This document shows positions 1-64,000 of a DNA stretch of 64,000 nucleotides, in pieces (positions within the stretch are counted from its first letter, which is position 1; every line of letters begins with the position of its first letter). The stretch spans positions 1 to 64,000 of the forward strand of contig JAFIEY010000030.1 of the NCBI GenBank assembly GCA_020832345.1, written 5' to 3'. Both the position numbers and the translations under genes were made by a program. A model generated the notes under the pieces. The model was not told where the DNA came from, searched no databases, and worked only from the letters and a program-made list of their open reading frames with translations. Origin of the DNA: Cryomorphaceae bacterium (lineage in GTDB: Bacteria; Bacteroidota; Bacteroidia; Flavobacteriales; Schleiferiaceae).

Positions 1-1345
1 ACTGGTATCCGGTATCCACCTCAATATTGGCCCAGCTATAGGTAGAATCCGCAGAAAAGGGTGTAAAAAGTGAGGCGTTAAGCGTTGTTCCATTATGTCT
101 CACACCATTTATTCCCAAAGTAGGTACTACCAAACTCACCACATAATGGTTGTAAATTGTATCCAAATGCGAGAAAGGTGCAAAACAGGTGCGGTGATAA
201 TAATGCTCCGGCCCGACCATAGGGTAACTTAAAAAGGATCGTCTATTTTGAAAAATTAAAGAATCACACAAAAATGGTCCAGTACCTGTTAATAATGAAA
301 ATGGCGAATCAGCTTTAACCACCATTTCTTGCGGGTAAAAGGCTGTGTCAATAATAGGGCTATGAACAAGACTTCCATTAAGAGAATAATTTAAAGTGTC
401 CTTAGAAAAACAAGTTAAGTTAAAGTATGGATATTCCGGTCTAGGAGGAATATAATAGGTCTTGCTCCAGTTTTTAGAATGGAGATTTTGGATTAGGTTA
501 TATCGCATAATATCGCTATTTCTGAAACAAGGGTGAAGATTATTTGGAGCTGATCTCGATCTAGAAAAAAGAGATAAAGGTTTATTGTTTTTTGAAATTA
601 TTGTAGAATTTCGCAATTCTTTTACTGAAAAATTTTCCAATTTATCACCCATTGCGTAGGCAATCCGATCGGATTTATTAAGTATAAAATGAATACATGT
701 ATCAGGGGGAAATATTAAATTACACCAAGGGTTATTACTCCAAATGGAAAAAAAACAATCAATAGAAGGTCTTGTTTCACCGGTAAAACAAATTTCAACC
801 TCATTATTGTTTTCGTGAGATACAACTTCAAAACTAATAATAAATCGATCCGCTGAAGAGTTCGAATTTGGTGGAATGCTTTTTTCAAGTCCAAAATTAT
901 ACGGATAAATTATGGACTCTGAACCTGAATTTGCAATAGGATATATTGAGTAACTATGTCTCCAGCCTAAACTAGCTTCATCTTTAAAGGAATATCCTAA
1001 GTAGATATTGATAGGGTAGTCTGAAAGTATTTTCAAGCCGTTATCTTGAATCGTATCAAAAACTAAATAATTAACTGGAACTTCAAGATTTTTTGGTGAA
1101 AATGCGGAAAGTTGGACGACGAAGGAGGTATCTCTTCCAAATATTTGTACACAAGTATTTTTTTGGGAAATTAAAGTAATTGAATACCTCCAATTTTCAA
1201 ACCGTACTGAGGTTGATTGCCCAAAAAGTTCTTTCGCCGTAACCGAAGGCAAGAAAAAAGTAGTCCCCGGATTGAGGATACTCTTTTCTTGCGCATTGAT
1301 TTTTATCATGCACAACATAAGAAGCATGAGGATGATGTTGCGCAT
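1..1345 (-). CDS. Exported IgGFc-binding-like surface protein, 3' part missing
   Basis: The gene reads leftward and runs off the window edge, so only about 448 N-terminal residues are seen; the frame is open throughout the parts I translated. It starts MRNIILMLLMLCMIKINAQ, a clear signal peptide, so the product is exported. Two stretches resemble the IgGFc-binding protein N-terminal family: a block near residues 110-150 (SDYPINIYLGYSF..) and one near residues 400-445 with YNHYVVSLVVP, NGV.HNGTTL and FTPFSADSTYSWANIEV, which matches the usual pattern of a beta-rich surface domain in Bacteroidota. A T9SS sorting domain would be expected at the missing C-terminus but cannot be checked. Ligand unknown. 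The family call is from memory of the pattern; the signal peptide and open frame are read directly. Confidence 0.7.
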   Translation of the reverse strand, partial: MRNIILMLLMLCMIKINAQEKSILNPGTTFFLPSVTAKELFGQSTSVRFENWRYSITLISQKNTCVQIFGRDTSFVVQLSAFSPKNLEVPVNYLVFDTIQDNGLKILSDYPINIYLGYSFKDEASLGWRHSYSIYPIANSGSESIIYPYNFGLEKSIPPNSNSSADRFIISFEVVSHENNNEVEICFTGETRPSIDCFFSIWSNNPWCNLIFPPDTCIHFILNKSDRIAYAMGDKLENFSVKELRNSTIISKNNKPLSLFSRSRSAPNNLHPCFRNSDIMRYNLIQNLHSKNWSKTYYIPPRPEYPYFNLTCFSKDTLNYSLNGSLVHSPIIDTAFYPQEMVVKADSPFSLLTGTGPFLCDSLIFQNRRSFLSYPMVGPEHYYHRTCFAPFSHLDTIYNHYVVSLVVPTLGINGVRHNGTTLNASLFTPFSADSTYSWANIEVDTGYQ

Positions 1346-1808
1346 TTAGGGGATTATTTTAGACAATAAAGATGAACCAATTTCAATAGTTTTGAAAACT
1401 CCCATTCTCATAAAAATTCCGAAAATAGTAAAATTCATTTTAATTCGTTGAGGAAAACCACTACCATCATTTAAATAAATATGACAATTACAGCAAATTT
1501 GAAATAAGCGTAAATCACTATAAAATCAACTCCCGAAAGAAGTTTTGTTGTGAATAGTGCTTTTCCATATTAAACCATTGAAAAATCATCGATAAAGATA
1601 AATAAAAACATCGAAATGGAGATGAATAAACTTTATTTCTATTTTATTCATAAAATTTATTGTCTTGGCAAAGCCAATCCCTACCGCATCAACTGCAAGC
1701 TGCCTTTGTGAATTTTTGTACCGTAAAAATGAGGTGAACACCCCGATCGGAGACTTCTGTTTCTGTTTTTAGAGGTGTCTTCTCTATCATTGTCTGCATC
1801 ATTCTCCC
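1346..1808. other. Intergenic region, no gene seen
   Basis: 463 bp of AT-rich DNA between the start of the leftmost gene and the stop of the ABC exporter. It must hold the promoter of the leftmost gene, but no good TAnnTTTG box was found. The only structure is a short dyad TTGGC-AAA-GCCAA at about 1666-1680, with no U-tract behind it in the exporter's direction, so it is not a convincing terminator. No ORF of note. Confidence 0.5.
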
Positions 1809-3617
1809 CTACCCGCCCTGCAAAGACCATAATTTAGAATATTGTCCCCCCGCAGAAATCAAGGATTCGTGGGTTCCTTGTTCCAATATACGCCCTTGAT
1901 CCAAGACAACAATCAAATCGGCAAAACGCACGGTGGATAGTCGGTGGGCAATGACCAATGCGGTTCGGTCTTTCATCAGGGCATTTAAGGCATCCTGAAC
2001 CAATCGCTCCGACTCGGTATCCAAGGCAGAAGTCGCTTCGTCCAAAATCAATAAAGGTGGGTTTTTAAGAATGGCCCTGGCTATGGACAGTCGTTGTCGT
2101 TGCCCGCCGGACAGCTTCATCCCCAAATCACCGATATTGGCATCAAACCCTTCAGGGAGTTCCGCGATAAAGTCATAGGCATGAGCGACTCTGGCAGCCT
2201 CTTCTACTTCTCCCCTACTCGCATTGGGCTTGCCCAGCGCAATATTGGCATGAACAGTATCATTAAACAAAATGGCCTCTTGTCCAACAATCCCCATCAG
2301 TCCGCGAAGTTCTTTTAATTTCATTTGGCGAATATCCACGCCATCAATGGTGATTTCTCCCCGGTCAACATCATAAAACCGGGGAATAAGATTGGCAATG
2401 GATGTCTTTCCACTTCCGGACAAACCCACCAAAGCCACCGTTTTTCCGGCGGGAATTTGCAAATCAATTCCGTGAAGTACCGCACCGTCACCATAACCGA
2501 AAACCACTTTGGAAAAGCGAATATCCCGCTCAAAGGCTACGGGTGAAACGGGCGTCTCAGGATCAACAATGTCATTTTTAGCTTCCAAAACTTCCAAAAT
2601 TCGTCTGGAAGCTGCATCTGCCCGCTGGAGGTGAAAACTCGCCCGCGATAAAGATTTTGCCGGGGGAATGATTTGGTAGAAAAACAAAATGTAGGCGATG
2701 AATTGTTCGGCCCCAAAACTGGGTGTGCTCATCACAATTTGTCCGCCAAACCAAATGACAACCGCCATAATTGAAGCGCCCAGCGCCTCGGAAAGCGGAC
2801 TGGCCATGTCGCTTCTGCGCAGCACCCGGTTCATCATTTGATAATACCGATTATTGGCTTGGGAAAAGGTTTTCTGTTTGTGATCTTCGGCATTAAAAGC
2901 CTTGAGAATCCGCAATCCGCCCACGGTCTCGTCGATGCGAGCAATGAGTTCACCCATAAACTCCTGTGCGGATTTGGAAGATTTTTTTAAACTTCGTCCA
3001 ACACGCGTAATGATAAACGAAGCCACCGGCAACATCACCAAAACAAATAGGGTGAGTTTTGCATTCATATACAGCAATACCCCAAGAGAAGCCAAAATCA
3101 TAATGGGTTCGCGAAAGAGCAATTCAATGGTCATCATGGCGGCCCACTCAATTTCCTTCAAATCACTGGTAAGTCGGGAAATAATATCACCCTTTTTCCG
3201 GTCAGAAAAATAACCCAAAGGCAGGGCAAGGACTTTTTTGTGCAAGTCGTTGCGCAAATCCCGCGTAATTCCGTTTCGCAGCGGCGCAATCACATACATG
3301 GCCAAATACCGAAAAAAGTTTTTAAACACGAAAGCTACAATCACAAACACAACCACCAAAAACAGCGCTCCACCCTGACTGGTTTCACTTACCCTTTCCT
3401 GAATTTGGGCATAAAACCAAACCTTAACCCGATCGACAAACCAAGTAGGTTCAGCGAGTTCTTTGGGCGTGTTTTCAAAAATAATTTGCAAAACGGGAAC
3501 AACCAGCCCGATGGAAACCAGTGCAAAAACAATGGCCAATAGATTAAAAAAGATGTGTAGGGCTACACTTGAAGAATACGGTTTGGCGTAGGGCCACAAT
3601 TTTTTATAGGATCGCAT
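1809..3617 (-). CDS. MsbA-type ABC exporter (fused membrane and ATPase domains)
   Basis: A 602-residue half-transporter that would work as a homodimer in the inner membrane. Residues 1-320 form the six-helix exporter membrane domain; residues about 350-600 are the ATPase domain with Walker A GLSGSGKTS near 396-404, signature LSGGQRQR near 500, Walker B LLILDEATSALD near 520 and H-loop IAHRLSTV. Length and layout match lipid A flippase MsbA and related multidrug exporters; the sequence alone does not separate lipid from drug substrate. The gene is alone, with sprA 324 bp upstream separated by a hybrid repeat copy. The start MRSYKKLWPYAKPY is typical of the family. A TAATTTTG box at 3638-3631 is too close to the start to be trusted as the promoter. 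Confidence 0.88.
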   Translation of the reverse strand: MRSYKKLWPYAKPYSSSVALHIFFNLLAIVFALVSIGLVVPVLQIIFENTPKELAEPTWFVDRVKVWFYAQIQERVSETSQGGALFLVVVFVIVAFVFKNFFRYLAMYVIAPLRNGITRDLRNDLHKKVLALPLGYFSDRKKGDIISRLTSDLKEIEWAAMMTIELLFREPIMILASLGVLLYMNAKLTLFVLVMLPVASFIITRVGRSLKKSSKSAQEFMGELIARIDETVGGLRILKAFNAEDHKQKTFSQANNRYYQMMNRVLRRSDMASPLSEALGASIMAVVIWFGGQIVMSTPSFGAEQFIAYILFFYQIIPPAKSLSRASFHLQRADAASRRILEVLEAKNDIVDPETPVSPVAFERDIRFSKVVFGYGDGAVLHGIDLQIPAGKTVALVGLSGSGKTSIANLIPRFYDVDRGEITIDGVDIRQMKLKELRGLMGIVGQEAILFNDTVHANIALGKPNASRGEVEEAARVAHAYDFIAELPEGFDANIGDLGMKLSGGQRQRLSIARAILKNPPLLILDEATSALDTESERLVQDALNALMKDRTALVIAHRLSTVRFADLIVVLDQGRILEQGTHESLISAGGQYSKLWSLQGG

Positions 3618-3661
3618 TGGATGAAGTATTCAAAATTATCGCAAATCAATTTACTCTAAAT

Positions 3662-3822
3662 AGTGGCTGTCTATAAAGTCCGATAGCTTCGTTATGCTCA
3701 GTCAAAAATCCAGTCATTTACTTTAAGGAAAATCCCGGATTTTCCCTGATATCCATCAAAGTTAGCTCCGGTTCAAAAATCCCCTCGATTTTGATTGAAA
3801 TCATCCCCTTTAGAGTGGACTC
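3662..3822 (-). repeat. Hybrid/degenerate copy of the dispersed MITE-like repeat
   Basis: The right half, about 3760-3822 (GTTAGCTCCGGTTCAAAAA then the GATTTTGATTGAAATCAT block and ending TAGAGTGGACTC), matches the full copies closely. The left half keeps only a rough terminal repeat (GTCTATAAAG); the rest is unrelated sequence holding a 19-bp palindrome at 3727-3745, GGAAAATCC-C-GGATTTTCC. Flanks CTAAAT (3656-3661) and ATAAAT (3823-3828) agree at 5 of 6 bases, consistent with a decayed target duplication. It lies between the sprA 3' end and the ABC exporter promoter region. Confidence 0.75.
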
Positions 3823-3882
3823 ATAAATTAAGCAAATTATGATTTTTCATTACCGGCAAATGTACAATGTTTAGATGGGCTC

Positions 3883-3931
3883 ATTATGAATTATGGATTT
3901 CAAATTACGAATTTCTATCGAGATTCATAAT
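3883..3931 (-). other. Weak dyad after sprA stop
   Basis: ATTATGAAT (3883-3891) and ATTCATAAT (3923-3931) form a 9-bp AT-rich dyad 11 nt past the sprA stop. There is no U-tract behind it, so it may be only a weak mRNA 3' structure. No better terminator was found for the ruvA-sprA transcript. Confidence 0.25.
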
Positions 3932-3941
3932 TGACCTAAAC

Positions 3942-6900
3942 CTAACTTCCCAAATTCAGTCGTACCCTAAACCCTACATTGGTGTTTGAGGTAGGGAAAG
4001 CGGTGGAAATTTTTTGTTTAGATATAATTTGATCATAGAAAACCTGAACATTTACGCGTTGACTAATGGCATAATCGGCAGAAACTTTAATACTCGTTAC
4101 GGTTTGGCCCGCTGTAATTTGGTTGACATCTTCCAGGATGCGTCGAATGATGGTTTGGTTGTCGCGGACGGAGAGATCCAGGCGCAATTCCATATTACTG
4201 ACGGGATTGGTACGCTGCGCCCCCACCGAAACAAATCGCAATTTCAAATCTTTAATTACATAACCTCCACCAATTACAATTTCATTTCCCTTGGTTTCAG
4301 TAATTTGATTATTGGCCAAACTCAACAATACATTTCGGTCTCGTTTGTACTCCAGTCGTGCCGTGATACTGTTCCGCATGCGCATATTAAAACCGATAAA
4401 GGGTCCAAACTGCTCGGTCATGCTGATGCTGGCGACTTGGTTTTCCGGCATGATGTCCCCATTTTCATCGATTGGTTGCTCTCCGTCTTTTACCATTTGT
4501 TGTCGCTGCAAATTGGTGTTAAATCCGCCCACGGTAAAATTGGAAACATAAGCGTGATTGATTACGAAGTTTGAAAATATTTTGGAGAACATTTTTATTT
4601 TGGTAATTCCATCGTATGTCAAGCGCCAGTTTGGCAACGGAATTCCCCGATTGGGAAGAAGAATCCCCATATTCTTATCACCTTCAAGACTCATGTTGGC
4701 CGCGTTTTCGCCCAAATATGCAGAGATAAATGCGGGGATTAATACGCCCTGACTGGTATAACTAAATCGGTTGTAACCATAATTTGCTGAGTCTGGATTT
4801 CCGGTGATTTCCGGTGAGTAATCGGGATTTATTTGTGCGTAATTTTCTGCCCTGCGTCTTGAAATGGTTTCCCGGTTTGCCAAAAATTTATCGTAAGCTT
4901 CACTGTCGTAATCCGGTGAAATACTCGGCTCAAAGGAGGTTCCAATGGCGATAACCGAGGTGGTAAACATTCCTGAAAAGTAGGAGTTCTGACTTTCAAA
5001 TCGCATATCTTCCGGATTGAAGCGGAAGAATTCAGTCAGGTTATCGCTTCGGTTTTGACTGGCCGTAAGTTCCAGTCGCAAATTCGCCAAAGGTTCTATT
5101 GTAGCTCGTCCATTTATGTTTCGTGAAAATGTGGAATTATATTGGTTATTCAATAATGGAGAGGTCGTAATCCAACCTTTTTCAGCGGCCATGGGTCTAA
5201 TATCATCCTGACTACCAAAAACAAAGCCCAAGGTGGGTGCGTTAAAATCAGGCGTCATTCCAAAATATTGGGGTTGCGGTGTAAAACCCGGAAGCATAGT
5301 TCCCTCCGTTTGTGTCATACTCAAATTGGCAGTTCGCAAACTCATGGCCGCCCTGGCCGTACCCTTAATGATTTCCATAAAAATGCTGGGCTTCTTTTCC
5401 TCTTCTTCTTCTTTGGATTCTTCCTTGCCGCCACGACCACCGCGATTCATGGCCGGCGGACCACCCCGTTGAGCCCCCCTCTGTTTTTGCTTGCCTTGAT
5501 TTACTTCCCGCAAGAACTTCACCTTATTATACAGGGTAACAAAATTTACCTGCCCGTTTATTTGAACACTTGAAGCATTTTGAATGGTATTTCCCAAATT
5601 TAAAGAATCATCTTCAGGACCTGCCATTTGTGCGATTAGGGAGTTGGCAGACCAATCGTAATCACCGCTGTATCGAACATTGACCTGGGATATAAAATCA
5701 AGGAAGGGTAGTTTTTTGATGGGAACGTCCCAGTTAACGGTAACCGTTTGATTATAGCGAATGGGGCGACCAAACTCGCTCAAACTCTGACGAATACTTT
5801 CTCGAACTTCTGTATCCTGACTGGAACCGGGCAACTCATCAATCCAAGTATTCATCATAGCTTTAAAGTCAACCCTAAGCGATTTGGTCAGGTCGTAACC
5901 CATATCGTATTGTCGGTTCAGGGTAAAGCTTTTATTAAAGGTAGTATCCAATTGAAATGCCGGGTTATCAGTATTTCGCATCTGCATTTCATTGTACATG
6001 CGATTTGCATCCAATCGAAAAACCAATCGTTTGGGGACATATCCTATGCTCAGATCCCGAATAATGGCGAAGTTTTTATTTTTCAGAAAACCTACATTTT
6101 TAAAGGGTTCCCAGGGTTTTGCTTTCGATTGAAAACTATAATTTACCGCCCCTCGATGTTCCCTTCGCACATCAAAAACGGTATTGATATCTCTAAATAA
6201 ATTTTCGGAAAATGCGTATGACAAGGCAAAGTTTTCCACGTCGTAAAACTGGGGTTGTCGTTGGGTGTTGGTTCGTTCCTTTCGGACATTGGCAAAGTTC
6301 ATACTTCGTCGCATGGTGTACGTCTGAGCAATTTTCCGAATGGAGTCCCGATCCGCAAGTTCTTCAATATTGGCCAGCGCATCTCGAAATTCTATATCGG
6401 GATCGAGGGGGTTAAAACGAGGATTCCGCCACTCTTCAGCAATGCTGTAAAATAGCGGAATGCGTAGCTTGACCTTTTCTGAGAAAAACTTTCCGAGTTC
6501 CCAGCTGGTTTGCAAGTCATAGGATTGAATTTCCTCTTGGCTTCTTTCGGTAACACTTTGATCGATGCCGCCCCAGGCGATGGAGCTGTAGTTACCGGTG
6601 AGGGTGATATTGGCAAAATCGGCCAATTGCGCATTGACCCTTGCATTGGCGGCAAAACCACCCTGGCGGTCAAATCCTCCAAGTCTCAATTCATTCACCC
6701 AAATTTCAGCGCACTTTGGTAGTCCATCATCCTGCACATCGCCGAGTTGCTTTTTGGGGTTTCTTACCCCAATCATGATGGTTCGGGTATTTCCAAGGTT
6801 GGGCACGCCAACAACGGTGATTTTATATCCCCCAAAATCCCGTGAGTACCGATTCCGAAGTGGCGTACCGGCCCTATCTCTCTCAAGTTTTACTTCGCGT

Positions 6901-9900
6901 AACTCATCTAAGTCGATAATCATTTCGTTTTCCTCGGGCCAAATTTCGTTGGGCTGAGTTGCTCCCCAGGGCGTTACGGTGGTGGAAATTTCGTATTCGT
7001 AATAGTTTTGATTGTAGTCGCTACCCACGCGGATAAACACGGTCAAATCACCATTTCGCACAGGCTCCTGAGGAAATCGCTCTTCCACGTGAACAAACAT
7101 CCGAAGGCGCTTATACAACCGCATGTCCATGGCGAGATTCCGAAAAATGGCCCGGGCGTCACCGTCTCGCAAATTACAAACGGTCATGGACAAGGACTGT
7201 TCGTTTTGGGCTTGAATCGACGATGTTTGGAAAAACTGTTGTCTTTCAATTCCCGGAGGCAAAACATAGTTTATAGGTGAGCGCTGTCCGTTTTCTTCTA
7301 GGTTGACCACATTGGTTTCAAAGGTGGTTTCAAAATCTTCGTCTTCTTCCAGTTCATCGCGAATCCCGTCGAGGGTAAACATATACCGCCTCCACTCTCC
7401 CCGCACGAGTTCCAGTCGGGCCATCCTCAGCACAATGGGATCGGTAAACCCTTGCATAAACATCCGAATAAAACGGATGGAGCGGAAGTCGCTAATGGGA
7501 CCTACTCTTTTGTCGGGTTGGAAAATTGGCACTTTAAATTGAATCCATCTGGAGGTTTTTTCCGATCCATCGGGCAAAACACCAGTGCGGGTTTCAAAAA
7601 TATCAGTAATATGATTTTGCCCAACTACCAAATCGCGTTGTCGCATACTGATGCGGTATTGGAAATAGGCCTCGGATTTACTCAGGGTTTGATCCTGATT
7701 GATATCCTCCACATCCGGGCGGGTGGTAGAAGATTGTGGAAAACCTTCCGGCTGCTGATTATTTGAGTTGCCCTCGGTATTGTTGAATAATTTATACCGC
7801 TCTTCGATGGTTGCCTCGGCATCATCGAGGGCCGTAGAGCGGTAATAAGAGAAATTATCCGCTGCCGGGTCATCAAAAGCTTGTTCATACGCACCGGAAT
7901 TTACACCAAAAGCTGCTTCCAGTCTGTCCAAATAATTAAACGTTCCACCAAAACTATACGTTCTTTCCTGTTCGTCACTCAAACCATCAAGACCAACATC
8001 CTGCACGGTAATTGCGGAAGGATCATTATCGAAAGCCACCACTTGAGGTTGAATTTTGGGCACCAAGCCCCATGCGGTGGAATCAATTTTAGATGGATCA
8101 CCATCAATGGGCAATCCATTTTCAAAAGCCATTCTTCCATCCTTAAGTATATCTTCAGAAATATTTCCCAAGTTAATATACAAATCCCCACCGCTAAGGG
8201 TAGGGTCTTCTAGGAATGGGTCAAGCAACCAAAACTGTAAAAACTCAATGTTTTGTTCCTCAAAGTTGTTGGTCTGCAACTGCCGCATGATACCGGCCCA
8301 TCGGGATTGTGGATTTCTGAGTGTTCCATCTTCATTTAATCCGGAAGAAATACCTGCCTCACCTGAAACATCATAATTATAGGGTCCCCTTTCCGAAGGG
8401 TAATAAGCAATATCCAGTACAGGAATATTCCGGGGAAGGGCAGGGTCACGATCCATATTGGGAAACACCTCGCGGTATAGCACCTCTCGATGGTAGTGAC
8501 CTGATTGAAGTTCTTTGTTTTCCCTAATATTTTGCGGAGTTGAAGCATTACTCAGGTGAAAAATCGGATCCACCGTGTACCAGGCTACTCGTGCTCGATT
8601 ATACCCGTATCTGATGTCGTTGTTGAATTCTGCTTCGGGAAAGAGATCTGGTTGACCGGAAGGCACACTGGCTAATACCCACTGCATGGGATTTCGAATG
8701 TCTATCATCGTTTGACTCGACTCGAAGTCATCGATATAGGTGGTTTCTTCGCCGGTAATATTGATGGCCCGCGGTGAACCGGGAATCAAATGGGCAAACT
8801 CACCCTGAAAAGATACGGTGGATTTTTCTTTGGTACTGATAAAGGGAATATTATCTACCAATCGGGTGAGGAATGGCACTTCTTTATTGTACTGGGTATT
8901 CATTCCCCATATAGAGTTGGCAATAGGCTCATCTCCGAGATTGGCCTTTTGGGTAAGTGGTCGCTCGCGAAGGTGCAAGAAACTACCACCAATATTTAAA
9001 TCATCGCTATATCTGTGATCTACATTTAATCCAAAAAACTGTCGGGTTTGAACATTAAAGAGGGTGTTATTCTCAAAGTCAACTTTAATGGGCATTCCGG
9101 ATTGCAAAATACCTTCATTGAGAATTCGCACCCTACCTAGGTTATAATCGACGGTATAATCCACATCCTCCTGTAATTTTGAACCACCAGCAGTTACCAC
9201 AACCGAACCTGGGGGGATGTTAATGGCGTTGAGCATAATTTCCGAACCGCTGCTGGATTTATATCTTCCCTTGAGAAAGTATTTATTGAGCTGGGTTTGT
9301 TCTTGTGCTCGAAATCTGGTGCTGTCGTATAATGCCTGAAAGACGTAATCATCATGAAATTCTTCGTCTAATTTTCGCCTAAGGTTGCTACCGAAAGGTT
9401 CGAGTACTGGAAATATAATCCGGCCATTTTGTGGTTTTATAGTAAGATCGGGGATGTAGTCAAAAAATCCATCCGGCATGGGGTCGAGGTTTCGGTTCAC
9501 CCTATCGAGACCGACCACACGCAAGAGCAACTCTTCTTTGAGGTTTCCTTTTGGCAAAAAAGGAATGGGCACCCCGGTTTCGTCATTCCAGTACAAAACA
9601 TCCAAACGAAAATCCTCTTCTGAGATTCCAAAAGCATTTAGGGAATAAATGTTTTTCATCATCAAATCCCAAAGAGGAAGGCGAACATCGAGGAGGGTAC
9701 TTTTCAGCATTTTTAGAATAAGCGTACTTGGTGGCATTACACCGTCGTTGCCAAACTCACCCACTTGGTAGGTATTTCCATTCGCCGTGTATTGGAAGGC
9801 AACCGCAAGCACCTCATCTTGGTTTAAAGCCTGATTAAGTGAGATATATCCCAATTGCGGGTGAAAAGTATATTCAGAAGGATTGAGCTTTCTTGCGTTA

Positions 9901-11246
9901 GAGAGGTCTGTATAGTCAACGCCTTCCACAAATCCGCGATTATCGAGGCCTGTAGAAGCAGTGGCGATGGCGCGAATTCCGGGAAATTCCTGCTCCATTT
10001 GTCTTGGACTCAAACTGTTCATTTGGTTGTGAGGCAAGTCAGGATGTCTGCGGTCGTTGATTCGGGTAAAGATTTGCGCACCCGGGCGATTGGCACTAGA
10101 ATTCCTGTAGGCAGAGGGCTTATCGGCTTCACCCAAATCCTGGAATGCGACGATATTCCGAACATCTTCGGTTTGGTTTCGTCTGTTGGTCACGTAAACT
10201 TCGATTCGGGTAATTTGAATTGGTGAAGTAATTACCGGCATACTACGCAAATAGCGCTCGTAATTTTCGCGAAAATAATGGGAGAGAAAATAGTGACGAT
10301 TGGCTTCATACTCATCTGCTTGAATCATGAACTCTTGCTGCATCCCACCGCCTTGGACATTTACCGAGGAGGACTGACTCCGCTGTTCGGAAAGCACAGT
10401 GGTAACAGTGGTTTTACCAAACTGCATTTGGGTTTTGATACCGAATAAACTTTGCGCTCCGGAGATCAAGGCAGAATTGAGCGGAAGGTTGACATTTCCA
10501 ACTTCAATTTTCTTAAAAATATCATCTTCTTCACCACTAAATTCTGTTTTCATGGTGTTTTCAAAAGCAAAGGTTGCCTCAGTATCGTAATTGGTTTGCA
10601 GCTTCAATCGGGTGCCAATTTCCCCGGTAACGTTCATTTGGATACGTTGATCAAATACCAGGTTGAAAGTGCTTCGGTTTCGTTCGGGCAGCATAGGGTT
10701 ATCGATTTTTTGGAAACGACCGCCAATTGTAAGTGTAGCTGCACCCTGGGGTCGGATTTCGATATAATTGCTACCGAAGATATTTTTAAACCGTTCGCCG
10801 CCGACTTCGATTTGCGGAATTAGGCCACCTCCGGGATCCCGTCCGTCATCTTCCGTTTTGCGTTTCATACCGGCTCCGGCTCCGGCCTTTTGCTCCCAGT
10901 AATCCGTTGATTGTTCTTTAAAAATATATTCCCGGTATTCTTCAGGGGTAAGATATTTTGGCGTACCCAAAACAATATCCCCGAGTTTCCGGGTAATGAT
11001 GTACATGTTAGTTTCGGGATCATACGTGACTTCCTCCTTGATGTTGGCGGGATCTTTTAGAAACAATCCACCACCTCCGGGCGTGTATGGGTATTTTAGA
11101 CTATCGGGTTCGGTACTGTCATTGGCAAGTACCCAATCTTCCTCTACCGACAAATTGGTGTTACCACTTGCCGGCACCAGGAAAGTTGAGACAATGAGTC
11201 CAACAAAAACCGTAATTCCGTAATATCGATTTGTTTTGTTTCTCAA
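3942..11246 (-). CDS. sprA: SprA, outer-membrane translocon of the type IX secretion system
   Basis: A 2434-residue protein, the size expected for SprA (Sov in Porphyromonas). SprA is known as the very large beta-barrel that forms the T9SS export channel and is needed for gliding in Flavobacterium. The start is a signal peptide (MRNKTNRYYGITVFVGLIV.. cut near residue 28), then the characteristic N-terminal block with YTPGGGGLFLKDPANI and LTPEEYREYIF, a Gly/Arg-rich insert around residues 1920-1950 (RGGPPAMNRGGRGGKEE followed by a Glu/Lys run), and long alternating beta-strand stretches to a C-terminus ending in aromatic/Arg strands. It begins 8 nt after the ruvA stop and is almost surely cotranscribed with it. 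It would export the CotH, LamG and choice-of-anchor proteins coded later in the window. Confidence 0.96.
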   Translation of the reverse strand: MRNKTNRYYGITVFVGLIVSTFLVPASGNTNLSVEEDWVLANDSTEPDSLKYPYTPGGGGLFLKDPANIKEEVTYDPETNMYIITRKLGDIVLGTPKYLTPEEYREYIFKEQSTDYWEQKAGAGAGMKRKTEDDGRDPGGGLIPQIEVGGERFKNIFGSNYIEIRPQGAATLTIGGRFQKIDNPMLPERNRSTFNLVFDQRIQMNVTGEIGTRLKLQTNYDTEATFAFENTMKTEFSGEEDDIFKKIEVGNVNLPLNSALISGAQSLFGIKTQMQFGKTTVTTVLSEQRSQSSSVNVQGGGMQQEFMIQADEYEANRHYFLSHYFRENYERYLRSMPVITSPIQITRIEVYVTNRRNQTEDVRNIVAFQDLGEADKPSAYRNSSANRPGAQIFTRINDRRHPDLPHNQMNSLSPRQMEQEFPGIRAIATASTGLDNRGFVEGVDYTDLSNARKLNPSEYTFHPQLGYISLNQALNQDEVLAVAFQYTANGNTYQVGEFGNDGVMPPSTLILKMLKSTLLDVRLPLWDLMMKNIYSLNAFGISEEDFRLDVLYWNDETGVPIPFLPKGNLKEELLLRVVGLDRVNRNLDPMPDGFFDYIPDLTIKPQNGRIIFPVLEPFGSNLRRKLDEEFHDDYVFQALYDSTRFRAQEQTQLNKYFLKGRYKSSSGSEIMLNAINIPPGSVVVTAGGSKLQEDVDYTVDYNLGRVRILNEGILQSGMPIKVDFENNTLFNVQTRQFFGLNVDHRYSDDLNIGGSFLHLRERPLTQKANLGDEPIANSIWGMNTQYNKEVPFLTRLVDNIPFISTKEKSTVSFQGEFAHLIPGSPRAINITGEETTYIDDFESSQTMIDIRNPMQWVLASVPSGQPDLFPEAEFNNDIRYGYNRARVAWYTVDPIFHLSNASTPQNIRENKELQSGHYHREVLYREVFPNMDRDPALPRNIPVLDIAYYPSERGPYNYDVSGEAGISSGLNEDGTLRNPQSRWAGIMRQLQTNNFEEQNIEFLQFWLLDPFLEDPTLSGGDLYINLGNISEDILKDGRMAFENGLPIDGDPSKIDSTAWGLVPKIQPQVVAFDNDPSAITVQDVGLDGLSDEQERTYSFGGTFNYLDRLEAAFGVNSGAYEQAFDDPAADNFSYYRSTALDDAEATIEERYKLFNNTEGNSNNQQPEGFPQSSTTRPDVEDINQDQTLSKSEAYFQYRISMRQRDLVVGQNHITDIFETRTGVLPDGSEKTSRWIQFKVPIFQPDKRVGPISDFRSIRFIRMFMQGFTDPIVLRMARLELVRGEWRRYMFTLDGIRDELEEDEDFETTFETNVVNLEENGQRSPINYVLPPGIERQQFFQTSSIQAQNEQSLSMTVCNLRDGDARAIFRNLAMDMRLYKRLRMFVHVEERFPQEPVRNGDLTVFIRVGSDYNQNYYEYEISTTVTPWGATQPNEIWPEENEMIIDLDELREVKLERDRAGTPLRNRYSRDFGGYKITVVGVPNLGNTRTIMIGVRNPKKQLGDVQDDGLPKCAEIWVNELRLGGFDRQGGFAANARVNAQLADFANITLTGNYSSIAWGGIDQSVTERSQEEIQSYDLQTSWELGKFFSEKVKLRIPLFYSIAEEWRNPRFNPLDPDIEFRDALANIEELADRDSIRKIAQTYTMRRSMNFANVRKERTNTQRQPQFYDVENFALSYAFSENLFRDINTVFDVRREHRGAVNYSFQSKAKPWEPFKNVGFLKNKNFAIIRDLSIGYVPKRLVFRLDANRMYNEMQMRNTDNPAFQLDTTFNKSFTLNRQYDMGYDLTKSLRVDFKAMMNTWIDELPGSSQDTEVRESIRQSLSEFGRPIRYNQTVTVNWDVPIKKLPFLDFISQVNVRYSGDYDWSANSLIAQMAGPEDDSLNLGNTIQNASSVQINGQVNFVTLYNKVKFLREVNQGKQKQRGAQRGGPPAMNRGGRGGKEESKEEEEEKKPSIFMEIIKGTARAAMSLRTANLSMTQTEGTMLPGFTPQPQYFGMTPDFNAPTLGFVFGSQDDIRPMAAEKGWITTSPLLNNQYNSTFSRNINGRATIEPLANLRLELTASQNRSDNLTEFFRFNPEDMRFESQNSYFSGMFTTSVIAIGTSFEPSISPDYDSEAYDKFLANRETISRRRAENYAQINPDYSPEITGNPDSANYGYNRFSYTSQGVLIPAFISAYLGENAANMSLEGDKNMGILLPNRGIPLPNWRLTYDGITKIKMFSKIFSNFVINHAYVSNFTVGGFNTNLQRQQMVKDGEQPIDENGDIMPENQVASISMTEQFGPFIGFNMRMRNSITARLEYKRDRNVLLSLANNQITETKGNEIVIGGGYVIKDLKLRFVSVGAQRTNPVSNMELRLDLSVRDNQTIIRRILEDVNQITAGQTVTSIKVSADYAISQRVNVQVFYDQIISKQKISTAFPTSNTNVGFRVRLNLGS

Positions 11247-11254
11247 AACGCGCG

Positions 11255-11845
11255 CTACAGATTTTTAAGCGATTGTTTGATTACGCGATCTACTGTGTTC
11301 AGGGAAGTGTCTTGCAAAGCTTTGCGAATGGCCTTGGCAGCTGCGGCGCGGGCATAACCCAACACTTCCAGCGCCGACAAGGCATCCATAAAGAGTTTAT
11401 TATCATTCAAAGGCGCACCGTCCATTTCCGTTGAATTTTCCGCAACAGCTGTAATTTTATCTTTTAAGTCAACGATGATTCGTTCTGCTGTCTTCGTTCC
11501 AATGCCTTTAACCGAACGAAGGACATCGCTTTGTCCGGCACCAATGACCCGCACCAAATCTTTTGCATTGAGATGCGACAAGATCAAACGGGCAGAACTG
11601 GGACCAACACCCGAAACTGAAGTAAGCAATAAGAACATTTCTTTTTCCGCCAATTCGTAGAAGCCAAAAAGTATTTGGGCATCCTCACGAACAATAAGGT
11701 GTGTATGCAGGAAAACCTCCGTTTTTCCCTGAAGGGCTTCATAGGTGTGAATCGAATGAAGAACCTGATACCCAACACCCACACACTCTATTACAGAATA
11801 CGTTGGCGTGCTATTAATTAATTTTCCTCGTAAACTAAAAATCAT
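11255..11845 (-). CDS. ruvA: Holliday junction branch-migration subunit RuvA
   Basis: 196 residues, normal length. RuvA binds the four-way junction as a tetramer and loads the RuvB motor during recombination repair. Visible: N-terminal OB fold starting MIFSLRGKLINSTPTYSVIE, two helix-hairpin-helix motifs (LLTSVSGVGPSSARLIL and LRSVKGIGTKTAERIIVDL, about residues 75-125), a variable linker, and the C-terminal RuvB-contact domain (ALEVLGYARAAAAKAIRKAL). First gene of a two-gene transcript with sprA; this pairing is a known arrangement in Bacteroidota and has no obvious functional meaning. A TACTTTTG box lies 29 nt upstream of the ATG. Confidence 0.97.
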   Translation of the reverse strand: MIFSLRGKLINSTPTYSVIECVGVGYQVLHSIHTYEALQGKTEVFLHTHLIVREDAQILFGFYELAEKEMFLLLTSVSGVGPSSARLILSHLNAKDLVRVIGAGQSDVLRSVKGIGTKTAERIIVDLKDKITAVAENSTEMDGAPLNDNKLFMDALSALEVLGYARAAAAKAIRKALQDTSLNTVDRVIKQSLKNL

Positions 11846-11874
11846 ACTCCTGCTTTGTGATGATATACAAACGG

Positions 11875-11882
11875 CAAAAGTA
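11875..11882 (-). promoter_or_regulatory. Candidate -7 box for ruvA-sprA
   Basis: TACTTTTG (followed by C) reading leftward fits the Bacteroidota -7 consensus TAnnTTTG and sits 30 nt before the ruvA ATG. No matching TTTG is found 19-21 nt further upstream, so support rests on one box. Confidence 0.5.
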
Positions 11883-11977
11883 GATTTTTAATATGTTTAA
11901 TTTGGTTTTTTTTTGGAAAAAAATCCCACTAATAATCAACAGTGATTTTTTTAGATTTTACCTTGGTTCAAATTTCA

Positions 11978-12008
11978 TTTGATACCAGCAAAAACTTCAC
12001 TAACTTTG
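11978..12008 (+). promoter_or_regulatory. Bacteroidota promoter for the 12068 gene
   Basis: TTTG at 11978-11981, a 19-nt spacer, and TAACTTTG at 12001-12008 match the -33/-7 consensus of Bacteroidota. This predicts a start near 12013 and a leader of about 55 nt before the ATG at 12068, and it excludes the earlier in-frame ATG at 11942. Confidence 0.65.
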
Positions 12009-12067
12009 TCTCTATTATTCGGCTACTTTTATCCGTTTTTAAAACGTTATTCACCAGATATTTCGCC

Positions 12068-14173
12068 ATGCAAAACCGCTTTATCACCATCTCCTTTATC
12101 ACCTTGTTTTCCGGTTTTCTCCACACGGGTTTTGGGCAAGGTATTGATGCGTATTTCGACCGAATTGAACTTCGATACGACACCATAAAATTAAACTATA
12201 CAGATTTTTACATTGGGGATGAGCCCAGCTTCTTCTTGCCCATCCGACAAGACATAGAAGAAATTGAGTTGCGGTTTTATTTAAACTTGCAAGACACTTT
12301 ATTACCGGAAAGTGTGGTAAAGGGCAAACACTATCAGCAAATAGACAGTCTATTAAAAATTGGAACCACTTTTTACCGGGTCAAATTAGAACTTTCCGAA
12401 TTAAAACCCGGGCAAATGATTTCACCGGTAATCCGTTTTACCACCGGAAAAAAGCACCAAAACTTTGAAATGAACATTTACCCATACGAGATTCCACAAA
12501 TTGCGCTGGCAGAAAGTGAAACAGAAGTTTTTCGAGGGGAGGAAAAGAGCATCGAGATTGTTGCAGTAAATCCTGAATTTTACGAAGTGAATGAGGACTG
12601 GGTAAGCGAAGAAGCATTGGACTATTGGTTGCGGAGAGAATCGGGAAAACTCGTGCTCAATATTCGCGGCAAAACCACAGGCACCAAAAAACTACAAATC
12701 CCAACTAAACTGAAATATTCCTATCCACGCGACAGCAGCATCACAAAAAAAGGCCCTGTGTTGGAAATCGAAATAGTGATAAAACCCAGCCGACTTCGTT
12801 TTTTAAATGCCGACCGAGAAAACATCTTTTTCGACAGTGAATCACGATCTGCAGGGGAAATTCAACTCGACTATCATCCGGGCTTAAAATTAAAAAACGC
12901 CTACCGAATTGAAGATGTAAATGAGGGAAGCGGCAGGTTAATCGCCGAAATCATTCCCAAATCAGCGTTGGGAAACGACAAGATTTTATGCGAAGTATAT
13001 TCCTATAGTCATCACCGAACAAACGAGGGCTACCTCTACGTGAAAGATGGGGGAAGAACCTTGGCCATGACCAATTTCAACGTGGTCAACCGACCATTGA
13101 TTCAAGATGTTTCGCTTATGCGGGAAGGCGGTGACTGGACAGACAGGCTGACCATTTACCCGGGAGAAACGGTCGAGCTGAGAATCCGGGGAAACGGACT
13201 GAGCATTAGCAATTTCAATTTTGCGCCATGTGAACACCGTCGGGACACAACGCGCATAAGCGATCGAATCACATTTTACACCATTACCGTACCTCACAAT
13301 ATTGACCGTAAAAAGGTAAGTGTTTTTATGAATGATGACGTTACACAATATGAACTTTTGGTAAGAGAACACAAACGTCCGGCGCAATTTGATTATATTT
13401 CCATTGATTATGGTGAAGGCTTTGTTACCCTCACGGATGAGAAAATAGATAAACCTATATTTTATGACCAAACCATAAAGGATATCACCCTCTACTTTGA
13501 CCGAACAAAAATTGACAAAAAGGATCGTTTTTACGGGGTGCAAAACCTCGAAATAGAAATCCGAATTATGTCGCAGGACAACAAATTATTGGATATTCAA
13601 ACCATCAGAAATATTGTCGTTTGTCCGGATGAAACCTCTCCAAGACATTCCTTTTACCAGGATTTGGGTTGTGAGCGAAATAGCATCAGTCTCAACACCC
13701 ACCTTTTGCGAAAAACTTTTACCCTTGACGCTTTTGATCAGGTCATTATCAATATTCGGCACACGGGTGATAATGGCCCAACCGAAAGGGTTCACATTTA
13801 TGCTGAGCGTGCTTTCAATTTTGATTTGGATGTGAGTTTTCCGGCAGGTTTGCTTACCGCCTCCATTAGCGATCCATCGGTGAATAATTTTTCTGGGGTG
13901 AGTACGGCATTTATGGCCCAGTTCAAATTTTACAGCAAACGAAGATTCGGGCAATATAGTCCCTTTCAGATTGGTGCTGGGTTTTTAGCCCTCAATGCAT
14001 TCAATTTTGCCGATGATGCCCAGCGCGATTTAGGCGCAGTAATATTGGCTTCCATTGTCCCGGTTCGCCGAAGAAGTTCCTTCAGTTTTCCCATCTACGT
14101 AGGTGCCGGATATTTTTTCAATCAAAACCAATTTATATTTTTGGTGGGACCGGGACTTCAAGTTCGGTTTTAA
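12068..14173 (+). CDS. Exported protein of unknown function with C-terminal barrel-like strands
   Basis: 701 residues from the chosen ATG, which gives a clean signal peptide (MQNRFITISFITLFSGFLHTGFGQ, cut after GQ); the frame is open further upstream but that part lies before the predicted promoter. The middle (residues about 40-560) is a series of beta-rich stretches, possibly Ig-like, with no motif I recognise. The last 110 residues alternate hydrophobic and polar positions, contain GIGAGFL/VGAGYFF-like strands and end LVGPGLQVRF, with a terminal Phe as in outer-membrane barrels. So it may be a periplasmic multi-domain protein with a small outer-membrane anchor. The next gene starts 47 nt downstream on the same strand and probably shares the transcript. 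No function is proposed. Confidence 0.8.
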   Translation: MQNRFITISFITLFSGFLHTGFGQGIDAYFDRIELRYDTIKLNYTDFYIGDEPSFFLPIRQDIEEIELRFYLNLQDTLLPESVVKGKHYQQIDSLLKIGTTFYRVKLELSELKPGQMISPVIRFTTGKKHQNFEMNIYPYEIPQIALAESETEVFRGEEKSIEIVAVNPEFYEVNEDWVSEEALDYWLRRESGKLVLNIRGKTTGTKKLQIPTKLKYSYPRDSSITKKGPVLEIEIVIKPSRLRFLNADRENIFFDSESRSAGEIQLDYHPGLKLKNAYRIEDVNEGSGRLIAEIIPKSALGNDKILCEVYSYSHHRTNEGYLYVKDGGRTLAMTNFNVVNRPLIQDVSLMREGGDWTDRLTIYPGETVELRIRGNGLSISNFNFAPCEHRRDTTRISDRITFYTITVPHNIDRKKVSVFMNDDVTQYELLVREHKRPAQFDYISIDYGEGFVTLTDEKIDKPIFYDQTIKDITLYFDRTKIDKKDRFYGVQNLEIEIRIMSQDNKLLDIQTIRNIVVCPDETSPRHSFYQDLGCERNSISLNTHLLRKTFTLDAFDQVIINIRHTGDNGPTERVHIYAERAFNFDLDVSFPAGLLTASISDPSVNNFSGVSTAFMAQFKFYSKRRFGQYSPFQIGAGFLALNAFNFADDAQRDLGAVILASIVPVRRRSSFSFPIYVGAGYFFNQNQFIFLVGPGLQVRF

Positions 14174-14219
14174 TCTAAACAAATTGCCCTATTTTTTCCT
14201 TAAAACAGAAACCATTAGC

Positions 14220-14780
14220 ATGAATTACCGCGAACGTGTGGAAGAGTTGAAGCAGAGGATAGAAAACATCACAAACAAACTTCAAACTAAATTTTATTAT
14301 ACCGAACCGGAGGTGTTACACCAACCAGACAAAGATGGATACAGCACCATTGAATGGCTGGAATACGCCAATCTCAAGGGTTACCACTATTTTGAAACAT
14401 TACAGAAAACCCCGGGGAACACCGAAAAACCCGATTTAAACGCCAGTCACTATATTCGTTTTTTTGCCCGCAAAATACTCAAAAAAGAGGTGGATAATCA
14501 CGCACAGATCCCACCTGCATTTGTCCCAGTCAGCAAACGCCCCAACAACGAAAAAGTCCGATTAAGCGAAAAGAAAGTCTTCTCGGATCTATTGGCCTTA
14601 TTGGAAATGTGGAAAAAAATGCTGGAAGCGGCAGAATCGGAAAACCTCAAAAAAGTTAAGGTTAAAACCGGATTTTGGAATTTATTTTCACTCGATGCCC
14701 TTGAACTGGCCACGGTTAGTTTAGCTATTATTGAGCGGAGAATTGATTTGGCTTCAGTCGGAAACAAAATCCATCAATAA
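14220..14780 (+). CDS. Cytoplasmic protein of unknown function, helical, possibly DinB-like
   Basis: 186 residues from MNYRERVEELKQRIENITNKL; the upstream in-frame ATG lies inside the previous gene and is not used. No signal peptide or membrane segment. It is mainly helical: an amphipathic N-terminal helix, a central proline-rich loop (IPPAFVPVSK), and a C-terminal helical block with FWNLFSLDALELATVSLAIIERR whose placement recalls the last helix of DinB/YfiT four-helix proteins, but the metal-binding histidines are not obvious. That link is weak inference. The last 7 bp overlap the stop of the convergent purF-type gene. It follows the exported unknown protein and may be cotranscribed with it. 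Confidence 0.75.
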   Translation: MNYRERVEELKQRIENITNKLQTKFYYTEPEVLHQPDKDGYSTIEWLEYANLKGYHYFETLQKTPGNTEKPDLNASHYIRFFARKILKKEVDNHAQIPPAFVPVSKRPNNEKVRLSEKKVFSDLLALLEMWKKMLEAAESENLKKVKVKTGFWNLFSLDALELATVSLAIIERRIDLASVGNKIHQ

Positions 14781-16663
14781 GCTCTCGCTGGATTTCCTTC
14801 GACATAATTCATAAAAGCACGGTTGACTACTCTATTTCCACCGGGCGTGGGATAATCGCCGGTAAAATACCAATCGCCTAGGTTGTGTGGACAAGCTGCA
14901 TGGAGGTTTTCAATGGAATTATATACGATCTCGACCTTTGCGTTTAAATCCTTGGGCGTTAGTAATTCTGAAATGGCCATAGAAATTTCAACTGCCGTAA
15001 AGGGCGCGTAAATATCCTTAACATGGTTTTCGGGATTTTCATTCATCGTGGATGCCTTGCATTTTTCATACGTTTCGGTAATGACAGATTCCCTTCCGTA
15101 TTTTTTCAGCAAATGAATGGCTGCCTGAAATGCGATAAAATCTCCCATCCGTGCCATGTCGATGCCATAACAATCGGGGTAACGAATTTGTGGGGCAGAA
15201 GATGCAACAACAATTTTTACCGGCTTTAATCTGTCGAGAATACGCAAAATACTCTGACGCAAAGTGGTTCCCCGAACAATCGAATCGTCCATTACCACCA
15301 ATTGATCCCCCTCTTTTAAAATACTTTGGGTGATGTCATAAACGTGACTTACCAAACTGTCTCTACCCGAATCTTCGGTAATAAATGTTCGGAGTTTGGC
15401 GTCTTTCCAGGCCACCTTATCCCATCTTGCCCTTTGATTCAAGACTTTGAGTATTTCCGGTTGGGTTGGATTATTTAGGGCCGCTATTTGTTCGGATTTT
15501 CTTTGATCGAGGTGATCTTCCACACCTTTCATCATGCCCAAATAACTCACCTCCGCGGTGTTGGGAATAAAAGAAAACACGGTTTTATCCAAATCGTAGT
15601 CAATGGCTTCCATGACTTGCGGGACAATAAATCTTCCCAAATTGATTCTTTCCTGGTAAATATCACGGTCGTTTCCCCGTGAAAAATAAATCCTTTCAAA
15701 AGAACAGCTCTTTCGTTCGAGTTGCGGCACAATGGGTGCTTCATAAACATCGCCATTTTTCCTAATGATGAGGGCGTGTCCGGGCGTCACTTCTTTGATG
15801 GAATCAAATGGAACGTCAAAGGCCGTTTGAATTACCGGGCGTTCACTGCAAACCACAACCACATCATCATCGCAATAATAATACGCCGGACGAATGCCGG
15901 AAGGGTCCCTTAGCACAAAGCTGTCGCCAGTGCCAAACATACCTGCCATAGCGTATCCGCCATCCCACTTTTTAGAGGATTTTCTCAGGATTTTTTCAAT
16001 GGGTAAATTTTCCGCTATCAAAGGAGATATTTCGCGTTTGCTGTAACCCTCTTTGCGGAATTTCCGATAGAGTTTTTCATTGGAAGCATCCAAAAAATGT
16101 CCAATTTTCTCCATGATGGTGACAGTATCGGCAAGTTCCTTGGGATGCTGCCCATAATCGACCAATTGATCGAATAAATCGCGGACATTGGTCATATTAA
16201 AATTCCCGGCCAATATCAAATTGCGACTTACCCAGTTATTTTGACGCAAAAATGGGTGACAGTTTTCGATGGAGTTTCCGCCATAAGTTCCGTAACGTAA
16301 ATGGCCCAGATACACTTCTCCAAGGTATGGAAGATTTTCCTTTAGCCAGGGAACTTCATCGAGATGATGCGGATACTCTTTAAGGATGCCCTCAATCCGC
16401 TTTGTAATATGCGTAAAAATATCCTGAATTGGTTTAGCATCCACAGAGCGGTAGCGCGAGATATACCGGCTACCAGGGGGCATATCCAATTTTATGGAGG
16501 CGAAACCGGCTCCGTCCTGACCCCGATTATGCTGCTTCTCCATAAGGAGATACATCTTATTAATACCGTAGAAATAGCTTCCGTGCTTTTCGCGATAGTG
16601 CTCTAGGGGCTTGCGCAATCGCAACATGGCAATGCCACATTCGTGCTTTATGGGGTCGCTCAT
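14774..16663 (-). CDS. purF: PurF-type amidophosphoribosyltransferase, long Bacteroidota form
   Basis: 629 residues, longer than the roughly 470-500 of standard PurF. The enzyme transfers the glutamine amide to PRPP, the first step of purine synthesis. Visible: an 8-residue leader before CGIAML, so Cys9 would be the N-terminal nucleophile after propeptide cleavage; class II glutaminase motifs HNRGQDGAG, GHLRYGTYG and GNFNMTN; phosphoribosyltransferase motif VVMDDSIVRGTTLRQ; and PDCYGIDM near the C-terminal third. Bacteroidota often carry this long version beside a normal PurF, so it could be a second paralogue with a specialised role. It converges on and overlaps the 14220 gene by 7 bp. A TAACTTTG box lies 32 nt upstream of its ATG. 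Confidence 0.88.
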   Translation of the reverse strand: MSDPIKHECGIAMLRLRKPLEHYREKHGSYFYGINKMYLLMEKQHNRGQDGAGFASIKLDMPPGSRYISRYRSVDAKPIQDIFTHITKRIEGILKEYPHHLDEVPWLKENLPYLGEVYLGHLRYGTYGGNSIENCHPFLRQNNWVSRNLILAGNFNMTNVRDLFDQLVDYGQHPKELADTVTIMEKIGHFLDASNEKLYRKFRKEGYSKREISPLIAENLPIEKILRKSSKKWDGGYAMAGMFGTGDSFVLRDPSGIRPAYYYCDDDVVVVCSERPVIQTAFDVPFDSIKEVTPGHALIIRKNGDVYEAPIVPQLERKSCSFERIYFSRGNDRDIYQERINLGRFIVPQVMEAIDYDLDKTVFSFIPNTAEVSYLGMMKGVEDHLDQRKSEQIAALNNPTQPEILKVLNQRARWDKVAWKDAKLRTFITEDSGRDSLVSHVYDITQSILKEGDQLVVMDDSIVRGTTLRQSILRILDRLKPVKIVVASSAPQIRYPDCYGIDMARMGDFIAFQAAIHLLKKYGRESVITETYEKCKASTMNENPENHVKDIYAPFTAVEISMAISELLTPKDLNAKVEIVYNSIENLHAACPHNLGDWYFTGDYPTPGGNRVVNRAFMNYVEGNPARAY

Positions 16664-16694
16664 TCTGTCGTTTTTCTGCGTTGAATTGAAGCGG

Positions 16695-16702
16695 CAAAGT
16701 TA
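16695..16702 (-). promoter_or_regulatory. Candidate -7 box for the purF-type gene
   Basis: Leftward TAACTTTG followed by C, 31 nt before the ATG at 16663. The -33 region has only TTCG at 20-nt spacing, a poor match. Confidence 0.45.
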
Positions 16703-16776
16703 CATGTAATTTTTGGCATTACCGAATCATTAAATGCCCGATAAGCCAAGTTGTGAAAAAAGAAAAAACAAATAAT

Positions 16777-16917
16777 GAGTCCCCTCCAATAAGGATGATT
16801 TCAACCAAAATCGAAGAGGAGGGGATTTTTGAGCCGGAGCTAACCAGCTGTTAGTGAGGATTCAAAAGTCGATCGACAAAGAAGATTTTGGCTAAAGAGA
16901 CTATTTGGAGCAGACTC
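16777..16917 (+). repeat. MITE-like repeat, full copy, with 6-bp duplication AATAAT
   Basis: 141 bp running from GAGTCCCCTCCAATAAGG to ..TTTGGAGCAGACTC, with the conserved inner blocks and apical stem CTAAC-CAGCT-GTTAG. It is flanked on both sides by AATAAT (16771-16776 and 16918-16923), a perfect 6-bp direct repeat. The right duplication abuts the stop codon of the DUF4199-like gene at 16924. Confidence 0.9.
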
Positions 16918-16923
16918 AATAAT

Positions 16924-17469
16924 TTAGTTTGTTCCGGCATTAATCGCTGTGGTCGTTCCTACCTGATTTGGTTTTATTTTAGACGAAGGGCGTTTTGTGA
17001 GATGCGCAACCACCAAAGAAGTGAACAACCCCAGAAAAGCCGCTCCCACACCGGAATGCCACATAAAACTTTCAAGATTATAAAAATCATGGGCCTCAGA
17101 AATGGTCATATTCCCCGACTGAACCTCATACGCAATGGCATTTTCAAAAAATTGAGACCCAATATATGACGAGACAAAATATTGAGCAACCGGACTCAGA
17201 ACGGCGATAAAAAGGGTCATGAAAACGCCGGCCCTAAAACCCTGCTTGAAACTCATTTCGTTATTGAAAAACTTTTTCCGTTTTTCGAGAATTCCGAAAT
17301 AATAAATTAAAACCGAGGGGAAGGATATAAAAGCTGAAAACAACTTATACTTTTCAATGCGACTATCGTAAAAGCCCAAAGCATTTTCAAGTGCAGCCCA
17401 AAGCATGGTCATGGCAATAAAAATAAGTGCCCACTTTAATTCAATCCCCCGATTTTTAAAAGTTTCCAT
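16924..17469 (-). CDS. Small membrane protein, DUF4199-like
   Basis: 181 residues. Four hydrophobic segments are visible: about 13-31, 46-62, 82-102 and 144-162, with the charged linker EKRKKFFNNEMSFKQGFRAG between the second and third, a pattern typical of DUF4199 membrane proteins of Bacteroidota. Function of that family is unknown. The C-terminus (KRPSSKIKPNQVGTTTAINAGTN) is polar and probably cytoplasmic. A MITE-like repeat is inserted directly after the stop codon. The upstream region is long (577 bp) and rich in dyads; no TAnnTTTG box close to the ATG was found. Confidence 0.7.
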   Translation of the reverse strand: METFKNRGIELKWALIFIAMTMLWAALENALGFYDSRIEKYKLFSAFISFPSVLIYYFGILEKRKKFFNNEMSFKQGFRAGVFMTLFIAVLSPVAQYFVSSYIGSQFFENAIAYEVQSGNMTISEAHDFYNLESFMWHSGVGAAFLGLFTSLVVAHLTKRPSSKIKPNQVGTTTAINAGTN

Positions 17470-17610
17470 GTCTTAATTAATTATAACAAACCTCAACGGA
17501 TTTAGCCATTTCAACCATGAACGTACCGTTCCTTAAAACAAAAACCAATGACTGTGAATTAAGCCTTTAAAACACTATTGCATATCAAAATATTGATTTT
17601 TTGCCATGCA

Positions 17611-17639
17611 AATGTAAAATGTTTTCTAACTTTTACATT
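17611..17639. other. 9-bp inverted repeat
   Basis: AATGTAAAA (17611-17619) and TTTTACATT (17631-17639) are perfect complements around an 11-nt loop. It lies about 140 bp upstream of the DUF4199-like gene and could be an operator or a weak hairpin. Confidence 0.4.
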
Positions 17640-17938
17640 ATTATTATCGTATAATTATTTCTACAAAAAGTAAAATCGTCAAAAAGACCATCGGCGATAA
17701 TTTTTTTTTGCCGCAAACATTACAAAAAAATAACGGGATGATAAAATTCCTTCCAACCGATTTTTGCAGACTTTACAAAATAATATTCACCCCGCAGCAG
17801 AAATCATAATATAAGGACTACAAAAAATTTAAGCTAAAACCAAAAAAACCTCATTGATGATTACGTAATCGGGTATTGTTGGAGAAAAATAAATATTTTG
17901 GCACAAGACAGCAAAAACGCACGAAATTTCGGGTAATA

Positions 17939-18003
17939 TTAGCTGCGAATGGCACAATTCTACACGAATAAAAATAGTGTATGATTGTGCCATTCGCAGC
18001 TAA
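17939..18003. other. Perfect 20-bp inverted repeat forming a long hairpin
   Basis: TTAGCTGCGAATGGCACAAT at 17939-17958 is exactly complementary to 17984-18003. Inside the 25-nt loop TACAC and GTGTA can add five more pairs. It starts 44 nt past the stop of the TonB receptor gene. There is an A-run on one side (18003-18009) but no U-tract behind the stem in either direction, so it is not a standard intrinsic terminator, though it could protect a 3' end. Confidence 0.75.
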
Positions 18004-18010
18004 AAAAATA

Positions 18011-18026
18011 AGTGATGATCATCACT
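18011..18026. other. Perfect 16-bp palindrome
   Basis: AGTGATGATCATCACT is its own reverse complement. It lies 20 bp past the TonB receptor stop and 7 bp from the 20-bp inverted repeat. A protein-binding site is possible. Confidence 0.6.
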
Positions 18027-18046
18027 CTCGTTTTGGAATGATTTCA

Positions 18047-20539
18047 CTAAAATCCCATTCGCACGCCGAACATAAAGTTGGTGCCGGCCTGTGGATATAA
18101 ACCCATTTCACGAATGTTTTGATTGCCCCAGGCATAAGAGTAAGAATAACCATTACTGGCGTAGGGCTGTGCAATAAGACTTCTCTCACCGAAGAAATCC
18201 CTAAATACGTTATTTCCGAAAATATTGTTCACAAACAAACTCGCCTCCAAAAACTTTAATGCCTTGGTCTTAAAATTCCAGGAAATTCGCAAATCATTGA
18301 CGAAGTATGCCGGAAGAGAAAGATCATCCTCCTGGGTATTGGAAACATATTGCTTGCCAACATATCGCTGAGTCCAACCGAACATCAAAGGTTTGATTGG
18401 ACTATATCGCAATGTGCTTCCCAAAATAACATTCGGCGAAAAGGCAATGGCGGTATTTCCTAAATCCTCGGTAATGGGCGCATTCGTAATGGAATCAAAT
18501 GCAACCACTTCATTCCATCCCATATTGCGGTTTTCACTAAATGCAGCATTAAACAATAAACTCCATTTTTTGCTAATTTGCAAGGCTGCATTGAACTCTA
18601 CTCCTGCGCGAAAACTTCTACCCACATTTTTGCGCAACGCAAATCCCACATCGGATAACTCGCCTGTAAGAACCAATTGATCGTAATAATCCATAAAATA
18701 CAAATTTGTTTCAAACGTAAGGTTCTTGAAGCTGAATTTTGTTCCGGCTTCTACATCAAACATAAATTCCGGTCTTGGCATTTCGTCGATGGCTTCGAGG
18801 TAATCCCTACGAGCCGGCTCCCTACCGCCGTATCCAGCTGATAAATAAACACTTTGAGATTCTGAAATTGGCAATGAAAATCCGATTTTGGGATTAAAGA
18901 ACAACAAAGCGTCATCCACATCAATATCGGATAAATTCCTGTCAACACCCTCAGCGGTATAATGAACATACCTTACCTGTGCATCGGCAAAGGCAGTAAC
19001 CTCCCCTATTTGCTTTTCAATTTTCAAATACTGATTTGCATCTATTTTATTTCCGACATTATTGTAAAATTCAACATCTCGAATGTCCGGTGATTCGTTT
19101 ACCCATAAAACTTCACCAAAGTGATCGCCTGTGTAATAACTGGCAGCACCACCAGCAGTGATGAGGGTTTTGGAGGTTTCGTATTGCAAACTATACACAA
19201 TTCCGCCGAAGTGATTGCGCAACCAAAGTCGCCGGGTCAAATCACTATTGGTAACCGTAGTGGAGTCATTAACGACAATGGGTGGAAGATTGTAGTTGGA
19301 AAGTCCATGTGCATTTCTATATTCTTCGTAATAGCCTTCGCCAAAAGTGTAGTGCAATGCCGTATGGAGTTTTAAATTTTTATTGAAACGATGATTGAGG
19401 TGTAATTGGTAGTGATCCTGCCGATAATTGTCCACCTGATCATCGTAAAATCCGAGTACAGTTCGGTCACCGGCGGCGTTGGTTCCGCGAATTTCCCCAG
19501 CGGGATTATACGTCGGATTTGTGAAAAGCATATCCGGCGAAACTCCATACCACGCTTGATAGGTTCTTTCGCGTCCACCAAAAGTGATAAACCTAATGGA
19601 GGTTTCCTTTCCTGTATAACCACCTGATAGATAATATGAACTCAAATCAGAAGAGGCCCTATCCAAATACCCGTCAGAACTAATTCGGGACAAGCGACCA
19701 TCTAGCGACCAACCTTTTTGGTTTCCGGTGCCAAAGCGAATATTGCTGCGCTGGGTATTAAATGATCCCGCAAAAAGGTCAGCTTCTCCGTAAGCCTCTG
19801 TGCGCAAACCTTCTGTTTCGAGGTGTACGCTAGCGCCAAAAGCACCTGGGCCATTGGTCGATGTTCCGAGACCCCGCTGAATTTGAATGCTGTTGAGTGA
19901 GGATGCCAAATCGGGCATGTTCACCCAAAATACACCTTGAGATTCAGCGTCATTAACGGGAATTCCGTTGATCGTTACGTTGATTCTCGTTTGGTCACTT
20001 CCCCGAATTCGCATTCCTGTGTAACCAATTCCCGCACCGGCATCTGAGGTGCTCACTACTGAAGGCGTTTGTTCGAGAATAAATGGAATATCTCTACCCT
20101 CATTAAACTCCACAATCCTTTGTTTGTCCAAAGTTGTCGTTGCAATTGGCGTACGGGACGAACCTGTCAATGCCTTAACATCAACCGCACTAAGCCAAGA
20201 GACTTTTGGTTTTAGGGTTAATTGCTCATAGTAAATAACCTCACCTTTCCCACCACTTGGTTGAGATGTGGAAGCCTTTTTAAAATCCACCGCTTGAACC
20301 AAGGGGAAATAATCGCTGTTTTCCACCACAAAGTAAACGGAATCCCTACTGGTTTTATATTCAAATCCACCTTTGTTATTGGTGTAAATCGTATCCTGAT
20401 CGGGATAAAAAATCACCCGAATGCCTTGCAGGGGTTGTTTAATTTCGGCATCCACCACAAATCCTCCAACGGTGTTGGTCTGCGCAAAAATCGTACACGT
20501 GCTGATGAACAGCCATGTACCCAAAAGTAATTGTCTCAT
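18047..20539 (-). CDS. TonB-dependent outer-membrane receptor, TPP-regulated (thiamin-type substrate)
   Basis: 830 residues from the chosen ATG, which gives signal peptide MRQLLLGTWLFISTCTIFAQ; the frame continues upstream but only into the riboswitch. Order: carboxypeptidase-like regulatory domain (about 24-100, GGFVVDAEIKQPLQGIRVIF), plug (about 125-235, with MRIRGSDQTRINVTINGIPVN), then a beta-barrel to the C-terminal MGF. These receptors move substrates across the outer membrane using TonB energy. The leader carries a TPP riboswitch with its own promoter, so the substrate is inferred to be thiamin or a precursor; THI-controlled TonB receptors (OMR1 type) are known in Bacteroidota. It is a single-gene transcript; no thi genes are in view. 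Confidence 0.92.
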   Translation of the reverse strand: MRQLLLGTWLFISTCTIFAQTNTVGGFVVDAEIKQPLQGIRVIFYPDQDTIYTNNKGGFEYKTSRDSVYFVVENSDYFPLVQAVDFKKASTSQPSGGKGEVIYYEQLTLKPKVSWLSAVDVKALTGSSRTPIATTTLDKQRIVEFNEGRDIPFILEQTPSVVSTSDAGAGIGYTGMRIRGSDQTRINVTINGIPVNDAESQGVFWVNMPDLASSLNSIQIQRGLGTSTNGPGAFGASVHLETEGLRTEAYGEADLFAGSFNTQRSNIRFGTGNQKGWSLDGRLSRISSDGYLDRASSDLSSYYLSGGYTGKETSIRFITFGGRERTYQAWYGVSPDMLFTNPTYNPAGEIRGTNAAGDRTVLGFYDDQVDNYRQDHYQLHLNHRFNKNLKLHTALHYTFGEGYYEEYRNAHGLSNYNLPPIVVNDSTTVTNSDLTRRLWLRNHFGGIVYSLQYETSKTLITAGGAASYYTGDHFGEVLWVNESPDIRDVEFYNNVGNKIDANQYLKIEKQIGEVTAFADAQVRYVHYTAEGVDRNLSDIDVDDALLFFNPKIGFSLPISESQSVYLSAGYGGREPARRDYLEAIDEMPRPEFMFDVEAGTKFSFKNLTFETNLYFMDYYDQLVLTGELSDVGFALRKNVGRSFRAGVEFNAALQISKKWSLLFNAAFSENRNMGWNEVVAFDSITNAPITEDLGNTAIAFSPNVILGSTLRYSPIKPLMFGWTQRYVGKQYVSNTQEDDLSLPAYFVNDLRISWNFKTKALKFLEASLFVNNIFGNNVFRDFFGERSLIAQPYASNGYSYSYAWGNQNIREMGLYPQAGTNFMFGVRMGF

Positions 20540-20555
20540 GATAAATAGATTATCA

Positions 20556-20578
20556 CGAGTAACAGGGGCAATTACTCG
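20556..20578 (-). promoter_or_regulatory. Candidate expression-platform hairpin below the TPP aptamer
   Basis: A 7-bp stem (CGAGTAA/TTACTCG, 9-nt loop) lies between the aptamer and the ATG, 17 nt before the start codon. Its loop in RNA reads UUGCCCCUG, and CCCCU could instead pair with AGGGG of the aptamer. No U-tract follows, so control of translation is more likely than termination. The switching role is inference. Confidence 0.4.
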
Positions 20579-20607
20579 ATGGGTTATAAAAAAAATTAAT
20601 GAATATT

Positions 20608-20717
20608 TCAAATCCCTACGCCGGCATTATCCGGATCAGGTGTGTTCTCAGGCGAGAACCGGGTATAATCTCAGCCATTCTCGGCAACGTTTTGCCAAGG
20701 GTTGGCACCCCTTGAGA
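20608..20717 (-). ncRNA. TPP riboswitch (THI element)
   Basis: Read leftward the sequence has all the conserved THI blocks: P1 strand TCAA, AGGGGTGCC, then GGCTGAGATTATACCC, a variable P3a region, ACCTGATCCGGATAATGCC and GCGTAGGGA closing with TTGA to pair P1. The two signature segments (CUGAGA with ACCC, and CUGAUCNGGAUAAUGCC) bind the pyrimidine and pyrophosphate parts of TPP. It starts at the predicted transcription start and precedes the TonB receptor by 68 nt. TPP should repress the receptor. Confidence 0.96.
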
Positions 20718-20722
20718 TGGCG

Positions 20723-20754
20723 CAAAGGTAAGGTCATAAAATCGGATTGTGCAA
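20723..20754 (-). promoter_or_regulatory. Promoter of the TPP riboswitch transcript
   Basis: Leftward CTTG, a 21-nt spacer (20751-20731) and TACCTTTG (20730-20723) fit the Bacteroidota consensus. Transcription would start near 20717, exactly where P1 of the aptamer begins. The -33 element reaches to within 3 bp of the stop codon of the RND gene, so the receptor has its own promoter rather than read-through. Confidence 0.7.
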
Positions 20755-20756
20755 GC

Positions 20757-23700
20757 TTATACCACCCTAATTCCAAATTTGTATTTGACTATGTTCAGCA
20801 AATACAACATCACCGGAACCATTATGAGGGTGAGGAAGGTAGCGAAGGTCAAACCATAAATAACCGTCCAGGCCATGGGTCCCCAGAAAGCGGCGTTATC
20901 CCCTCCGAAATAAATTTGCGGATCATACGCGCTAAAAAGCGTGAAGAAATTGATGTTCATTCCGGTTGCAAGGGGCAACAATCCTAAAATGGTTGTTATT
21001 GCGGTAAGTAATACCGGACGAAGGCGTTTTTCTCCAGCTTCCACAATCGTTTCGTAGATGGCATTTAGGGGCAACCTATCGTCGTCGGTAAGTTCGAGTT
21101 CTTTGCGCTTCCTACCCAAAAGTAAATTTGCGTAATCCACCAAAACAATGGCATTGTTGACCACAATTCCGGCGAGGGAAATAATACCAACACTGGTAAA
21201 TATAACCACAAACTCCATTTGGGAAATTACCAGTCCGAGGAACACCCCGATGAGTGAAAGTAAAACCGTGGTCATAATGATAAAAGGCGTGGTTGCCGAA
21301 TTAAATTGTGCCACCATGATTAGGAATATCAGGAAAACCGCGATTAACAAAGCACGGCTCAAAAATTCCATCTCCTTGGCCTGGTTTTCTTGTTCGCCGG
21401 TAAAATCGTATTTCATTCCGGGCGGCATTTTGTAATTGGCCATGTGATCTTTAATTCGATTGACCGTTTCAGTAGCATTAAAACCCTCATTTACGTTGGA
21501 GCTAATGGTAATAACCCGATTCAAATCGATGCGTTTTACGGCATTAAAGGTGGAAGCTGTCCTCACTTCAGCTACGGCGGAAATGGGAACTTGTTTGATT
21601 TTTCCCGAAGCCGGATCTCTAAAAGTGATTCGAGTATCCAACAACCGATCGAGATTGTACCGATCTTGATCTTTGTATCGAATATTGATTGGGTAATCTT
21701 CTTTGGTTTCCTTAAAGGTACTGATTTCCTTTCCAAATAAGGCTGTACGCAAAGCATCGCCAATTTGACCGGAAGAAACACCCAAACTCCTGGCTTTTCT
21801 GCGATCAATAATAATGGGCAATTCGGGTTTCCCCATTTGCACATCCAATTTGAGTTCCTCAATTCCGTCAATGTTGGCCGTATTGATGTATCGTCTGATT
21901 CTTTCCGCTTCATCCAACAATTCCACGTAGTCTTCACCGGAAACTTCCAGGTTAATTTGTGCACCGGCAGGTGGCCCAACTGCATCTTTGGAAACGGTTA
22001 TTTGGGCTCCGGGATATCCCCGAACTTCATTGCGAATGTCTTCCAGGACTTTGGCGGTATTTACACCGCGTCTATCGGGAAAGTCAACAAATGAAACTTC
22101 AATTCTGGCTTTGTTGGGCGTTGGTGCATTCGATGGCCCCTGATTGGGATCCGAAGCGCCCATACCCACTTGTGTAATAATGGACTTAACCAAAAAGCTG
22201 CGTTTCGCATAAGGAACCTCATTGGTATCAATGCCTTCTTCAAAATACGGCACAAGCAAATCTTTAATTTTGTGTTCCAATTCAAGCGCCACGGCATTGG
22301 TTACTTCGATATCAGTTCCGATGGGAAGCTCAACATAAACCTCCGCTTTCTTTGGCTGGTTTTCGGGAAAAAAGGTCACCTGCGGGGTGAAGGCAATAAT
22401 TAACCCAACACTTAAAACCAACAGGGCAAAGGAACCTATGAAAAAGAATAACGGATTTTTTTTAGTCAGTGCAAAGGTTAGGGTTTTATGGTAAATTTTT
22501 TCCAATCGGGGCAGGAATTTCTTTTGAAACCAGTCAGTGGCCGGAGATATGAAAAAGCTGTTTATTGGTCTAAGCACCGCAAAGAAAATCAAAAGATTAC
22601 CGGCCCAGTAAACTTTAAACACAATAAACAACACACCAATAATGGCCATGGAAATGGAGAATATTAACATCCGGCGAAAGTTTGGCGCATCTTCTTTTAC
22701 CTTCATATAAACTGAGGTCAACACGGGATTTATCACCAACGCGACAAAAAGTGAAGATCCCAGAACGGTCATCAGGGTAAGGGGTAAAAATTTCATAAAT
22801 TCCCCAAACATCCCGGGCCATAAGGCAAGGGGAATAAATGCGGCAAGGGTGGTTGCGGTGGAAGCAATAATGGCGAGGGCAACTTCACCCACCCCCTGTT
22901 TGGCAGCGGCTATCGGACTTTTACCTTCATCCATGAGGCGGTAAATATTTTCGACCACCACAATACCGTTATCCACCAACATACCCAGCGCCAGTACCAG
23001 AGCAAATAACACCACGGTATTTAGGGTAATACCCATCATTTCCAGGATAAAAAACGACAAGAGCATGGAGAGCGGAATGGCAATACCCACAAATAGTGCA
23101 TTTCGCAATCCGAGGAAGAACATCAAGACCACAATCACCAGGATTACCCCAAAAATAATGGAATTTTCCAATTCACTTAATTGTGCCTTACTCGAATCAC
23201 TTTGATCATTGGTGATGGATATATCTAGGTTATCGGGTAAAAAATTCTCTTTGGCTTCAGCGAGAATTTTATTAATTTTCTCCGAAACGATAATGAGGTT
23301 TTCTCCACCTCGTTTTTTCACGTCGAGCATTACCACCGGACGGAAAAATTCCCTTGCGTAACTCTCTTTTTCTTTTTCGCCAAAATGAATATCGGCAATA
23401 TCCCGCAAGTAAACGATATTTCCAGCCTCGTGCTTCACAACGATATCCCCAATTTCCAAAATATTGGTGAAGTCCCCGGAAATGCGAACATTTTTTCTAA
23501 AACCATCGATAAGTAAATCCCCTCCCGAAATAGAAACATTTTCACTTTGAATGGCTTGCGCTACATCATCAAAACTCAGATTGAGAAGTTCCAGCTCCCG
23601 CTGATCGATGGAAATCCGAACTTCCTTATCGTCCATTCCACGAATATCAACCCCGGAAATTTCGTGTAATGCCTCAATTCTTTCTTCGAGATATTCCGCA

Positions 23701-24215
23701 TAAATTTTAAGTTGATCCGATGAAAACTCGCCCGAGAGGTTAATGTTTAAAATGGGCACTAATTCCGCAAAATTGAGTTCAAAAACATTGGGGTCTGCCG
23801 GCAAATCGGAGGGAAAGTCGGGATCACTTTTCGCAATATCCACCTTATCCTTGATGCGTTGCAAAGCAATTTCCGGGGGTACGCTAAAATCAAACTTGAT
23901 CTGAATACTGCTATAACCCTGCGTGGAAGTGGAAACAATTTCATCAATACCGGAAGCGGCGTTAATTTCCTTTTCCAAAGGACGGGTAATCAATTTCTCA
24001 ATATCCAAAGGTGAGTTTCCGGGATATGCCGTACTCACATAAATCTCAGGTGTAACAATCTCCGGAAAAGCCTCTGAAGGCATGGCTTTATAGGCCATAA
24101 ATCCGGCGAGAAAAATAATGACGGTCAGGACAAAGACCGTGTTTTTATTATTGATCGATGCAGAAGATAATTTAAATTCCTTCTTCACCGAATTGTCCAA
24201 GGTATCCTTAGCCAT
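20757..24215 (-). CDS. RND efflux permease (AcrB/CusA-like inner-membrane pump)
   Basis: 1152 residues, longer than AcrB (1049). Start chosen at ATG 24215 (MAKDTLDNSVKKEF), which overlaps the stop of the adaptor gene as ATGGCTAA; an ATG 6 nt earlier is possible. The pump exchanges protons for substrate and extrudes it with the adaptor and TolC-like channel. Visible: TM1 after KKEFKLSSASINNKNTVF, porter repeats, TM4 motif LALGMLVDNGIVVVENI near 403-419 with only one of the usual two Asp (D then N), and the mirrored late block GIVVNNAIVLVDYAN. About 45 hydrophobic residues near 512-557 add what look like two extra helices after TM6. Last gene of the tetR-tolC-hlyD-RND operon. Substrate not predictable. 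Confidence 0.92.
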   Translation of the reverse strand: MAKDTLDNSVKKEFKLSSASINNKNTVFVLTVIIFLAGFMAYKAMPSEAFPEIVTPEIYVSTAYPGNSPLDIEKLITRPLEKEINAASGIDEIVSTSTQGYSSIQIKFDFSVPPEIALQRIKDKVDIAKSDPDFPSDLPADPNVFELNFAELVPILNINLSGEFSSDQLKIYAEYLEERIEALHEISGVDIRGMDDKEVRISIDQRELELLNLSFDDVAQAIQSENVSISGGDLLIDGFRKNVRISGDFTNILEIGDIVVKHEAGNIVYLRDIADIHFGEKEKESYAREFFRPVVMLDVKKRGGENLIIVSEKINKILAEAKENFLPDNLDISITNDQSDSSKAQLSELENSIIFGVILVIVVLMFFLGLRNALFVGIAIPLSMLLSFFILEMMGITLNTVVLFALVLALGMLVDNGIVVVENIYRLMDEGKSPIAAAKQGVGEVALAIIASTATTLAAFIPLALWPGMFGEFMKFLPLTLMTVLGSSLFVALVINPVLTSVYMKVKEDAPNFRRMLIFSISMAIIGVLFIVFKVYWAGNLLIFFAVLRPINSFFISPATDWFQKKFLPRLEKIYHKTLTFALTKKNPLFFFIGSFALLVLSVGLIIAFTPQVTFFPENQPKKAEVYVELPIGTDIEVTNAVALELEHKIKDLLVPYFEEGIDTNEVPYAKRSFLVKSIITQVGMGASDPNQGPSNAPTPNKARIEVSFVDFPDRRGVNTAKVLEDIRNEVRGYPGAQITVSKDAVGPPAGAQINLEVSGEDYVELLDEAERIRRYINTANIDGIEELKLDVQMGKPELPIIIDRRKARSLGVSSGQIGDALRTALFGKEISTFKETKEDYPINIRYKDQDRYNLDRLLDTRITFRDPASGKIKQVPISAVAEVRTASTFNAVKRIDLNRVITISSNVNEGFNATETVNRIKDHMANYKMPPGMKYDFTGEQENQAKEMEFLSRALLIAVFLIFLIMVAQFNSATTPFIIMTTVLLSLIGVFLGLVISQMEFVVIFTSVGIISLAGIVVNNAIVLVDYANLLLGRKRKELELTDDDRLPLNAIYETIVEAGEKRLRPVLLTAITTILGLLPLATGMNINFFTLFSAYDPQIYFGGDNAAFWGPMAWTVIYGLTFATFLTLIMVPVMLYLLNIVKYKFGIRVV

Positions 24216-25380
24216 TTTCATTTTCTTCTTTAACGGTGGATATTTCTGTGACATAAACTTTTTGTCCAGTCTTAATGCTTCTCGAGCCTTTATCTACCAC
24301 CAATTCTCCGGGCTCCAATCCATCCAAAACTTCCGTCAACCCCCGGTAGGTTAATCCCGGCATGACATTGCGTTTTTCGATTTGGGCATTTCTATCATTT
24401 TTATTCTTTGCCACAAAAACATAACTATTACCCTGTGGATCCTGTTGAATGACCCTATTGGGCACGGTTACCACACTGTCTTTGGCGTAATCCAAAATAT
24501 ACACATTCGCCAGTAAGTTGGGTTTGTATAATTCATTGGGATTTTCGAGGCGAAATACAACCCGAAAGGTTCTGTTTGCCGGATTGATCACCCTACCCGT
24601 TTGGTGCACGGTAGTCCATACTGTATCAAAAATGGAAGGAAATTCCAATCTGGCCTTACTACCTTCACGAATACTTTTTATGTGCCGCTCGCTCACATCT
24701 GCCTGAAGATAAACTTCATCCAAATTTACGAGGCGAAGCAATGGCATTTGTGGCGCAGCAAGTTGTCCAAATTTCACAAATATTTCATCTATAATACCGT
24801 CAAAGGGCGCTTTAATTCGCGTTTGATTGTATTGCGAACGCAGGGTGTTAAGACGAGATTGCAGGTTTTGTACATTGTTTTGGCTTTCGAGAAATTGCAA
24901 TTCTGAACCGATATTTTGTTTCCAAAGACGTTCCTGTTTTTCAAAAACCGTTTTGGCAAATTTCAACTGTGATTCAACTTCATTTAGGTTGCTTTTAATT
25001 ACCGTTCCGTCGAGTTCTAAAAGCAACTGGCCCTTTTTGACCTTTTGACCTTCTTTGACATGAATGGCCAGCACATTGCCCTGGGTTTCCGGAAAGATTT
25101 CCGCGTTTTTGTCAGCTTCGAGGGTGCCGTAAATTTCCACGTAATGGTCAAAAGCATTGGGTTCAATTTTGAATGCCGTGATATTGGAGCGACTTGCGGT
25201 TGTGTCTTTTTCAGCAATTTCGGCGTCAATTTTGGCGAGAATTTGTGATAAGGAATCTATGGAAACCTGTAACGATTCCCTTCGAATGCTCAATTCATCA
25301 CTGGATTTTTCGGCTTCGGGTTTACAGGAAAAGACTGTAAAAAAGACAAGTATAACGGGTAAAAATTTTGATGTGTTCAT
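24208..25380 (-). CDS. RND periplasmic adaptor lipoprotein (HlyD/MFP family)
   Basis: 390 residues. The N-terminus MNTSKFLPVILVFFTVFSC is a lipoprotein signal with Cys19 as lipid anchor. A short coiled coil follows (residues 28-58), then the barrel-sandwich half (VYGTLEADKNAEIFPETQGNV, IHVKEGQKVKKGQLLLELDG), a helical hairpin (NEVESQLKFAKTVFEKQERL..), the second half (IKAPFDGIIDEIFVKFGQ), a beta-barrel and membrane-proximal domain. It links the RND pump to the TolC-like channel. Its ATG follows the tolC stop with no gap, and its stop overlaps the pump start, so translation is probably coupled. Confidence 0.93.
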   Translation of the reverse strand: MNTSKFLPVILVFFTVFSCKPEAEKSSDELSIRRESLQVSIDSLSQILAKIDAEIAEKDTTASRSNITAFKIEPNAFDHYVEIYGTLEADKNAEIFPETQGNVLAIHVKEGQKVKKGQLLLELDGTVIKSNLNEVESQLKFAKTVFEKQERLWKQNIGSELQFLESQNNVQNLQSRLNTLRSQYNQTRIKAPFDGIIDEIFVKFGQLAAPQMPLLRLVNLDEVYLQADVSERHIKSIREGSKARLEFPSIFDTVWTTVHQTGRVINPANRTFRVVFRLENPNELYKPNLLANVYILDYAKDSVVTVPNRVIQQDPQGNSYVFVAKNKNDRNAQIEKRNVMPGLTYRGLTEVLDGLEPGELVVDKGSRSIKTGQKVYVTEISTVKEENENG

Positions 25381-26736
25381 TTAGTAGGTGTTAAAATTTC
25401 CGATCATTTTTTCTAAAGCGCTTCTTGCACTCACCAGTTGGAGCAGTGCATTGATGTAATTCCGTTCGTTTTCCAAAAATTGGTTTTCCGCTTGGGTGAG
25501 GTCCAAACTACCGGCCAAACCTTCGCGGTATTTGACGCGGGTATTGTCGAGGATTTTTTTGGCCAAATCGCGATTTCGCTTACTGGTTTGCACGCTCTTT
25601 ACCGCAACCGACAAATTACCTTTTGCCGTTTCGTAATCAATTTGCGCTTGCTCGCTGGTAAATTGCTTGTTCATCACCGCACGATCGAGGTCAATGCGGG
25701 TTTGTTGAATTCGTGCGGATCTGCGAAAACCGGTAAAGACGTCCCACTGAAGACTCACACCTAAAACGGAAAAGGGCACCCAATTATCACGGTCGAAGTC
25801 AAACATCCCAAAGGAATTTCCGAAGGTGTTTTGGCTGTAATTAAAAAAGCCATTTACCTTGGGCAATAACGACATTTGTTCATTTCGCATGGTGAGCAGT
25901 GCCGCACGCTCTTGGGTAAGTGCAGTGCGATAACCGATGTCTCTATCAAGATTAAACCGCGTTTCGAGTATTTCTGATGACATATTACTCAACTCAGTGA
26001 AGTACGATAAATCATTGCTGAGTTCTATCTCCTTTTCCTGGGGAACACCCATGACGAGTTTTAACCCCATCAAAGCGAGTTTAGACTGTTGTTTTGCCTG
26101 GGCGATGTTGTTCTCCAAATTAGAAACCAAGAGTTCAATTTGATCGACATCCTGTTGCTCCAAAAATCCCTCTTCAAACAACTTTTCATTTTCAAGTAAG
26201 GTTTTTTTACTGGAAATGAGATTCTCCTCTAAAATTTTCACCAGTTCACGACTTACCACAACATTTCCATAAGCGTTATACACTTGTTCGGTAACATCAA
26301 TTTTGCTCTCTTCGAGTTCAAGGTTGGCGATTTCCTTATATACCCTGCTGGCCATTAATGCAACGATATAAGACCCGTCAAAAATGAGCTGCCGGGCACT
26401 CAAACCATAAGATGATTGGTGCGCTACACCAAACGCCAATAAGACAAAATCTTGTCCGGGTGGCGGATCGGGCAGAAAGGCTGCCGGCACCGGTTGCTGC
26501 GGAATCTCCTGATTGTAATTCATTTCGGCGGAGGCACTTACCTGGGGCAATCCCATGGCACGGGTTTCCTTGATGACCTTTTTGGCCTTTTCGTAATCCA
26601 TCTTTTTATTGCGCACGGAATAACCGTTTTCGCGTGCGTAATTCACGGCCTCTTGTACCGTGAACTCAACCGGCTGGGCATAAAATAACCCGGGCATCAG
26701 CAATAAGAAAAGAAAAATAAGTTTATAGTTCATCAT
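25381..26736 (-). CDS. TolC-family outer-membrane efflux protein
   Basis: 451 residues with signal peptide MMNYKLIFLFLLLMPGLFYAQ. Two outer-membrane-factor repeats are visible, each with long coiled-coil helices (KKVIKETRAMGLPQVSASAEMNY start of the first; FQ/NQFLENERNYINALLQLVSARSALEKMIG at the C-terminus). A trimer would form the exit duct of the pump. The start ATG overlaps the tetR stop (ATGATG contains the TGA), and the stop abuts the adaptor gene. Confidence 0.93.
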   Translation of the reverse strand: MMNYKLIFLFLLLMPGLFYAQPVEFTVQEAVNYARENGYSVRNKKMDYEKAKKVIKETRAMGLPQVSASAEMNYNQEIPQQPVPAAFLPDPPPGQDFVLLAFGVAHQSSYGLSARQLIFDGSYIVALMASRVYKEIANLELEESKIDVTEQVYNAYGNVVVSRELVKILEENLISSKKTLLENEKLFEEGFLEQQDVDQIELLVSNLENNIAQAKQQSKLALMGLKLVMGVPQEKEIELSNDLSYFTELSNMSSEILETRFNLDRDIGYRTALTQERAALLTMRNEQMSLLPKVNGFFNYSQNTFGNSFGMFDFDRDNWVPFSVLGVSLQWDVFTGFRRSARIQQTRIDLDRAVMNKQFTSEQAQIDYETAKGNLSVAVKSVQTSKRNRDLAKKILDNTRVKYREGLAGSLDLTQAENQFLENERNYINALLQLVSARSALEKMIGNFNTY

Positions 26737-27344
26737 AGATAGTTTTTTTCGAGGTGTTTTCGACCTTTCTCGGCAGAGATTCCGTAAATATGGTAAATGA
26801 GTGCTTCCCGGTGAAAGTCTTTTTGCGTGAAATCCTTATTCCAGAAAAAATCATCACTCATCACGATGTAGGCTTGTCCGAGATACAAATGGGCAATGAG
26901 TTCGGGATTGATATTCTCACGATAATATCCGGTTTTTATGCCCCTTTTGATATTATCAACCGTTACCCGAAGCAGTTCTTCCTTTTCGAGTTCTTGAATA
27001 TAGGTAAAGGTTCTGGGGAAATACTTTTTCAGCTGGTAAATCATCCGCTGATGTGTAGGGGTCAGGTATTTGCGCATGGTTTCGTCCATGGCAAATATTT
27101 CGTCGATGGGAGCCGTTTGCTGAGCCGCTATTTCACGGGTAAACTCCACCATTTGATTGGCAAGTTGCACCACGCCTTCGTGAACCAAATCGGCCTTGCT
27201 TTCAAAATAGCGATAGATGGTTTTCTTAGATATACCCAATTCGCTTGCAATCTGATCCATAGAGACTGAGCGCAAGCCAAATTGCATATAAAGGTACATG
27301 GCCTTTTCTACGATCGCATTTTTTTGTGATTCCTGTTCCAACAT
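26733..27344 (-). CDS. TetR-family regulator of the efflux operon
   Basis: 203 residues. N-terminal helix-turn-helix (residues about 10-55: MYLYMQFGLRSVSMDQIA, SELGISKKTIYRYFESKADLV) and a C-terminal all-helical ligand domain as in TetR/AcrR proteins. It is the first gene of the operon and overlaps tolC by 4 bp. A 28-bp dyad at 27386-27413 lies in its promoter region and is the likely operator, so it probably represses itself and the pump until a ligand binds. The ligand is not known. Confidence 0.93.
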   Translation of the reverse strand: MLEQESQKNAIVEKAMYLYMQFGLRSVSMDQIASELGISKKTIYRYFESKADLVHEGVVQLANQMVEFTREIAAQQTAPIDEIFAMDETMRKYLTPTHQRMIYQLKKYFPRTFTYIQELEKEELLRVTVDNIKRGIKTGYYRENINPELIAHLYLGQAYIVMSDDFFWNKDFTQKDFHREALIYHIYGISAEKGRKHLEKNYL

Positions 27345-27361
27345 TCTAAGATTTGAGGCTG

Positions 27362-27413
27362 CAAAATTATAACCTTAAACCCTATGGAAACTATTCTTGT
27401 TCCGATAGTTTCC
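27362..27413 (-). promoter_or_regulatory. Promoter and TetR operator of the efflux operon
   Basis: Leftward TAATTTTG at 27369-27362 fits the -7 consensus, 17 nt before the ATG. Just upstream, GGAAACTAT (27386-27394) and ATAGTTTCC (27405-27413) are perfect 9-bp complements with a 10-bp spacer, covering the place where a -33 box would lie. Size and placement suit a TetR-type operator that blocks polymerase. Confidence 0.65.
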
Positions 27414-27435
27414 GTTAAAAGGATGTTAATTTTAA

Positions 27436-28506
27436 TTACTTGATGTATTTAAACACGTACTTAGAATTGAGCAAAGCCAAAGCGCCCATGTATTTAATTC
27501 TAAACCGCACCATATCACCAACTTTATAATTTCTGTTGGTTTTGCCCAAATCAATAATAATCATATCACTACTGGCGCCCACCACTTTTAAATGCTTATC
27601 CTTGGGCTTTAGGTAATCCGGAGAAATATCGAGGAGGCCGATATCCAAAATGGCACGGTAAGAGGTTTTACCGTAGTCTTCTTCTTTGATTTCGTATGTT
27701 TCACCAGATGGATTTTCTTCCATTTGGCCCATTGGGACTTTGGGTTTTTTGCGAATTTCGATAATTTCGGCAAAAAGTTCAAAAACATCGGACTTCATCC
27801 CCTTAATGGTTTTCCCATTGAAGAGATTGTTTCCGAAAAATAAACTCTCCCCTATTCTGAAATGATTAATGCCTTTTGGTAACCTACGTTCGAGCAACAG
27901 GGGTATGACCACACTTGTCCCGCCGGTAACCCAGGGAATTTTGGTGTTGAATTTCGCTTCGATGAGCTGTTTGTACAAACTGAGTTGAATGAGTTTATCT
28001 TCGGAAGGCATTACGCCATACAAGCAATTCAAATTACTTCCAATACCCACCACTTCTATATTGGGCAATTCAAAAACCCGGGCATAAAAATCAAGTAATT
28101 GGTCTCCCAAAACGCCTTCGCGCAAATCACCAAGTTCAATCATAATGATGACCCGATGGATTTTATCTTGAATTTGTGCTTCCTCGGAAAGCAGGCGCAT
28201 GGTCTCATATTCGGTATTAAAACTCACATCGGCAAAACGAACCACTTTGGGAATGCTCCTTTTGGCGGGCGGTCGGATATATACTGTATTAACCTCAGCA
28301 TTTATTTTCTTGATTTTTTCGAGATTGCTAATCCGAGCATCGCATATTTCCCGAATGCCCAAATCGACGAGTAATTCGAGCAATTTGGTGTTTCCGCACA
28401 ACAATTTGGAAACCACAGCCCATTCTATTTCATTTTTGCGGAATAGCTCGTGGAGAAAGTGAAAATTATGACGGAGCTTCTCTTGATAAATATTAAGGTA
28501 AGCCAT
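27436..28506 (-). CDS. PLP enzyme of the alanine/ornithine racemase family
   Basis: 356 residues from ATG 28506 (MAYLNIYQEKLRHN); an ATG nine codons upstream is also possible, but the chosen start aligns with the usual family N-terminus. Fold-type III PLP barrel: the lysine for PLP is in WAVVSKLLCGN (about residue 34 of this start), then ICDARISNLEKIKKI, VIIMIELGDLREGV, VVGIGSNLNCLYGVMPS and NHFRIGESLFFG, all hallmarks of the ornithine racemase-like branch rather than cell-wall alanine racemase. It would interconvert L and D forms of a basic or small amino acid in the cytoplasm. Substrate cannot be fixed. No linked ornithine-degradation genes are present. Confidence 0.85.
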   Translation of the reverse strand: MAYLNIYQEKLRHNFHFLHELFRKNEIEWAVVSKLLCGNTKLLELLVDLGIREICDARISNLEKIKKINAEVNTVYIRPPAKRSIPKVVRFADVSFNTEYETMRLLSEEAQIQDKIHRVIIMIELGDLREGVLGDQLLDFYARVFELPNIEVVGIGSNLNCLYGVMPSEDKLIQLSLYKQLIEAKFNTKIPWVTGGTSVVIPLLLERRLPKGINHFRIGESLFFGNNLFNGKTIKGMKSDVFELFAEIIEIRKKPKVPMGQMEENPSGETYEIKEEDYGKTSYRAILDIGLLDISPDYLKPKDKHLKVVGASSDMIIIDLGKTNRNYKVGDMVRFRIKYMGALALLNSKYVFKYIK

Positions 28507-28650
28507 TTTTATTGTTTTCGGTTGGATATTCAAAGCAATAAGATAATGCTAAAAACTAAGTATCCAACACATTTGGGAAATAGAAAAGATTCCGCAATAT
28601 ACGAAGGAAGAATTTGAACGCAATTTGTCAAATGCTTCCCAAAATCGTCA

Positions 28651-31600
28651 TCAACGACGAATTACACGGATGGTCTTTTCACCCTCTCGCCAACCAACGC
28701 GTACCAAATACACGCCTGAGGGAAGATTATCAAGGGACAACCGATACGTTTCCCCGCGCTCCACCGTCTTCAAAACAGTTTGACCAAAGAGATTGATAAC
28801 TTCAACATATTCAATTTGTTCATTGGATGTTAAGGTCAACAACCCTTCTGTGGGATTGGGGTAAGCGGACAACTTATATGACGGGGCAAAAGCTTTATTG
28901 CTCAAGGTATTTACACCCTCCACAGCAATATTGTTAAAATGCACCCGATTTCCGTTATCGGCCCGCATATCGGGACCATCAAATCGGATTCGGATTTTAA
29001 AATCCGGATTGTTGTTTGCCCGACTAACGGCGGAAAAATCAATTTCATAAAATCCGTAACTATTTTGAAGTGAAAGTGCTGAATTTGTCAAGCCGGTTGT
29101 TGACCACTCAGAGCCATTCCAGTAATCAATACGCAAAATATCCGCAGCGCCATCATCTTCTGCGGCAAAAGAAAGCACAATTTCCTTTTTGCCGTAGGTG
29201 GAAAATTGCATGATCATTTCGTTTTCACTTGAACCAATTCTAAAAGGCTGTTTAATTTGTAGCCCCCGAACATTGGCATTTGAAAAGGGGATATCATTAT
29301 TAGCGCTTGCGCGGTAATTTATATCGGTTGGTGCGTTCCTCCTTTCCATGGATGCTTTTCGCCAATTGTTGTGACTACTATTGAAAGGATAGCCCTGCAA
29401 GCAAGAATTATACTGAATGGTGGCGTGTGCGCCACTTGCTGAATAAGTCGCCACCATACTATCCAACGGCTGGTTATTGGGCAATTCAGTGTCCATCACC
29501 CAGAAATAAATAACCTCTGGATTGGTATCGTTGATGAAGTTGGCCTGTATTTGCAGATTGACATCACGGGTAATTACAAGTGAATCGTCGGTGCTGCTGA
29601 TGTCTCCTGACCAATGCGTAAAAATGAACCCGGGATTGGCCCTTGCCACAAGGGTAATTGGAATATCGTTGAAATAAACGCCATCCCAGGGATAGGGCTG
29701 ATTTCTCACCCCAACCGTTCCCTTTTTAATATCAACCGTATTAATGGTGATATAACCTGCGATGGTATCGGATACGTTTAATGTGGTGTTGAAAGTTCCG
29801 GTAAGATTAAAGAAAGAAACCAGTGTATCCCTTTGCCGGCTGGGATGTTCCACGCCGTAAGTGATCAGGTTTTGTCGCTCGGAAGCCAAGTAGTAATGAT
29901 CTCTATCTGATCGATGTAAATCTTCGGCAAGGTATGGTTCAACCACATCGCGAATAGAATCGGCCACCTCTTCAAATCGCCAGGGAGAAAAGGCGGTATT
30001 GATTAAATCGGCAAATCTGGTGAGGTATGGAATGTTAAATTTATCGTTGGTAATCATTTTTCCATAAAAGGAAATATTGGTCAATGTCAACCAGTTGGGA
30101 TTTGCCCATAAGGAAACAAAATTCTGGGTCAAATTCATGGCAGCTTCAAAATCTTGAATATCAAAACGCCATTTACCATCGCCATAAGTGGAGTTTTCAG
30201 GATTGCGAACCCGCCAAAAATTTCGTTCATAGCTATCGTCGGACGAATAGATTTGGAAAATCAAATGGTCGATATAGTTTTCCATATCGAAATGGCTGGC
30301 CACCCAATCGTAAATACTATCTACAGAGAGATCGCTGTGTCGCACATGTTGTCGAAAATCGGCAAAATCCGTAAAATCCGCGGGTTCGCCTTCGCTGAGT
30401 TCACAACTAAATCCATTACACCTAATTTGGATTATATTGTCGGAATCCAGCCCAAATTGATTGGCGTAATGATGGCGATCAATACGGTCGCGAATGGCTG
30501 AAATGCCCCAGTATTCACCATTTATAAAGTGAATAATTGGTCGGTTTCGCATCACCATCGGATGAAATGGCTCAAACATTCGACTAAAGAAAACATCGTA
30601 ATAAACGGCACCACCCGTTCCATCTGAGCGAAGCATCAACCGTTTATAGGTATCCTTTTCGGATCCGGTAGCGCCTATTAGGTCACGGTCAAAAAGCCCC
30701 GGCAAGGTAAACGTACTTTCCTGATGATAATCTCCACGAGCGTAAAGGCGCAGATTTTTTATCATAAAAATTCGGGAATTATTACCGTGAATACGAAAAC
30801 CCACATCCTGATTGAGAATAGAGTTAAAATTTTGCGGTTCAAACATTTCCACATTCATCGGATATTCCCATGCGCGGCCTCTTCGCCAAAAATTATTCCA
30901 GTCGGGGCGCCACCATTGGTTGTCATTTGGGTTATTGGCACGCCATGTATCAAAATCTACGCCGGCTGTGTAAATGCCGTCATCATAATCAAAAAGGTGT
31001 TTTTCTGGCGTTGTAAGGGACACAACAGGGATATTGTATGGATTGCCATTTGGCCATACAAAATAAGTTTGAGTAGCGATTTGCGAGGGAATGTTTCCAA
31101 TGTAAGCCCGCGCCCGAACAACCGTCCCCTTTCGCACTGGGGTAGGCGGATTATACATGGGGAATTGTGAGGGATTTTTTTTGGTAAGGCTATCAGGCTG
31201 ATTGCTTCTATCGGCGATATTAATTGGATTATTGTATATATGGGATTCGTATTTAGAAGCCAACAAAGCACCGGGCGGATCAGAGGGATCGCGCTGATAT
31301 TGGTTTTTATACGAAAATACTGTTCCGGAAACATTGTTGATATCCGGCTCTGAGCCGTCAAGTGTATAAACAATGGTTACGTTGGGGTTTACGTGATTTA
31401 GGGAAAGGGTGAAGTTGGCATTATATAAACCGGAGGTGTGGGAGAAAAAAGGCGGTGTCAATAAATTCGCTAAACCAGTGCCCGTATTTGGTGCATTTGG
31501 TGTTGGTGTATAAAAAAACAGCCAGCTTCCAGTGCCGTTGGGCTGGCGTCCATAAGAAACGTCCATCTGCAAAGTGGTCGCCGGAACAAAATCGACCTGC

Positions 31601-31983
31601 AAGCTATCGGGTCGGGTAAGCAGCAAATCTTCACCTGATGCACTAATGCTAAAATTTGTATGTAACGGTTGTGCCGGATTATTTCGATCTTTTCCCGAAG
31701 CCCAAATCAAAAGATAGGTATTAGGCGCAATAGAAATCTGGGGGAACGTCCAGCGAAAAGGTTGATTGGCATCATCGGACAGTCCGTATCCATCTAAGTC
31801 TATCGTATCTGTACCGAAGTTATATATTTCAATCCAATCCTCAAAATCATTATCCTCATCAGCGATGGTGGTGCGATTGGAAGCCATAAATTCGTTGATG
31901 GCTATATTTTGTCCGAAAATTACATTTGGGAAAATTGCAATAAAAAGTAGTTTAATAAAAGCAGTGAGATTTAATTTCATCAA
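28651..31983 (-). CDS. Secreted lamin-tail/CotH protein 1 with T9SS type A signal
   Basis: 1110 residues. Order: signal peptide (cut near FGQ, residue 24); lamin-tail domain (about 25-115, INEFMASNRTTIADEDNDFEDWIEIYN); chitobiase-type C-terminal fold (about 175-260, VTIVYTLDGSEPDI); CotH kinase-like domain (about 310-700, VGFRIHGNNSR, YKRLMLRSDGTGG, INGEYWGISAIRDRID); an InlB-like repeat (FTHWSGDISSTDDSL); a beta-sandwich; and a C-terminal T9SS type A sorting domain (YPNPTEGLLTL to IRVIRR). CotH proteins are atypical kinases known from spore coats and fungi. The presumed catalytic motif here is D611-F-E613, whereas the two paralogues have D-F-D, so activity is uncertain. Closest to paralogue 3. 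Substrate and role unknown. Confidence 0.88.
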   Translation of the reverse strand: MMKLNLTAFIKLLFIAIFPNVIFGQNIAINEFMASNRTTIADEDNDFEDWIEIYNFGTDTIDLDGYGLSDDANQPFRWTFPQISIAPNTYLLIWASGKDRNNPAQPLHTNFSISASGEDLLLTRPDSLQVDFVPATTLQMDVSYGRQPNGTGSWLFFYTPTPNAPNTGTGLANLLTPPFFSHTSGLYNANFTLSLNHVNPNVTIVYTLDGSEPDINNVSGTVFSYKNQYQRDPSDPPGALLASKYESHIYNNPINIADRSNQPDSLTKKNPSQFPMYNPPTPVRKGTVVRARAYIGNIPSQIATQTYFVWPNGNPYNIPVVSLTTPEKHLFDYDDGIYTAGVDFDTWRANNPNDNQWWRPDWNNFWRRGRAWEYPMNVEMFEPQNFNSILNQDVGFRIHGNNSRIFMIKNLRLYARGDYHQESTFTLPGLFDRDLIGATGSEKDTYKRLMLRSDGTGGAVYYDVFFSRMFEPFHPMVMRNRPIIHFINGEYWGISAIRDRIDRHHYANQFGLDSDNIIQIRCNGFSCELSEGEPADFTDFADFRQHVRHSDLSVDSIYDWVASHFDMENYIDHLIFQIYSSDDSYERNFWRVRNPENSTYGDGKWRFDIQDFEAAMNLTQNFVSLWANPNWLTLTNISFYGKMITNDKFNIPYLTRFADLINTAFSPWRFEEVADSIRDVVEPYLAEDLHRSDRDHYYLASERQNLITYGVEHPSRQRDTLVSFFNLTGTFNTTLNVSDTIAGYITINTVDIKKGTVGVRNQPYPWDGVYFNDIPITLVARANPGFIFTHWSGDISSTDDSLVITRDVNLQIQANFINDTNPEVIYFWVMDTELPNNQPLDSMVATYSASGAHATIQYNSCLQGYPFNSSHNNWRKASMERRNAPTDINYRASANNDIPFSNANVRGLQIKQPFRIGSSENEMIMQFSTYGKKEIVLSFAAEDDGAADILRIDYWNGSEWSTTGLTNSALSLQNSYGFYEIDFSAVSRANNNPDFKIRIRFDGPDMRADNGNRVHFNNIAVEGVNTLSNKAFAPSYKLSAYPNPTEGLLTLTSNEQIEYVEVINLFGQTVLKTVERGETYRLSLDNLPSGVYLVRVGWREGEKTIRVIRR

Positions 31984-32018
31984 TCCAGTGGTTTACAAGT
32001 GGGTTTTCTTGAAAACGA

Positions 32019-32026
32019 CAAAAATA
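32019..32026 (-). promoter_or_regulatory. Candidate -7 box for CotH gene 1
   Basis: Leftward TATTTTTG, 35 nt before the ATG at 31983. No -33 match at 19-21 nt. Confidence 0.4.
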
Positions 32027-32122
32027 GTCAAAAACAAGGAAGTAACAGCTTTTTTATATGAAAACATGAACTTTACATGGTTTTTATTAACGGAAGTGCA
32101 GTTTTTTTAAGTCTCAAATTAT

Positions 32123-32177
32123 AAGTCTGCCCCAAAAAGTTCCTTTCTGCCAAAATCATCTTTTTTGGAGTAAACCC
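32123..32177 (-). repeat. 55-bp short copy of the MITE-like repeat
   Basis: AAGTCTGCCCCAAAAAG to TTTTTTGGAGTAAACCC, with the middle of the element missing. Terminal repeats carry several changes and the flanks (AATTAT/AATCTT) no longer match, so this is an old copy. It lies between the divergent CotH 1 and LamG genes. Confidence 0.8.
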
Positions 32178-32316
32178 AATCTTAAAATAAATAATCAGAA
32201 AGATAAAATACGATAGTAATAGTTTCTAAAACTTTTGTTTATTTTTGTTGTTTAATAATTCTTTAAAAAAATCATGAGATTTTGAGGCTCACTTTTCCTC
32301 AAGCCCATTCACTTAA

Positions 32317-34824
32317 ATGAGAACGAAAATATTCCTTTTCACAATTGCGCTAATAGGCCATTTTTCAATGGCTATTTCTGCTCAAAACTTAACTGGAGCA
32401 GAACGTTGTTTTTCGTCCACAGGAAATGGTTATGTCAATATCCCCAATTTCCCCCCAACAAGCTTTCCAATAAGCATAACTTTCTGGTTTCACCGAAATA
32501 ACCAAGGCGGCGTACAGGCGATTTTCTCCACAGACAATACGTTGGGTGGATACCATGGTATTCACGTACAGTACAGATTTAACAATCAAATAGAAGTGTC
32601 GTACGGAACAGGAAATTGCTATGCCCCTCAATGCAGGAGAGGTTGGTTAGTTGACATACCCAACGCCATGCACCCCATAAATACATGGATGCACGTCGCC
32701 ATTGTATATTCTTCGTCAACCGATACCGATATATACATCGATGGCCTTCTTCGTCCAAAAATAAGCACGGGCTCAGGCTCTACCACAATGATAACCGGAA
32801 CCAATCCCACCGCAAGAATTGGAACCTACCAACATTCCGCAGGTGGATCCAGCTTCAATCATTTCCTGAGCCAAATAGACGAGCTTTCCGTTTGGAATAT
32901 TGCACTAACAGCGAATCAAGTGCGGGATAATATGTGTCGGAAAACGCCAACCCCAAGCCCTGGATTAATCGCTTATTACAAATTAGACGAACCGCTACCC
33001 TCGGATTCAGTAATCGACCATTCAGGTAATGGTCGTCATGGAGTGAATGTTGGAGGCGTTACCAAACCAATATCCCAAGCGCAAATTGGTGATGAGTCAA
33101 CCCATTACTATGGCTCCATGGCCTTATTCAACCTACAGCACACCAATATTTTTGATGACACCATAAATGTTGATCTCCAAGGTGTGTATTACGGTTTACA
33201 AGCTTATACCACATACGGACTTCCCAATAACTTTGGACTTCATGCAAATGGCGACTCTTCTTGTTCGCCACAAAGGTTTTACGGATTTAGAGCAGTGGGG
33301 AACACATCTGCCCCAGGGGGCAATGTTGATGTAGAAATCATTTCAAACCCACAGCCTACAAATGTATTATGGCGACCCAACCTAACGGGGAATTTCAACC
33401 ACCCCCCTACTACGCCAATTTCAGGAGGTGTGTCAGTCAATTACAACGCCCAAACCAGAGAAATTTTGCCCATCCTTGGAACAGATAATTTTGATAGTGG
33501 CTTACCGGATACACTAGCTACCTGCACCTTTCCCGACACTCTTTTTGCGAACCCCATGCCTCCTAAATTAGGCGCGTATCTTTGGGATGATCTATCAACA
33601 GGAAATTCACGTGTCGTTAGCCAGCCCGGGACATATTACCTATCCGGGTACACCATTTGCGAAACCGATACCATTCCTTTTATCGACAGTGTTGTGGTGG
33701 CATTTGATGTCATCACCTGGGACACCACCGTTTTTATTTGCCACAACGATACATTCACCATAAACAATATACCACTTACAACCCCGGGGACGCATACCTT
33801 TAACCTCACGAATCCCAATCAATGCGACTCTACCATAATTGTAAATCTGGACTTTTTTCCACCTGATGTTCACGACACAACATTTGTTAAGTGTGAGGAA
33901 GACAGCATCAACTTTTTGGGTGTGTATTATTACAACTCCGGCAATTATGTCATTTCTTTTCCCGATTCATTAAATTGCGGTTTGGATTTAGTGATCAATA
34001 TTGTCAATCACCCAAGAACCACTTTTGATACAGTATTTGAAATATGCCCCGAAGAAGAAGTCGTTTTTTTGGGGGACACATTTACCAGCGAAGGAACATA
34101 TTCTATGCTTGTGGCAAGTGGCGGTTTATGCCTCGACGAATGGCTTATTACCATTGATTACCTTGTTGATCCTATTATAAAAAACATCCACGTAGATCTC
34201 TGCCCGGGTGAAGTCCATATTGCAAATGGAATGACCTTCCGCCAAGCTGGCACCTTTACCTTTCCCATTGAAAACCCAAATGGCTGTGATACAACCGTTC
34301 ACCTCACCATAGACCGCGTAAACGATCCCCCATTTTATTTAACACCCCCCGAAGACATGCCATTTTGCAGGATTGACGGTGGCGAAATTCGAGTGGTTGG
34401 ATTATCATCAGGACAGTGGCCCAGATGGAGTACAGGGGAGCAATCAACCTCAATCCTGGTATTTGAAGATGGTTGGTATTGGGCTGAATTTGGCGAATAT
34501 TGCCCAATTATCCGCGATAGTATATTCGTTTATGGAGAGGATTGTAGCCCCCGATTATTTATTCCAAATGCCTTTTCACCAAACGGAACAGGAATTAATG
34601 AACGCTTTCAAATAAAAGGTCAATACATCAAAACCTTTGAAATCTCCATTTTTAACCGATGGGGTCAACAAGTATTTCACAGTACCGATATAAGCTATTC
34701 GTGGGACGGCACAAATAATGGAAAGCTTGTCCCCAACGGTGTATATACATACGTTGTAAAAGCTACTAGTGAAATGAATCGGGAGGTAATTCAGGAAACG
34801 GGAACTGTGATGATGATAAGATAG
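32317..34824 (+). CDS. Secreted LamG/CHU_C protein with T9SS type B signal
   Basis: 835 residues. Signal peptide MRTKIFLFTIALIGHFSMA.. to SAQ; a LamG/concanavalin-like domain (about 28-210, with ITFWFHRNNQ, NTWMHVAIVYSS, DIYIDGLLRP and LSQIDELSVWNIALT); a linker with several beta-stretches; four tandem repeats of about 50 residues (about 463-668), each with a C..D..F..G..Y...GTY core and a CD(S/T) pattern; and a gliding-motility-associated C-terminal domain (IPNAFSPNGTGINERF, IFNRWGQQVF, WDGTNNGKLVPNGVYTYVV), which is the T9SS type B sorting signal. It is probably a cell-surface or secreted sugar-binding protein. It is transcribed against the flanking CotH genes. Confidence 0.9.
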   Translation: MRTKIFLFTIALIGHFSMAISAQNLTGAERCFSSTGNGYVNIPNFPPTSFPISITFWFHRNNQGGVQAIFSTDNTLGGYHGIHVQYRFNNQIEVSYGTGNCYAPQCRRGWLVDIPNAMHPINTWMHVAIVYSSSTDTDIYIDGLLRPKISTGSGSTTMITGTNPTARIGTYQHSAGGSSFNHFLSQIDELSVWNIALTANQVRDNMCRKTPTPSPGLIAYYKLDEPLPSDSVIDHSGNGRHGVNVGGVTKPISQAQIGDESTHYYGSMALFNLQHTNIFDDTINVDLQGVYYGLQAYTTYGLPNNFGLHANGDSSCSPQRFYGFRAVGNTSAPGGNVDVEIISNPQPTNVLWRPNLTGNFNHPPTTPISGGVSVNYNAQTREILPILGTDNFDSGLPDTLATCTFPDTLFANPMPPKLGAYLWDDLSTGNSRVVSQPGTYYLSGYTICETDTIPFIDSVVVAFDVITWDTTVFICHNDTFTINNIPLTTPGTHTFNLTNPNQCDSTIIVNLDFFPPDVHDTTFVKCEEDSINFLGVYYYNSGNYVISFPDSLNCGLDLVINIVNHPRTTFDTVFEICPEEEVVFLGDTFTSEGTYSMLVASGGLCLDEWLITIDYLVDPIIKNIHVDLCPGEVHIANGMTFRQAGTFTFPIENPNGCDTTVHLTIDRVNDPPFYLTPPEDMPFCRIDGGEIRVVGLSSGQWPRWSTGEQSTSILVFEDGWYWAEFGEYCPIIRDSIFVYGEDCSPRLFIPNAFSPNGTGINERFQIKGQYIKTFEISIFNRWGQQVFHSTDISYSWDGTNNGKLVPNGVYTYVVKATSEMNREVIQETGTVMMIR

Positions 34825-34858
34825 CTGTTTGCTAAAAAGCACCGAAGATTCAAATCAT

Positions 34859-34994
34859 GAGTCCACTCCAAAAAGGATGATTTCAATCAAAATCGAAGGG
34901 GTTTTTGAACCGGAGGTAACTAACTGTTAGTGAAGATTCAAAAATCTAACGACAGGGAAAGTTTTGGCAGAAAGGGACTTTTTGGAGTGGACTC
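34859..34994 (+). repeat. MITE-like repeat, full copy, perfect 17-bp terminal repeats
   Basis: 136 bp, starting GAGTCCACTCCAAAAAG and ending with its exact complement CTTTTTGGAGTGGACTC. The internal blocks CAAAATC/GTTTTG and TTTTTGAA/TTCAAAAA are inverted around the apex. Flanks AATCAT/AGCCAT agree at 4 of 6. It lies between the convergent ends of the LamG and CotH 2 genes. Confidence 0.9.
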
Positions 34995-35011
34995 AGCCAT
35001 TGATCACAATC

Positions 35012-38000
35012 TTACTGCCGTACCACCCGAACAACCCTTTCACCCCCGGCCCACTGCACACGAACCAAATACATTCCTGCTGGTAAATTGCCAAGCGAAA
35101 AAGTCTCCTTTTCCATTTGCCCTGCCCTTCTTAAAACCACACTTCCACTGAGATCCATCACCTCGATTTGAGAAATGATGCCATCGGCCTGTATGTTGAG
35201 CAAATGACTTGTGGGATTGGGATAAACCAGCAATGATGGCTCGGCATTAGCTTCTCCAAAAGCCTCGTTACTCAAGGTGTTTACTCCCTCAACCGCTATG
35301 TTATTTATATGGACGCGATTTCCGTTATCCGCACGCATATTTGCACCATCAAAACGAATTCTCACCCTAAACTCGGGGTTGTGACTGGCATTTGAAACAC
35401 CCGAAAAGTCTGCTTCCATAAAGGTGTAGGCCGTCTGTAATGGAAATACCGACTGAGGCAATCCAGCAGATGTCCATTGGGTACCGTCCCAGTATTCTAT
35501 CAACACTTCTTCCGCTGCACCATCGTCTTCCGCAGCAAAGGATACTTTGATGTCCTTTTTCCCTTCGGTGGAAATTTTAAAAACAATGGCATTTTCTTCA
35601 TTTCCCACCCGAAAAGGTTGTCTTATTTGCAAACCTCTCATATCCTCTGGACGAAAATCTTTGTTCGCATTTGCCATCGGACGGTAGTTTACCGGAGTGG
35701 GTGCGTTCCTACGCTCCAATGAAGCCTTGCGCCAGTTTGCATGACCTGCGGCAAATGGATACCCAGAAAAACTAGACTCATACTTAATGACTGCCGGAGT
35801 ATTGGGATTATGACTATAAGTTGACACCAGGCTATCCAAGGGACTGTTGTTGGGCACATTTTTGTCAATCATCCAGAAATACAAAACATCAGGGCTGGTA
35901 TTGTTGGTGTAATTGGCCTGAATCTGCATGTTTCCGGATGCCGTTACCACTATCGTATCATTTGATCCGCTTACGTCACCGGACCAGTGCGAAAAGACAA
36001 ATCCCGGTCTGGCTTGTGCGATTAAAGTTACAGGGACTTCCTTGAAATAAACACCCTCCCATGGATAAGGAAATTCGTCGAAGCCCGGCGAACCCTCCTT
36101 CACATCGATGGTATTTACCTTGACGAAACCGGCTTCTTCGTGTGAAAGCGACAACATGAGATTGTAAGTGCCATCAAGGTTAAAGAAAGCTTCTATGCTG
36201 TCTCTCTGATTATCTGGTTGATTAATAGCAAAATTAGTGAGGTTCGCCTTTTCACCCGGCTCGTAAAAATTATCTCTATTTGAACGATTTTTATCTTCCA
36301 TAAGGTACGGCGCTACCTCTTCAAACGTTTTGTCTATAACTTTTTGAATTTGAATAGGCGTTAAAACTGAGTTTAACAAATCGGCAAAACGATTGATGAA
36401 ATACGCTTTAAACGAATCATTTTCTAACAGATTACCCAAAAGTGCGCTATTGGGGTTATTGGTAATATCTGCGCGATAAGCCAACCAGTTTCTGTCAAAA
36501 TTCAAAGCCGCATCAAAATCCTGCGTATCAAACCGCCATTTTCCATCGCCAAAAGCACTGTTTTCAGGCACCCTAACCCGCCAAACATTTCTCTCATAAC
36601 TATTGTCTCCGGAAAATATTTGCAACACCATGTGATCTGTAAAACTTTTGATATCCAACATATCCAATGCCTGTTCATAGTGGGCTGAATTGCTCATATC
36701 ATTATCGACAATAAAATTCCGCATACTATAAAAAAGTGAAGATTCACCGGGAAGACCTTCGTTCATTTCGCAATTACTGCCCTGGCAACTCATTTGAATA
36801 ATGTTGTCGGGATTTAAATTAAACTGGTTGGCGTAGTGGTGTCTATCAATACGATCGCGAATGGAGGTAATGCCCCAAAACTCGCCATTGATAAAGTGAA
36901 TGGCCGGCTTTACGCGCATCACACCAGAAAATACCGGCTGCAACAAACGATTCATAACAACATCATAAGAAACGAAGCCGCCTGTTCCGTCAGAACGCAA
37001 TAAGATTCTCTTGTACAAATCGGTATTTGGCCCTTCCGCGCCATATACAGATTGATCAAAAAGGTTGTGTTGAAAAACGCTTGACTGATCGTAGGAACCC
37101 CTGGCATACAACCGAAGGTTTTTGATTAAAAACGTACGTGAATTATTTCCGTGAATTCTAACCCCACCGTGTTGGCTAAGTACCGAGGTGAAGCCATTTG
37201 GCTCATAGATTTCAATGTGAACATCCTTTTCTGCCTCCCGTCCTCTGCGGTTGTAATTATTCCAATTGGGTCTCCACCATTGGGCATTTGTGGGGTTATT
37301 GGCCCGCCATGTATCAAAATCTACACCCGAGGTATATATACCGTCATCGTAATCGAAAAGGTTTCCTTCATTTGTCTTAAGTGAAATAACCGGTAAATCG
37401 TAAGGGTTTCCATTTGGCCACACAAAGAATGTTTTGACCACTTCCGGAGAAGCTATACCATTGACATAAGCCCTTACGCGAAGGGTTACTCCTTTGCGAA
37501 CAGGCGATGGCGGGACATATATAACATCCTGACGGGTATTTCGTGTTGAAAATACATTAGGGTCTTGATCGCGATCAGAAATAGAAATAGGCGCTGAATA
37601 TAAATGTGTTTTATGCTGAGAGGTCAAAAACGAACCCGTGGGATCACCTGGATTTAATGCATATTGGTTTTTATACTGAAAACTTGAACCTGCGGTATCC
37701 GCTATTCGAGGCTCCGAGCCATCGATGGTATAAACAATGATTGCACCCGGACTAAAATGAAATACGGAAAGATCAAATGCCGCATTATAAATTCCGCCAT
37801 CATGTGAAAGAAAAGGCGGATTGAGCAGGTGATTTAAACTTTGTCCGGCATTTACCGAACTGGGCGTTGGGGTGTAGTAAAAGGCCCAAGAACTTGTTCC
37901 GTCAGACACTCGTCCAAATGAAACATCGGGATGAAGTCCAGGGGTTTCCAAAAAGTCAGCAACATCACCATTGGGCTTGGTCAACACCAATTCGTCACCG

Positions 38001-38335
38001 GATGCGCTAATGGTAAAAGGTGTATGTAAAAATATCGAATCCCTGTTTTTTCCCGATGCCCAGACTAAAATATGACTACCCGGTAATATGGTCGTATCGG
38101 GAAATACCCATGTGAAGGGCAACGCGCTGTCCTTTGACAAGCCGTACCCCAAAAGAGAAATCGTATCGTTTCCCGGATTAAATATTTCGATCCAATCCTC
38201 AAAGTCATTATCTTCATCAGAAATGTTTGCGCGATTGGACGCCATTATTTCATTAATCATAACACCTTGAGCAAAGGCGGTATTGATGAGAAACGCAAAT
38301 AATAAAACGATGATGGTGAAAATATACTTTTTCAT
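35012..38335 (-). CDS. Secreted lamin-tail/CotH protein 2 with T9SS type A signal
   Basis: 1107 residues with the same domain order as protein 1: signal peptide (cut after AFAQ), lamin tail (INEIMASNRANISDEDNDFEDWIEIFN), chitobiase-type fold (IIVYTIDGSEPRI), CotH kinase-like domain (YDDGIYTSGVDFDTW, GVRIHGNNSR, YKRILLRSDGTGG, GITSIRDRIDRHHYAN), InlB-like repeat (FSHWSGDVSGSNDTI) and type A sorting domain (VYPNPTSHLLNI to VRVVRQ). The kinase metal motif is D606-F-D608. By eye it is the most divergent of the three although it lies between the other two, for example in the segment after RRGREAEK and in the region before SLFYSMRNF. Its stop is 17 nt from a full repeat copy. Confidence 0.88.
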   Translation of the reverse strand: MKKYIFTIIVLLFAFLINTAFAQGVMINEIMASNRANISDEDNDFEDWIEIFNPGNDTISLLGYGLSKDSALPFTWVFPDTTILPGSHILVWASGKNRDSIFLHTPFTISASGDELVLTKPNGDVADFLETPGLHPDVSFGRVSDGTSSWAFYYTPTPSSVNAGQSLNHLLNPPFLSHDGGIYNAAFDLSVFHFSPGAIIVYTIDGSEPRIADTAGSSFQYKNQYALNPGDPTGSFLTSQHKTHLYSAPISISDRDQDPNVFSTRNTRQDVIYVPPSPVRKGVTLRVRAYVNGIASPEVVKTFFVWPNGNPYDLPVISLKTNEGNLFDYDDGIYTSGVDFDTWRANNPTNAQWWRPNWNNYNRRGREAEKDVHIEIYEPNGFTSVLSQHGGVRIHGNNSRTFLIKNLRLYARGSYDQSSVFQHNLFDQSVYGAEGPNTDLYKRILLRSDGTGGFVSYDVVMNRLLQPVFSGVMRVKPAIHFINGEFWGITSIRDRIDRHHYANQFNLNPDNIIQMSCQGSNCEMNEGLPGESSLFYSMRNFIVDNDMSNSAHYEQALDMLDIKSFTDHMVLQIFSGDNSYERNVWRVRVPENSAFGDGKWRFDTQDFDAALNFDRNWLAYRADITNNPNSALLGNLLENDSFKAYFINRFADLLNSVLTPIQIQKVIDKTFEEVAPYLMEDKNRSNRDNFYEPGEKANLTNFAINQPDNQRDSIEAFFNLDGTYNLMLSLSHEEAGFVKVNTIDVKEGSPGFDEFPYPWEGVYFKEVPVTLIAQARPGFVFSHWSGDVSGSNDTIVVTASGNMQIQANYTNNTSPDVLYFWMIDKNVPNNSPLDSLVSTYSHNPNTPAVIKYESSFSGYPFAAGHANWRKASLERRNAPTPVNYRPMANANKDFRPEDMRGLQIRQPFRVGNEENAIVFKISTEGKKDIKVSFAAEDDGAAEEVLIEYWDGTQWTSAGLPQSVFPLQTAYTFMEADFSGVSNASHNPEFRVRIRFDGANMRADNGNRVHINNIAVEGVNTLSNEAFGEANAEPSLLVYPNPTSHLLNIQADGIISQIEVMDLSGSVVLRRAGQMEKETFSLGNLPAGMYLVRVQWAGGERVVRVVRQ

Positions 38336-38521
38336 GGTTGAAACTTTAGTTCGTGTTAATTATCCTCTACAAATGCATAATTCGTTTTGGTTATCACATT
38401 GAGTACTAAAGTCAAGCCACGTAAAATAAACACACCAAATAACTCAATATCAATTATTTGACATTATGAAAAAAGTAGTTTTGTTCCAAAAAATGGAAAA
38501 AAGGATTGAAAAAAGGAAAAA

Positions 38522-41500
38522 TTATTTTTTGATAAGACGGATGATTTTTTCACCTTCAGACCATTTCACCCTGACCAAATACATGCCTGAGGGCAGTGAT
38601 TCCAAAGAAAACTGCCAAGAATCACCTTCACCACGGGGTCTTAAAATTGTTTGCCCGAAAAGATTCATCACCTCAACCGAGATTATATAATCATTGGATT
38701 GCAGGGTGAGATTTCCTTCCGTGGGGTTGGGAAAGGCTTTTAACTTATAACTGGGCACAAAAGGCTTTTTACTCAAAGTATTGACACCTTCCACCGCAAT
38801 GTTGTTTAAGTGAACGCGATTCCCATTGTCGGCACGCATATCTGCACCGTCAAATCGAATTCGGATTCTAAAGTTGGGGTTATTATTGGCCTGGTTTACG
38901 CCCGAGAAATCAATTTGGTACAACTGATAAGAATTGCCCAATGGCAACAAATGGTCTGAAAGGCCACCATGTGTCCACTGATTTCCGTCCCAATAATCTA
39001 TTCGTATCAAATCGGCAGCCCCTTGATCTTCCGCAGCAAATGAAAGTTTAATTTCCTTTTTTGCACGCGTGGAAAAGTTCATGATAATTGTGTTTTCTTC
39101 TCCGCTCAACCTAAATGGCTGACGAATTTGTATCCCACGCATATTTACCTCTCCAAAGGGAAGGTCGTTATTTGCACTAGCGCGGTAGTTTACAACGGTT
39201 GGGGCATTCCTCCGTTCCAGTGATGCCTTTCTCCAATTGGGATGATTGCTGTTGAACGGATATCCCTGAAGACACGATTGGTAATGAATTACTGCATGCT
39301 CCCCACTAGCGGAATATGTGGCGACTAAACTATCAAGGGGTTGATTGTTGGGCAATGCATTATCCATCAACCAGAAATAGATCACATCCGGCATGGTATC
39401 GTTGATAAAATTTGCCTGAATTTGAAGATTGGAATCTCTAGTAATGTGCAGGGTATCATCAGTATTGGAAATATCACCGGACCAATGGGTAAAAATAAAC
39501 CCGGGATTTGCATTGGCAATTAGGGTAATTGGCACGTCATTAAAATACACACCTGACCAAGGGTAGGGTTGAGATTCCACACCAACAGTCCCGTCTTTTA
39601 TTTCCACCGTATTGATTTTTACATACCCGGCCATCGTATCCGAAACGTTTAAAGTGACGTTATACTTTCCGGAAAGTCCAAAATACGAAACGAGAGAATC
39701 TCGCTGTCTATCGGGGTGTTCATTACTGTAATCAATTAATTCTTGTTCCTCGGATGGCAAATAGTAATCGCGTTCAGAGCGGTGATAATCTTCGATTAAA
39801 TACGGAAAAACAGCACTCATGACAGAATCTACAACAGCTTGAAACCGCCATGGAACGAATGTCGAGTTGATCAAATCTGCAAAACGCACCAGAAACCTAT
39901 GGGTGAAGTTTTCATTTTCCAAAAGCTTTCCAAAAATTGTATTTCCCGTTGATCCTGCTGGATTGTTAAATGCCCAGGTTGCCAACCAATTTTGCGTGAG
40001 CTTTAGGGACGCATCAAAATCCTGTACATCAACCCGCCACTTTCCGTCACCATAAGGCGCGTTGGAAACATTTTTCACACGCCAAAAGTTTCTTTCATAG
40101 CTGTCATCGGAGCTATAAACTTGCAAAACCATGTGATCGATGAAGTTTTCGATATCCATCAGACTATCAATTCTTTCAAAGGCTGCGTTCGATGAAAAAT
40201 TACTATGTAAAATGGAATCCTTAAAATCGTTAAACGCCAATAGATCCAGTGAGTCTCCTTCGCCTAAATCACAATTTATACCCTTGCAGTCAATTTGAAT
40301 AATATCATCAGCATCCAAACCAAACTGATTGGCGTAATGATGCCTATCAATTCTATCCCTGATGGCGGATATGCCCCAGAACTCTCCATTAATAAAATGG
40401 ATTACAGGTGAATTGCGCATCAAACCCGGAAACATGGGTAGCATCAATTCGCTCATGACCACATCGAAAAAAACAGGCCCTCCGGTTCCGTCAGTCCTCA
40501 GCATCAATCGTTTGTAAACATCAGTATTGGTTCCATGCGCATATTTCACATCACTTTTAAAAATACCGGGAAGCGTTAGGGTGCTTTCCTGATGGTATTG
40601 TCCGCGAGCATACAAACGTAAATTTTTTATCCGCCGGGTTCTCGAATTATTTCCGTGAATACGAAACCCGACATCTTGATTAAGAATGGAGCTAAAGTTA
40701 TTCGCTTCAAAGATTTCGATATTCATAGGATATTCCCATTCCCTGCCCCTGCGCCAGTAGTTGTTCCACTCCGGACGCCACCATTGGGTATTGGTCGGAT
40801 TATTCGTCCGCCAGTTGTCGAAATCCACACCGGCAGTATAAATGCCATCATTATAATCAAATAAATACTTTTCGGGTGTGGTGAGCGAAATAACAGGGAT
40901 GTTGTAAGGGTTTCCATTTGGCCATACAAAATAGGTTTGGGTAGCCGTTTTGGAGCCAATATCGCCAATATAGACTTTTGCCCGAACGACAGTGCCTTTC
41001 CGCACTGGGCCTGGCGGAAAATACATAGGATGCTGCGATGAATTTTTCTTTGTCAAGCTATCCTGAGCAACACTTCGATTTACAATATTAATACCTCCAC
41101 TGTAAATATGCGATTGGTAATTAGCGCCCAAAAACGACCCTGTAGAATCAGTAGCGGGATTTCGTTTATATTCGTTTTTATATTGAAAATTCGTTCCGGC
41201 AATATTATTAATATCCGGCTCGGATCCATCCAAAGTATATACAATGGTTACATTTGGGTTGGCGTGATTTATAGTCAGTGTAAAATTACTCGTGTAAAGT
41301 CCGGAAGCATGAGAAAAAAATGGCGGATTAAGCAGAGATGTCAATCCGGTTCCGATGTTTGAAGTATTGGGGGTAGGCGTGTAAAAATACAACCAACTGC
41401 CCGTCCCGTTTGGCTGGCGGCCATAGGAAACGTCCATCGCCAGGGTGGTAGCGGGAACAAAATCAATTTGCACACTATCGTTTCTGGTAAGCAGGATATC

Positions 41501-41848
41501 CTCTCCCGATGCACTAATACTAAAGTTGGTGTGCAATGGCAAACCCGGGGTTGTTCTGTTTTTTCCCGAAGCCCAAACCAGCAGGTATTCACCCGGTGGC
41601 AATTCAATTTGCGGAAAAGTCCATCTAAACGGATCAGCAGCATTATCCGACAAACCGTAGCCGAATAGGTTTATTGAATCCGCACCGAAATTGTAAAGCT
41701 CTATCCAATCCTCGTAGTCGTCATCTTCATCGCTAATGGTAGTTCGATTAGATGCCATGATTTCATTTATTGAAATGCTTTGGGCGTTACAGATAAAAGT
41801 AAAAACAAAAAACAGGGAAGTCAGGGTACTACACTTAAAAGTATGCAT
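38522..41848 (-). CDS. Secreted lamin-tail/CotH protein 3 with T9SS type A signal
   Basis: 1108 residues, same layout as proteins 1 and 2: signal peptide (to CNAQ), lamin tail (INEIMASNRTTISDEDDDYEDWIELYN), chitobiase-type fold (VTIVYTLDGSEPDI), CotH domain (YNDGIYTAGVDFDNW, VGFRIHGNNSR, YKRLMLRTDGTGG, GISAIRDRIDRHHYAN), InlB-like repeat (FTHWSGDISNTDDTL) and type A sorting domain (FPNPTEGNLTL to IRLIKK). The kinase metal motif is D610-F-D612. It resembles protein 1 far more than protein 2. The promoter region holds a 14-bp dyad that encloses the -7 box. Like the others it should be exported by SprA and attached to the surface or released; substrate unknown. Confidence 0.88.
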   Translation of the reverse strand: MHTFKCSTLTSLFFVFTFICNAQSISINEIMASNRTTISDEDDDYEDWIELYNFGADSINLFGYGLSDNAADPFRWTFPQIELPPGEYLLVWASGKNRTTPGLPLHTNFSISASGEDILLTRNDSVQIDFVPATTLAMDVSYGRQPNGTGSWLYFYTPTPNTSNIGTGLTSLLNPPFFSHASGLYTSNFTLTINHANPNVTIVYTLDGSEPDINNIAGTNFQYKNEYKRNPATDSTGSFLGANYQSHIYSGGINIVNRSVAQDSLTKKNSSQHPMYFPPGPVRKGTVVRAKVYIGDIGSKTATQTYFVWPNGNPYNIPVISLTTPEKYLFDYNDGIYTAGVDFDNWRTNNPTNTQWWRPEWNNYWRRGREWEYPMNIEIFEANNFSSILNQDVGFRIHGNNSRTRRIKNLRLYARGQYHQESTLTLPGIFKSDVKYAHGTNTDVYKRLMLRTDGTGGPVFFDVVMSELMLPMFPGLMRNSPVIHFINGEFWGISAIRDRIDRHHYANQFGLDADDIIQIDCKGINCDLGEGDSLDLLAFNDFKDSILHSNFSSNAAFERIDSLMDIENFIDHMVLQVYSSDDSYERNFWRVKNVSNAPYGDGKWRVDVQDFDASLKLTQNWLATWAFNNPAGSTGNTIFGKLLENENFTHRFLVRFADLINSTFVPWRFQAVVDSVMSAVFPYLIEDYHRSERDYYLPSEEQELIDYSNEHPDRQRDSLVSYFGLSGKYNVTLNVSDTMAGYVKINTVEIKDGTVGVESQPYPWSGVYFNDVPITLIANANPGFIFTHWSGDISNTDDTLHITRDSNLQIQANFINDTMPDVIYFWLMDNALPNNQPLDSLVATYSASGEHAVIHYQSCLQGYPFNSNHPNWRKASLERRNAPTVVNYRASANNDLPFGEVNMRGIQIRQPFRLSGEENTIIMNFSTRAKKEIKLSFAAEDQGAADLIRIDYWDGNQWTHGGLSDHLLPLGNSYQLYQIDFSGVNQANNNPNFRIRIRFDGADMRADNGNRVHLNNIAVEGVNTLSKKPFVPSYKLKAFPNPTEGNLTLQSNDYIISVEVMNLFGQTILRPRGEGDSWQFSLESLPSGMYLVRVKWSEGEKIIRLIKK

Positions 41849-41854
41849 TATTTT

Positions 41855-41918
41855 AATTCTACAATTTTTTAAAATCTCACCGAGACAAATTTAAAATTGT
41901 AGAATTTGTTTATACAAA
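41855..41918 (-). promoter_or_regulatory. Promoter of CotH gene 3 inside a 14-bp inverted repeat
   Basis: Leftward TTTG (41918-41915), a 21-nt spacer and TAAATTTG (41893-41886) match the consensus, giving a start near 41880. AATTCTACAATTTT (41855-41868) and AAAATTGTAGAATT (41893-41906) are perfect complements, one arm in the leader 7 nt before the ATG, the other in the spacer of the promoter. Confidence 0.6.
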
Positions 41919-42220
41919 ATAAGAATCCCTATTTTTAAACTATTATCCATCAAAAAAAATCAGGAAAACCCATTAGTGACAAAACAGAATGGGGAAATTA
42001 ATGTAATTGTCAAAAGATATGGCAAAGCATTAACAACTCCATAACATACAGACGAATGGGAACGCGAAAAGCAAGCAACTATGAAGGGAATTGGGGCGAA
42101 AGAATTTCAGAAGAACACCAACAAAATTGAAAAGCTCAATAGGGTTTGCTGATTTTATTCACAACAAAACCCTAGTGTTTTCATGGGTTTAAGATTTACA
42201 TAACACTTATTTAGGCGTTT
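41919..42220. other. Intergenic region, nothing recognised
   Basis: About 300 bp between the CotH 3 promoter and the stop of the FISUMP gene. A weak AAACCC/GGGTTT stem at about 42167-42190 could end the FISUMP transcript but lacks a proper U-tract. No ORF or repeat copy. Confidence 0.4.
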
Positions 42221-43204
42221 TTACGGATTATCCAAAACACAGCGCACACAGTAACCATTTCCGATATTTGTTAAGGAGTCTATCACCCCAATGGTATCGT
42301 GGCGGAGTTCATAGCTGACCGCTTTTGAAGCACTAAATCCGGTTGCAGTCCAAAAATGTGCATTTGTACCCTGATTCATAAAAATATTGTCAATGGATAA
42401 TTTTCCACTGGGCAGCGCATGGAATTTGGATTCATTAGTAGCTCCGGTATTCGGCTCTTCCCAGGCACCAAAATAGTCAGCCTTTAAACGACCACCAGCA
42501 AATTCTTTCCCACCAAAAAAATCCAATAACGCTTCCCACTCTTCGTCAGTAGGCAGATGCCATCCGGGAGGACAAGCACTATTTGCGGCGGCCCAGTTAT
42601 ACAGCACTCCATACTCTGAAAAGTTTATTTCTTGCCGTGCGCTTATAACATCCGTTCCAAAATAACCATACACATAATACATAGGGGTAGTAAAACCGAT
42701 TAAGTCCGGCCCAACAACTTCTGGTAAAAACTTCATATTATCCATCATCCAAACCATGTTGCCATAGGTAATGGTGCGATATGTAAAACCATCTCTGGGA
42801 TCGATAAAAACACTTGATTGCCCAGGTTCCTTTAAGGTAGTAAAAGTCAAGGTGCTTCCATATCCGGTGCCCTTACTATTCGTAGCGTATGCCCGAGCAT
42901 AAAAGGTTGTTTCGGGATCTAACCAACCGAAGTAACTGGAAAATGAACCGCCGCCATCTCCTTCCTCGCTGGTAACATCATTAATGGTGGGCTCGGTATT
43001 GGTCGCACTTAAACAAATACCCTTTTGTGTAATTAAATTACCTCCATCGGAAATTACTTCTCCGCTAACCACGGCTGAAGTTTTGGTAATTTCCGATATA
43101 TCATGTGTCTTTACCTTCGGTAGTTCTTCGTCATCTTTAGTGCAACCTATTGTATGAGATACAACAACTACCATAAAGAAAGCAAACCCATTAAAGTACT
43201 TCAT
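42221..43204 (-). CDS. FISUMP-domain lipoprotein
   Basis: 327 residues from ATG 43204 (MKYFNGFAFFMVVVVSHTIGC), a lipoprotein signal with Cys21. The frame stays open 16 codons further upstream, but those codons lie inside a MITE-like repeat, so the upstream ATG is rejected. Residues about 28-130 look like a fibronectin-type fold common in Bacteroidota (TKTSAVVSGEVISDGG, YARAYATNSKGTGYGS). Residues about 135-327 are the Fibrobacter succinogenes major paralogous domain: DPRDGFTYRTITYGNMVWMM, YGVLYNWAAA, CPPGWHLPTDEEWEAL and a C-terminal CVRCVLD. Function of the family is unknown; it is expected on the outer membrane or cell surface. Confidence 0.88.
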   Translation of the reverse strand: MKYFNGFAFFMVVVVSHTIGCTKDDEELPKVKTHDISEITKTSAVVSGEVISDGGNLITQKGICLSATNTEPTINDVTSEEGDGGGSFSSYFGWLDPETTFYARAYATNSKGTGYGSTLTFTTLKEPGQSSVFIDPRDGFTYRTITYGNMVWMMDNMKFLPEVVGPDLIGFTTPMYYVYGYFGTDVISARQEINFSEYGVLYNWAAANSACPPGWHLPTDEEWEALLDFFGGKEFAGGRLKADYFGAWEEPNTGATNESKFHALPSGKLSIDNIFMNQGTNAHFWTATGFSASKAVSYELRHDTIGVIDSLTNIGNGYCVRCVLDNP

Positions 43205-43221
43205 TTGACATATAAAGTTAT

Positions 43222-43357
43222 GAGTCTGCTCTAAAAAGTCCCTTTCTGCCAAAATCTTCCTTGTTGGTAGTTTTTTGAATCCTCACTAACAGCTGGTTAG
43301 CTCTGGTTCAAAAATCCCCTCGATTTTGATTGAAATCATCCTTTTTAGAGTGGACTC
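43222..43357 (-). repeat. MITE-like repeat, full copy, with 6-bp duplication AGTTAT
   Basis: 136 bp, GAGTCTGCTCTAAAAAG to CTTTTTAGAGTGGACTC, with apical stem CTAAC-AGCTG-GTTAG and stem TTTTTGAA/TTCAAAAA. Flanked by perfect AGTTAT copies at 43216-43221 and 43358-43363. It sits 18 bp upstream of the FISUMP start codon, probably over or next to its promoter. The T in CTCTAAAAAG is matched by A in the opposite terminal repeat. Confidence 0.92.
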
Positions 43358-43440
43358 AGTTATTAATTCTGCCCGAAAGTATTTTGAAATACCATTTCAA
43401 AACATTATCCTAATATTATTTTTTTTACCTAGATAAAAAT

Positions 43441-43495
43441 GTGTCTGCTCCGAAAAGTGCATTTCTGCCAAAATCTTATTTTTCAAAGTGAACTC
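43441..43495 (-). repeat. 55-bp short copy of the MITE-like repeat
   Basis: GTGTCTGCTCCGAAAAG to TTTTTCAAAGTGAACTC, same internal junction as the other short copies but with several terminal changes. Flanks AAAAAT and TAAAAT agree at 5 of 6. Confidence 0.75.
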
Positions 43496-43856
43496 TAAAA
43501 TTAGGTCAATACAGAACTCTAAAGCCGTTCTTCAAAGACCAATTGTTCGTCCTACCCAATCCAAAAAACCAGCACGTCTTTTCCATTATTTGAAAATAGA
43601 TTCCAAATTATGGAAAATAAATTCATCGTGGCATCTAATTTTAAACTTTCACAAAGGTATAAAACAAACCCGGTTTAACACCATTACCAATTAAGTGCAG
43701 TGCAAAAAAACACAACTCTTCATGCCATTAAAAAAATAAAAAAAACGATTCTATTTCAAATATATTCACAAAACAAGCCCAACTTCAAGATATTATAATT
43801 CAATGACTTATAGATAAAATTCTACAAAAATCATCAAATATTAAAGTATTTTTCAC
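43496..43856. other. Intergenic region, no supported gene
   Basis: AT-rich DNA upstream of the choice-of-anchor gene. It contains one 68-codon open frame starting at 43488 that overlaps the short repeat, has no signal peptide, start context or family resemblance, and is taken as chance. No dyads of note. Confidence 0.5.
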
Positions 43857-43864
43857 TACTTTTG
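43857..43864 (+). promoter_or_regulatory. Candidate -7 box for the choice-of-anchor-A gene
   Basis: TACTTTTG followed by C fits the -7 consensus. It predicts a long leader of about 150 nt before the ATG at 44020. No TTTG lies 19-21 nt upstream. Confidence 0.45.
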
Positions 43865-44019
43865 CAAGCCCTTAAAAACCCCTTGTGGGCAGAATAGGTT
43901 TAATTTTTTTGAATTGTATAAATTGATTTGTTTCGACCATTAAATTTTCCTCTAATAAATTGTGAGGCTTAATTATTGGAGTGCATCAATTTCATCAATA
44001 TTGTTTAAATCACTTTTTT

Positions 44020-47000
44020 ATGCAAACGCGATCAACACTTATAAAAACAATTAGCACACTAATTGTTTTAGCTGTTACCCTTCCAGCGGCTTTTGGTCAA
44101 AACCCATTTGCCCCTGCGTTAGATTTTAATGTGTTTCTTGAAAAGGACGCAATTTTATCCACAAATGAATCCGAAGGTCCCATCGCCATCGGTCGTGATT
44201 TAACGCTGGCAGGCAGTTATGTTGTCGCTGCTCACAGTGCCGGCACCTTTTCCGTTGGTGGCAACAACATCGGATTATTGGTTGACGGTCAAGTTCATTA
44301 CCAAAGTGGAAATGGTCTTCAAGTTAACCAAAATGGATATGTGAAAATTGGCACTGGCGGTGGCTCTACAGTATGGTATTACGATCAAAACAATGCCGCA
44401 TCACCAATAAGAATTACCCCAACTCCCAATTACAATTCCTCACCGCGGATAATGCTTCAGGCCAATTCAAATCAATTAAATGTTGGGGTAAACAACAATC
44501 CGGTAATCGAATCCGGATTGATCGATTTTGCCGCTGCTTTTCAACTACTGCAAAGCTCTTCGCAAAATATTGCGCAAAATACACACAATGCAAATTTGAC
44601 CAACGCAAACGGAAATCCAATCCCAAATAACAATTTCCCAAATCAGGTGAAAATCGACCTATCTAATGGTGTAAATTATTTGAATATTTCGGGAAGCGAT
44701 TTAAACAGCATTCAGGTTTTTACCTATAATCAACAACCCAACGCTTCGAGAATTCTGGTCATCAACGTCGATGCGCCCGGAACTTTTAATTGGAATGTCT
44801 GGAATCAAGCGGGCATTGGATTTCAACAAAGCAAGTACATTCTCTATAATTTCCACAATACTACACAACTAAATATTGTTGGAAACTCCACAATTTCGGG
44901 TTCTATTATGGCCCCTTATGCAGATATTGTGAAAACAGCAAATCAATCTAACATTCAAGGACAGATCATTGGGAAATCATTACACCACTCAGGTGGCGAA
45001 ATGCATTATGCTATTTTTTCCGGAAACATCCCCGGATCCGGCGCAACACCAACACCTCCACCTTCAGGCGTAAAACCCACCGCCGATTTCAAAATCAACA
45101 ACGACATCCAATGTTTGGACGGAAATAGTTTTGTTTTTGACAATAAAACGAAAGCACTGGATTGCATCGATTTGAATGTCACAACGCACAATACGCCCCA
45201 AGATGCTGAGAACAAATTTAATGACTTATATTTTTCCGCAGAAGGTCGCAGTGGAAACAATGCACTGAACGGAACTTTTGAATTGGACATTCACAATGTT
45301 TCTCCTTATAACGTACTTGTCGATCAGCAATTTGTTTGGCAAAATGGTGTTGACAAACCCTTTAGTATCGTTTACGACCCCACCGCAAACGGAGATGACA
45401 AATTTGTGTTTACCATCGGTGATCCAAATATTGGGGTCGGTGTTCGGGTGCTCAAACTCGATCCGGTAGCTGCGGGGTATCCCAACGATATCAATGGTTT
45501 TTTGCTGTACGCTCGTATCGCCGAAAATACCACATTACTTATTACCGACGTTGAGGTAAATGGAATACCGGTAAATACAGATTTTGGCGAAATCAATCCA
45601 CCAAAATCTAAAACCGTAAACCATATTTTTAGTGGAAACGCCCTGGACAATGGAATAAACATAACCGGGAAAGTTCGTCTTGCCTGGACAGGAAATATTC
45701 CGCAAAACTCCAACATGAACTTCAATTTTAAAATGGGTAACATAGACTGTATTCCAGCAGAAGTTCACCAGGCGAGTGCACCCATTAGTTATGAATGGGA
45801 TTTTGGCGACAATACCACCAGCACACAAATGAATCCTACCAAAACATATTCAAACGCCGGCACTTATGATGTCCGTCTTATTGGAGAAAACACCTACGGA
45901 AAAGACACCTTAATCAAGCAGGTTACAGTCATTGACCCAATCCTTACAACCCCAACTCAATCCACCATAGCCGATGGTTCCGGATATATTACCAAACAAG
46001 CCTTAATCGCAGATAGCGCGAATTATTCTGCTGTACACTGGGAGTTGGTTGACAGCGCCAATAACCTTTTCCCAAATCAGTATAAGGTTGACTTTACTTT
46101 TACAGTAAGTGGATTTTTTCAAGTCATCGCACACCTTACAGATACCAATGGTTGCACCAGCACAGCTAATGTTAATTTCAGTATCGCTTCGGAAGATGTG
46201 AGTTCTGGTTATGACGGAGCCATCGAGAGTGAAAGTCTGGGAGACGCTGTTTCTAAAGTCTATGTGAATAGGAAAATTAAAAGCGAACCCACTTTATTCA
46301 ACAAATCAGATGCCCTCATTTTCAAAAAATGGACGCTAAAATCGGGAACATCAACTCAAAATCTGGCGCAAATGTTCCCCACACAAATGATTCCTGGGGA
46401 TGTGGCACATATCACTTCACCTACTGATATTCTAGACTATACCATTGCACACGAAGTGTTAAGTGTCGATTTTTCTGTACAGGGAAAAACGCAAGGTGTT
46501 GTCTTAGGCGTCAAAACACTAGATCGGGTTTACAACCACACCAAAGCATCTTGTGACAGATTGCGCGGCGCAGAAATCCTCCTGGTGAAGGAAGTCAATG
46601 TAAATGGTTATGACCTACTGATGCAGGTGATGCGCCAAAGAAACGGTGAAATTGAATACGCCATTTCCTTTGCCATTGGTAAAAACAACAACGACACTGA
46701 ATACACACTGCAATCGGGTTGGTTTGTAAATCATTACACAGCTTCTAATGAGGTTTACAACTTTCAGGTTTGGACGGTTTTACCCGAACATACCATTAAA
46801 CTAACCGAGGATATTTTCAATAACCTGAATGATTTCCTTCCCGTATCACAAAGTGAAAGTCCAAAAATACCTTTGTCGTATGTATCCAAAATCAGTCGGG
46901 CTCGTGAAAACTTAATTTTAAAGTTGCACAGTGTGGCGCCTGAAAACCATATTGAAATTACCATGGAAGAAAATTTCAGTGAAACCAATGGGTATTCGCA

Positions 47001-47892
47001 GAGATATAACCCAATGACTTCAAACTACGAACAAACCTTTACACTCAATGTAAAAGATGGATATGAGTACGATGGGTTAATCAAGGTGAATGGGGATATT
47101 CAGGATGCGTTTTACCATGCAGATGGAAACTGGGGATTGGACTTCGACAAGGACTACACCGTCATTGAGCAATATACAGTTTCCAATGATTTTGAGCGGA
47201 TTTATGAAGATGATGAATTGCCGATTCATCGAAATGTGACCTTGCGCATGCATACCGATTACGATTACATCACCCTTTACAAATCATTACTTCCCGGAAA
47301 CCTCCCTGCAGATTACTCCGAGTATGGGTATGTTTCATTTAAAGCTACGGGCAGTGGTTTGATGGATATCGGACTGGTGAAGTCCTCCATCACCGATTGG
47401 AAAAAACAGTATAAGGCAACTTTGAACATTAGAGATTTCGAACAGACCTATTACATTCCGTTTTCACATTTCCAATCCTCAGGGCCAAAAACCCCGATGA
47501 GTGCAGATGATTTAACCCTATTGACCTTTACCTTCCTGGCGACGGAAGCGGGCACCAACAACTTGGATCTCAATATCCGTGATGTTAAATTCACCAAATA
47601 TGCGCCACCCGGCTATGAGGATTTGTTGAACACAATGACGGATGAATTTTATGTGTATCCCAATCCGTCAAACGGTGCATTCAACTGTTTGCTTTACAGT
47701 GAAACCAAAACCGAGGTGAACATTGTAATTAGAGACATCACCGGAGTAGTTGTACATACTGAAAAAGCCAATATCATTGAAGGTAGAAATGAATTCAACT
47801 TTGACCTTAATGTTAGATATAGCACCATGCTGTTTATGCACATCTATAACGAAGAAACTGATTTTGGGACTTCTAAATTAATCGTCAAGTAA
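44020..47892 (+). CDS. Large secreted choice-of-anchor-A/PKD protein with T9SS type A signal
   Basis: 1290 residues from ATG 44020, giving signal peptide MQTRSTLIKTISTLIVLAV.. to FGQ; a GTG 13 codons upstream is less likely. Residues about 25-330 form a choice-of-anchor-A domain (FNVFLEKDAILSTNESEGPIA, GNSTISGSIMAPYADIV, GQIIGKSL). A PKD-type domain lies at about 585-640 (YEWDFGDNTTSTQMNPTKTYSNAGTYDV). Residues about 700-1200 are long beta-rich stretches with no motif I know. The last 80 residues are a type A sorting domain (FYVYPNPSNGAFNCL, ending SKLIVK). It is a surface or secreted, adhesin-like protein. A strong intrinsic terminator follows 27 nt after the stop. Confidence 0.85.
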   Translation: MQTRSTLIKTISTLIVLAVTLPAAFGQNPFAPALDFNVFLEKDAILSTNESEGPIAIGRDLTLAGSYVVAAHSAGTFSVGGNNIGLLVDGQVHYQSGNGLQVNQNGYVKIGTGGGSTVWYYDQNNAASPIRITPTPNYNSSPRIMLQANSNQLNVGVNNNPVIESGLIDFAAAFQLLQSSSQNIAQNTHNANLTNANGNPIPNNNFPNQVKIDLSNGVNYLNISGSDLNSIQVFTYNQQPNASRILVINVDAPGTFNWNVWNQAGIGFQQSKYILYNFHNTTQLNIVGNSTISGSIMAPYADIVKTANQSNIQGQIIGKSLHHSGGEMHYAIFSGNIPGSGATPTPPPSGVKPTADFKINNDIQCLDGNSFVFDNKTKALDCIDLNVTTHNTPQDAENKFNDLYFSAEGRSGNNALNGTFELDIHNVSPYNVLVDQQFVWQNGVDKPFSIVYDPTANGDDKFVFTIGDPNIGVGVRVLKLDPVAAGYPNDINGFLLYARIAENTTLLITDVEVNGIPVNTDFGEINPPKSKTVNHIFSGNALDNGINITGKVRLAWTGNIPQNSNMNFNFKMGNIDCIPAEVHQASAPISYEWDFGDNTTSTQMNPTKTYSNAGTYDVRLIGENTYGKDTLIKQVTVIDPILTTPTQSTIADGSGYITKQALIADSANYSAVHWELVDSANNLFPNQYKVDFTFTVSGFFQVIAHLTDTNGCTSTANVNFSIASEDVSSGYDGAIESESLGDAVSKVYVNRKIKSEPTLFNKSDALIFKKWTLKSGTSTQNLAQMFPTQMIPGDVAHITSPTDILDYTIAHEVLSVDFSVQGKTQGVVLGVKTLDRVYNHTKASCDRLRGAEILLVKEVNVNGYDLLMQVMRQRNGEIEYAISFAIGKNNNDTEYTLQSGWFVNHYTASNEVYNFQVWTVLPEHTIKLTEDIFNNLNDFLPVSQSESPKIPLSYVSKISRARENLILKLHSVAPENHIEITMEENFSETNGYSQRYNPMTSNYEQTFTLNVKDGYEYDGLIKVNGDIQDAFYHADGNWGLDFDKDYTVIEQYTVSNDFERIYEDDELPIHRNVTLRMHTDYDYITLYKSLLPGNLPADYSEYGYVSFKATGSGLMDIGLVKSSITDWKKQYKATLNIRDFEQTYYIPFSHFQSSGPKTPMSADDLTLLTFTFLATEAGTNNLDLNIRDVKFTKYAPPGYEDLLNTMTDEFYVYPNPSNGAFNCLLYSETKTEVNIVIRDITGVVVHTEKANIIEGRNEFNFDLNVRYSTMLFMHIYNEETDFGTSKLIVK

Positions 47893-47918
47893 ATTAATTT
47901 TGATCCACTTGGAATTTT

Positions 47919-47955
47919 AAGCATCTCAAGCCACCGTGTTTGAGGTGCTTTTTTT
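47919..47955 (+). terminator. Intrinsic terminator of the choice-of-anchor-A gene
   Basis: AAGCATCTCAA pairs with TTGAGGTGCTT (11 bp, one GU) around a 10-nt loop and is followed by a run of seven T. A 55-bp repeat is inserted in the T-run. Confidence 0.88.
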
Positions 47956-48009
47956 CGTCTGCTCCAAAAAGTCCCTTTCTGCCAAAATCTTCCTTTTTGG
48001 AGTGGACTC
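47955..48009 (-). repeat. 55-bp short MITE-like copy inserted in a terminator U-tract
   Basis: Starts TCGTCTGCTCCAAAAAG and ends CTTTTTGGAGTGGACTC; internal junction as in the other short copies. TTTTTT lies on both sides (47949-47954 and 48010-48015), which is what insertion with a 6-bp duplication into the terminator T-run would leave. Confidence 0.85.
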
Positions 48010-48098
48010 TTTTTTTAAAGATAAAGTCCAAAAATTCAAGTGAATGATACCAAAACATCCAATTGTAAATTGCGTTACAATGACAAACAACATTAACC

Positions 48099-49205
48099 AT
48101 GTCTTATAAAAACTTCCTTTTTAGTCTGTTGGTGATATTTTCTTCTTGCAAAAGCGACGACGACAAGACACCTTTGGAAACCAGTGACCTTCGATTAGAG
48201 GAATTGCTGGTTGGTTTGGAGAATCCATGGGGCATCTGCGCCTTAGATTCTAAACGCTTACTTTTCACAGAACGAAACGGAAAGATTTGGATTTATCACC
48301 TCGATGAAAAAACCAAAACCGAAGTAACCGGCGGACCTAATGTGGTAAATATGGGGCAAGGTGGACTCCTGGATGTAAAGCCCCACCCGGATTTTGAGAC
48401 CAATGGTTATCTGTATTTTACTTATGCTGCCGGCACGCCAAACCAAACCAATACCGCAGTTGGTCGAGGGGTTTTACAAGGAAACAATTTATCCAATTTT
48501 CAACAAATATTTCAGGCCCTTCCACTCAGCAGTTCAGGTGCACATTTCGGATCAAGATTACTTTTTGACGACGAGGGATTTCTGTATGTAAGTGTTGGGG
48601 ACAGAGGTAATGCCCAATGGGCACAAGATTCGAGCAATCACGCCGGGAAGTTATTGCGGCTAAACGACGATGGCACAACTCCGGCATCCAATCCATTTGT
48701 GGGACAAAACGGTTTTGCACCGGAAATTTTCACCATGGGAAACAGGAATATTCAGGGCATGGACATCCATCCGCAAACCCGAGTCATCTACACCCATGAA
48801 CACGGTCCTCAAGGCGGTGATGAAATGAATAGAATGCAGGCCGGCAAAAATTACGGTTGGCCATTGGTAACCCACGGGGTCAATTACAATGGCACGCCCA
48901 TTACCCCAGACACAACCCTACCCGGATACGAAGACCCAATTCACCACTGGACGCCTTCGGTAGCCCCTTGTGGAATGGCATTTGTACAATCGCCGTTTTC
49001 CATGCCCAACGGAGAAAATTTATTGGTTGGAACATTGGCAGCACAACATATTAAAGGAGTGCGATTGGAAAGTTCCGGCGTATTGTCCACTCATCGATAT
49101 TTTGAAGGGGCAGGTAGATTTCGGGAAATTTTGTTTGTAAACGGTCGGTGCTTTATTATTGCTGAAAATCCCGGGAAGCTATACGAACTAAAAGAGATCA
49201 AATAA
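48099..49205 (+). CDS. PQQ-dependent aldose sugar dehydrogenase-like lipoprotein
   Basis: 368 residues. MSYKNFLFSLLVIFSSC is a lipoprotein signal with Cys17. The rest is the six-bladed beta-propeller of the glucose/sorbosone dehydrogenase (YliI/Asd) family: LENPWGICALDSKRLLFTERNGKI, MGQGGLLDVKPHPDF, SSSGAHFGSRLLFDDEGFLYVSVGDRG (His as likely catalytic base), GNRNIQGMDIHP, EHGPQGGDEMNRMQAGKNYGWP. It would oxidise aldoses in the periplasm with PQQ as cofactor, passing electrons to the respiratory chain. No PQQ synthesis genes are in the window. The next gene starts 35 nt later and could be cotranscribed. Confidence 0.88.
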   Translation: MSYKNFLFSLLVIFSSCKSDDDKTPLETSDLRLEELLVGLENPWGICALDSKRLLFTERNGKIWIYHLDEKTKTEVTGGPNVVNMGQGGLLDVKPHPDFETNGYLYFTYAAGTPNQTNTAVGRGVLQGNNLSNFQQIFQALPLSSSGAHFGSRLLFDDEGFLYVSVGDRGNAQWAQDSSNHAGKLLRLNDDGTTPASNPFVGQNGFAPEIFTMGNRNIQGMDIHPQTRVIYTHEHGPQGGDEMNRMQAGKNYGWPLVTHGVNYNGTPITPDTTLPGYEDPIHHWTPSVAPCGMAFVQSPFSMPNGENLLVGTLAAQHIKGVRLESSGVLSTHRYFEGAGRFREILFVNGRCFIIAENPGKLYELKEIK

Positions 49206-49240
49206 ACGACGAACCAAAAGCTGTAAAAAAATCACGAAAA

Positions 49241-50200
49241 ATGCCTTTAACCCGATATCTGTTTTCCATTTTATTTTTTGTAATACCCCTGTTTTCGCCG
49301 GTTGGCTTTGGACAAAATCCTAATCTGGAGTCCGGCCAAGGGTTTGTTGAAGTTGAAGGTGGTCGAATGTGGTACCGGATCATTGGTTCGGGTGAAGAGA
49401 CGCCCTTAATCATGATGCATGGCGGCCCGGGAGGCACAAGCTTCGGGCTTTTTTCCCTTGGGGATTTGAGCACAGATCGACCACTGATTTATTTCGATCA
49501 ATTAGGCGGTGGCCGATCAGATCATCATCGTGACACGACACTGCTCACGGTAGATCATTTCGTGGAGCAGGTTTTTGCTCTTGTCCACCACCTCAAATTA
49601 AATACCTTTTATCTATACGGACATTCATGGGGAACAACACTTGCCCTTGAATATTATTTGAAATATCCCGAAGGCGTCCAAGGCATTGTGTTTAATAGTC
49701 CATATTTCAACACGGGTGAGTGGATTGCCGATGCTGATACCCTTATTCTGGCTTTACACGATACCATACAGGACATCATTCGAGATTATTCAGCACGCGA
49801 AGATTACGACAACAATATGTTCCGCTTTGCCGAGAGTGTTTACCTCAAAAATTATGGACGACGAGGCGAAAGAGTTTCCACAAAATGGGATATGAATTAC
49901 AAACCCGGAAATGGATTCATCTATACGTATATGTGGGGACAAACAGAATTTACCGCCACCGGAAAATTAAAAAATTACAATCGGTCTAAAGCCTTAGAAA
50001 GTCTGGAGATTCCCTGTCTATTTATCACTGGGGAATACGATGAAGCCAGACCTGCTACGGTAAAAAGGCAAGCCGAGCGGGCACCAAAAGGCGAATTCGC
50101 CATCGTTCCCAATGCCGGTCATGCCACCATGCATGACAACAATGAAGAAAACATCAATCTGATTCGCAGGTTTTTACATAAAATTGAAGAAAAACCATAA
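49241..50200 (+). CDS. Exported prolyl-aminopeptidase-like alpha/beta hydrolase (S33)
   Basis: 319 residues with signal peptide MPLTRYLFSILFFVIPLF.. to GFGQ, so it acts outside the cytoplasm, unlike most proline iminopeptidases. Motifs: oxyanion loop MMHGGPGGT (HGGPG is typical of S33 prolyl aminopeptidases), YFDQLGGGRSD, nucleophile elbow GHSWGTTLALEYY with Ser, acid GEYDEARP and base NAGHATMHD. It would release N-terminal proline or a similar residue from peptides. It lies just after the sugar dehydrogenase on the same strand and converges with the next gene (3 bp between stops). Confidence 0.88.
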   Translation: MPLTRYLFSILFFVIPLFSPVGFGQNPNLESGQGFVEVEGGRMWYRIIGSGEETPLIMMHGGPGGTSFGLFSLGDLSTDRPLIYFDQLGGGRSDHHRDTTLLTVDHFVEQVFALVHHLKLNTFYLYGHSWGTTLALEYYLKYPEGVQGIVFNSPYFNTGEWIADADTLILALHDTIQDIIRDYSAREDYDNNMFRFAESVYLKNYGRRGERVSTKWDMNYKPGNGFIYTYMWGQTEFTATGKLKNYNRSKALESLEIPCLFITGEYDEARPATVKRQAERAPKGEFAIVPNAGHATMHDNNEENINLIRRFLHKIEEKP

Positions 50201-50203
50201 TCT

Positions 50204-51031
50204 TCAATAAAACCTGAAGGCCACTCCAAACTGCAGCGCGTGACCAAACCAATCAGTACGCTCCCCACTATTCATTACTGCGTCGTTTTCCGGCGCACCA
50301 TTAAAAATAGAATGCCCGGAAAACTTAAGATATTCAACGGAAAAAGTAATTTCATTATACTCAATAGAAATTGCGGCTAACCAACCAAAAATGGAAGTAT
50401 AGCTACGCATTCGTCCATCCTGAATTCCGTTGAAAAATACATAATCGTCGTATTGCAAACCGCTTTCTAATTCCATGGCTGTTGTCACGGTAACTTCCGA
50501 TTGGCCTCGGGGACTCATTAATGAATTTACAAAGCCGCCAACGTAAAAATTCACTGCACCAACATCACCGGCTTGTGTGTTGTAACTAAAAGGAATGGAA
50601 TACCCCCCACCAAAGGAAATAGGAACGCCAAAATATTTTGCCCATGCACTGACCTCTACAACGCCAACTTCGTGTGTAAAAAGACGATCGTAACCAAAAA
50701 ACTGTTCCTGAAATCCGATGTTTGTGCGTATAAACCAATTTTCATTAAAAAACAATCGCATTCCAAAATTCAGGGCGTACATCCTGCTGTAAGAAGGCGT
50801 AAAAGTCGATTCACCCTCCGTTGTGATTGGGGCAAATTCATTGGTAAAACCCATATTTCTCGTCATTATAGAATTGGGTATATTTCCATTTTCCTGCTTT
50901 GCCACACCATAAGTGAAAGTAGCCTCCTTTTCAATAATTCCCCACCTGATTTTTTGCGCTTGCAACTTAGAGGCCGACAAAGATGCCAAGACCACCAAAC
51001 ACAAAAGTGAGCAATTAAAATGATTGTTCAT
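50204..51031 (-). CDS. Predicted outer-membrane beta-barrel protein, function unknown
   Basis: 275 residues with signal peptide MNNHFNCSLLCLVVLASLSA.. to LQAQ. The remainder alternates aromatic/hydrophobic and polar residues (YALNFGMRLFFNENWFIRTNIGFQEQFF, ITFSVEYLKFSGHSIF) and ends ALQFGVAFRFY with a terminal aromatic, as in OmpA/porin-like barrels of about 10-12 strands. No known family is recognised. It is 59 bp downstream of the M20 peptidase gene and may be transcribed with it. Confidence 0.75.
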   Translation of the reverse strand: MNNHFNCSLLCLVVLASLSASKLQAQKIRWGIIEKEATFTYGVAKQENGNIPNSIMTRNMGFTNEFAPITTEGESTFTPSYSRMYALNFGMRLFFNENWFIRTNIGFQEQFFGYDRLFTHEVGVVEVSAWAKYFGVPISFGGGYSIPFSYNTQAGDVGAVNFYVGGFVNSLMSPRGQSEVTVTTAMELESGLQYDDYVFFNGIQDGRMRSYTSIFGWLAAISIEYNEITFSVEYLKFSGHSIFNGAPENDAVMNSGERTDWFGHALQFGVAFRFY

Positions 51032-51090
51032 GGAAAATTGAATTTGAGACCGGGAAAAGGTTTTAATTATTCGTGGGTATTGATAAACGA

Positions 51091-52578
51091 TTAATCCTTC
51101 TCAACATTGCAAAAATTAAATATAAAACGTTGATAAAATCCGATTCCTTCTAAAAAGCTTTCAATGGAAAGTCGCTCGTTATTCCCATGAATGCGGGGTA
51201 AATCATCCGGAGCCAAACGAAAAGGCATAAATCTATAAACATTAGGTGTTAACGACTCAAAATGCCGGGCATCCGTTGCAGCCAAAACCAAATAAGGTGC
51301 GGGCACAACATCATTAAAATGCGCGGATATAGTCTGCACCAAAATCTTAAAGGCCTCGCTATCTATGGGAGAAGGGTTGGAGGCTTTGGAATACATACTG
51401 CCCTCAGATTGATGAACCGCTACCCTTTCGTCGCCGATTAAATCATTGAGGTATTCAATACATCTTTCTGCATCCCAACCGGGCAAAAGTCTGAGATTTA
51501 AATTAGCTTTGGCAAACGTGGGTACGACATTGTCCTTTACTCCAGATTTTATGATGGTGGGTACAACCGTAGTGGAGACCAATGCGCGTGAAGCTGCCTT
51601 TTTCTCGTAAGTATTTCTAATTAAAGGAGAAAATACCCTGCGATTGGCAAAAGCCATTTTCTGCAAAAAAGGCATTTCCGGCCCCAAATAATCCATAAAT
51701 CCGTGGATGGGGTCAGATATTTCAAAAGGAAAACCCTTTTGCGTCACTTGTCGAATGGCATTTCCGAGGATGTCAATGGCGGTTTCTCGTTCGGGCATAG
51801 ACGAATGTCCACCCTCAATACTGACCGATAGTTCAAGATTTAGATATCCCTTTTCGGAAGTGCCGATGAGCGCAACCGCCTTATCCACGCCGGGCACCAA
51901 TTGATTGGCGATTACTCCGCCCTCATCGAGGACCATGGCCGGGGAAATATTTTGTTCCCCGAGTATTTCACTAAAGGCCATACCGCCTTCATCTCCGCCA
52001 ATTTCCTCATCGTGGCCAAAACACACAATGACGGTACGGTCTAGCTGAACATTGGAAGCAAACATAGACTCCAAAGCCTCCAACATAGCGATGACCTGTC
52101 CCTTATCGTCGAGCGTACCCCTACCATAAATAAATCCATCGCGAACATTTCCCGAAAATGGTGGTTCATCCCAAACCTCTAAATTTCCATCCACAGGAAC
52201 AACATCGATATGACCCAAAAGCACCAATGGCGGCAATCCTGGGTTCTCACCAAAAATCCACAACATGGTTCCATAAGAATTTACCATTTGCAAAGTTCCG
52301 CGAGAAAAAGTGGCGGGATAAGCCCCTTGAATATAGCGAATTGCCGCACCAAATGCTGCGGTATCCCGCATGGCCGGTTTATGTGAGATGGTGGGGAATT
52401 GAATAAATTTGGAAAGATGAGATATGGCCGAGACAGAATCTACCCCAAACATACTCGATTCAAAACCATCAGGTTGACGAGCAAAAGGAATCTTATCGGA
52501 TATGGTATTAAAGAATAGGTATCCGACAAAAATGAAAATCAATAAAAAAAATGGGAGTAGGAACTTTTTCAACATCAC
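51091..52578 (-). CDS. M20 metallopeptidase, membrane-anchored (PM20D1-like)
   Basis: 495 residues. One N-terminal hydrophobic segment (about 4-24, KFLLPFFLLIFIFVGYLFF) acts as an uncleaved anchor or signal, so the enzyme faces the periplasm. Di-zinc M20 motifs: VVLLGHIDVVPV (His), YGRGTLDDKG (bridging Asp), CFGHDEEIGGDEG (Glu base and ligand), and a late ATDARHFE (His). The lid/dimerisation domain lies at about 235-360. Closest in pattern to carboxypeptidase S/PM20D1 proteins, which cleave or form N-acyl amino acids or short peptides. Substrate not determined. Confidence 0.9.
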   Translation of the reverse strand: MMLKKFLLPFFLLIFIFVGYLFFNTISDKIPFARQPDGFESSMFGVDSVSAISHLSKFIQFPTISHKPAMRDTAAFGAAIRYIQGAYPATFSRGTLQMVNSYGTMLWIFGENPGLPPLVLLGHIDVVPVDGNLEVWDEPPFSGNVRDGFIYGRGTLDDKGQVIAMLEALESMFASNVQLDRTVIVCFGHDEEIGGDEGGMAFSEILGEQNISPAMVLDEGGVIANQLVPGVDKAVALIGTSEKGYLNLELSVSIEGGHSSMPERETAIDILGNAIRQVTQKGFPFEISDPIHGFMDYLGPEMPFLQKMAFANRRVFSPLIRNTYEKKAASRALVSTTVVPTIIKSGVKDNVVPTFAKANLNLRLLPGWDAERCIEYLNDLIGDERVAVHQSEGSMYSKASNPSPIDSEAFKILVQTISAHFNDVVPAPYLVLAATDARHFESLTPNVYRFMPFRLAPDDLPRIHGNNERLSIESFLEGIGFYQRFIFNFCNVEKD

Positions 52579-52645
52579 AGTGCAAAATAATTAACCACAC
52601 AAAACAAATACGGGAATTAACAGAATGGTGGTCATTATTTTAGCT

Positions 52646-52813
52646 CTATCTGGAAACGTAAATCGCCATCAAAATAATTAGAAACAAAACCACCAGAACG
52701 ACGAATATTTGAACCTTAAGTTTTTTTCTGTCAGCTCCTGATCTTTTTCGTTTTTTGCGAACCCTCTGAATCATTCTGTGCCGAGCTCGAACGCGATCTC
52801 TTCGATGTGGCAT
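52646..52813 (-). CDS. 55-residue basic single-pass membrane protein
   Basis: A short gene easily missed by length cut-offs. ATG at 52813, TAG at 52646. Residues 1-34 are extremely basic (MPHRRDRVRARHRMIQRVRK, then KRKRSGADRKKLK); residues 35-52 (IFVVLVVLFLIILMAIYV) are one membrane helix, ending SR*. By the positive-inside rule the basic arm would face the cytoplasm, where it might bind DNA, RNA or membrane phospholipid. It lies 62 bp downstream of ddl on the same strand and may be cotranscribed with it. I know no family; coding status is inferred from composition and position. Confidence 0.6.
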   Translation of the reverse strand: MPHRRDRVRARHRMIQRVRKKRKRSGADRKKLKVQIFVVLVVLFLIILMAIYVSR

Positions 52814-52875
52814 AATAGTGTTGGTTGAATTAAGGGGTTAAAGGTAGAAAAAAAAATCTCCGTCCGCAAATATTA

Positions 52876-53862
52876 TCATTGCGCTGCAAATAGTCTGTTA
52901 ATGGCCTCGCCAAACAAGGATGAAAGCGGCATGCCTAAATAGGCGGCTTGTTTGGGCAAAATAGATTCCGAAGACAATCCAGGAACGGTATTTACCTCAA
53001 TTAGAAATGGTTGATCTTTTTCATCCACGATATAATCTACGCGGGCAATGCCGCTTAAATTGAGTTTTTTAAATATCAATTCCGACTGTTGTTTGATAAA
53101 ATCAGTTACAGAATCTGAAAATGCGCCTGGCGTGATTTCCTGAGAAAGTCCGCTGTATTTGGATTCATAATCAAAAAATTCGTTTTTTGGGATAATTTCC
53201 GTTATGGCCAGTGCCTCCACTTTTCCCCTCACGTTGATTACACCACAAGCGGCTTCTCTACCTATAATTGCCGCTTCAACAACCACTTGATTTCCCTCAG
53301 CAAAAGCTGCTTCCATGGCATATTTGAGTTCTTCTTTCTTTTTCACTTTGGAAACACCCAAACTCGATCCGCTACAATTGGGCTTCACAAAAAGTGGCAA
53401 ACCCAAGGTTTTTACAATTTCATCAGCATCGATGCTTTCACCCTCTGCGATAAAAATGGAATCGGGCACCCGAATATTCATATTGCGCAAAACCATGTTG
53501 CACTCTGCTTTATTAAAAGTCAATGCGGAGGGAAAGTGCCCGGAAGTGGTATGCGGCAATCCCAATAAATCGAAATAGGCGGGCAAAATACCATCCTCAG
53601 CTGGTGACCCATGAACTGCGACAAAAGCCGCATCGAAATTGAGTTTCCGACCATCAGAAAATAAAACCGAAAAATCTTCCCTACTAATAGGCGTTTTAAC
53701 ACCATCGATTTCCACATACCATCCATCCCGGTGAATGACAACCTTATATGCCTCAAAAAGTTTGGGATCCAGATTGTCTAAAACAATTTGCCCACTGCCC
53801 ATACTGACCATAAACTCACCGGAGTAGCCGCCCATGACTACCGCTATTTTCTTTCGATTCAT
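52876..53862 (-). CDS. ddl: D-alanine--D-alanine ligase
   Basis: 328 residues, normal length. The enzyme joins two D-alanines using ATP for peptidoglycan precursor synthesis. Visible: VVMGGYSGEFMVSMGSG near residues 8-24 (the Glu that contacts the substrate amine), HGSPAEDG, LFVKPNCSGSSLGVSKVK (ATP-grasp lysine and Ser loop), GREAACGVI, ARVDYIVDEKDQPFLIEVNTVPG (metal ligands) and a C-terminal LFGEAINRLF. A TAGATTTG box lies 18 nt upstream of the ATG. Confidence 0.95.
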   Translation of the reverse strand: MNRKKIAVVMGGYSGEFMVSMGSGQIVLDNLDPKLFEAYKVVIHRDGWYVEIDGVKTPISREDFSVLFSDGRKLNFDAAFVAVHGSPAEDGILPAYFDLLGLPHTTSGHFPSALTFNKAECNMVLRNMNIRVPDSIFIAEGESIDADEIVKTLGLPLFVKPNCSGSSLGVSKVKKKEELKYAMEAAFAEGNQVVVEAAIIGREAACGVINVRGKVEALAITEIIPKNEFFDYESKYSGLSQEITPGAFSDSVTDFIKQQSELIFKKLNLSGIARVDYIVDEKDQPFLIEVNTVPGLSSESILPKQAAYLGMPLSSLFGEAINRLFAAQ

Positions 53863-53880
53863 TTGGTTTTATTTTTTTGA

Positions 53881-53888
53881 CAAATCTA
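53881..53888 (-). promoter_or_regulatory. Candidate -7 box for ddl
   Basis: Leftward TAGATTTG fits TAnnTTTG, 19 nt before the ddl ATG; no -33 match. A leader of only about 12 nt is implied. Confidence 0.35.
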
Positions 53889-54108
53889 ATTGGAAAAATA
53901 TAGTGTTTTATGATGTCATAATATAAAATATCAACACGCTACTTAACAAACGGTCTTTGCAATAATTCCCCATCTTGAAACAGAAAAAATCCCCACAGCA
54001 AAACAATCCATATTTTAACAATACTTTAATGGAAACCCCCGTAACTTTTATCGTTTCCAAGGGTCTTATTCTTGTAAATTTACCATCAACACACATACTT
54101 ATTGATCA

Positions 54109-56493
54109 ATGCGAAAAATTGCACTACTACTCATTGGTGTCCTTTTATTTAGCTCCCAATTATACGCACAAAAATTCACCATTTCCGGAAATATTGAAGA
54201 TTATGACAACGGAGAATCACTGATTGGTGTAAGTATATTTGCAGAAGGTACAGGTATGGGTACCACTTCAAATACCTACGGTTTTTACTCTTTTAGTTTG
54301 TCGCCCGGAAAATACACCATCGTATTTCAATATATTGGCTACCAAACCATCCGAAAAGAAATCGACCTGAAAAAGGACATCGATTTAGATATTAAAATGA
54401 AGGAGGAGGGCAAATCCCTAGATGCTGTAGAGGTCACCACTCGAGGAGCAGACGCCAACGTAAAAAGCGTAGAAATGAGTGTGACCGAAATCAGCGCCAA
54501 AGAAATACAGAAAGTGCCGCAACTTTTGGGTGAAGTTGATGTCATTCGCACTCTTACCCTATTACCTGGTGTTTCCACGGTTGGTGAAGGTGCAAATGGA
54601 TTTAATGTAAGAGGTGGTAATGTCGATCAAAATCTTATTTTACTCGACGAAGCACCCGTTTTCAATTCTTCGCATTTATTTGGTTTTTTCTCTGTTTTTA
54701 ATGCCGACGCCGTACAGTCATTTAAATTATACAAAGGTGGGATTCCGGCCAACTATGGCGGCAGACTTTCCTCGGTATTGGATGTGCGACAAAGGGAGGG
54801 AAACTCCAAACGTTTTGCAGCGCAGGGCGGCCTTGGTCTCCTCTCAAGTCGGGCCACTGTAGAAGGCCCAATTATCAAAGATAAAATGAGTTTCTTGCTC
54901 AGTGGAAGAAGATCTTATGCTGATGTTTTTACCAGAAATTCCGGCAATGAAGATTTGGCGGGAAATATTTTATACTTCTACGATTTTAATGGAAAAATCA
55001 ATTACCGAATCAATCGCAAACACCGATTATTTCTTTCCGGATATTTTGGAAGAGATGCATTGGGAATTGCCGACTTTGTCAATTTTAATTGGGGAAATGC
55101 CACGGCCACCCTGCGCTGGAACTGGACCATTAGCAATCGGTTGTTCTCAAATACAACCCTGGTTTATAGCGATTACGACTATGCAATTGGATCGGGTGAC
55201 ATCAATGACCTTGGAGAGAGCGGCTTTGCCTTTCGCCTCGATTCTCGTTTGAGAAATTATAAATTTAATCAGCAATTCACCTGGTTTGCCAGCTCCGATA
55301 TTCAGGTGGATTTTGGATATGAAGGTATTTACTACGACTTTCAACCCGGAAAATCCACGCTAAACACCGGAGAGATTTCAGAGGAGATTTTTAAAAGTGA
55401 ATTTGCTTTTGAACCCGCCTTTTACGCATCGGCAGAACAAAAAATAAACGGGAATTTTAGCATTCAATACGGACTGCGATACAGTTCCTTTTACAATATC
55501 GGCGCCCGTGATGTTCCCATTTACGACGGCATTCCCTCTGAACAAACACGCATTGGAACCGAGTCATTTGGTCGTGGAGAAATCATCGAGGCTTATAACG
55601 GCCTCAACGGTTTGGAACCACGTTTTAGCATGAACTATTCGCTCAACAAAACTTCTTCGATAAAGGCCAGCTACAACCGAACCCGTCAATACATTCATCT
55701 CATTTCCAACACCACCTCTCCTACACCCCTCGATACATGGCGTCCGGCTGGAAGATTTATTCAACCTGCAACCGCCAATCAGGTAGCAGCAGGATATTTT
55801 AAGAATTTAAAAGACAATATCTACGAATTTTCGGTAGAAGCTTTTTATAAACACTTCAACAATTTGGTCGATTATCGCGACGGCGCCAACATAATCATTG
55901 ACGACATAGAAACCGCGCTCCTAACCGGTGATGGACGCTCTTACGGGATGGAATTTTTGGTGAGAAAACAACAGGGAAAATTACAGGGGTGGGTCGCTTA
56001 TACGTTAAGTCGCGCAGAACGCATCGTTGAAGGAGATGATCCATTTACAAGTATCAGCGATGGCGAATGGTATCCCGCAAATTTCGACCGACTACACGAT
56101 TTGTCCATCGTGGTTACTTATACCCTAAGTAAAAAATGGGATTTTGGCGCCAATTTCGCATACCAAACCGGACGACCAGTAACCTTTCCGGTTGGAAGGG
56201 CCGAGGTGGACAACGGACTTTTTGCCCCGGTAAACACATTGCGAAATAGCAGTCGAATTCCCGATTTTCACCGTTTGGACTTATCGGCAAACTACACCCC
56301 TAAAGGCGGTAAAGAAAACAAGAAGCGCTGGGAATCATCCTGGTCGTTTGGAATATACAACGTGTATGCACGACGGAATCCATTTTCCGTATTCTTTCGC
56401 AACAACCCCGACAATCCAGCACAAAACCAAGCGGTTAGATTGGCCATTTTCGGTACCATCATCCCTTCTGTAACTTACAATTTTACCTTCTGA
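54109..56493 (+). CDS. TonB-dependent receptor paired with a DUF4249 lipoprotein
   Basis: 794 residues. Signal peptide MRKIALLLIGVLLFSSQLYAQ; carboxypeptidase-like regulatory domain (about 22-100, ISGNIEDYDNGESLIGVSIF); plug (about 115-220, with LPGVSTVGEGANGFNVRGGNVDQNLILLDEAPVF); then a 22-strand-type barrel ending TYNFTF with terminal Phe. It takes up an unidentified substrate across the outer membrane. The DUF4249 gene starts 2 nt after the stop, and such pairs recur in Bacteroidota, where the lipoprotein probably acts like the SusD partner of SusC. Confidence 0.93.
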   Translation: MRKIALLLIGVLLFSSQLYAQKFTISGNIEDYDNGESLIGVSIFAEGTGMGTTSNTYGFYSFSLSPGKYTIVFQYIGYQTIRKEIDLKKDIDLDIKMKEEGKSLDAVEVTTRGADANVKSVEMSVTEISAKEIQKVPQLLGEVDVIRTLTLLPGVSTVGEGANGFNVRGGNVDQNLILLDEAPVFNSSHLFGFFSVFNADAVQSFKLYKGGIPANYGGRLSSVLDVRQREGNSKRFAAQGGLGLLSSRATVEGPIIKDKMSFLLSGRRSYADVFTRNSGNEDLAGNILYFYDFNGKINYRINRKHRLFLSGYFGRDALGIADFVNFNWGNATATLRWNWTISNRLFSNTTLVYSDYDYAIGSGDINDLGESGFAFRLDSRLRNYKFNQQFTWFASSDIQVDFGYEGIYYDFQPGKSTLNTGEISEEIFKSEFAFEPAFYASAEQKINGNFSIQYGLRYSSFYNIGARDVPIYDGIPSEQTRIGTESFGRGEIIEAYNGLNGLEPRFSMNYSLNKTSSIKASYNRTRQYIHLISNTTSPTPLDTWRPAGRFIQPATANQVAAGYFKNLKDNIYEFSVEAFYKHFNNLVDYRDGANIIIDDIETALLTGDGRSYGMEFLVRKQQGKLQGWVAYTLSRAERIVEGDDPFTSISDGEWYPANFDRLHDLSIVVTYTLSKKWDFGANFAYQTGRPVTFPVGRAEVDNGLFAPVNTLRNSSRIPDFHRLDLSANYTPKGGKENKKRWESSWSFGIYNVYARRNPFSVFFRNNPDNPAQNQAVRLAIFGTIIPSVTYNFTF

Positions 56494-56495
56494 TC

Positions 56496-57383
56496 ATGTC
56501 GAATACAAAAAATAATATAAATACCTCCGCAAAGGTCAGGTTATTCAAGTTGAGTTTATTGACTGTCTTAACAATGTTTATGGCCACATCCTGTGAGGAC
56601 GTCATCGAAGTGGAACTAGAAGATGGCCCACTACAATTGGTGGTAAATGGCGGCATTACAACTGAAAATCCGGCTAAAGTAATTCTATCCACAACAGCAC
56701 CCTATTTTGAAGAAGGTCCAACTCCTCGTGTTACCGGAGCATCCGTGCGGATTTTTGAAAATGGACAACTATTTGAAGCACTCACAGAGGACGTTTCCAA
56801 ACCGGGTAATTACATTGGTACTAAAACCGGGGAAATTGGAAAATCATACGCTATAGAAATTGAAATCGGAGATGATGGCAGTCACTTTCAGCAAACCTTT
56901 TGGCGGAGTAAAAACGAAATCATTTTCCCGATTTTTGAAATTGACTCCATTTACACCACATTTATTAGAACACCACCTTTGCCCATTGGCAACTATTTGA
57001 ATTTTCAATTCCTTCGTCCGTTCTCCTATCCGCAAGGGGCGTTTTACCGCATTCAGCGCGCTATAAACGATAGTGCGTTTTTACAGGACTTCTTGTTTAT
57101 TGAACTTGCTGCTGATTTAGAATCATTTAGGTTTCGTCCTGTCTTCAATGGATTGGTTGAACCGGGCGACACCATTGACCTAACCTTTTCCTCAATTACC
57201 CCTTCATATCGGGAATATTTGCAGGTGTTGTTTCAGCAACTCAATCCGGGATTTTTATTCGATCCGCCACCGGCACCCATCCGCGGGAATGTTCAGGAGG
57301 AAAATGACAAACGTGTGGCGCTGGGATACTTCTGGGCCTCGTCAATCATCAAAGGCCGATACATCGACCCAGAGGAAGATTAA
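56496..57383 (+). CDS. DUF4249 lipoprotein, partner of the TonB receptor
   Basis: 295 residues. After a polar start the segment LFKLSLLTVLTMFMATSC is a lipoprotein signal with Cys33. Then the typical DUF4249 opening (EDVIEVELEDGPLQLVVNGGITTENPAKVILSTTAPYF) and an Ig-like stretch with ASVRIFENGQLFEAL, ending LGYFWASSIIKGRYIDPEED. Two nt separate it from the receptor gene, so the pair is one transcription unit. A short MITE-like repeat begins 5 nt past the stop; its target duplication includes the last base of the stop codon. Confidence 0.88.
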   Translation: MSNTKNNINTSAKVRLFKLSLLTVLTMFMATSCEDVIEVELEDGPLQLVVNGGITTENPAKVILSTTAPYFEEGPTPRVTGASVRIFENGQLFEALTEDVSKPGNYIGTKTGEIGKSYAIEIEIGDDGSHFQQTFWRSKNEIIFPIFEIDSIYTTFIRTPPLPIGNYLNFQFLRPFSYPQGAFYRIQRAINDSAFLQDFLFIELAADLESFRFRPVFNGLVEPGDTIDLTFSSITPSYREYLQVLFQQLNPGFLFDPPPAPIRGNVQEENDKRVALGYFWASSIIKGRYIDPEED

Positions 57384-57388
57384 AACTT

Positions 57389-57443
57389 GAGTCTGCTCTA
57401 AAAAGTCCCTTTCTGCCAAAATCTTCCATTTTAGAGTGGACTC
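57389..57443 (-). repeat. 55-bp short MITE-like copy with duplication AAACTT
   Basis: GAGTCTGCTCTAAAAAG to ATTTTAGAGTGGACTC. AAACTT occurs immediately before (57383-57388) and after (57444-57449). The left duplication overlaps the stop codon of the DUF4249 gene, and the right one abuts the next full copy. Confidence 0.9.
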
Positions 57444-57449
57444 AAACTT

Positions 57450-57585
57450 GAGTCTGCGCCAAAAAGTCCCTTTCTACCGAAATCTTCCTTATCGGTAGAT
57501 CTTTCAATCATCACTAACAATTAGTTAGCTATGGTTCAAAAAGCCCTTCGATCTTGATTGAAATTATCCTTTTTGGAGTGGACTC
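57450..57585 (-). repeat. MITE-like repeat, full copy
   Basis: 136 bp, GAGTCTGCGCCAAAAAG to CTTTTTGGAGTGGACTC, with apical stem CTAAC-AATTA-GTTAG. The right flank ATCTGA does not match the left flank AAACTT, so its own duplication is lost or was changed by the neighbouring insertion. It lies between the convergent ends of the DUF4249 and NhaD genes. Confidence 0.88.
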
Positions 57586-57601
57586 ATCTGAATTGATAAC
57601 G

Positions 57602-58996
57602 CTAAAATACAGAATGTTCGAGAATGTAGAAGATGGCGCCGGCAAAATAACCCACCAGCGCAAGTGGTGCGATTTTTTTCAAATACCATCCAAAGGTAAT
57701 GGTTTCAATGCCCATAACGGCAACGCCTGCAGCAGAGCCGATAATAAGTGCACTACCTCCCGTTCCCGCGCAATACGCCAAAAACTCCCAGAAAAGTCCA
57801 TCCTGAGAAAAATACCCGCTGGGCAAAATTTCGTACATACCCATTGAGGCTGCGACCAATGGCACATTGTCCACCAGTGCGGATAGCAGTCCGATAAAAA
57901 TTCCAACGGCATATACACCTCCTTCCTGATCGGTGCCCAGCGTATTGTTGAGCCAACCGGCGAGTTCACCCAATTGACCGGCAGATTGTAAACTACCTAC
58001 GGCGAGGAGAATTCCCATAAAGAATAATACCGAAGCAAAATCTACTTTTTTCAGGGCGGCAATTACCGAAAGTCTTTTGCGCACATTGACGTTCTTTCGC
58101 TTATGCATAATTTCTGTCATCACCCATAAAATGCCCAAACTCAACATCATTCCCATAAAGGGTGGAAGATGGGTCACCGTTTTAAAAATAGGCACAAAAA
58201 CAAGACCCAATATACCGGCTAAAAATACATTTCGCTTTTGCTTATACGTGAGACCGGGTAGGCTTTGGGCTAAATTTGTAGAAACTTCCGGCCTTCTGAC
58301 ATTGCCTTTTATCCTGGGCGTTAACAGGGCCAATGGCACGAGTAAACAAATCAAACTCGGCAGGATAAGTCGGATAATAACGTTTTGGGCAGTTACTTGT
58401 TTTCCAATCCAAAGCATAGTGGTGGTTACATCTCCAATGGGTGACCAAGCGCCTCCGGCATTGGCGGCCACCACAATCATACCCGCAAAAAGCCAACGAT
58501 CTTTGTAGTTGGCAATGATTTTTTTCAAAAGTGAGGCCATCACAATTGTGGTGGTAAGGTTGTCGAGCGCGGCAGATAAAAAGAAAGTAAGGATACAAAT
58601 AATCCACATCAAACGTGGACGAGATGTGGTTTCAATTTTATCGGTAATAAGTGAAAAGCCTTGGTGAATATCGATTAGTTCAACAATGGCCATGGCGCCG
58701 ATAAGGAAAAAGAGAATACTGGCAATTTCGCTCAGATGGTGTAAAAGCTGGTATTCAGCAATATAATACATTGCCGCCTGAATAAAGCCTATTTCACTGC
58801 CGTCTGCCCCGACAAACATGTGGTCGGGAACCGTTTCCGGCGTAAAAAACGACCCCGCGCTTAAAATATAAATCGCCCAACACAACACGCCGGCAATCAA
58901 GGCACTTGCTGCTTTGTCAACATGAATTTGATGTTCGAGGGCTATGGCTAAATACCCCAAAACAAAAACAGTAATCATCAAGATATCGGCAATCAC
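57602..58996 (-). CDS. nhaD: NhaD-type sodium/proton antiporter
   Basis: 464 residues with about 12 hydrophobic segments. The start MIADILMITVFVLGYLAIALEHQIHVDKAASALIAG, the block FFLSAALDNLTTTIVMASLL (ion-site region with conserved Asp-Asn) and NAGGAWSPIGDVTTTMLWIG are characteristic of NhaD in the ion-transporter superfamily. It exports Na+ or Li+ in exchange for protons across the inner membrane, common in marine and halotolerant bacteria. It begins 32 nt after the stop of the dehydrogenase gene and is probably cotranscribed with it. Confidence 0.92.
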   Translation of the reverse strand: MIADILMITVFVLGYLAIALEHQIHVDKAASALIAGVLCWAIYILSAGSFFTPETVPDHMFVGADGSEIGFIQAAMYYIAEYQLLHHLSEIASILFFLIGAMAIVELIDIHQGFSLITDKIETTSRPRLMWIICILTFFLSAALDNLTTTIVMASLLKKIIANYKDRWLFAGMIVVAANAGGAWSPIGDVTTTMLWIGKQVTAQNVIIRLILPSLICLLVPLALLTPRIKGNVRRPEVSTNLAQSLPGLTYKQKRNVFLAGILGLVFVPIFKTVTHLPPFMGMMLSLGILWVMTEIMHKRKNVNVRKRLSVIAALKKVDFASVLFFMGILLAVGSLQSAGQLGELAGWLNNTLGTDQEGGVYAVGIFIGLLSALVDNVPLVAASMGMYEILPSGYFSQDGLFWEFLAYCAGTGGSALIIGSAAGVAVMGIETITFGWYLKKIAPLALVGYFAGAIFYILEHSVF

Positions 58997-59028
58997 GGCG
59001 TGGTGGTTTTAGTTTATATATCTGTGTT

Positions 59029-60258
59029 TCAATTCATCAATTGCTCCAAGGCAATTTGGTAGGCCATATCTGTAAGCTTCAACTTTTCTTTCCTCCGGTC
59101 GTGACACGCCTGTAAAGCGTTTTTAATTCTATCAGACACATCAGAAAAAATTGCATCTTCACTGAGTTCAGCACGATCCTGCATGAGGTATGCAAAAACC
59201 CTCGCCATACCACAATTGGATATAAAATCGGGAATACAACTTAGTTTATCATCTGCATAAAGTGCAGTGGGGCCTTCAAATATTTCATCGTCAGCAAATG
59301 GCACATTGGCTCCGGCAGACATAACTTCTAAACCCGAAGCCAACATTCTATCTATTTGGTCTTTGGTAACCAAACGCGAAGCGGCTGCGGGAATGAAAAT
59401 TTCTGCACCAATATCCCAAATAGCCTCATTCGTACTTTGAAAATCGAGTAAATTATCTTCAATTAGATAATTACCAGTTTTATTGACCATCAAGTTATTA
59501 ATTTGGTCAAAATCCAACCCATCGCGGTTGATGATGCCACCTACCCGATCAATTATACCGGTGATTTTCACCCCCATTCTGGACAAATACCACGCTGCGG
59601 CGGCGCCTACATTTCCCCAACCCTGTATGATTGCCCTCTTTCCGGAAATTTCACCCCCGTAGATGGCGTAATAATGTTTAACCGATTCCGCAACGCCGTA
59701 GCCAGTTATCATGTCAGCGACGGTAAATTCCCTGGCGTTTACGGGTGCATATTCAGATTTTTTGACCAGAAAAAGCACGCCTTTTTGAAGCTGTTCTATT
59801 TTTTTCTTTTTGCTATCCGGGTTGGGATTAAAATGCCCAACGAGTACACCTTCCTGCGGATGAAGGATTCCAAGGTCTGATGTTATGGGTATCACTTCGT
59901 GAATTTCGTCCACGTTTAAGTCTCCTCCGGTTCCGTAATAATTTTTCAGCAATGGACGAAGTGCCTGATACCAACGTTCCAGAACACCTTTTTTTCTGGG
60001 ATCCGCCGGATCAAAATTAATCCCGCTTTTTGCGCCCCCAATTGGTGGGCCTGCCACGGTAAATTTAATTTCCATGGTTTTGGCCAACGATAAAACCTCG
60101 CGCTTGTTTAGGCCAACACGCATTCTTGTACCACCACCGGCAGCGCCTCCGCGAAGACTATTAATTACGGCCCAACCTTCAGCCTCCGTTTCTCTATCTT
60201 TCCAGTGAAATACAACTTCTGCTTGCGTCTGTTCAAACTTGGCTAAAAGGTCGTTCAT
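59029..60258 (-). CDS. Glu/Leu/Phe/Val-type amino-acid dehydrogenase
   Basis: 409 residues. Oxidative deamination or reductive amination of an amino acid with NAD(P). Visible: substrate domain with GGGTRMRVGLN, the catalytic-site lysine in PPIGGAKSGINFDP, GTGGDLNVDE, then the nucleotide domain with IIQGWGNVGAAAAWYL (GxGxxG/A loop) and VMSAGANVPF near the C-terminus. Glutamate dehydrogenase is the most likely activity by length, but Leu/Val/Phe dehydrogenases share these motifs; an insertion near 150-170 (NPNPDSKKKKIEQLQKGVLF) is not typical of GdhA. First gene of a probable unit with nhaD. Confidence 0.82.
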   Translation of the reverse strand: MNDLLAKFEQTQAEVVFHWKDRETEAEGWAVINSLRGGAAGGGTRMRVGLNKREVLSLAKTMEIKFTVAGPPIGGAKSGINFDPADPRKKGVLERWYQALRPLLKNYYGTGGDLNVDEIHEVIPITSDLGILHPQEGVLVGHFNPNPDSKKKKIEQLQKGVLFLVKKSEYAPVNAREFTVADMITGYGVAESVKHYYAIYGGEISGKRAIIQGWGNVGAAAAWYLSRMGVKITGIIDRVGGIINRDGLDFDQINNLMVNKTGNYLIEDNLLDFQSTNEAIWDIGAEIFIPAAASRLVTKDQIDRMLASGLEVMSAGANVPFADDEIFEGPTALYADDKLSCIPDFISNCGMARVFAYLMQDRAELSEDAIFSDVSDRIKNALQACHDRRKEKLKLTDMAYQIALEQLMN

Positions 60259-60302
60259 CTAAATTTTTCTTTAGTAAAAATGATAAATTGGTTTTACGCG
60301 GC

Positions 60303-60310
60303 CAAAATTA
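60303..60310 (-). promoter_or_regulatory. Candidate -7 box for the dehydrogenase gene
   Basis: Leftward TAATTTTG followed by GCC, 45 nt before the ATG at 60258. No -33 match at 19-21 nt. Confidence 0.4.
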
Positions 60311-60402
60311 AAATACAGCCTCCAATATTTAGGAAAATAAAACCTAATTTACACAAATAGATGAAAGGTCGCATTTTTTTCATTCAAAGACATCTATTTG
60401 TT

Positions 60403-60544
60403 GAGTCCACTCCAAAAAGGATGATTTCAATCAAAATCGACGCGGAGGGGGCTTTTGACCCGCAGCTAACTATTTGTTAGTGAGGATTCAAAAATCTACC
60501 GACAAGGAAGATTTTGGCAGAAAGGGACTTTTTGGAGCAGACTC
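60403..60544 (+). repeat. MITE-like repeat, full copy, with 6-bp duplication TTTGTT
   Basis: 142 bp, GAGTCCACTCCAAAAAG to CTTTTTGGAGCAGACTC, with apical stem CTAAC-TATTT-GTTAG. Perfect TTTGTT copies flank it at 60397-60402 and 60545-60550. It lies between gldD and the dehydrogenase promoter; the rest of the 361-bp gap holds nothing recognised. Confidence 0.92.
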
Positions 60545-60619
60545 TTTGTTGCGGGAACACTGTACGTAAGGCAATTGAGGCAAGTCCGCTACCGCATTGA
60601 TTAAATGTGATTTACAAAC

Positions 60620-61186
60620 TTACTCCCACCTGGTTGTTTCAATCAAATGAATCATTTGCTGATACATATATTCGTTTACCGGCCGAAGTGAGTCTTCATT
60701 GGGTACCGCATTAAAATAAACCACCCCCCGCAGAAAATGGTTGTTGCTATCGGTTAGAAAAAACTGGGTATGGGTAGCGGCATCACCTACCAATTGATAC
60801 AAAGTGCCATAAACCTTATCCTCTTCATTGATAAACAGTTTTTCTTTTATCCCGTCTGCTTTTACCGTATGTCTAAAAACCAAATTATGCATATCGTTCA
60901 GCAGCGTATCGATGTTGTTGTCCACCGGACGATAAGTCAACTGCACCATTGCATTAAATCGCGGGTAATGAATATCAAACCAACAGTTTTCGCGTTTGGG
61001 TCGATGTACGGTAAACTCGTGTACTTTAAAAGTATAGGGGCAATTATCACCAAAAGATTTAAAAGTATCTGGAGGTAAATCAATTCGGAAGTACCCAACG
61101 GGTTTTGGAATGGGATCCGAACCACAAGCTGCAAGTCCCAAAAAAACCATCAGCAATAATACATTTTTACTCATCTTCGATTTCAT
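60620..61186 (-). CDS. gldD: Gliding motility lipoprotein GldD
   Basis: 188 residues. MKSKMSKNVLLLMVFLGLAAC is a lipoprotein signal; a second ATG at codon 5 (61174) would overlap the gldE stop as ATGAGTAA and is equally possible. Conserved GldD blocks: PKPVGYFRIDLP, CPYTFKVHEF, CWFDIHYPRFNA, VQLTYRPVDNN, and a C-terminal RGVVYFNAVPNEDSL. GldD is needed for gliding and T9SS function in Flavobacterium; its exact role is unsettled. Overlaps the end of gldE by 20 bp, last gene of the cluster. Confidence 0.95.
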   Translation of the reverse strand: MKSKMSKNVLLLMVFLGLAACGSDPIPKPVGYFRIDLPPDTFKSFGDNCPYTFKVHEFTVHRPKRENCWFDIHYPRFNAMVQLTYRPVDNNIDTLLNDMHNLVFRHTVKADGIKEKLFINEEDKVYGTLYQLVGDAATHTQFFLTDSNNHFLRGVVYFNAVPNEDSLRPVNEYMYQQMIHLIETTRWE

Positions 61187-62468
61187 GCAAATGAACCTTT
61201 ACGCGTTTAATTCTTCTATTTTCCATGGCCTCTATGGAAAAGGTCATGTGGGCAAAATCGTATTGTTGATTGATTTTGGGTAATTCTCCGGAAATTTCAA
61301 TAATAAAGCCAGCGAGGGTATCGCTATCGCCTTTGGCATCATCAAAGGGTTCAGTGTTTTGAATATGTAAAATCCTCAAAAATTCGTGTAATGGTGTTTT
61401 ACCCTCAAAAACAAAAGTATTGTCGTCAATTCGGGAATAAATAGAATCCTCCAGATCAAACTCATCGGTGATCTCTCCGACAATCTCTTCAATAATATCC
61501 TCCAGAGACACCAAGCCGGAAGTCCCACCAAACTCATCCACCACAATTGCCATGTGAACCTTTTTCATCCGAAACTCGTGTAACAAATCGTCGATTTTTT
61601 TACTTTCGGGTACAAAGAAAGCTGGGCGAATGAGCTTTTGCCATTGAAAGGATGTCGGCTCTTCGGTATGGGGCAACATATCTTTGGTGTACAATACACC
61701 TTCAATTTCGTCTAAACTTTCCCGACAAACGGGCAACCTCGAATATCCAGAAGCGCGAATCTCCGTCAGAACCTCGCCATAATCTTGTTCCAATTCTAGA
61801 TAAGTCATATCCACACGCGGGGTCATGATTTGCTTGACCGTAGTATTTCCAAATTTCACAATATCCACCAGCATTTGGTTTCGATCACCCGTTTGATTAC
61901 CCCCTGCAAGTTCGAGGGCCTGTGACAAATCATCTACAGAAAGAGGTTGCTGTCTCGCTTTATCCTTAAATATTCTGGTACTTCTGGCCAACAACTTACT
62001 CAGGGGCAACATCAGAATGTACAAATAGTAAATCCCGACCAATACAAAACTCACAAATGTATCCGGATGGCGGCTTGCGTAAATTTTAGGTAAGACCTCA
62101 CCAAACAACAAAAGAATAAAGGTAATTCCAAAAAGCTGTAACAGCAGTCCGCCAATTTGATTGTTAGAGAAGTCAAAAATCGTTTCAGTGATATACGCCG
62201 CGAGTATAACAATCCCGATATTGACGAAATTGTTACTCACCAAAATCGTAGCGAGCAACTTTTTGGGGTTATCCAGCAATTGCACCAATTTGGAATTGGG
62301 TTTTGCCTCCACCGAATCAGGTTTCCACGAAAAAAAAGCAACCTCAGCACCGGAAATAAGTGCGGAAATCAGGATTAAAAAAGACAAGAACACCAAGGCA
62401 AGGATATGTCCTTGATGGAAAGAGTCTATAGTGAAAAGTGACAAATAAGGTTCAGGGTCTGGATCCAA
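61167..62468 (-). CDS. gldE: Gliding-associated CNNM/CBS membrane protein GldE
   Basis: 433 residues. An N-terminal CNNM (DUF21) membrane domain with about four helices (residues 20-165, e.g. LISALISGAEVAFFSW, LLFGEVLPKIYA), two CBS domains (about 200-330, KQIMTPRVDMTYLELE, YSRLPVCRESLDEIEGVLYTKDML, HMAIVVDEFGGTSGLVSLEDIIEEIVGEI) and a CorC/HlyC C-terminal domain. The family includes Mg2+/Co2+ transporters; GldE is the Bacteroidota member linked to gldD and can modify motility. The order ssb-gldE-gldD supports the name. Confidence 0.93.
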   Translation of the reverse strand: MDPDPEPYLSLFTIDSFHQGHILALVFLSFLILISALISGAEVAFFSWKPDSVEAKPNSKLVQLLDNPKKLLATILVSNNFVNIGIVILAAYITETIFDFSNNQIGGLLLQLFGITFILLLFGEVLPKIYASRHPDTFVSFVLVGIYYLYILMLPLSKLLARSTRIFKDKARQQPLSVDDLSQALELAGGNQTGDRNQMLVDIVKFGNTTVKQIMTPRVDMTYLELEQDYGEVLTEIRASGYSRLPVCRESLDEIEGVLYTKDMLPHTEEPTSFQWQKLIRPAFFVPESKKIDDLLHEFRMKKVHMAIVVDEFGGTSGLVSLEDIIEEIVGEITDEFDLEDSIYSRIDDNTFVFEGKTPLHEFLRILHIQNTEPFDDAKGDSDTLAGFIIEISGELPKINQQYDFAHMTFSIEAMENRRIKRVKVHLHEIEDE

Positions 62469-62521
62469 TAATGTACAAATTTAGTTAATATAAAACGCAC
62501 TAAAATCCGTGTGATTAAGCA

Positions 62522-62977
62522 TTAAAAGGGCAGGTCATCATCATCGGTGTCGTGGTTTGGTTCGTTTGCAAAGGTATCACTTTTTGGGTTGTTTTCCGAA
62601 GTATTGGAATAACTTTGCGAACTTACATTCTGATTACCATCATCCTTTTTGGGTGACAACATCGTCATGTTATCCGCATGCACCTCTGTGGTATATCGCG
62701 GCTGACCCGCTTCTTCCCATTTTCGGGTTTTTAGTCGTCCTTCCACAAACACCTTATCTCCCTTTTTAAGGTACTTCTCAACAATATCAGCTAGTCCGCG
62801 CCGAAAAACGACAATATGCCATTCGGTATTGGTGATTTTATGACCTTCTTTATTGGTATAAGTTTCAGAAGTTGCGACGGAAATCCTCGCCAAAGCGTTG
62901 CCGTCTTCAAAGCGTCTCACCTCCGGATCTGCGCCGAGATTCCCGATGAGCATGACTTTATTTAATGAACCTGCCAT
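62522..62977 (-). CDS. ssb: Single-stranded DNA-binding protein
   Basis: 151 residues. N-terminal OB fold (MAGSLNKVMLIGNLGADPEVR, NTEWHIVVFRRGLADIVEKYLKKGDKVFVEGRL) of about 110 residues, a polar Ser/Asn-rich linker, and an acidic tail ending DDDDLPF, the usual docking site for repair and replication proteins. It coats single strands in replication and recombination. It lies 41 bp downstream of mutY but has its own good promoter there. Confidence 0.97.
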   Translation of the reverse strand: MAGSLNKVMLIGNLGADPEVRRFEDGNALARISVATSETYTNKEGHKITNTEWHIVVFRRGLADIVEKYLKKGDKVFVEGRLKTRKWEEAGQPRYTTEVHADNMTMLSPKKDDGNQNVSSQSYSNTSENNPKSDTFANEPNHDTDDDDLPF

Positions 62978-63001
62978 GTGAATTGAATTTTAAAATTTTT
63001 G

Positions 63002-63034
63002 CAAATGTAATCTTAGTATTACTTAATATGCAAA
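63002..63034 (-). promoter_or_regulatory. Promoter of ssb
   Basis: Leftward TTTG (63034-63031), a 21-nt spacer and TACATTTG (63009-63002) fit the Bacteroidota consensus exactly. It overlaps the last codons of mutY and gives a short leader of about 20 nt, so ssb-gldE-gldD can be expressed apart from mutY. Confidence 0.7.
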
Positions 63035-64000
63035 TATTTTTTTATAAAAAGTTGCAATGGTCTGGGCATAGCGGGAAAATCAACATCCCTAGAAAAGATT
63101 TCGCAATCGTCGATCAAGTTTTGGGGTACCGCATCCCAGTTTACCACATCCCAAATATAGTAATGAATTTTTTGATGGGTCAAAATATGCGTAGATTTTT
63201 CCATCAAATATTCCGGCGCATCAAATGGCAGCTTTTCGCCTTCATAGAACGGTAAAACATAGAGTCCGTTCCAAATATCGGAAGCCTCCCTCCGCTTCAA
63301 AAGCAACCCATTTGCATTGGAGGCGAAGAAAAAATGAAAATAGCGATTGGTTTTTTCTTTGGCAGAACTTTTATACGGAAAATCTCCCGGATTTTCTCCG
63401 GTTATATAGAGTTCGCAAAATTCACTGAGCGGACAAGCGGCACAATCAGGGTTTTTAGGTTTGCAAATCAAGGCACCCAATTCCATCATCCCTTGGTTAA
63501 AATTACCCGGATGAATAGCCGACTGCACCAAATCGGATGCAATATTTCTAAAAATCTGCTGGGTTTTCACAATCCTAATATCGGATGAAATAAGAAACAT
63601 TCTGCTCAAAACCCGCATTACATTTCCGTCCACGACGGGTACTTTTTGTCTAAAACAGACGGAGGAAATCACACCAGCAGTATAGGGACCAACTCCGGGA
63701 ACGGCTAGCCAATCATCGTAAGTTTTGGGGAAATCGCCCAACTGCGCGATATAAATTGCCCCTTTTCTCAAATTTCTTGCCCGCGTGTAATACCCCAAGC
63801 CTTCCCAACATTTAAGCACATCGTCTTCAGTGGCCTTACTTAAAATCTCCACATTTGGGAAACGCTCAAGTAGTTGCAAATAATGACCCATTCCCTGAGA
63901 AATTCGGGTTTGTTGAAAAACAATTTCGGCCAACCAGACCTCATAAGGTTGAGGATTACTTCGCCAAGGCAGCTCGCGTTTATTTTTAAGATACCAATTT
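63019..64000 (-). CDS. mutY: A/G-specific adenine glycosylase MutY, start beyond the window
   Basis: About 327 codons are present; the N-terminus lies past the right edge. The frame continues upstream of position 63933 as NWYLKNKRELPWRSNPQPYE followed by VWLAEIVFQQTRI, the normal MutY opening, so a start at the TTG near 63933 would be wrong. MutY removes adenine mispaired with 8-oxoguanine. Visible: helix-hairpin-helix VPGVGPYTAGVISS, catalytic Asp in VVDGNVMRVLSR, iron-sulfur ligands C-X6-C-X2-C-X5-C in CKPKNPDCAACPLSEFC, and a C-terminal NUDIX-like 8-oxoG recognition domain. First gene of the mutY-ssb-gldE-gldD cluster. Confidence 0.95.
   Translation of the reverse strand, partial: NWYLKNKRELPWRSNPQPYEVWLAEIVFQQTRISQGMGHYLQLLERFPNVEILSKATEDDVLKCWEGLGYYTRARNLRKGAIYIAQLGDFPKTYDDWLAVPGVGPYTAGVISSVCFRQKVPVVDGNVMRVLSRMFLISSDIRIVKTQQIFRNIASDLVQSAIHPGNFNQGMMELGALICKPKNPDCAACPLSEFCELYITGENPGDFPYKSSAKEKTNRYFHFFFASNANGLLLKRREASDIWNGLYVLPFYEGEKLPFDAPEYLMEKSTHILTHQKIHYYIWDVVNWDAVPQNLIDDCEIFSRDVDFPAMPRPLQLFIKKYLHIK

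Follow-up and report, generated by a model that had tools for sequence, protein, structure and literature searches.

The window, a 64,000-nucleotide stretch of a Cryomorphaceae contig, carries genes whose Pfam families include transporters, secreted type IX proteins, SSB, GldD and similar. Pfam scans of 32 window ORFs found no transposase among the families listed (25 of 46 in one of the scans), in line with the initial annotation, which had reported none. Type IX secretion and gliding genes, as well as very small, symbiont-sized genomes within the order, point to Flavobacteriales as its most likely identity. That annotation had also described ten copies of a miniature transposable element (MITE) family in the window. 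All ten stretches are present (Table 1): five are full-length copies (84–94% identical to the 142-bp consensus), four belong to a 55-bp class and one is partial. A BLAST search with the genome consensus across the window recovered no further full or half copy.

Table 1. Coordinates of the element copies in the window, and of other repeats and insertion sequences discussed in the text
Feature	Location	Strand	Remarks
Full copy, 141 bp	window 16777..16917	+	left end first; 89% to 142-bp consensus
Full copy, 136 bp	window 34859..34994	+	88% to consensus
Full copy, 136 bp	window 43222..43357	-	93% to consensus; exact duplication AGTTAT
Full copy, 136 bp	window 57450..57585	-	84% to consensus; tandem neighbour of the 57389 copy
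Full copy, 142 bp	window 60403..60544	+	94% to consensus; exact duplication TTTGTT
55-bp copy	window 32123..32177	-	degenerate ends; without duplication
55-bp copy	window 43441..43495	-	degenerate; 83% to 55-bp consensus; without duplication
55-bp copy	window 47955..48009	-	first two bases TC; 53/53 bases equal to 55-bp consensus
55-bp copy	window 57389..57443	-	95% to 55-bp consensus; exact duplication AAACTT
Partial copy, left part of full element (consensus 1-68)	window 3761..3822	-	87% to consensus 1-68
Piece of a different dispersed repeat, outside the MITE family	window 3657..3746	+	matches of 73-89% at more than twelve other places in the sample
Second dispersed repeat, other copies	L177:1197; L241:5350, 6783; L070:9515, 1830; L194:6311		same repeat as window 3657-3746
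ISAs1-like host insertion sequence	L081 (1-1273)		18-bp ends CAGGGCAAACGCATTAAA
IS1634-like host insertion sequence	L086 (645-2734)		perfect 17-bp ends TTAACCCACATTGCAGC
151-bp elements of G594, examples	C18:3051-3202; C402:8188-8338; C476:2239-2389

Perfect 6-bp target duplications had been proposed for five of the window copies, and four of them stand: the three listed for the copies at 43222, 57389 and 60403, and AATAAT at 16771–16776 and 16918–16923, flanking the copy at 16777. The fifth, TTTTTT around the copy at 47955, falls within the run of T residues of a predicted terminator whose stem is at 47919–47950; because of this, and because the copy starts with TC instead of GA, it is weak as a duplication and was not counted. 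The flanks do not match at the 34859 copy (AATCAT and AGCCAT), which sits between convergent genes with ORFs ending at 34824 (+) and 35012 (-), nor at the 57450 copy (AAACTT and ATCTGA). The latter and its tandem neighbour (57389–57585) are separated by a single shared AAACTT, and another tandem pair, at G000:C170:40312-40587, likewise by one AAAGTT, as if a later insertion had reused the target site of an earlier copy. The stretch at 3662–3822, originally taken for a hybrid copy, is a chimera: its part at 3761–3822 is indeed the left end of the element, but a piece of another dispersed repeat (3657–3746) is fused to it, which explains its hybrid appearance. This second repeat is about 170–190 bp long, has ends like TTAGTGKCTGTCYATAAAGT and ACTTTATGGACARRCTCTAA, is present in more than a dozen sampled copies, some of them in tandem, and looks like another MITE family.

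Abundance and mobility in the host genome

Ten copies in the window had suggested several hundred per genome, and the host assembly (4.03 Mb, 260 contigs, completeness 100) bears this out. The 17-base end GAGTCYRCTCYAAAAAG, with at most one mismatch, matches at 886 places in it and the reversed control at none. Ends were paired into elements in 1.50 Mb of the host genome (37%, a sample that is not random), giving 191 elements or 1.45% of that sequence; extrapolated from this non-random sample, the whole genome would hold about 500. The elements are short and non-coding (55–143 bp with 17-bp inverted ends, too short for a transposase) and, in the 1.50-Mb sample, come in discrete sizes of 55, 84, 125, 131, 136 and 142 bp. 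The left end reads GAGTCCACTC[C/T]AAAAAG and the right end GAGTCTGCTC[C/T]AAAAAG, forming inverted ends of 17–18 bp. Position 11 is matched between the two ends (C/C in 88 copies, T/T in 72, mixed in 20; Fisher 8e-28), and positions 6–7 are asymmetric, CA at the left and TG at the right, in 162 of the 191 copies.

Tabulating the flanking hexamers genome-wide had been set beforehand as a test, and the other copies do carry matching flanks. An exact 6-bp duplication was found at 94 of 188 sampled copies, versus 2.4 expected when left flanks are paired with the right flanks of other copies. Duplications of 3, 4 and 8–10 bp stay at chance level, while 5 bp gives 9 (1.7 expected) and 7 bp gives 2 (0.35 expected). 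The duplicated hexamers are of 60 different kinds and reveal a preference for AT-rich targets of the form A-W-n-n-W-T, with A first in 84 of the 94 duplications and T last in 91. The 886 ends versus none in the reversed control, together with these duplications, exclude chance, and the duplications uphold the original argument for transposition as opposed to a merely shared motif. Exact duplications occur in every main size class, and the deletion forms are therefore mobile themselves.

An empty allele had also been called for, and one was found inside another copy of the element. In contig L079 a 142-bp copy is inserted within another, and excising the insert together with one ATGATT gives back the consensus sequence of the interrupted copy, which thus provides an empty site within the genome. 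The 886 ends, the 60 target hexamers and this nested copy with its empty site together document many dispersed copies that have transposed. Moreover, several contigs (L066, L194, L203, L204 and L222) end inside identical full-length 142-bp copies, which points to recent movement. It also follows that the assembly under-represents the youngest copies, the best-conserved ones being those that the assembler left unresolved. Resolved copies have a mean identity to their class consensus of 92% (142 bp) and 96.7% (125 bp).

The age of the family bears on whether it can still move. It could be old and by now immobile, its mobiliser extinct in the host lineage, as might be read from the 50 assembled 142-bp copies, which are all distinct and on average 8% from consensus, and from the failure to find an autonomous copy in 1.50 Mb of the host genome. 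We nevertheless find this account rather doubtful: the contig-end copies are identical precisely where the assembler failed, so that the remaining copies look older than the family as a whole is, half of the copies retain exact duplications, and the 125-bp copies remain close to their consensus. Furthermore, all contigs seen were at least 2.5 kb long, and a multi-copy element of 1.8 kb could therefore be missing from the assembly.

Copies seldom lie in coding sequence: an overlap of more than half with a predicted ORF (minimum 100 aa) was seen for only 7 of the 191. By simple ORF calls rather than curated genes, convergent intergenic spaces are over-represented (38 copies versus 19 expected), and the median distance is 32 bp from gene 3' ends versus 133 bp from 5' ends. 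This placement fits selection against promoter damage, and a role as terminator is possible. One could accordingly see in the copies a functional RNA or DNA hairpin, i.e. an ERIC/REP-like palindrome such as a convergent-gene terminator, kept by selection and not a simple parasite. Besides the placement, the folding is in its favour: individual copies fold much more stably than shuffled sequences (z of -2.6 to -6.9; -5.0 and -6.9 for the two strands of the 60403 copy), and owing to the conserved CA/TG asymmetry the RNA copied from one strand can form a 17-bp stem without interruption by using G-U pairs. Still, such an explanation appears improbable to us as a replacement for transposition, given that the duplications and the nested copy demonstrate mobility whatever the function, and that promoter avoidance would yield the identical placement. 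Across two genera the consensus structure is weak, at -7.3 kcal/mol, and its paired changes are nearly confined to the ends, where end recognition explains them equally well; one copy from another genus of the family (G009, see below) folds no better than shuffles, and Rfam covariance models had no match in the window.

Taken together, the copies are very likely non-autonomous DNA transposons (MITEs) mobilised in trans, several hundred strong in the host lineage and some of them recent, which supports the initial interpretation as essentially right. Every MITE feature tested is present, apart from a demonstrated autonomous partner.

Relatives in the phylum and the search for a mobiliser

Four genomes of the same genus contain 0, 0, 6 and 10 ends, so the expansion is lineage-specific. 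G009 has 71 ends, and its copies combine a 142-bp body about 90% identical to that of the host with altered ends (left GAGTCTGCTCCGAAAAG, right GAGCCCCCTCCGAAAAG). A Psychroflexus MAG (L284, reverse strand 5750–5889) also has the 142-bp element, with an identity of about 85%, and a Bacteroidales MAG (L337, reverse strand 3172–3312) has a 70% relative. Such similarity of a non-coding element across genera suggests that the MITE body has spread between them by horizontal transfer.

The ends themselves reach further than the body. Scanning 84,980 species genomes for the exact 17-mer GAGTCCACTCYGAAAAG returned at least 117 stretches, and among the matches listed almost all are from Bacteroidota, with a few from other or chance phyla. 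Among these same matches short elements of 53–290 bp predominate, with 70 end pairs lying 53–288 bp apart, 34 of which are flanked by an exact 6-bp duplication (2.1 when shuffled) of the form AAnnTT. In the listed matches, too, the information content of the flanks is 1.40 bits at -6, 1.55 bits at -1 and 0.14 bits at -7, while end conservation stops after position 18. G594, from another family of the class, harbours a separate 151-bp family that shares these ends, each of its elements being bounded on either side by GAGTCCACTCTAAAAAG, and has dozens of ends in total. In another family of the order we observed a 129-bp element (L179:1-129) with similar ends (GAGTCTACTCCGAAAAG ... CTTTTCGGAGTGAACTC) and a different interior. 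The identical end type on short elements throughout Bacteroidota argues for one widespread transposase family, and a single widely shared transposase probably moves all of them.

Where this transposase is encoded was pursued at several levels. In the 1.50 Mb (37%) of the host genome, no end pair encloses a gene of its own, and long elements (0.6–4.5 kb) bounded by the ends turned out to be only pairs of separate short copies. The host does carry DDE_Tnp_1 genes of ISAs1-like and IS1634-like types, and one of these insertion sequences might move the element through mimicry of its ends. This seems very improbable to us: none of the six DDE_Tnp_1 loci, some of them cut by contig ends, has MITE ends around the gene, and the ends of the ISAs1-like copy and of one IS1634-like copy are those in Table 1. 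Membership of the element in either family was likewise rejected. For IS1634, the host genes of this type are without MITE ends and an ORF from a Bacteroidales genome (L258, described next) has only chance-level blastp matches to them; for ISAs1, whose ends are of the type CAGGG..., the host copy has CAGGGCAAACGC ends.

Trans-mobilisation by a dedicated transposase is the reading we retain, and the orphan ends gave one lead. In the Bacteroidota stretches listed (at least 117 in all), these ends adjoin ordinary genes except in L258, where a 664-bp element (reverse strand 872–1535) contains a decayed ORF. Its flanks form no duplication and the ORF has no match to curated families; by eye, its tail resembles the C-terminus of DDE transposases. 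Compared with 396 Bacteroidia genomes, the ORF had one match, in G793, inside an open frame of 593 aa that belongs to the candidate autonomous element at C52:6185-7814. This 4.1-Mb genome has a sole near-perfect end (one mismatch or fewer), which lies 1.49 kb upstream of the match on the same strand; a genome that large should contain about 0.02 of them. From the geometry of L258, the far end should be near 7,990, making an element of about 1.8 kb nearly filled by the 593-codon frame. No far end within 3 mismatches was detected in G793; that of L258 itself differs by 4. The 593-aa frame is thus a transposase candidate, known by its coordinates and with one end seen, while the host sample yielded no autonomous transposon sharing the ends. 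A 109-aa query from the candidate, short and diverged, picked up no relative anywhere in the host assembly. Plasmid and phage collections held no relative of the MITE or of the L258 protein, and viral contigs gave 12 scattered end matches and no relative of that protein. That movement must occur in trans, as the initial annotation had it, is thus what we infer, with the candidate autonomous element known from another genome by coordinates alone.

Proposed mechanism and significance

Under the mechanism we propose, a transposase acting in trans would bind the ends and link the element to the two strands of the target, cut at positions 6 bp from each other in AT-rich A-W-n-n-W-T sites, and repair of the gaps in the staggered target would create the 6-bp duplication. 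The 125-, 131- and 55-bp forms would be internal-deletion derivatives that are mobile as such. The best candidate for the mobiliser is the putative 1.8-kb element of G793 with its 593-aa open frame, related to the decayed 664-bp element of L258. More broadly, and on a judgement that falls a little short of even, the ends GAGTCCACTC(C/T)(G/A)AAAAG with AAnnTT duplications may be the signature of an undescribed, phylum-wide family of Bacteroidota transposons of about 1.8 kb, with a transposase of about 590 aa outside the curated families, whose non-autonomous descendants would vastly outnumber the parent, reach several hundred in some genomes and move between genera.

No mention of the end sequences was found in the literature searched. 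Like prokaryotic MITEs in general, the elements are short, non-coding and intergenic, with inverted ends, a constant duplication and deletion variants (PMC10969869). Their number of about 500 is near the top of the counts given in that review, which covers e.g. Correia, QMITE and Chunjie (711 copies for ERIC in Photorhabdus luminescens, more than 120 for Correia). The anatomy recalls the ERIC of enterobacteria, also an imperfect palindrome of similar size, intergenic and in hundreds of copies in some genomes, although ERIC belongs to different taxa and the likeness rests on the anatomy given in the review, not on sequence (PMC10969869). Within Bacteroidota, a Cardinium endosymbiont shows a comparable lineage-specific burst, that of MITECca01, with 169 copies each about 240 bp long; this MITE derives from ISCca4, of the IS982 family, and intact parents are present in the same genome (PMC9769881), whereas here the parent was not found in 37% of the host and the end signature is phylum-wide. 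BrickBuilt and the other MITEs of Porphyromonas gingivalis are also intergenic and MITE-like, but have IS5-like ends such as GAGACCTTCGCA, duplications of variable length and 10–20 copies (PMC4596501).

The hyper-abundant MITE family described here is real and, as far as the literature was searched, new, though of a known kind. Few MITE expansions have been described from Bacteroidota, and this one ranks among the larger known in bacteria. Its ends form a signature that short elements have in common throughout the phylum, and a candidate transposase for their mobilisation can now be located by its coordinates. With a 142-bp body that carries lineage-specific ends in different genera, the horizontal movement of MITEs and the co-evolution of ends and transposase become directly testable.

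Follow-up and report, generated by a model that had tools for sequence, protein, structure and literature searches.

A trio of CotH paralogs in a Cryomorphaceae bacterium: candidate surface binding proteins of a short-loop CotH subfamily

The three large CotH-domain proteins (hereafter P1, P2 and P3) encoded in the analyzed window, the 64,000-nucleotide stretch at positions 1 to 64,000 of contig JAFIEY010000030.1 from a Cryomorphaceae bacterium, belong, as judged by sequence alignment and phylogeny, to a monophyletic short-loop subfamily of CotH proteins that is newly recognized here. The reading that we favor, with a probability of about one half, is that these proteins act as binding proteins on the cell surface, with the kinase fold put to a new use. 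Each protein would be a chassis that carries lamin-tail, chitobiase/Fn3-like, CotH kinase-fold, InlB-like and CBM/adhesin-like modules. In the short-loop ancestor, the catalytic loop would have been shortened and the Asp/Asn pair lost in most descendants, with the fold and the metal-site aspartate kept. The kinase fold would now serve mainly as an extracellular binding module: P2 and the proteins of the C244 type (named after another gene of this genome) would be pseudokinase-like, phosphate transfer would still be possible for P1 and P3, which have the Asp/Asn pair at kinase spacing, and the fast-changing C-lobes would enable P1 and P3 to recognize different targets.

Domain architecture and predicted structure

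The trio ORFs (28651-31983, 35012-38335 and 38522-41848, all on the minus strand) consist of 1110, 1107 and 1108 codons. For P1, translation from the ATG at 31980 yields a protein of 1109 amino acids (28651..31980), whereas P2 (35012..38335) and P3 (38522..41848) comprise 1107 and 1108 amino acids, respectively. Comparison with Pfam and NCBIfam profiles reveals a domain order common to all three proteins, namely, lamin tail (LTD), CHB_HEX_C_1/Fn3_assoc, CotH, InlB-like and a type A sorting domain of the type IX secretion system (T9SS), and a C-terminal beta-sandwich lies in front of the latter. In P1 and P2, the score of the InlB-like stretch falls short of the curated cut-off. Thus, the description given by the sequence-only reading, three large CotH paralogs that share one domain order from lamin tail to T9SS signal, holds. 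The assignment to the CotH family is firm: profile PF08757 scores 92.9, 75.9 and 83.4 bits in P1, P2 and P3, against a curated cut-off of 23.8. The C-terminal sorting domain TIGR04183 scores 41.9, 40.8 and 38.8 bits (cut-off 23), and hydrophobic N-termini are visible by eye in the three translations. Given these sorting domains, P1, P2 and P3 are probably outer-surface proteins exported by the T9SS; we infer both export and a binding role from domains only.

A model of P3 residues 312-740 (39629..40915, minus strand), built from alignment A4 (121 of 122 rows), is predicted with a mean pLDDT of 92.6 to adopt the CotH kinase fold. A Foldseek search matches it to Bacillus cereus CotH (PDB entry 5jd9) with an E-value of 7.1e-13 and TM scores of 0.65/0.77, and structural superposition yields a Z-score of 32.1 with an rmsd of 2.5 over 324 residues, the next protein having a Z-score of 12.3. 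On the evidence of this model, which covers P3 only, the CotH kinase fold is retained. The adjacent region, residues 745-1035 (38744..39616, minus strand; mean pLDDT 89.6), is predicted to form a CBM/adhesin-like beta-sandwich resembling carbohydrate-binding modules and jelly-roll domains, including the Lys-gingipain adhesin domains (best matches: Foldseek E-value 7.9e-5; Z-score 12.2, rmsd 3.0, 140 residues aligned). This fold is common and thus no sure guide to the ligand.

Scans for sigma-70-like sites and for terminators yielded nothing above shuffled sequences. The Bacteroidota-type promoter consensus is TTTG-N21-TAnnTTTG. A match to this consensus, and nothing beyond such a match, lies at 41886..41918 on the minus strand, with 38 bases separating it from the start of P3 downstream; the window contains 10 matches to the pattern compared to 4.65 expected. 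The same contig encodes the T9SS/gliding protein SprA (3942-11246, minus strand) and the gliding lipoprotein GldD (60620-61186, minus strand). Another predicted T9SS protein, at 43981-47892 on the plus strand, is a 1303-residue protein with an ice-binding-like adhesive domain (pAdhesive_15) and PKD domains; a search of four congeners and one other family member detected no match to it at E<=1e-20.

The shortened catalytic loop

In Bacillus subtilis CotH, the substitutions D228Q and D251A are reported to abolish activity (PMC7821199). Equivalents of D166, N171 and D184 of PKA are described as retained in CotH, which stacks adenine between Tyr142 and Trp245 (PMC12189002). These positions were transferred through the sequence of 5jd9, using a profile (A3) built from four further CotH proteins that the genome encodes: the D-W and D-x-D motifs of the family align to N-F-D and W-D-Y-D of 5jd9, which locates the metal-site Asp as well as the catalytic Asp with its Asn at D+5. 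Only A3 reached 5jd9; N-lobe residue mapping through profile A4 or one other paralog gave no match to it. The loop survey covers 121 of 122 aligned relatives, a set that is biased towards relatives of P3 and from which ORFs with fewer than 850 profile columns and five loci (L097, L098, L105, L108 and L164), taken to be the same contigs as G001, G002, G003, G004 and G009, were left out; a further alignment, A5, comprises 71 of 107 rows.

All 100 relatives outside the short-loop group possess Asp-Trp in the catalytic loop, and 93 of these have Asn at D+5. In each of the 21 short-loop members, Asp-Trp is replaced by a shorter loop: the stretch delimited by identical alignment columns comprises 19 residues in 20 of the 21 and 22 residues in 93 of the 100 others. 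The metal-site Asp (B. subtilis D251, the equivalent of PKA D184) is kept in all 121 rows, including the trio: D610 in the IQDFEA motif of P1 (30142..30159), D606 in TQDFDA of P2 (36509..36526) and D610 in VQDFDA of P3 (40010..40027), all on the minus strand. The loops themselves, also on the minus strand, are SSDDSYERN with D582 and N587 in P1 (30220..30246) and P3 (40088..40114), and SGDNSYERN in P2 (36587..36613), where N578 occupies the Asp position of the other two, resulting in an N/N pair. With the shortened loop aligned by sequence, D582 of P1 and P3 may be equivalent to the catalytic Asp (D228 of B. subtilis, D166 of PKA). At the D582/N587 positions, five of the 21 short-loop members have D/N (P1, P3 and three from Flavobacteriaceae), five have T/S (C244 and its counterparts in congeners) and the remaining 11 have other combinations; Asn at the +5 position (N171 of PKA, which binds metal) is present in seven of the 21 (N587 in P1 and P3, N583 in P2), a count that is subject to the uncertain loop alignment. 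At the position of Trp245, the alignment places Gln in 19 of the 21, including P1, P2 and P3. The 100 DW-loop relatives have H (49), K (17), F (12), Y (11), W (6), N (4) or R (1) at this position, so that, among the relatives aligned, an aromatic residue is not a mark of CotH family membership.

The label "kinase-like" that the proteins had received stands with regard to the fold but is doubtful with regard to the catalytic loop, which is altered across the subfamily and in P2 is devoid of the Asp. The short-loop proteins may have turned to a use other than phosphorylation. Because P1, P3 and the three Flavobacteriaceae members keep the D582/N587 spacing of active CotH, the inferred loss of catalysis may not apply to these five.

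Fam20A is the regulating dead partner of the kinase Fam20C. By analogy, P1 and P3, with D582 and N587 at the D+5=N spacing, could be active extracellular kinases, with P2 as their dead regulatory partner. The presence of D582/N587 together with D610 in P1 and P3, the exchange of the Asp for Asn in P2, the CotH fold retained in the P3 model, and the occurrence of the Fam20A and Fam20C structures among the weaker fold matches are all compatible with such a pairing, but the D582/N587 pair is found in a mere five of 21 short-loop members, and Gln takes the Trp245 position in 19 of 21, even if non-aromatic residues are common in the DW-loop relatives as well. On balance, we consider active kinases with a dead partner, the chief competitor of the favored reading, possible, with the odds clearly against it. 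A broader formulation, under which the short-loop clade would consist of pseudokinase-like proteins or differently acting enzymes on the surface of Bacteroidota, with an array in this genome that pairs possibly active P1/P3 with dead P2 and with C-lobes that diversify towards different surface or environmental targets, appears doubtful.

The favored reading, surface binding proteins with a repurposed fold, draws on a further observation, namely that the differences between P1 and P3 are concentrated in the C-lobe. Over P3 residues 501-700, the two proteins differ at 90 of 200 positions, compared to 213 of 806 elsewhere (Fisher p 7e-7; corrected ratio 2.07), although indels at 620-640 may inflate the number of C-lobe mismatches. 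This ratio is greater than that of all 2571 different-locus pairs of like divergence (median 1.11, maximum 2.04), which, given that the compared pairs share ancestry, does not translate into a p-value; it also exceeds the other 43 ratios among 44 of the 47 same-locus pairs. By a C-lobe/whole measure, P1-P3 stands at 1.75 and four orthologous pairs of the C244 group at 0.72-0.95. The segment that contains the active-site motif shows less variation. This pattern, seen in sequence comparison, suggests diverging target recognition by P1 and P3.

History of the trio and its neighborhood

The outer two proteins of the trio are the closest to each other, as originally noticed: P1 and P3 are identical at 756 of 1106 positions (68.4%), compared to 585 of 1101 (53.1%) for P1-P2 and 594 of 1098 (54.1%) for P2-P3. 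A careful tree of 23 sequences recovers P1 and P3 as sisters with support of 100/100, the trio with P2 as its first branch (99/98), the trio together with the C244 group (97/99), and the short-loop clade (100/100); four congeners are united apart from C244 with only 91/87. A quick tree of 36 rows contains the same groups, with the order among the trio, the C244 group and a Flavobacteriaceae group unresolved. The topology firmly indicates two old duplications, whereby P2 branched off first and P1 and P3 duplicated last.

The trio is present in one of the five genomes of the genus that were examined; the other four encode one close relative each (47-49% identity to P3), which is the ortholog of C244. 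The trio lineage and the C244 type were probably already separate when this genome diverged from the four congeners, which would then have lost the trio; P2 would have split off subsequently, followed by the separation of P1 and P3. The genome with the trio is 4.03 Mb in size and the four congeners 2.3-2.6 Mb.

An origin of the trio by horizontal transfer from Flavobacteriaceae, as opposed to duplication within the genus, is suggested by the distribution of matches at E<=1e-150, which are found in six of 88 genomes of the family, five from the genus (short-loop) and one more (G009) with a DW loop, and by the presence of short-loop genes in Flavobacteriaceae and Crocinitomicaceae. Such transfer is nevertheless improbable, considering that the careful tree joins the trio to C244 and the congeners at 97/99; the quick tree does not settle the placement of the trio.

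Tandem arrays of CotH genes are ordinary among the relatives, as at least 32 of 72 loci contain two or more adjacent same-strand ORFs of the family and at least five contain three; these are lower bounds since the loci end at 10 kb or at contig ends. The 72 loci remain from 77 after the removal of the five loci taken to be duplicates of contigs already in the set. The wide-family scan used the best 80 of 329 confirmed relatives, so that its counts are biased towards relatives of P3. Locus L125 (CALPUN020000125.1), with an LTD-CotH array of the Bacteroidota type, comes from a record titled as a MAG of Bifidobacterium breve and is probably mislabeled or a mixed bin. At locus L165, the DW-loop member from Marinimicrobium alkaliphilum (Pseudomonadota) groups with a MAG of the PVC group among Bacteroidota sequences, possibly through gene transfer. 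The A-B-A' order of the trio, with the like copies on the outside, is uncommon, in agreement with the initial impression: in all five of the other three-copy arrays, a small sample, the closest copies are adjacent.

The placement of P2 between the most similar copies could be explained by gene conversion, as proposed initially, or by recombination that has maintained the likeness of P1 and P3. The silent sites do not bear this out. Within shared codon boxes, the third bases of four-fold sites are identical at 83 of 235 positions for P1-P2, 90 of 288 for P1-P3 and 72 of 230 for P2-P3, that is, 0.31-0.35 for each pair compared to 0.25 at random, so that P1-P3 is as close to saturation as the other pairs; dS is undefined by the NG86 method for the trio pairs and, with silent sites saturated, a test for selection is impossible. 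The longest exact match between trio genes is 20-21 nt, and runs of shared silent codons are no longer than in permuted sequences (reached in 530, 1302 and 1995 of 2000 permutations for P1-P2, P1-P3 and P2-P3, respectively). All seven domain trees recover P1 and P3 as the sister pair, which argues against a mosaic, even though the complete trio is not always recovered from such short pieces. Silent sites, the run test and the domain trees together exclude recent gene conversion; very old conversion is indistinguishable from old duplication on the present data. Conversion as the cause of the order thus appears extremely improbable, and the likeness of P1 and P3 simply reflects the younger duplication.

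Between P1 and P2, and opposed to the trio, the window contains a gene for an 835-residue LamG protein (32317..34824, plus strand) with a Laminin_G_3 domain and a T9SS signal of type B (CHU_C). The trio and this gene had been suggested as a possible surface-modification module. The presence of T9SS signals on all four proteins and the divergent arrangement of the LamG gene and P1, 333 bases apart, would be compatible with a co-inherited operon, but the context in relatives is not: the trio occurs in none of the four congeners, and no relative of the LamG protein is encoded in the regions flanking the 17 further short-loop loci that were examined. Furthermore, LamG relatives are numerous in all six genomes searched, with 28 matches at E<=1e-10 in this genome alone, many of them confined to the C-terminal part; the best full-length relative (G003:C88) is 41% identical. 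Window genes near the trio are likewise missing from the flanks of the 17 loci, barring the gldD block and two genes with weak matches (25-36%). Since the four congeners lack the trio and have, as their single relative, the C244 ortholog, neither the trio nor its combination with the LamG gene is a conserved module, and a co-inherited operon is very improbable.

The gldD block (from 60.6 kb of the window) is syntenic with three congeners; a single short-loop CotH gene adjoins the gldD ortholog in G001 and G004 and lies about 3 kb from it in G002. In a further congener, G003, the homolog of the AlaRac gene, a neighbor of the trio, sits together with three neighbors of C244, for which a rearrangement via CotH copies was considered. 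One of the genes between these neighbors in G003 has an ortholog on a third contig (C59) of the trio genome, so that a simple rearrangement is rejected. On this contig, the ortholog (G000:C59:15552-16715, minus strand, L169; 71% identity) of a G003 gene next to the AlaRac homolog has one internal TGA and is either a pseudogene or affected by a sequence error.

Comparison with known systems

Spore coats are the known setting of CotH kinases. A search of the open-licence literature on CotH in connection with lamin tail, T9SS, pseudokinases, Bacteroidetes and the Flavobacteri outer membrane retrieved no paper on such proteins. The present comparison indicates that, across Bacteroidota, the CotH fold appears repeatedly in multi-domain proteins that are T9SS cargo and are encoded in arrays, and the clade with the fold and the metal-site Asp but a reshaped loop makes it possible to test cleanly at what point a secreted kinase fold ceases to act as an enzyme.

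The trio resembles the spore-coat CotH kinase of B. subtilis and B. cereus (5jd9, 5jda; PF08757) in the CotH domain, the predicted fold and the D251-equivalent Asp; in contrast, the trio proteins have about 12-14% identity to it over the fold, an altered catalytic loop, and a much larger, multi-domain organization as putative T9SS cargo outside any spore context. The secreted kinase-like fold is shared, by weak fold matches, with Fam20C and Fam20A, which are eukaryotic, and the idea of pairing in the trio is an analogy to that system. The D-W-loop LTD-CotH-T9SS proteins of Bacteroidota, e.g., those of Flavobacterium enshiense (L148) and F. suncheonense (L111), form a full-length family with the trio and are often encoded in tandem arrays; they possess Asp-Trp and mostly Asn at D+5, features that the trio lacks in this form. 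The closest resemblance is to the other short-loop proteins, encoded by C244, by one gene per congener, and by genes of Flavobacterium suaedae, Salegentibacter, Mesonia, Aequorivita, Polaribacter and Brumimicrobium, which share the shortened loop, mostly have the QDFE motif, and belong to one clade with the trio; unlike the trio, they rarely form arrays (one of 12 named short-loop loci), and Thr/Ser takes the place of D582/N587 in the C244 group.
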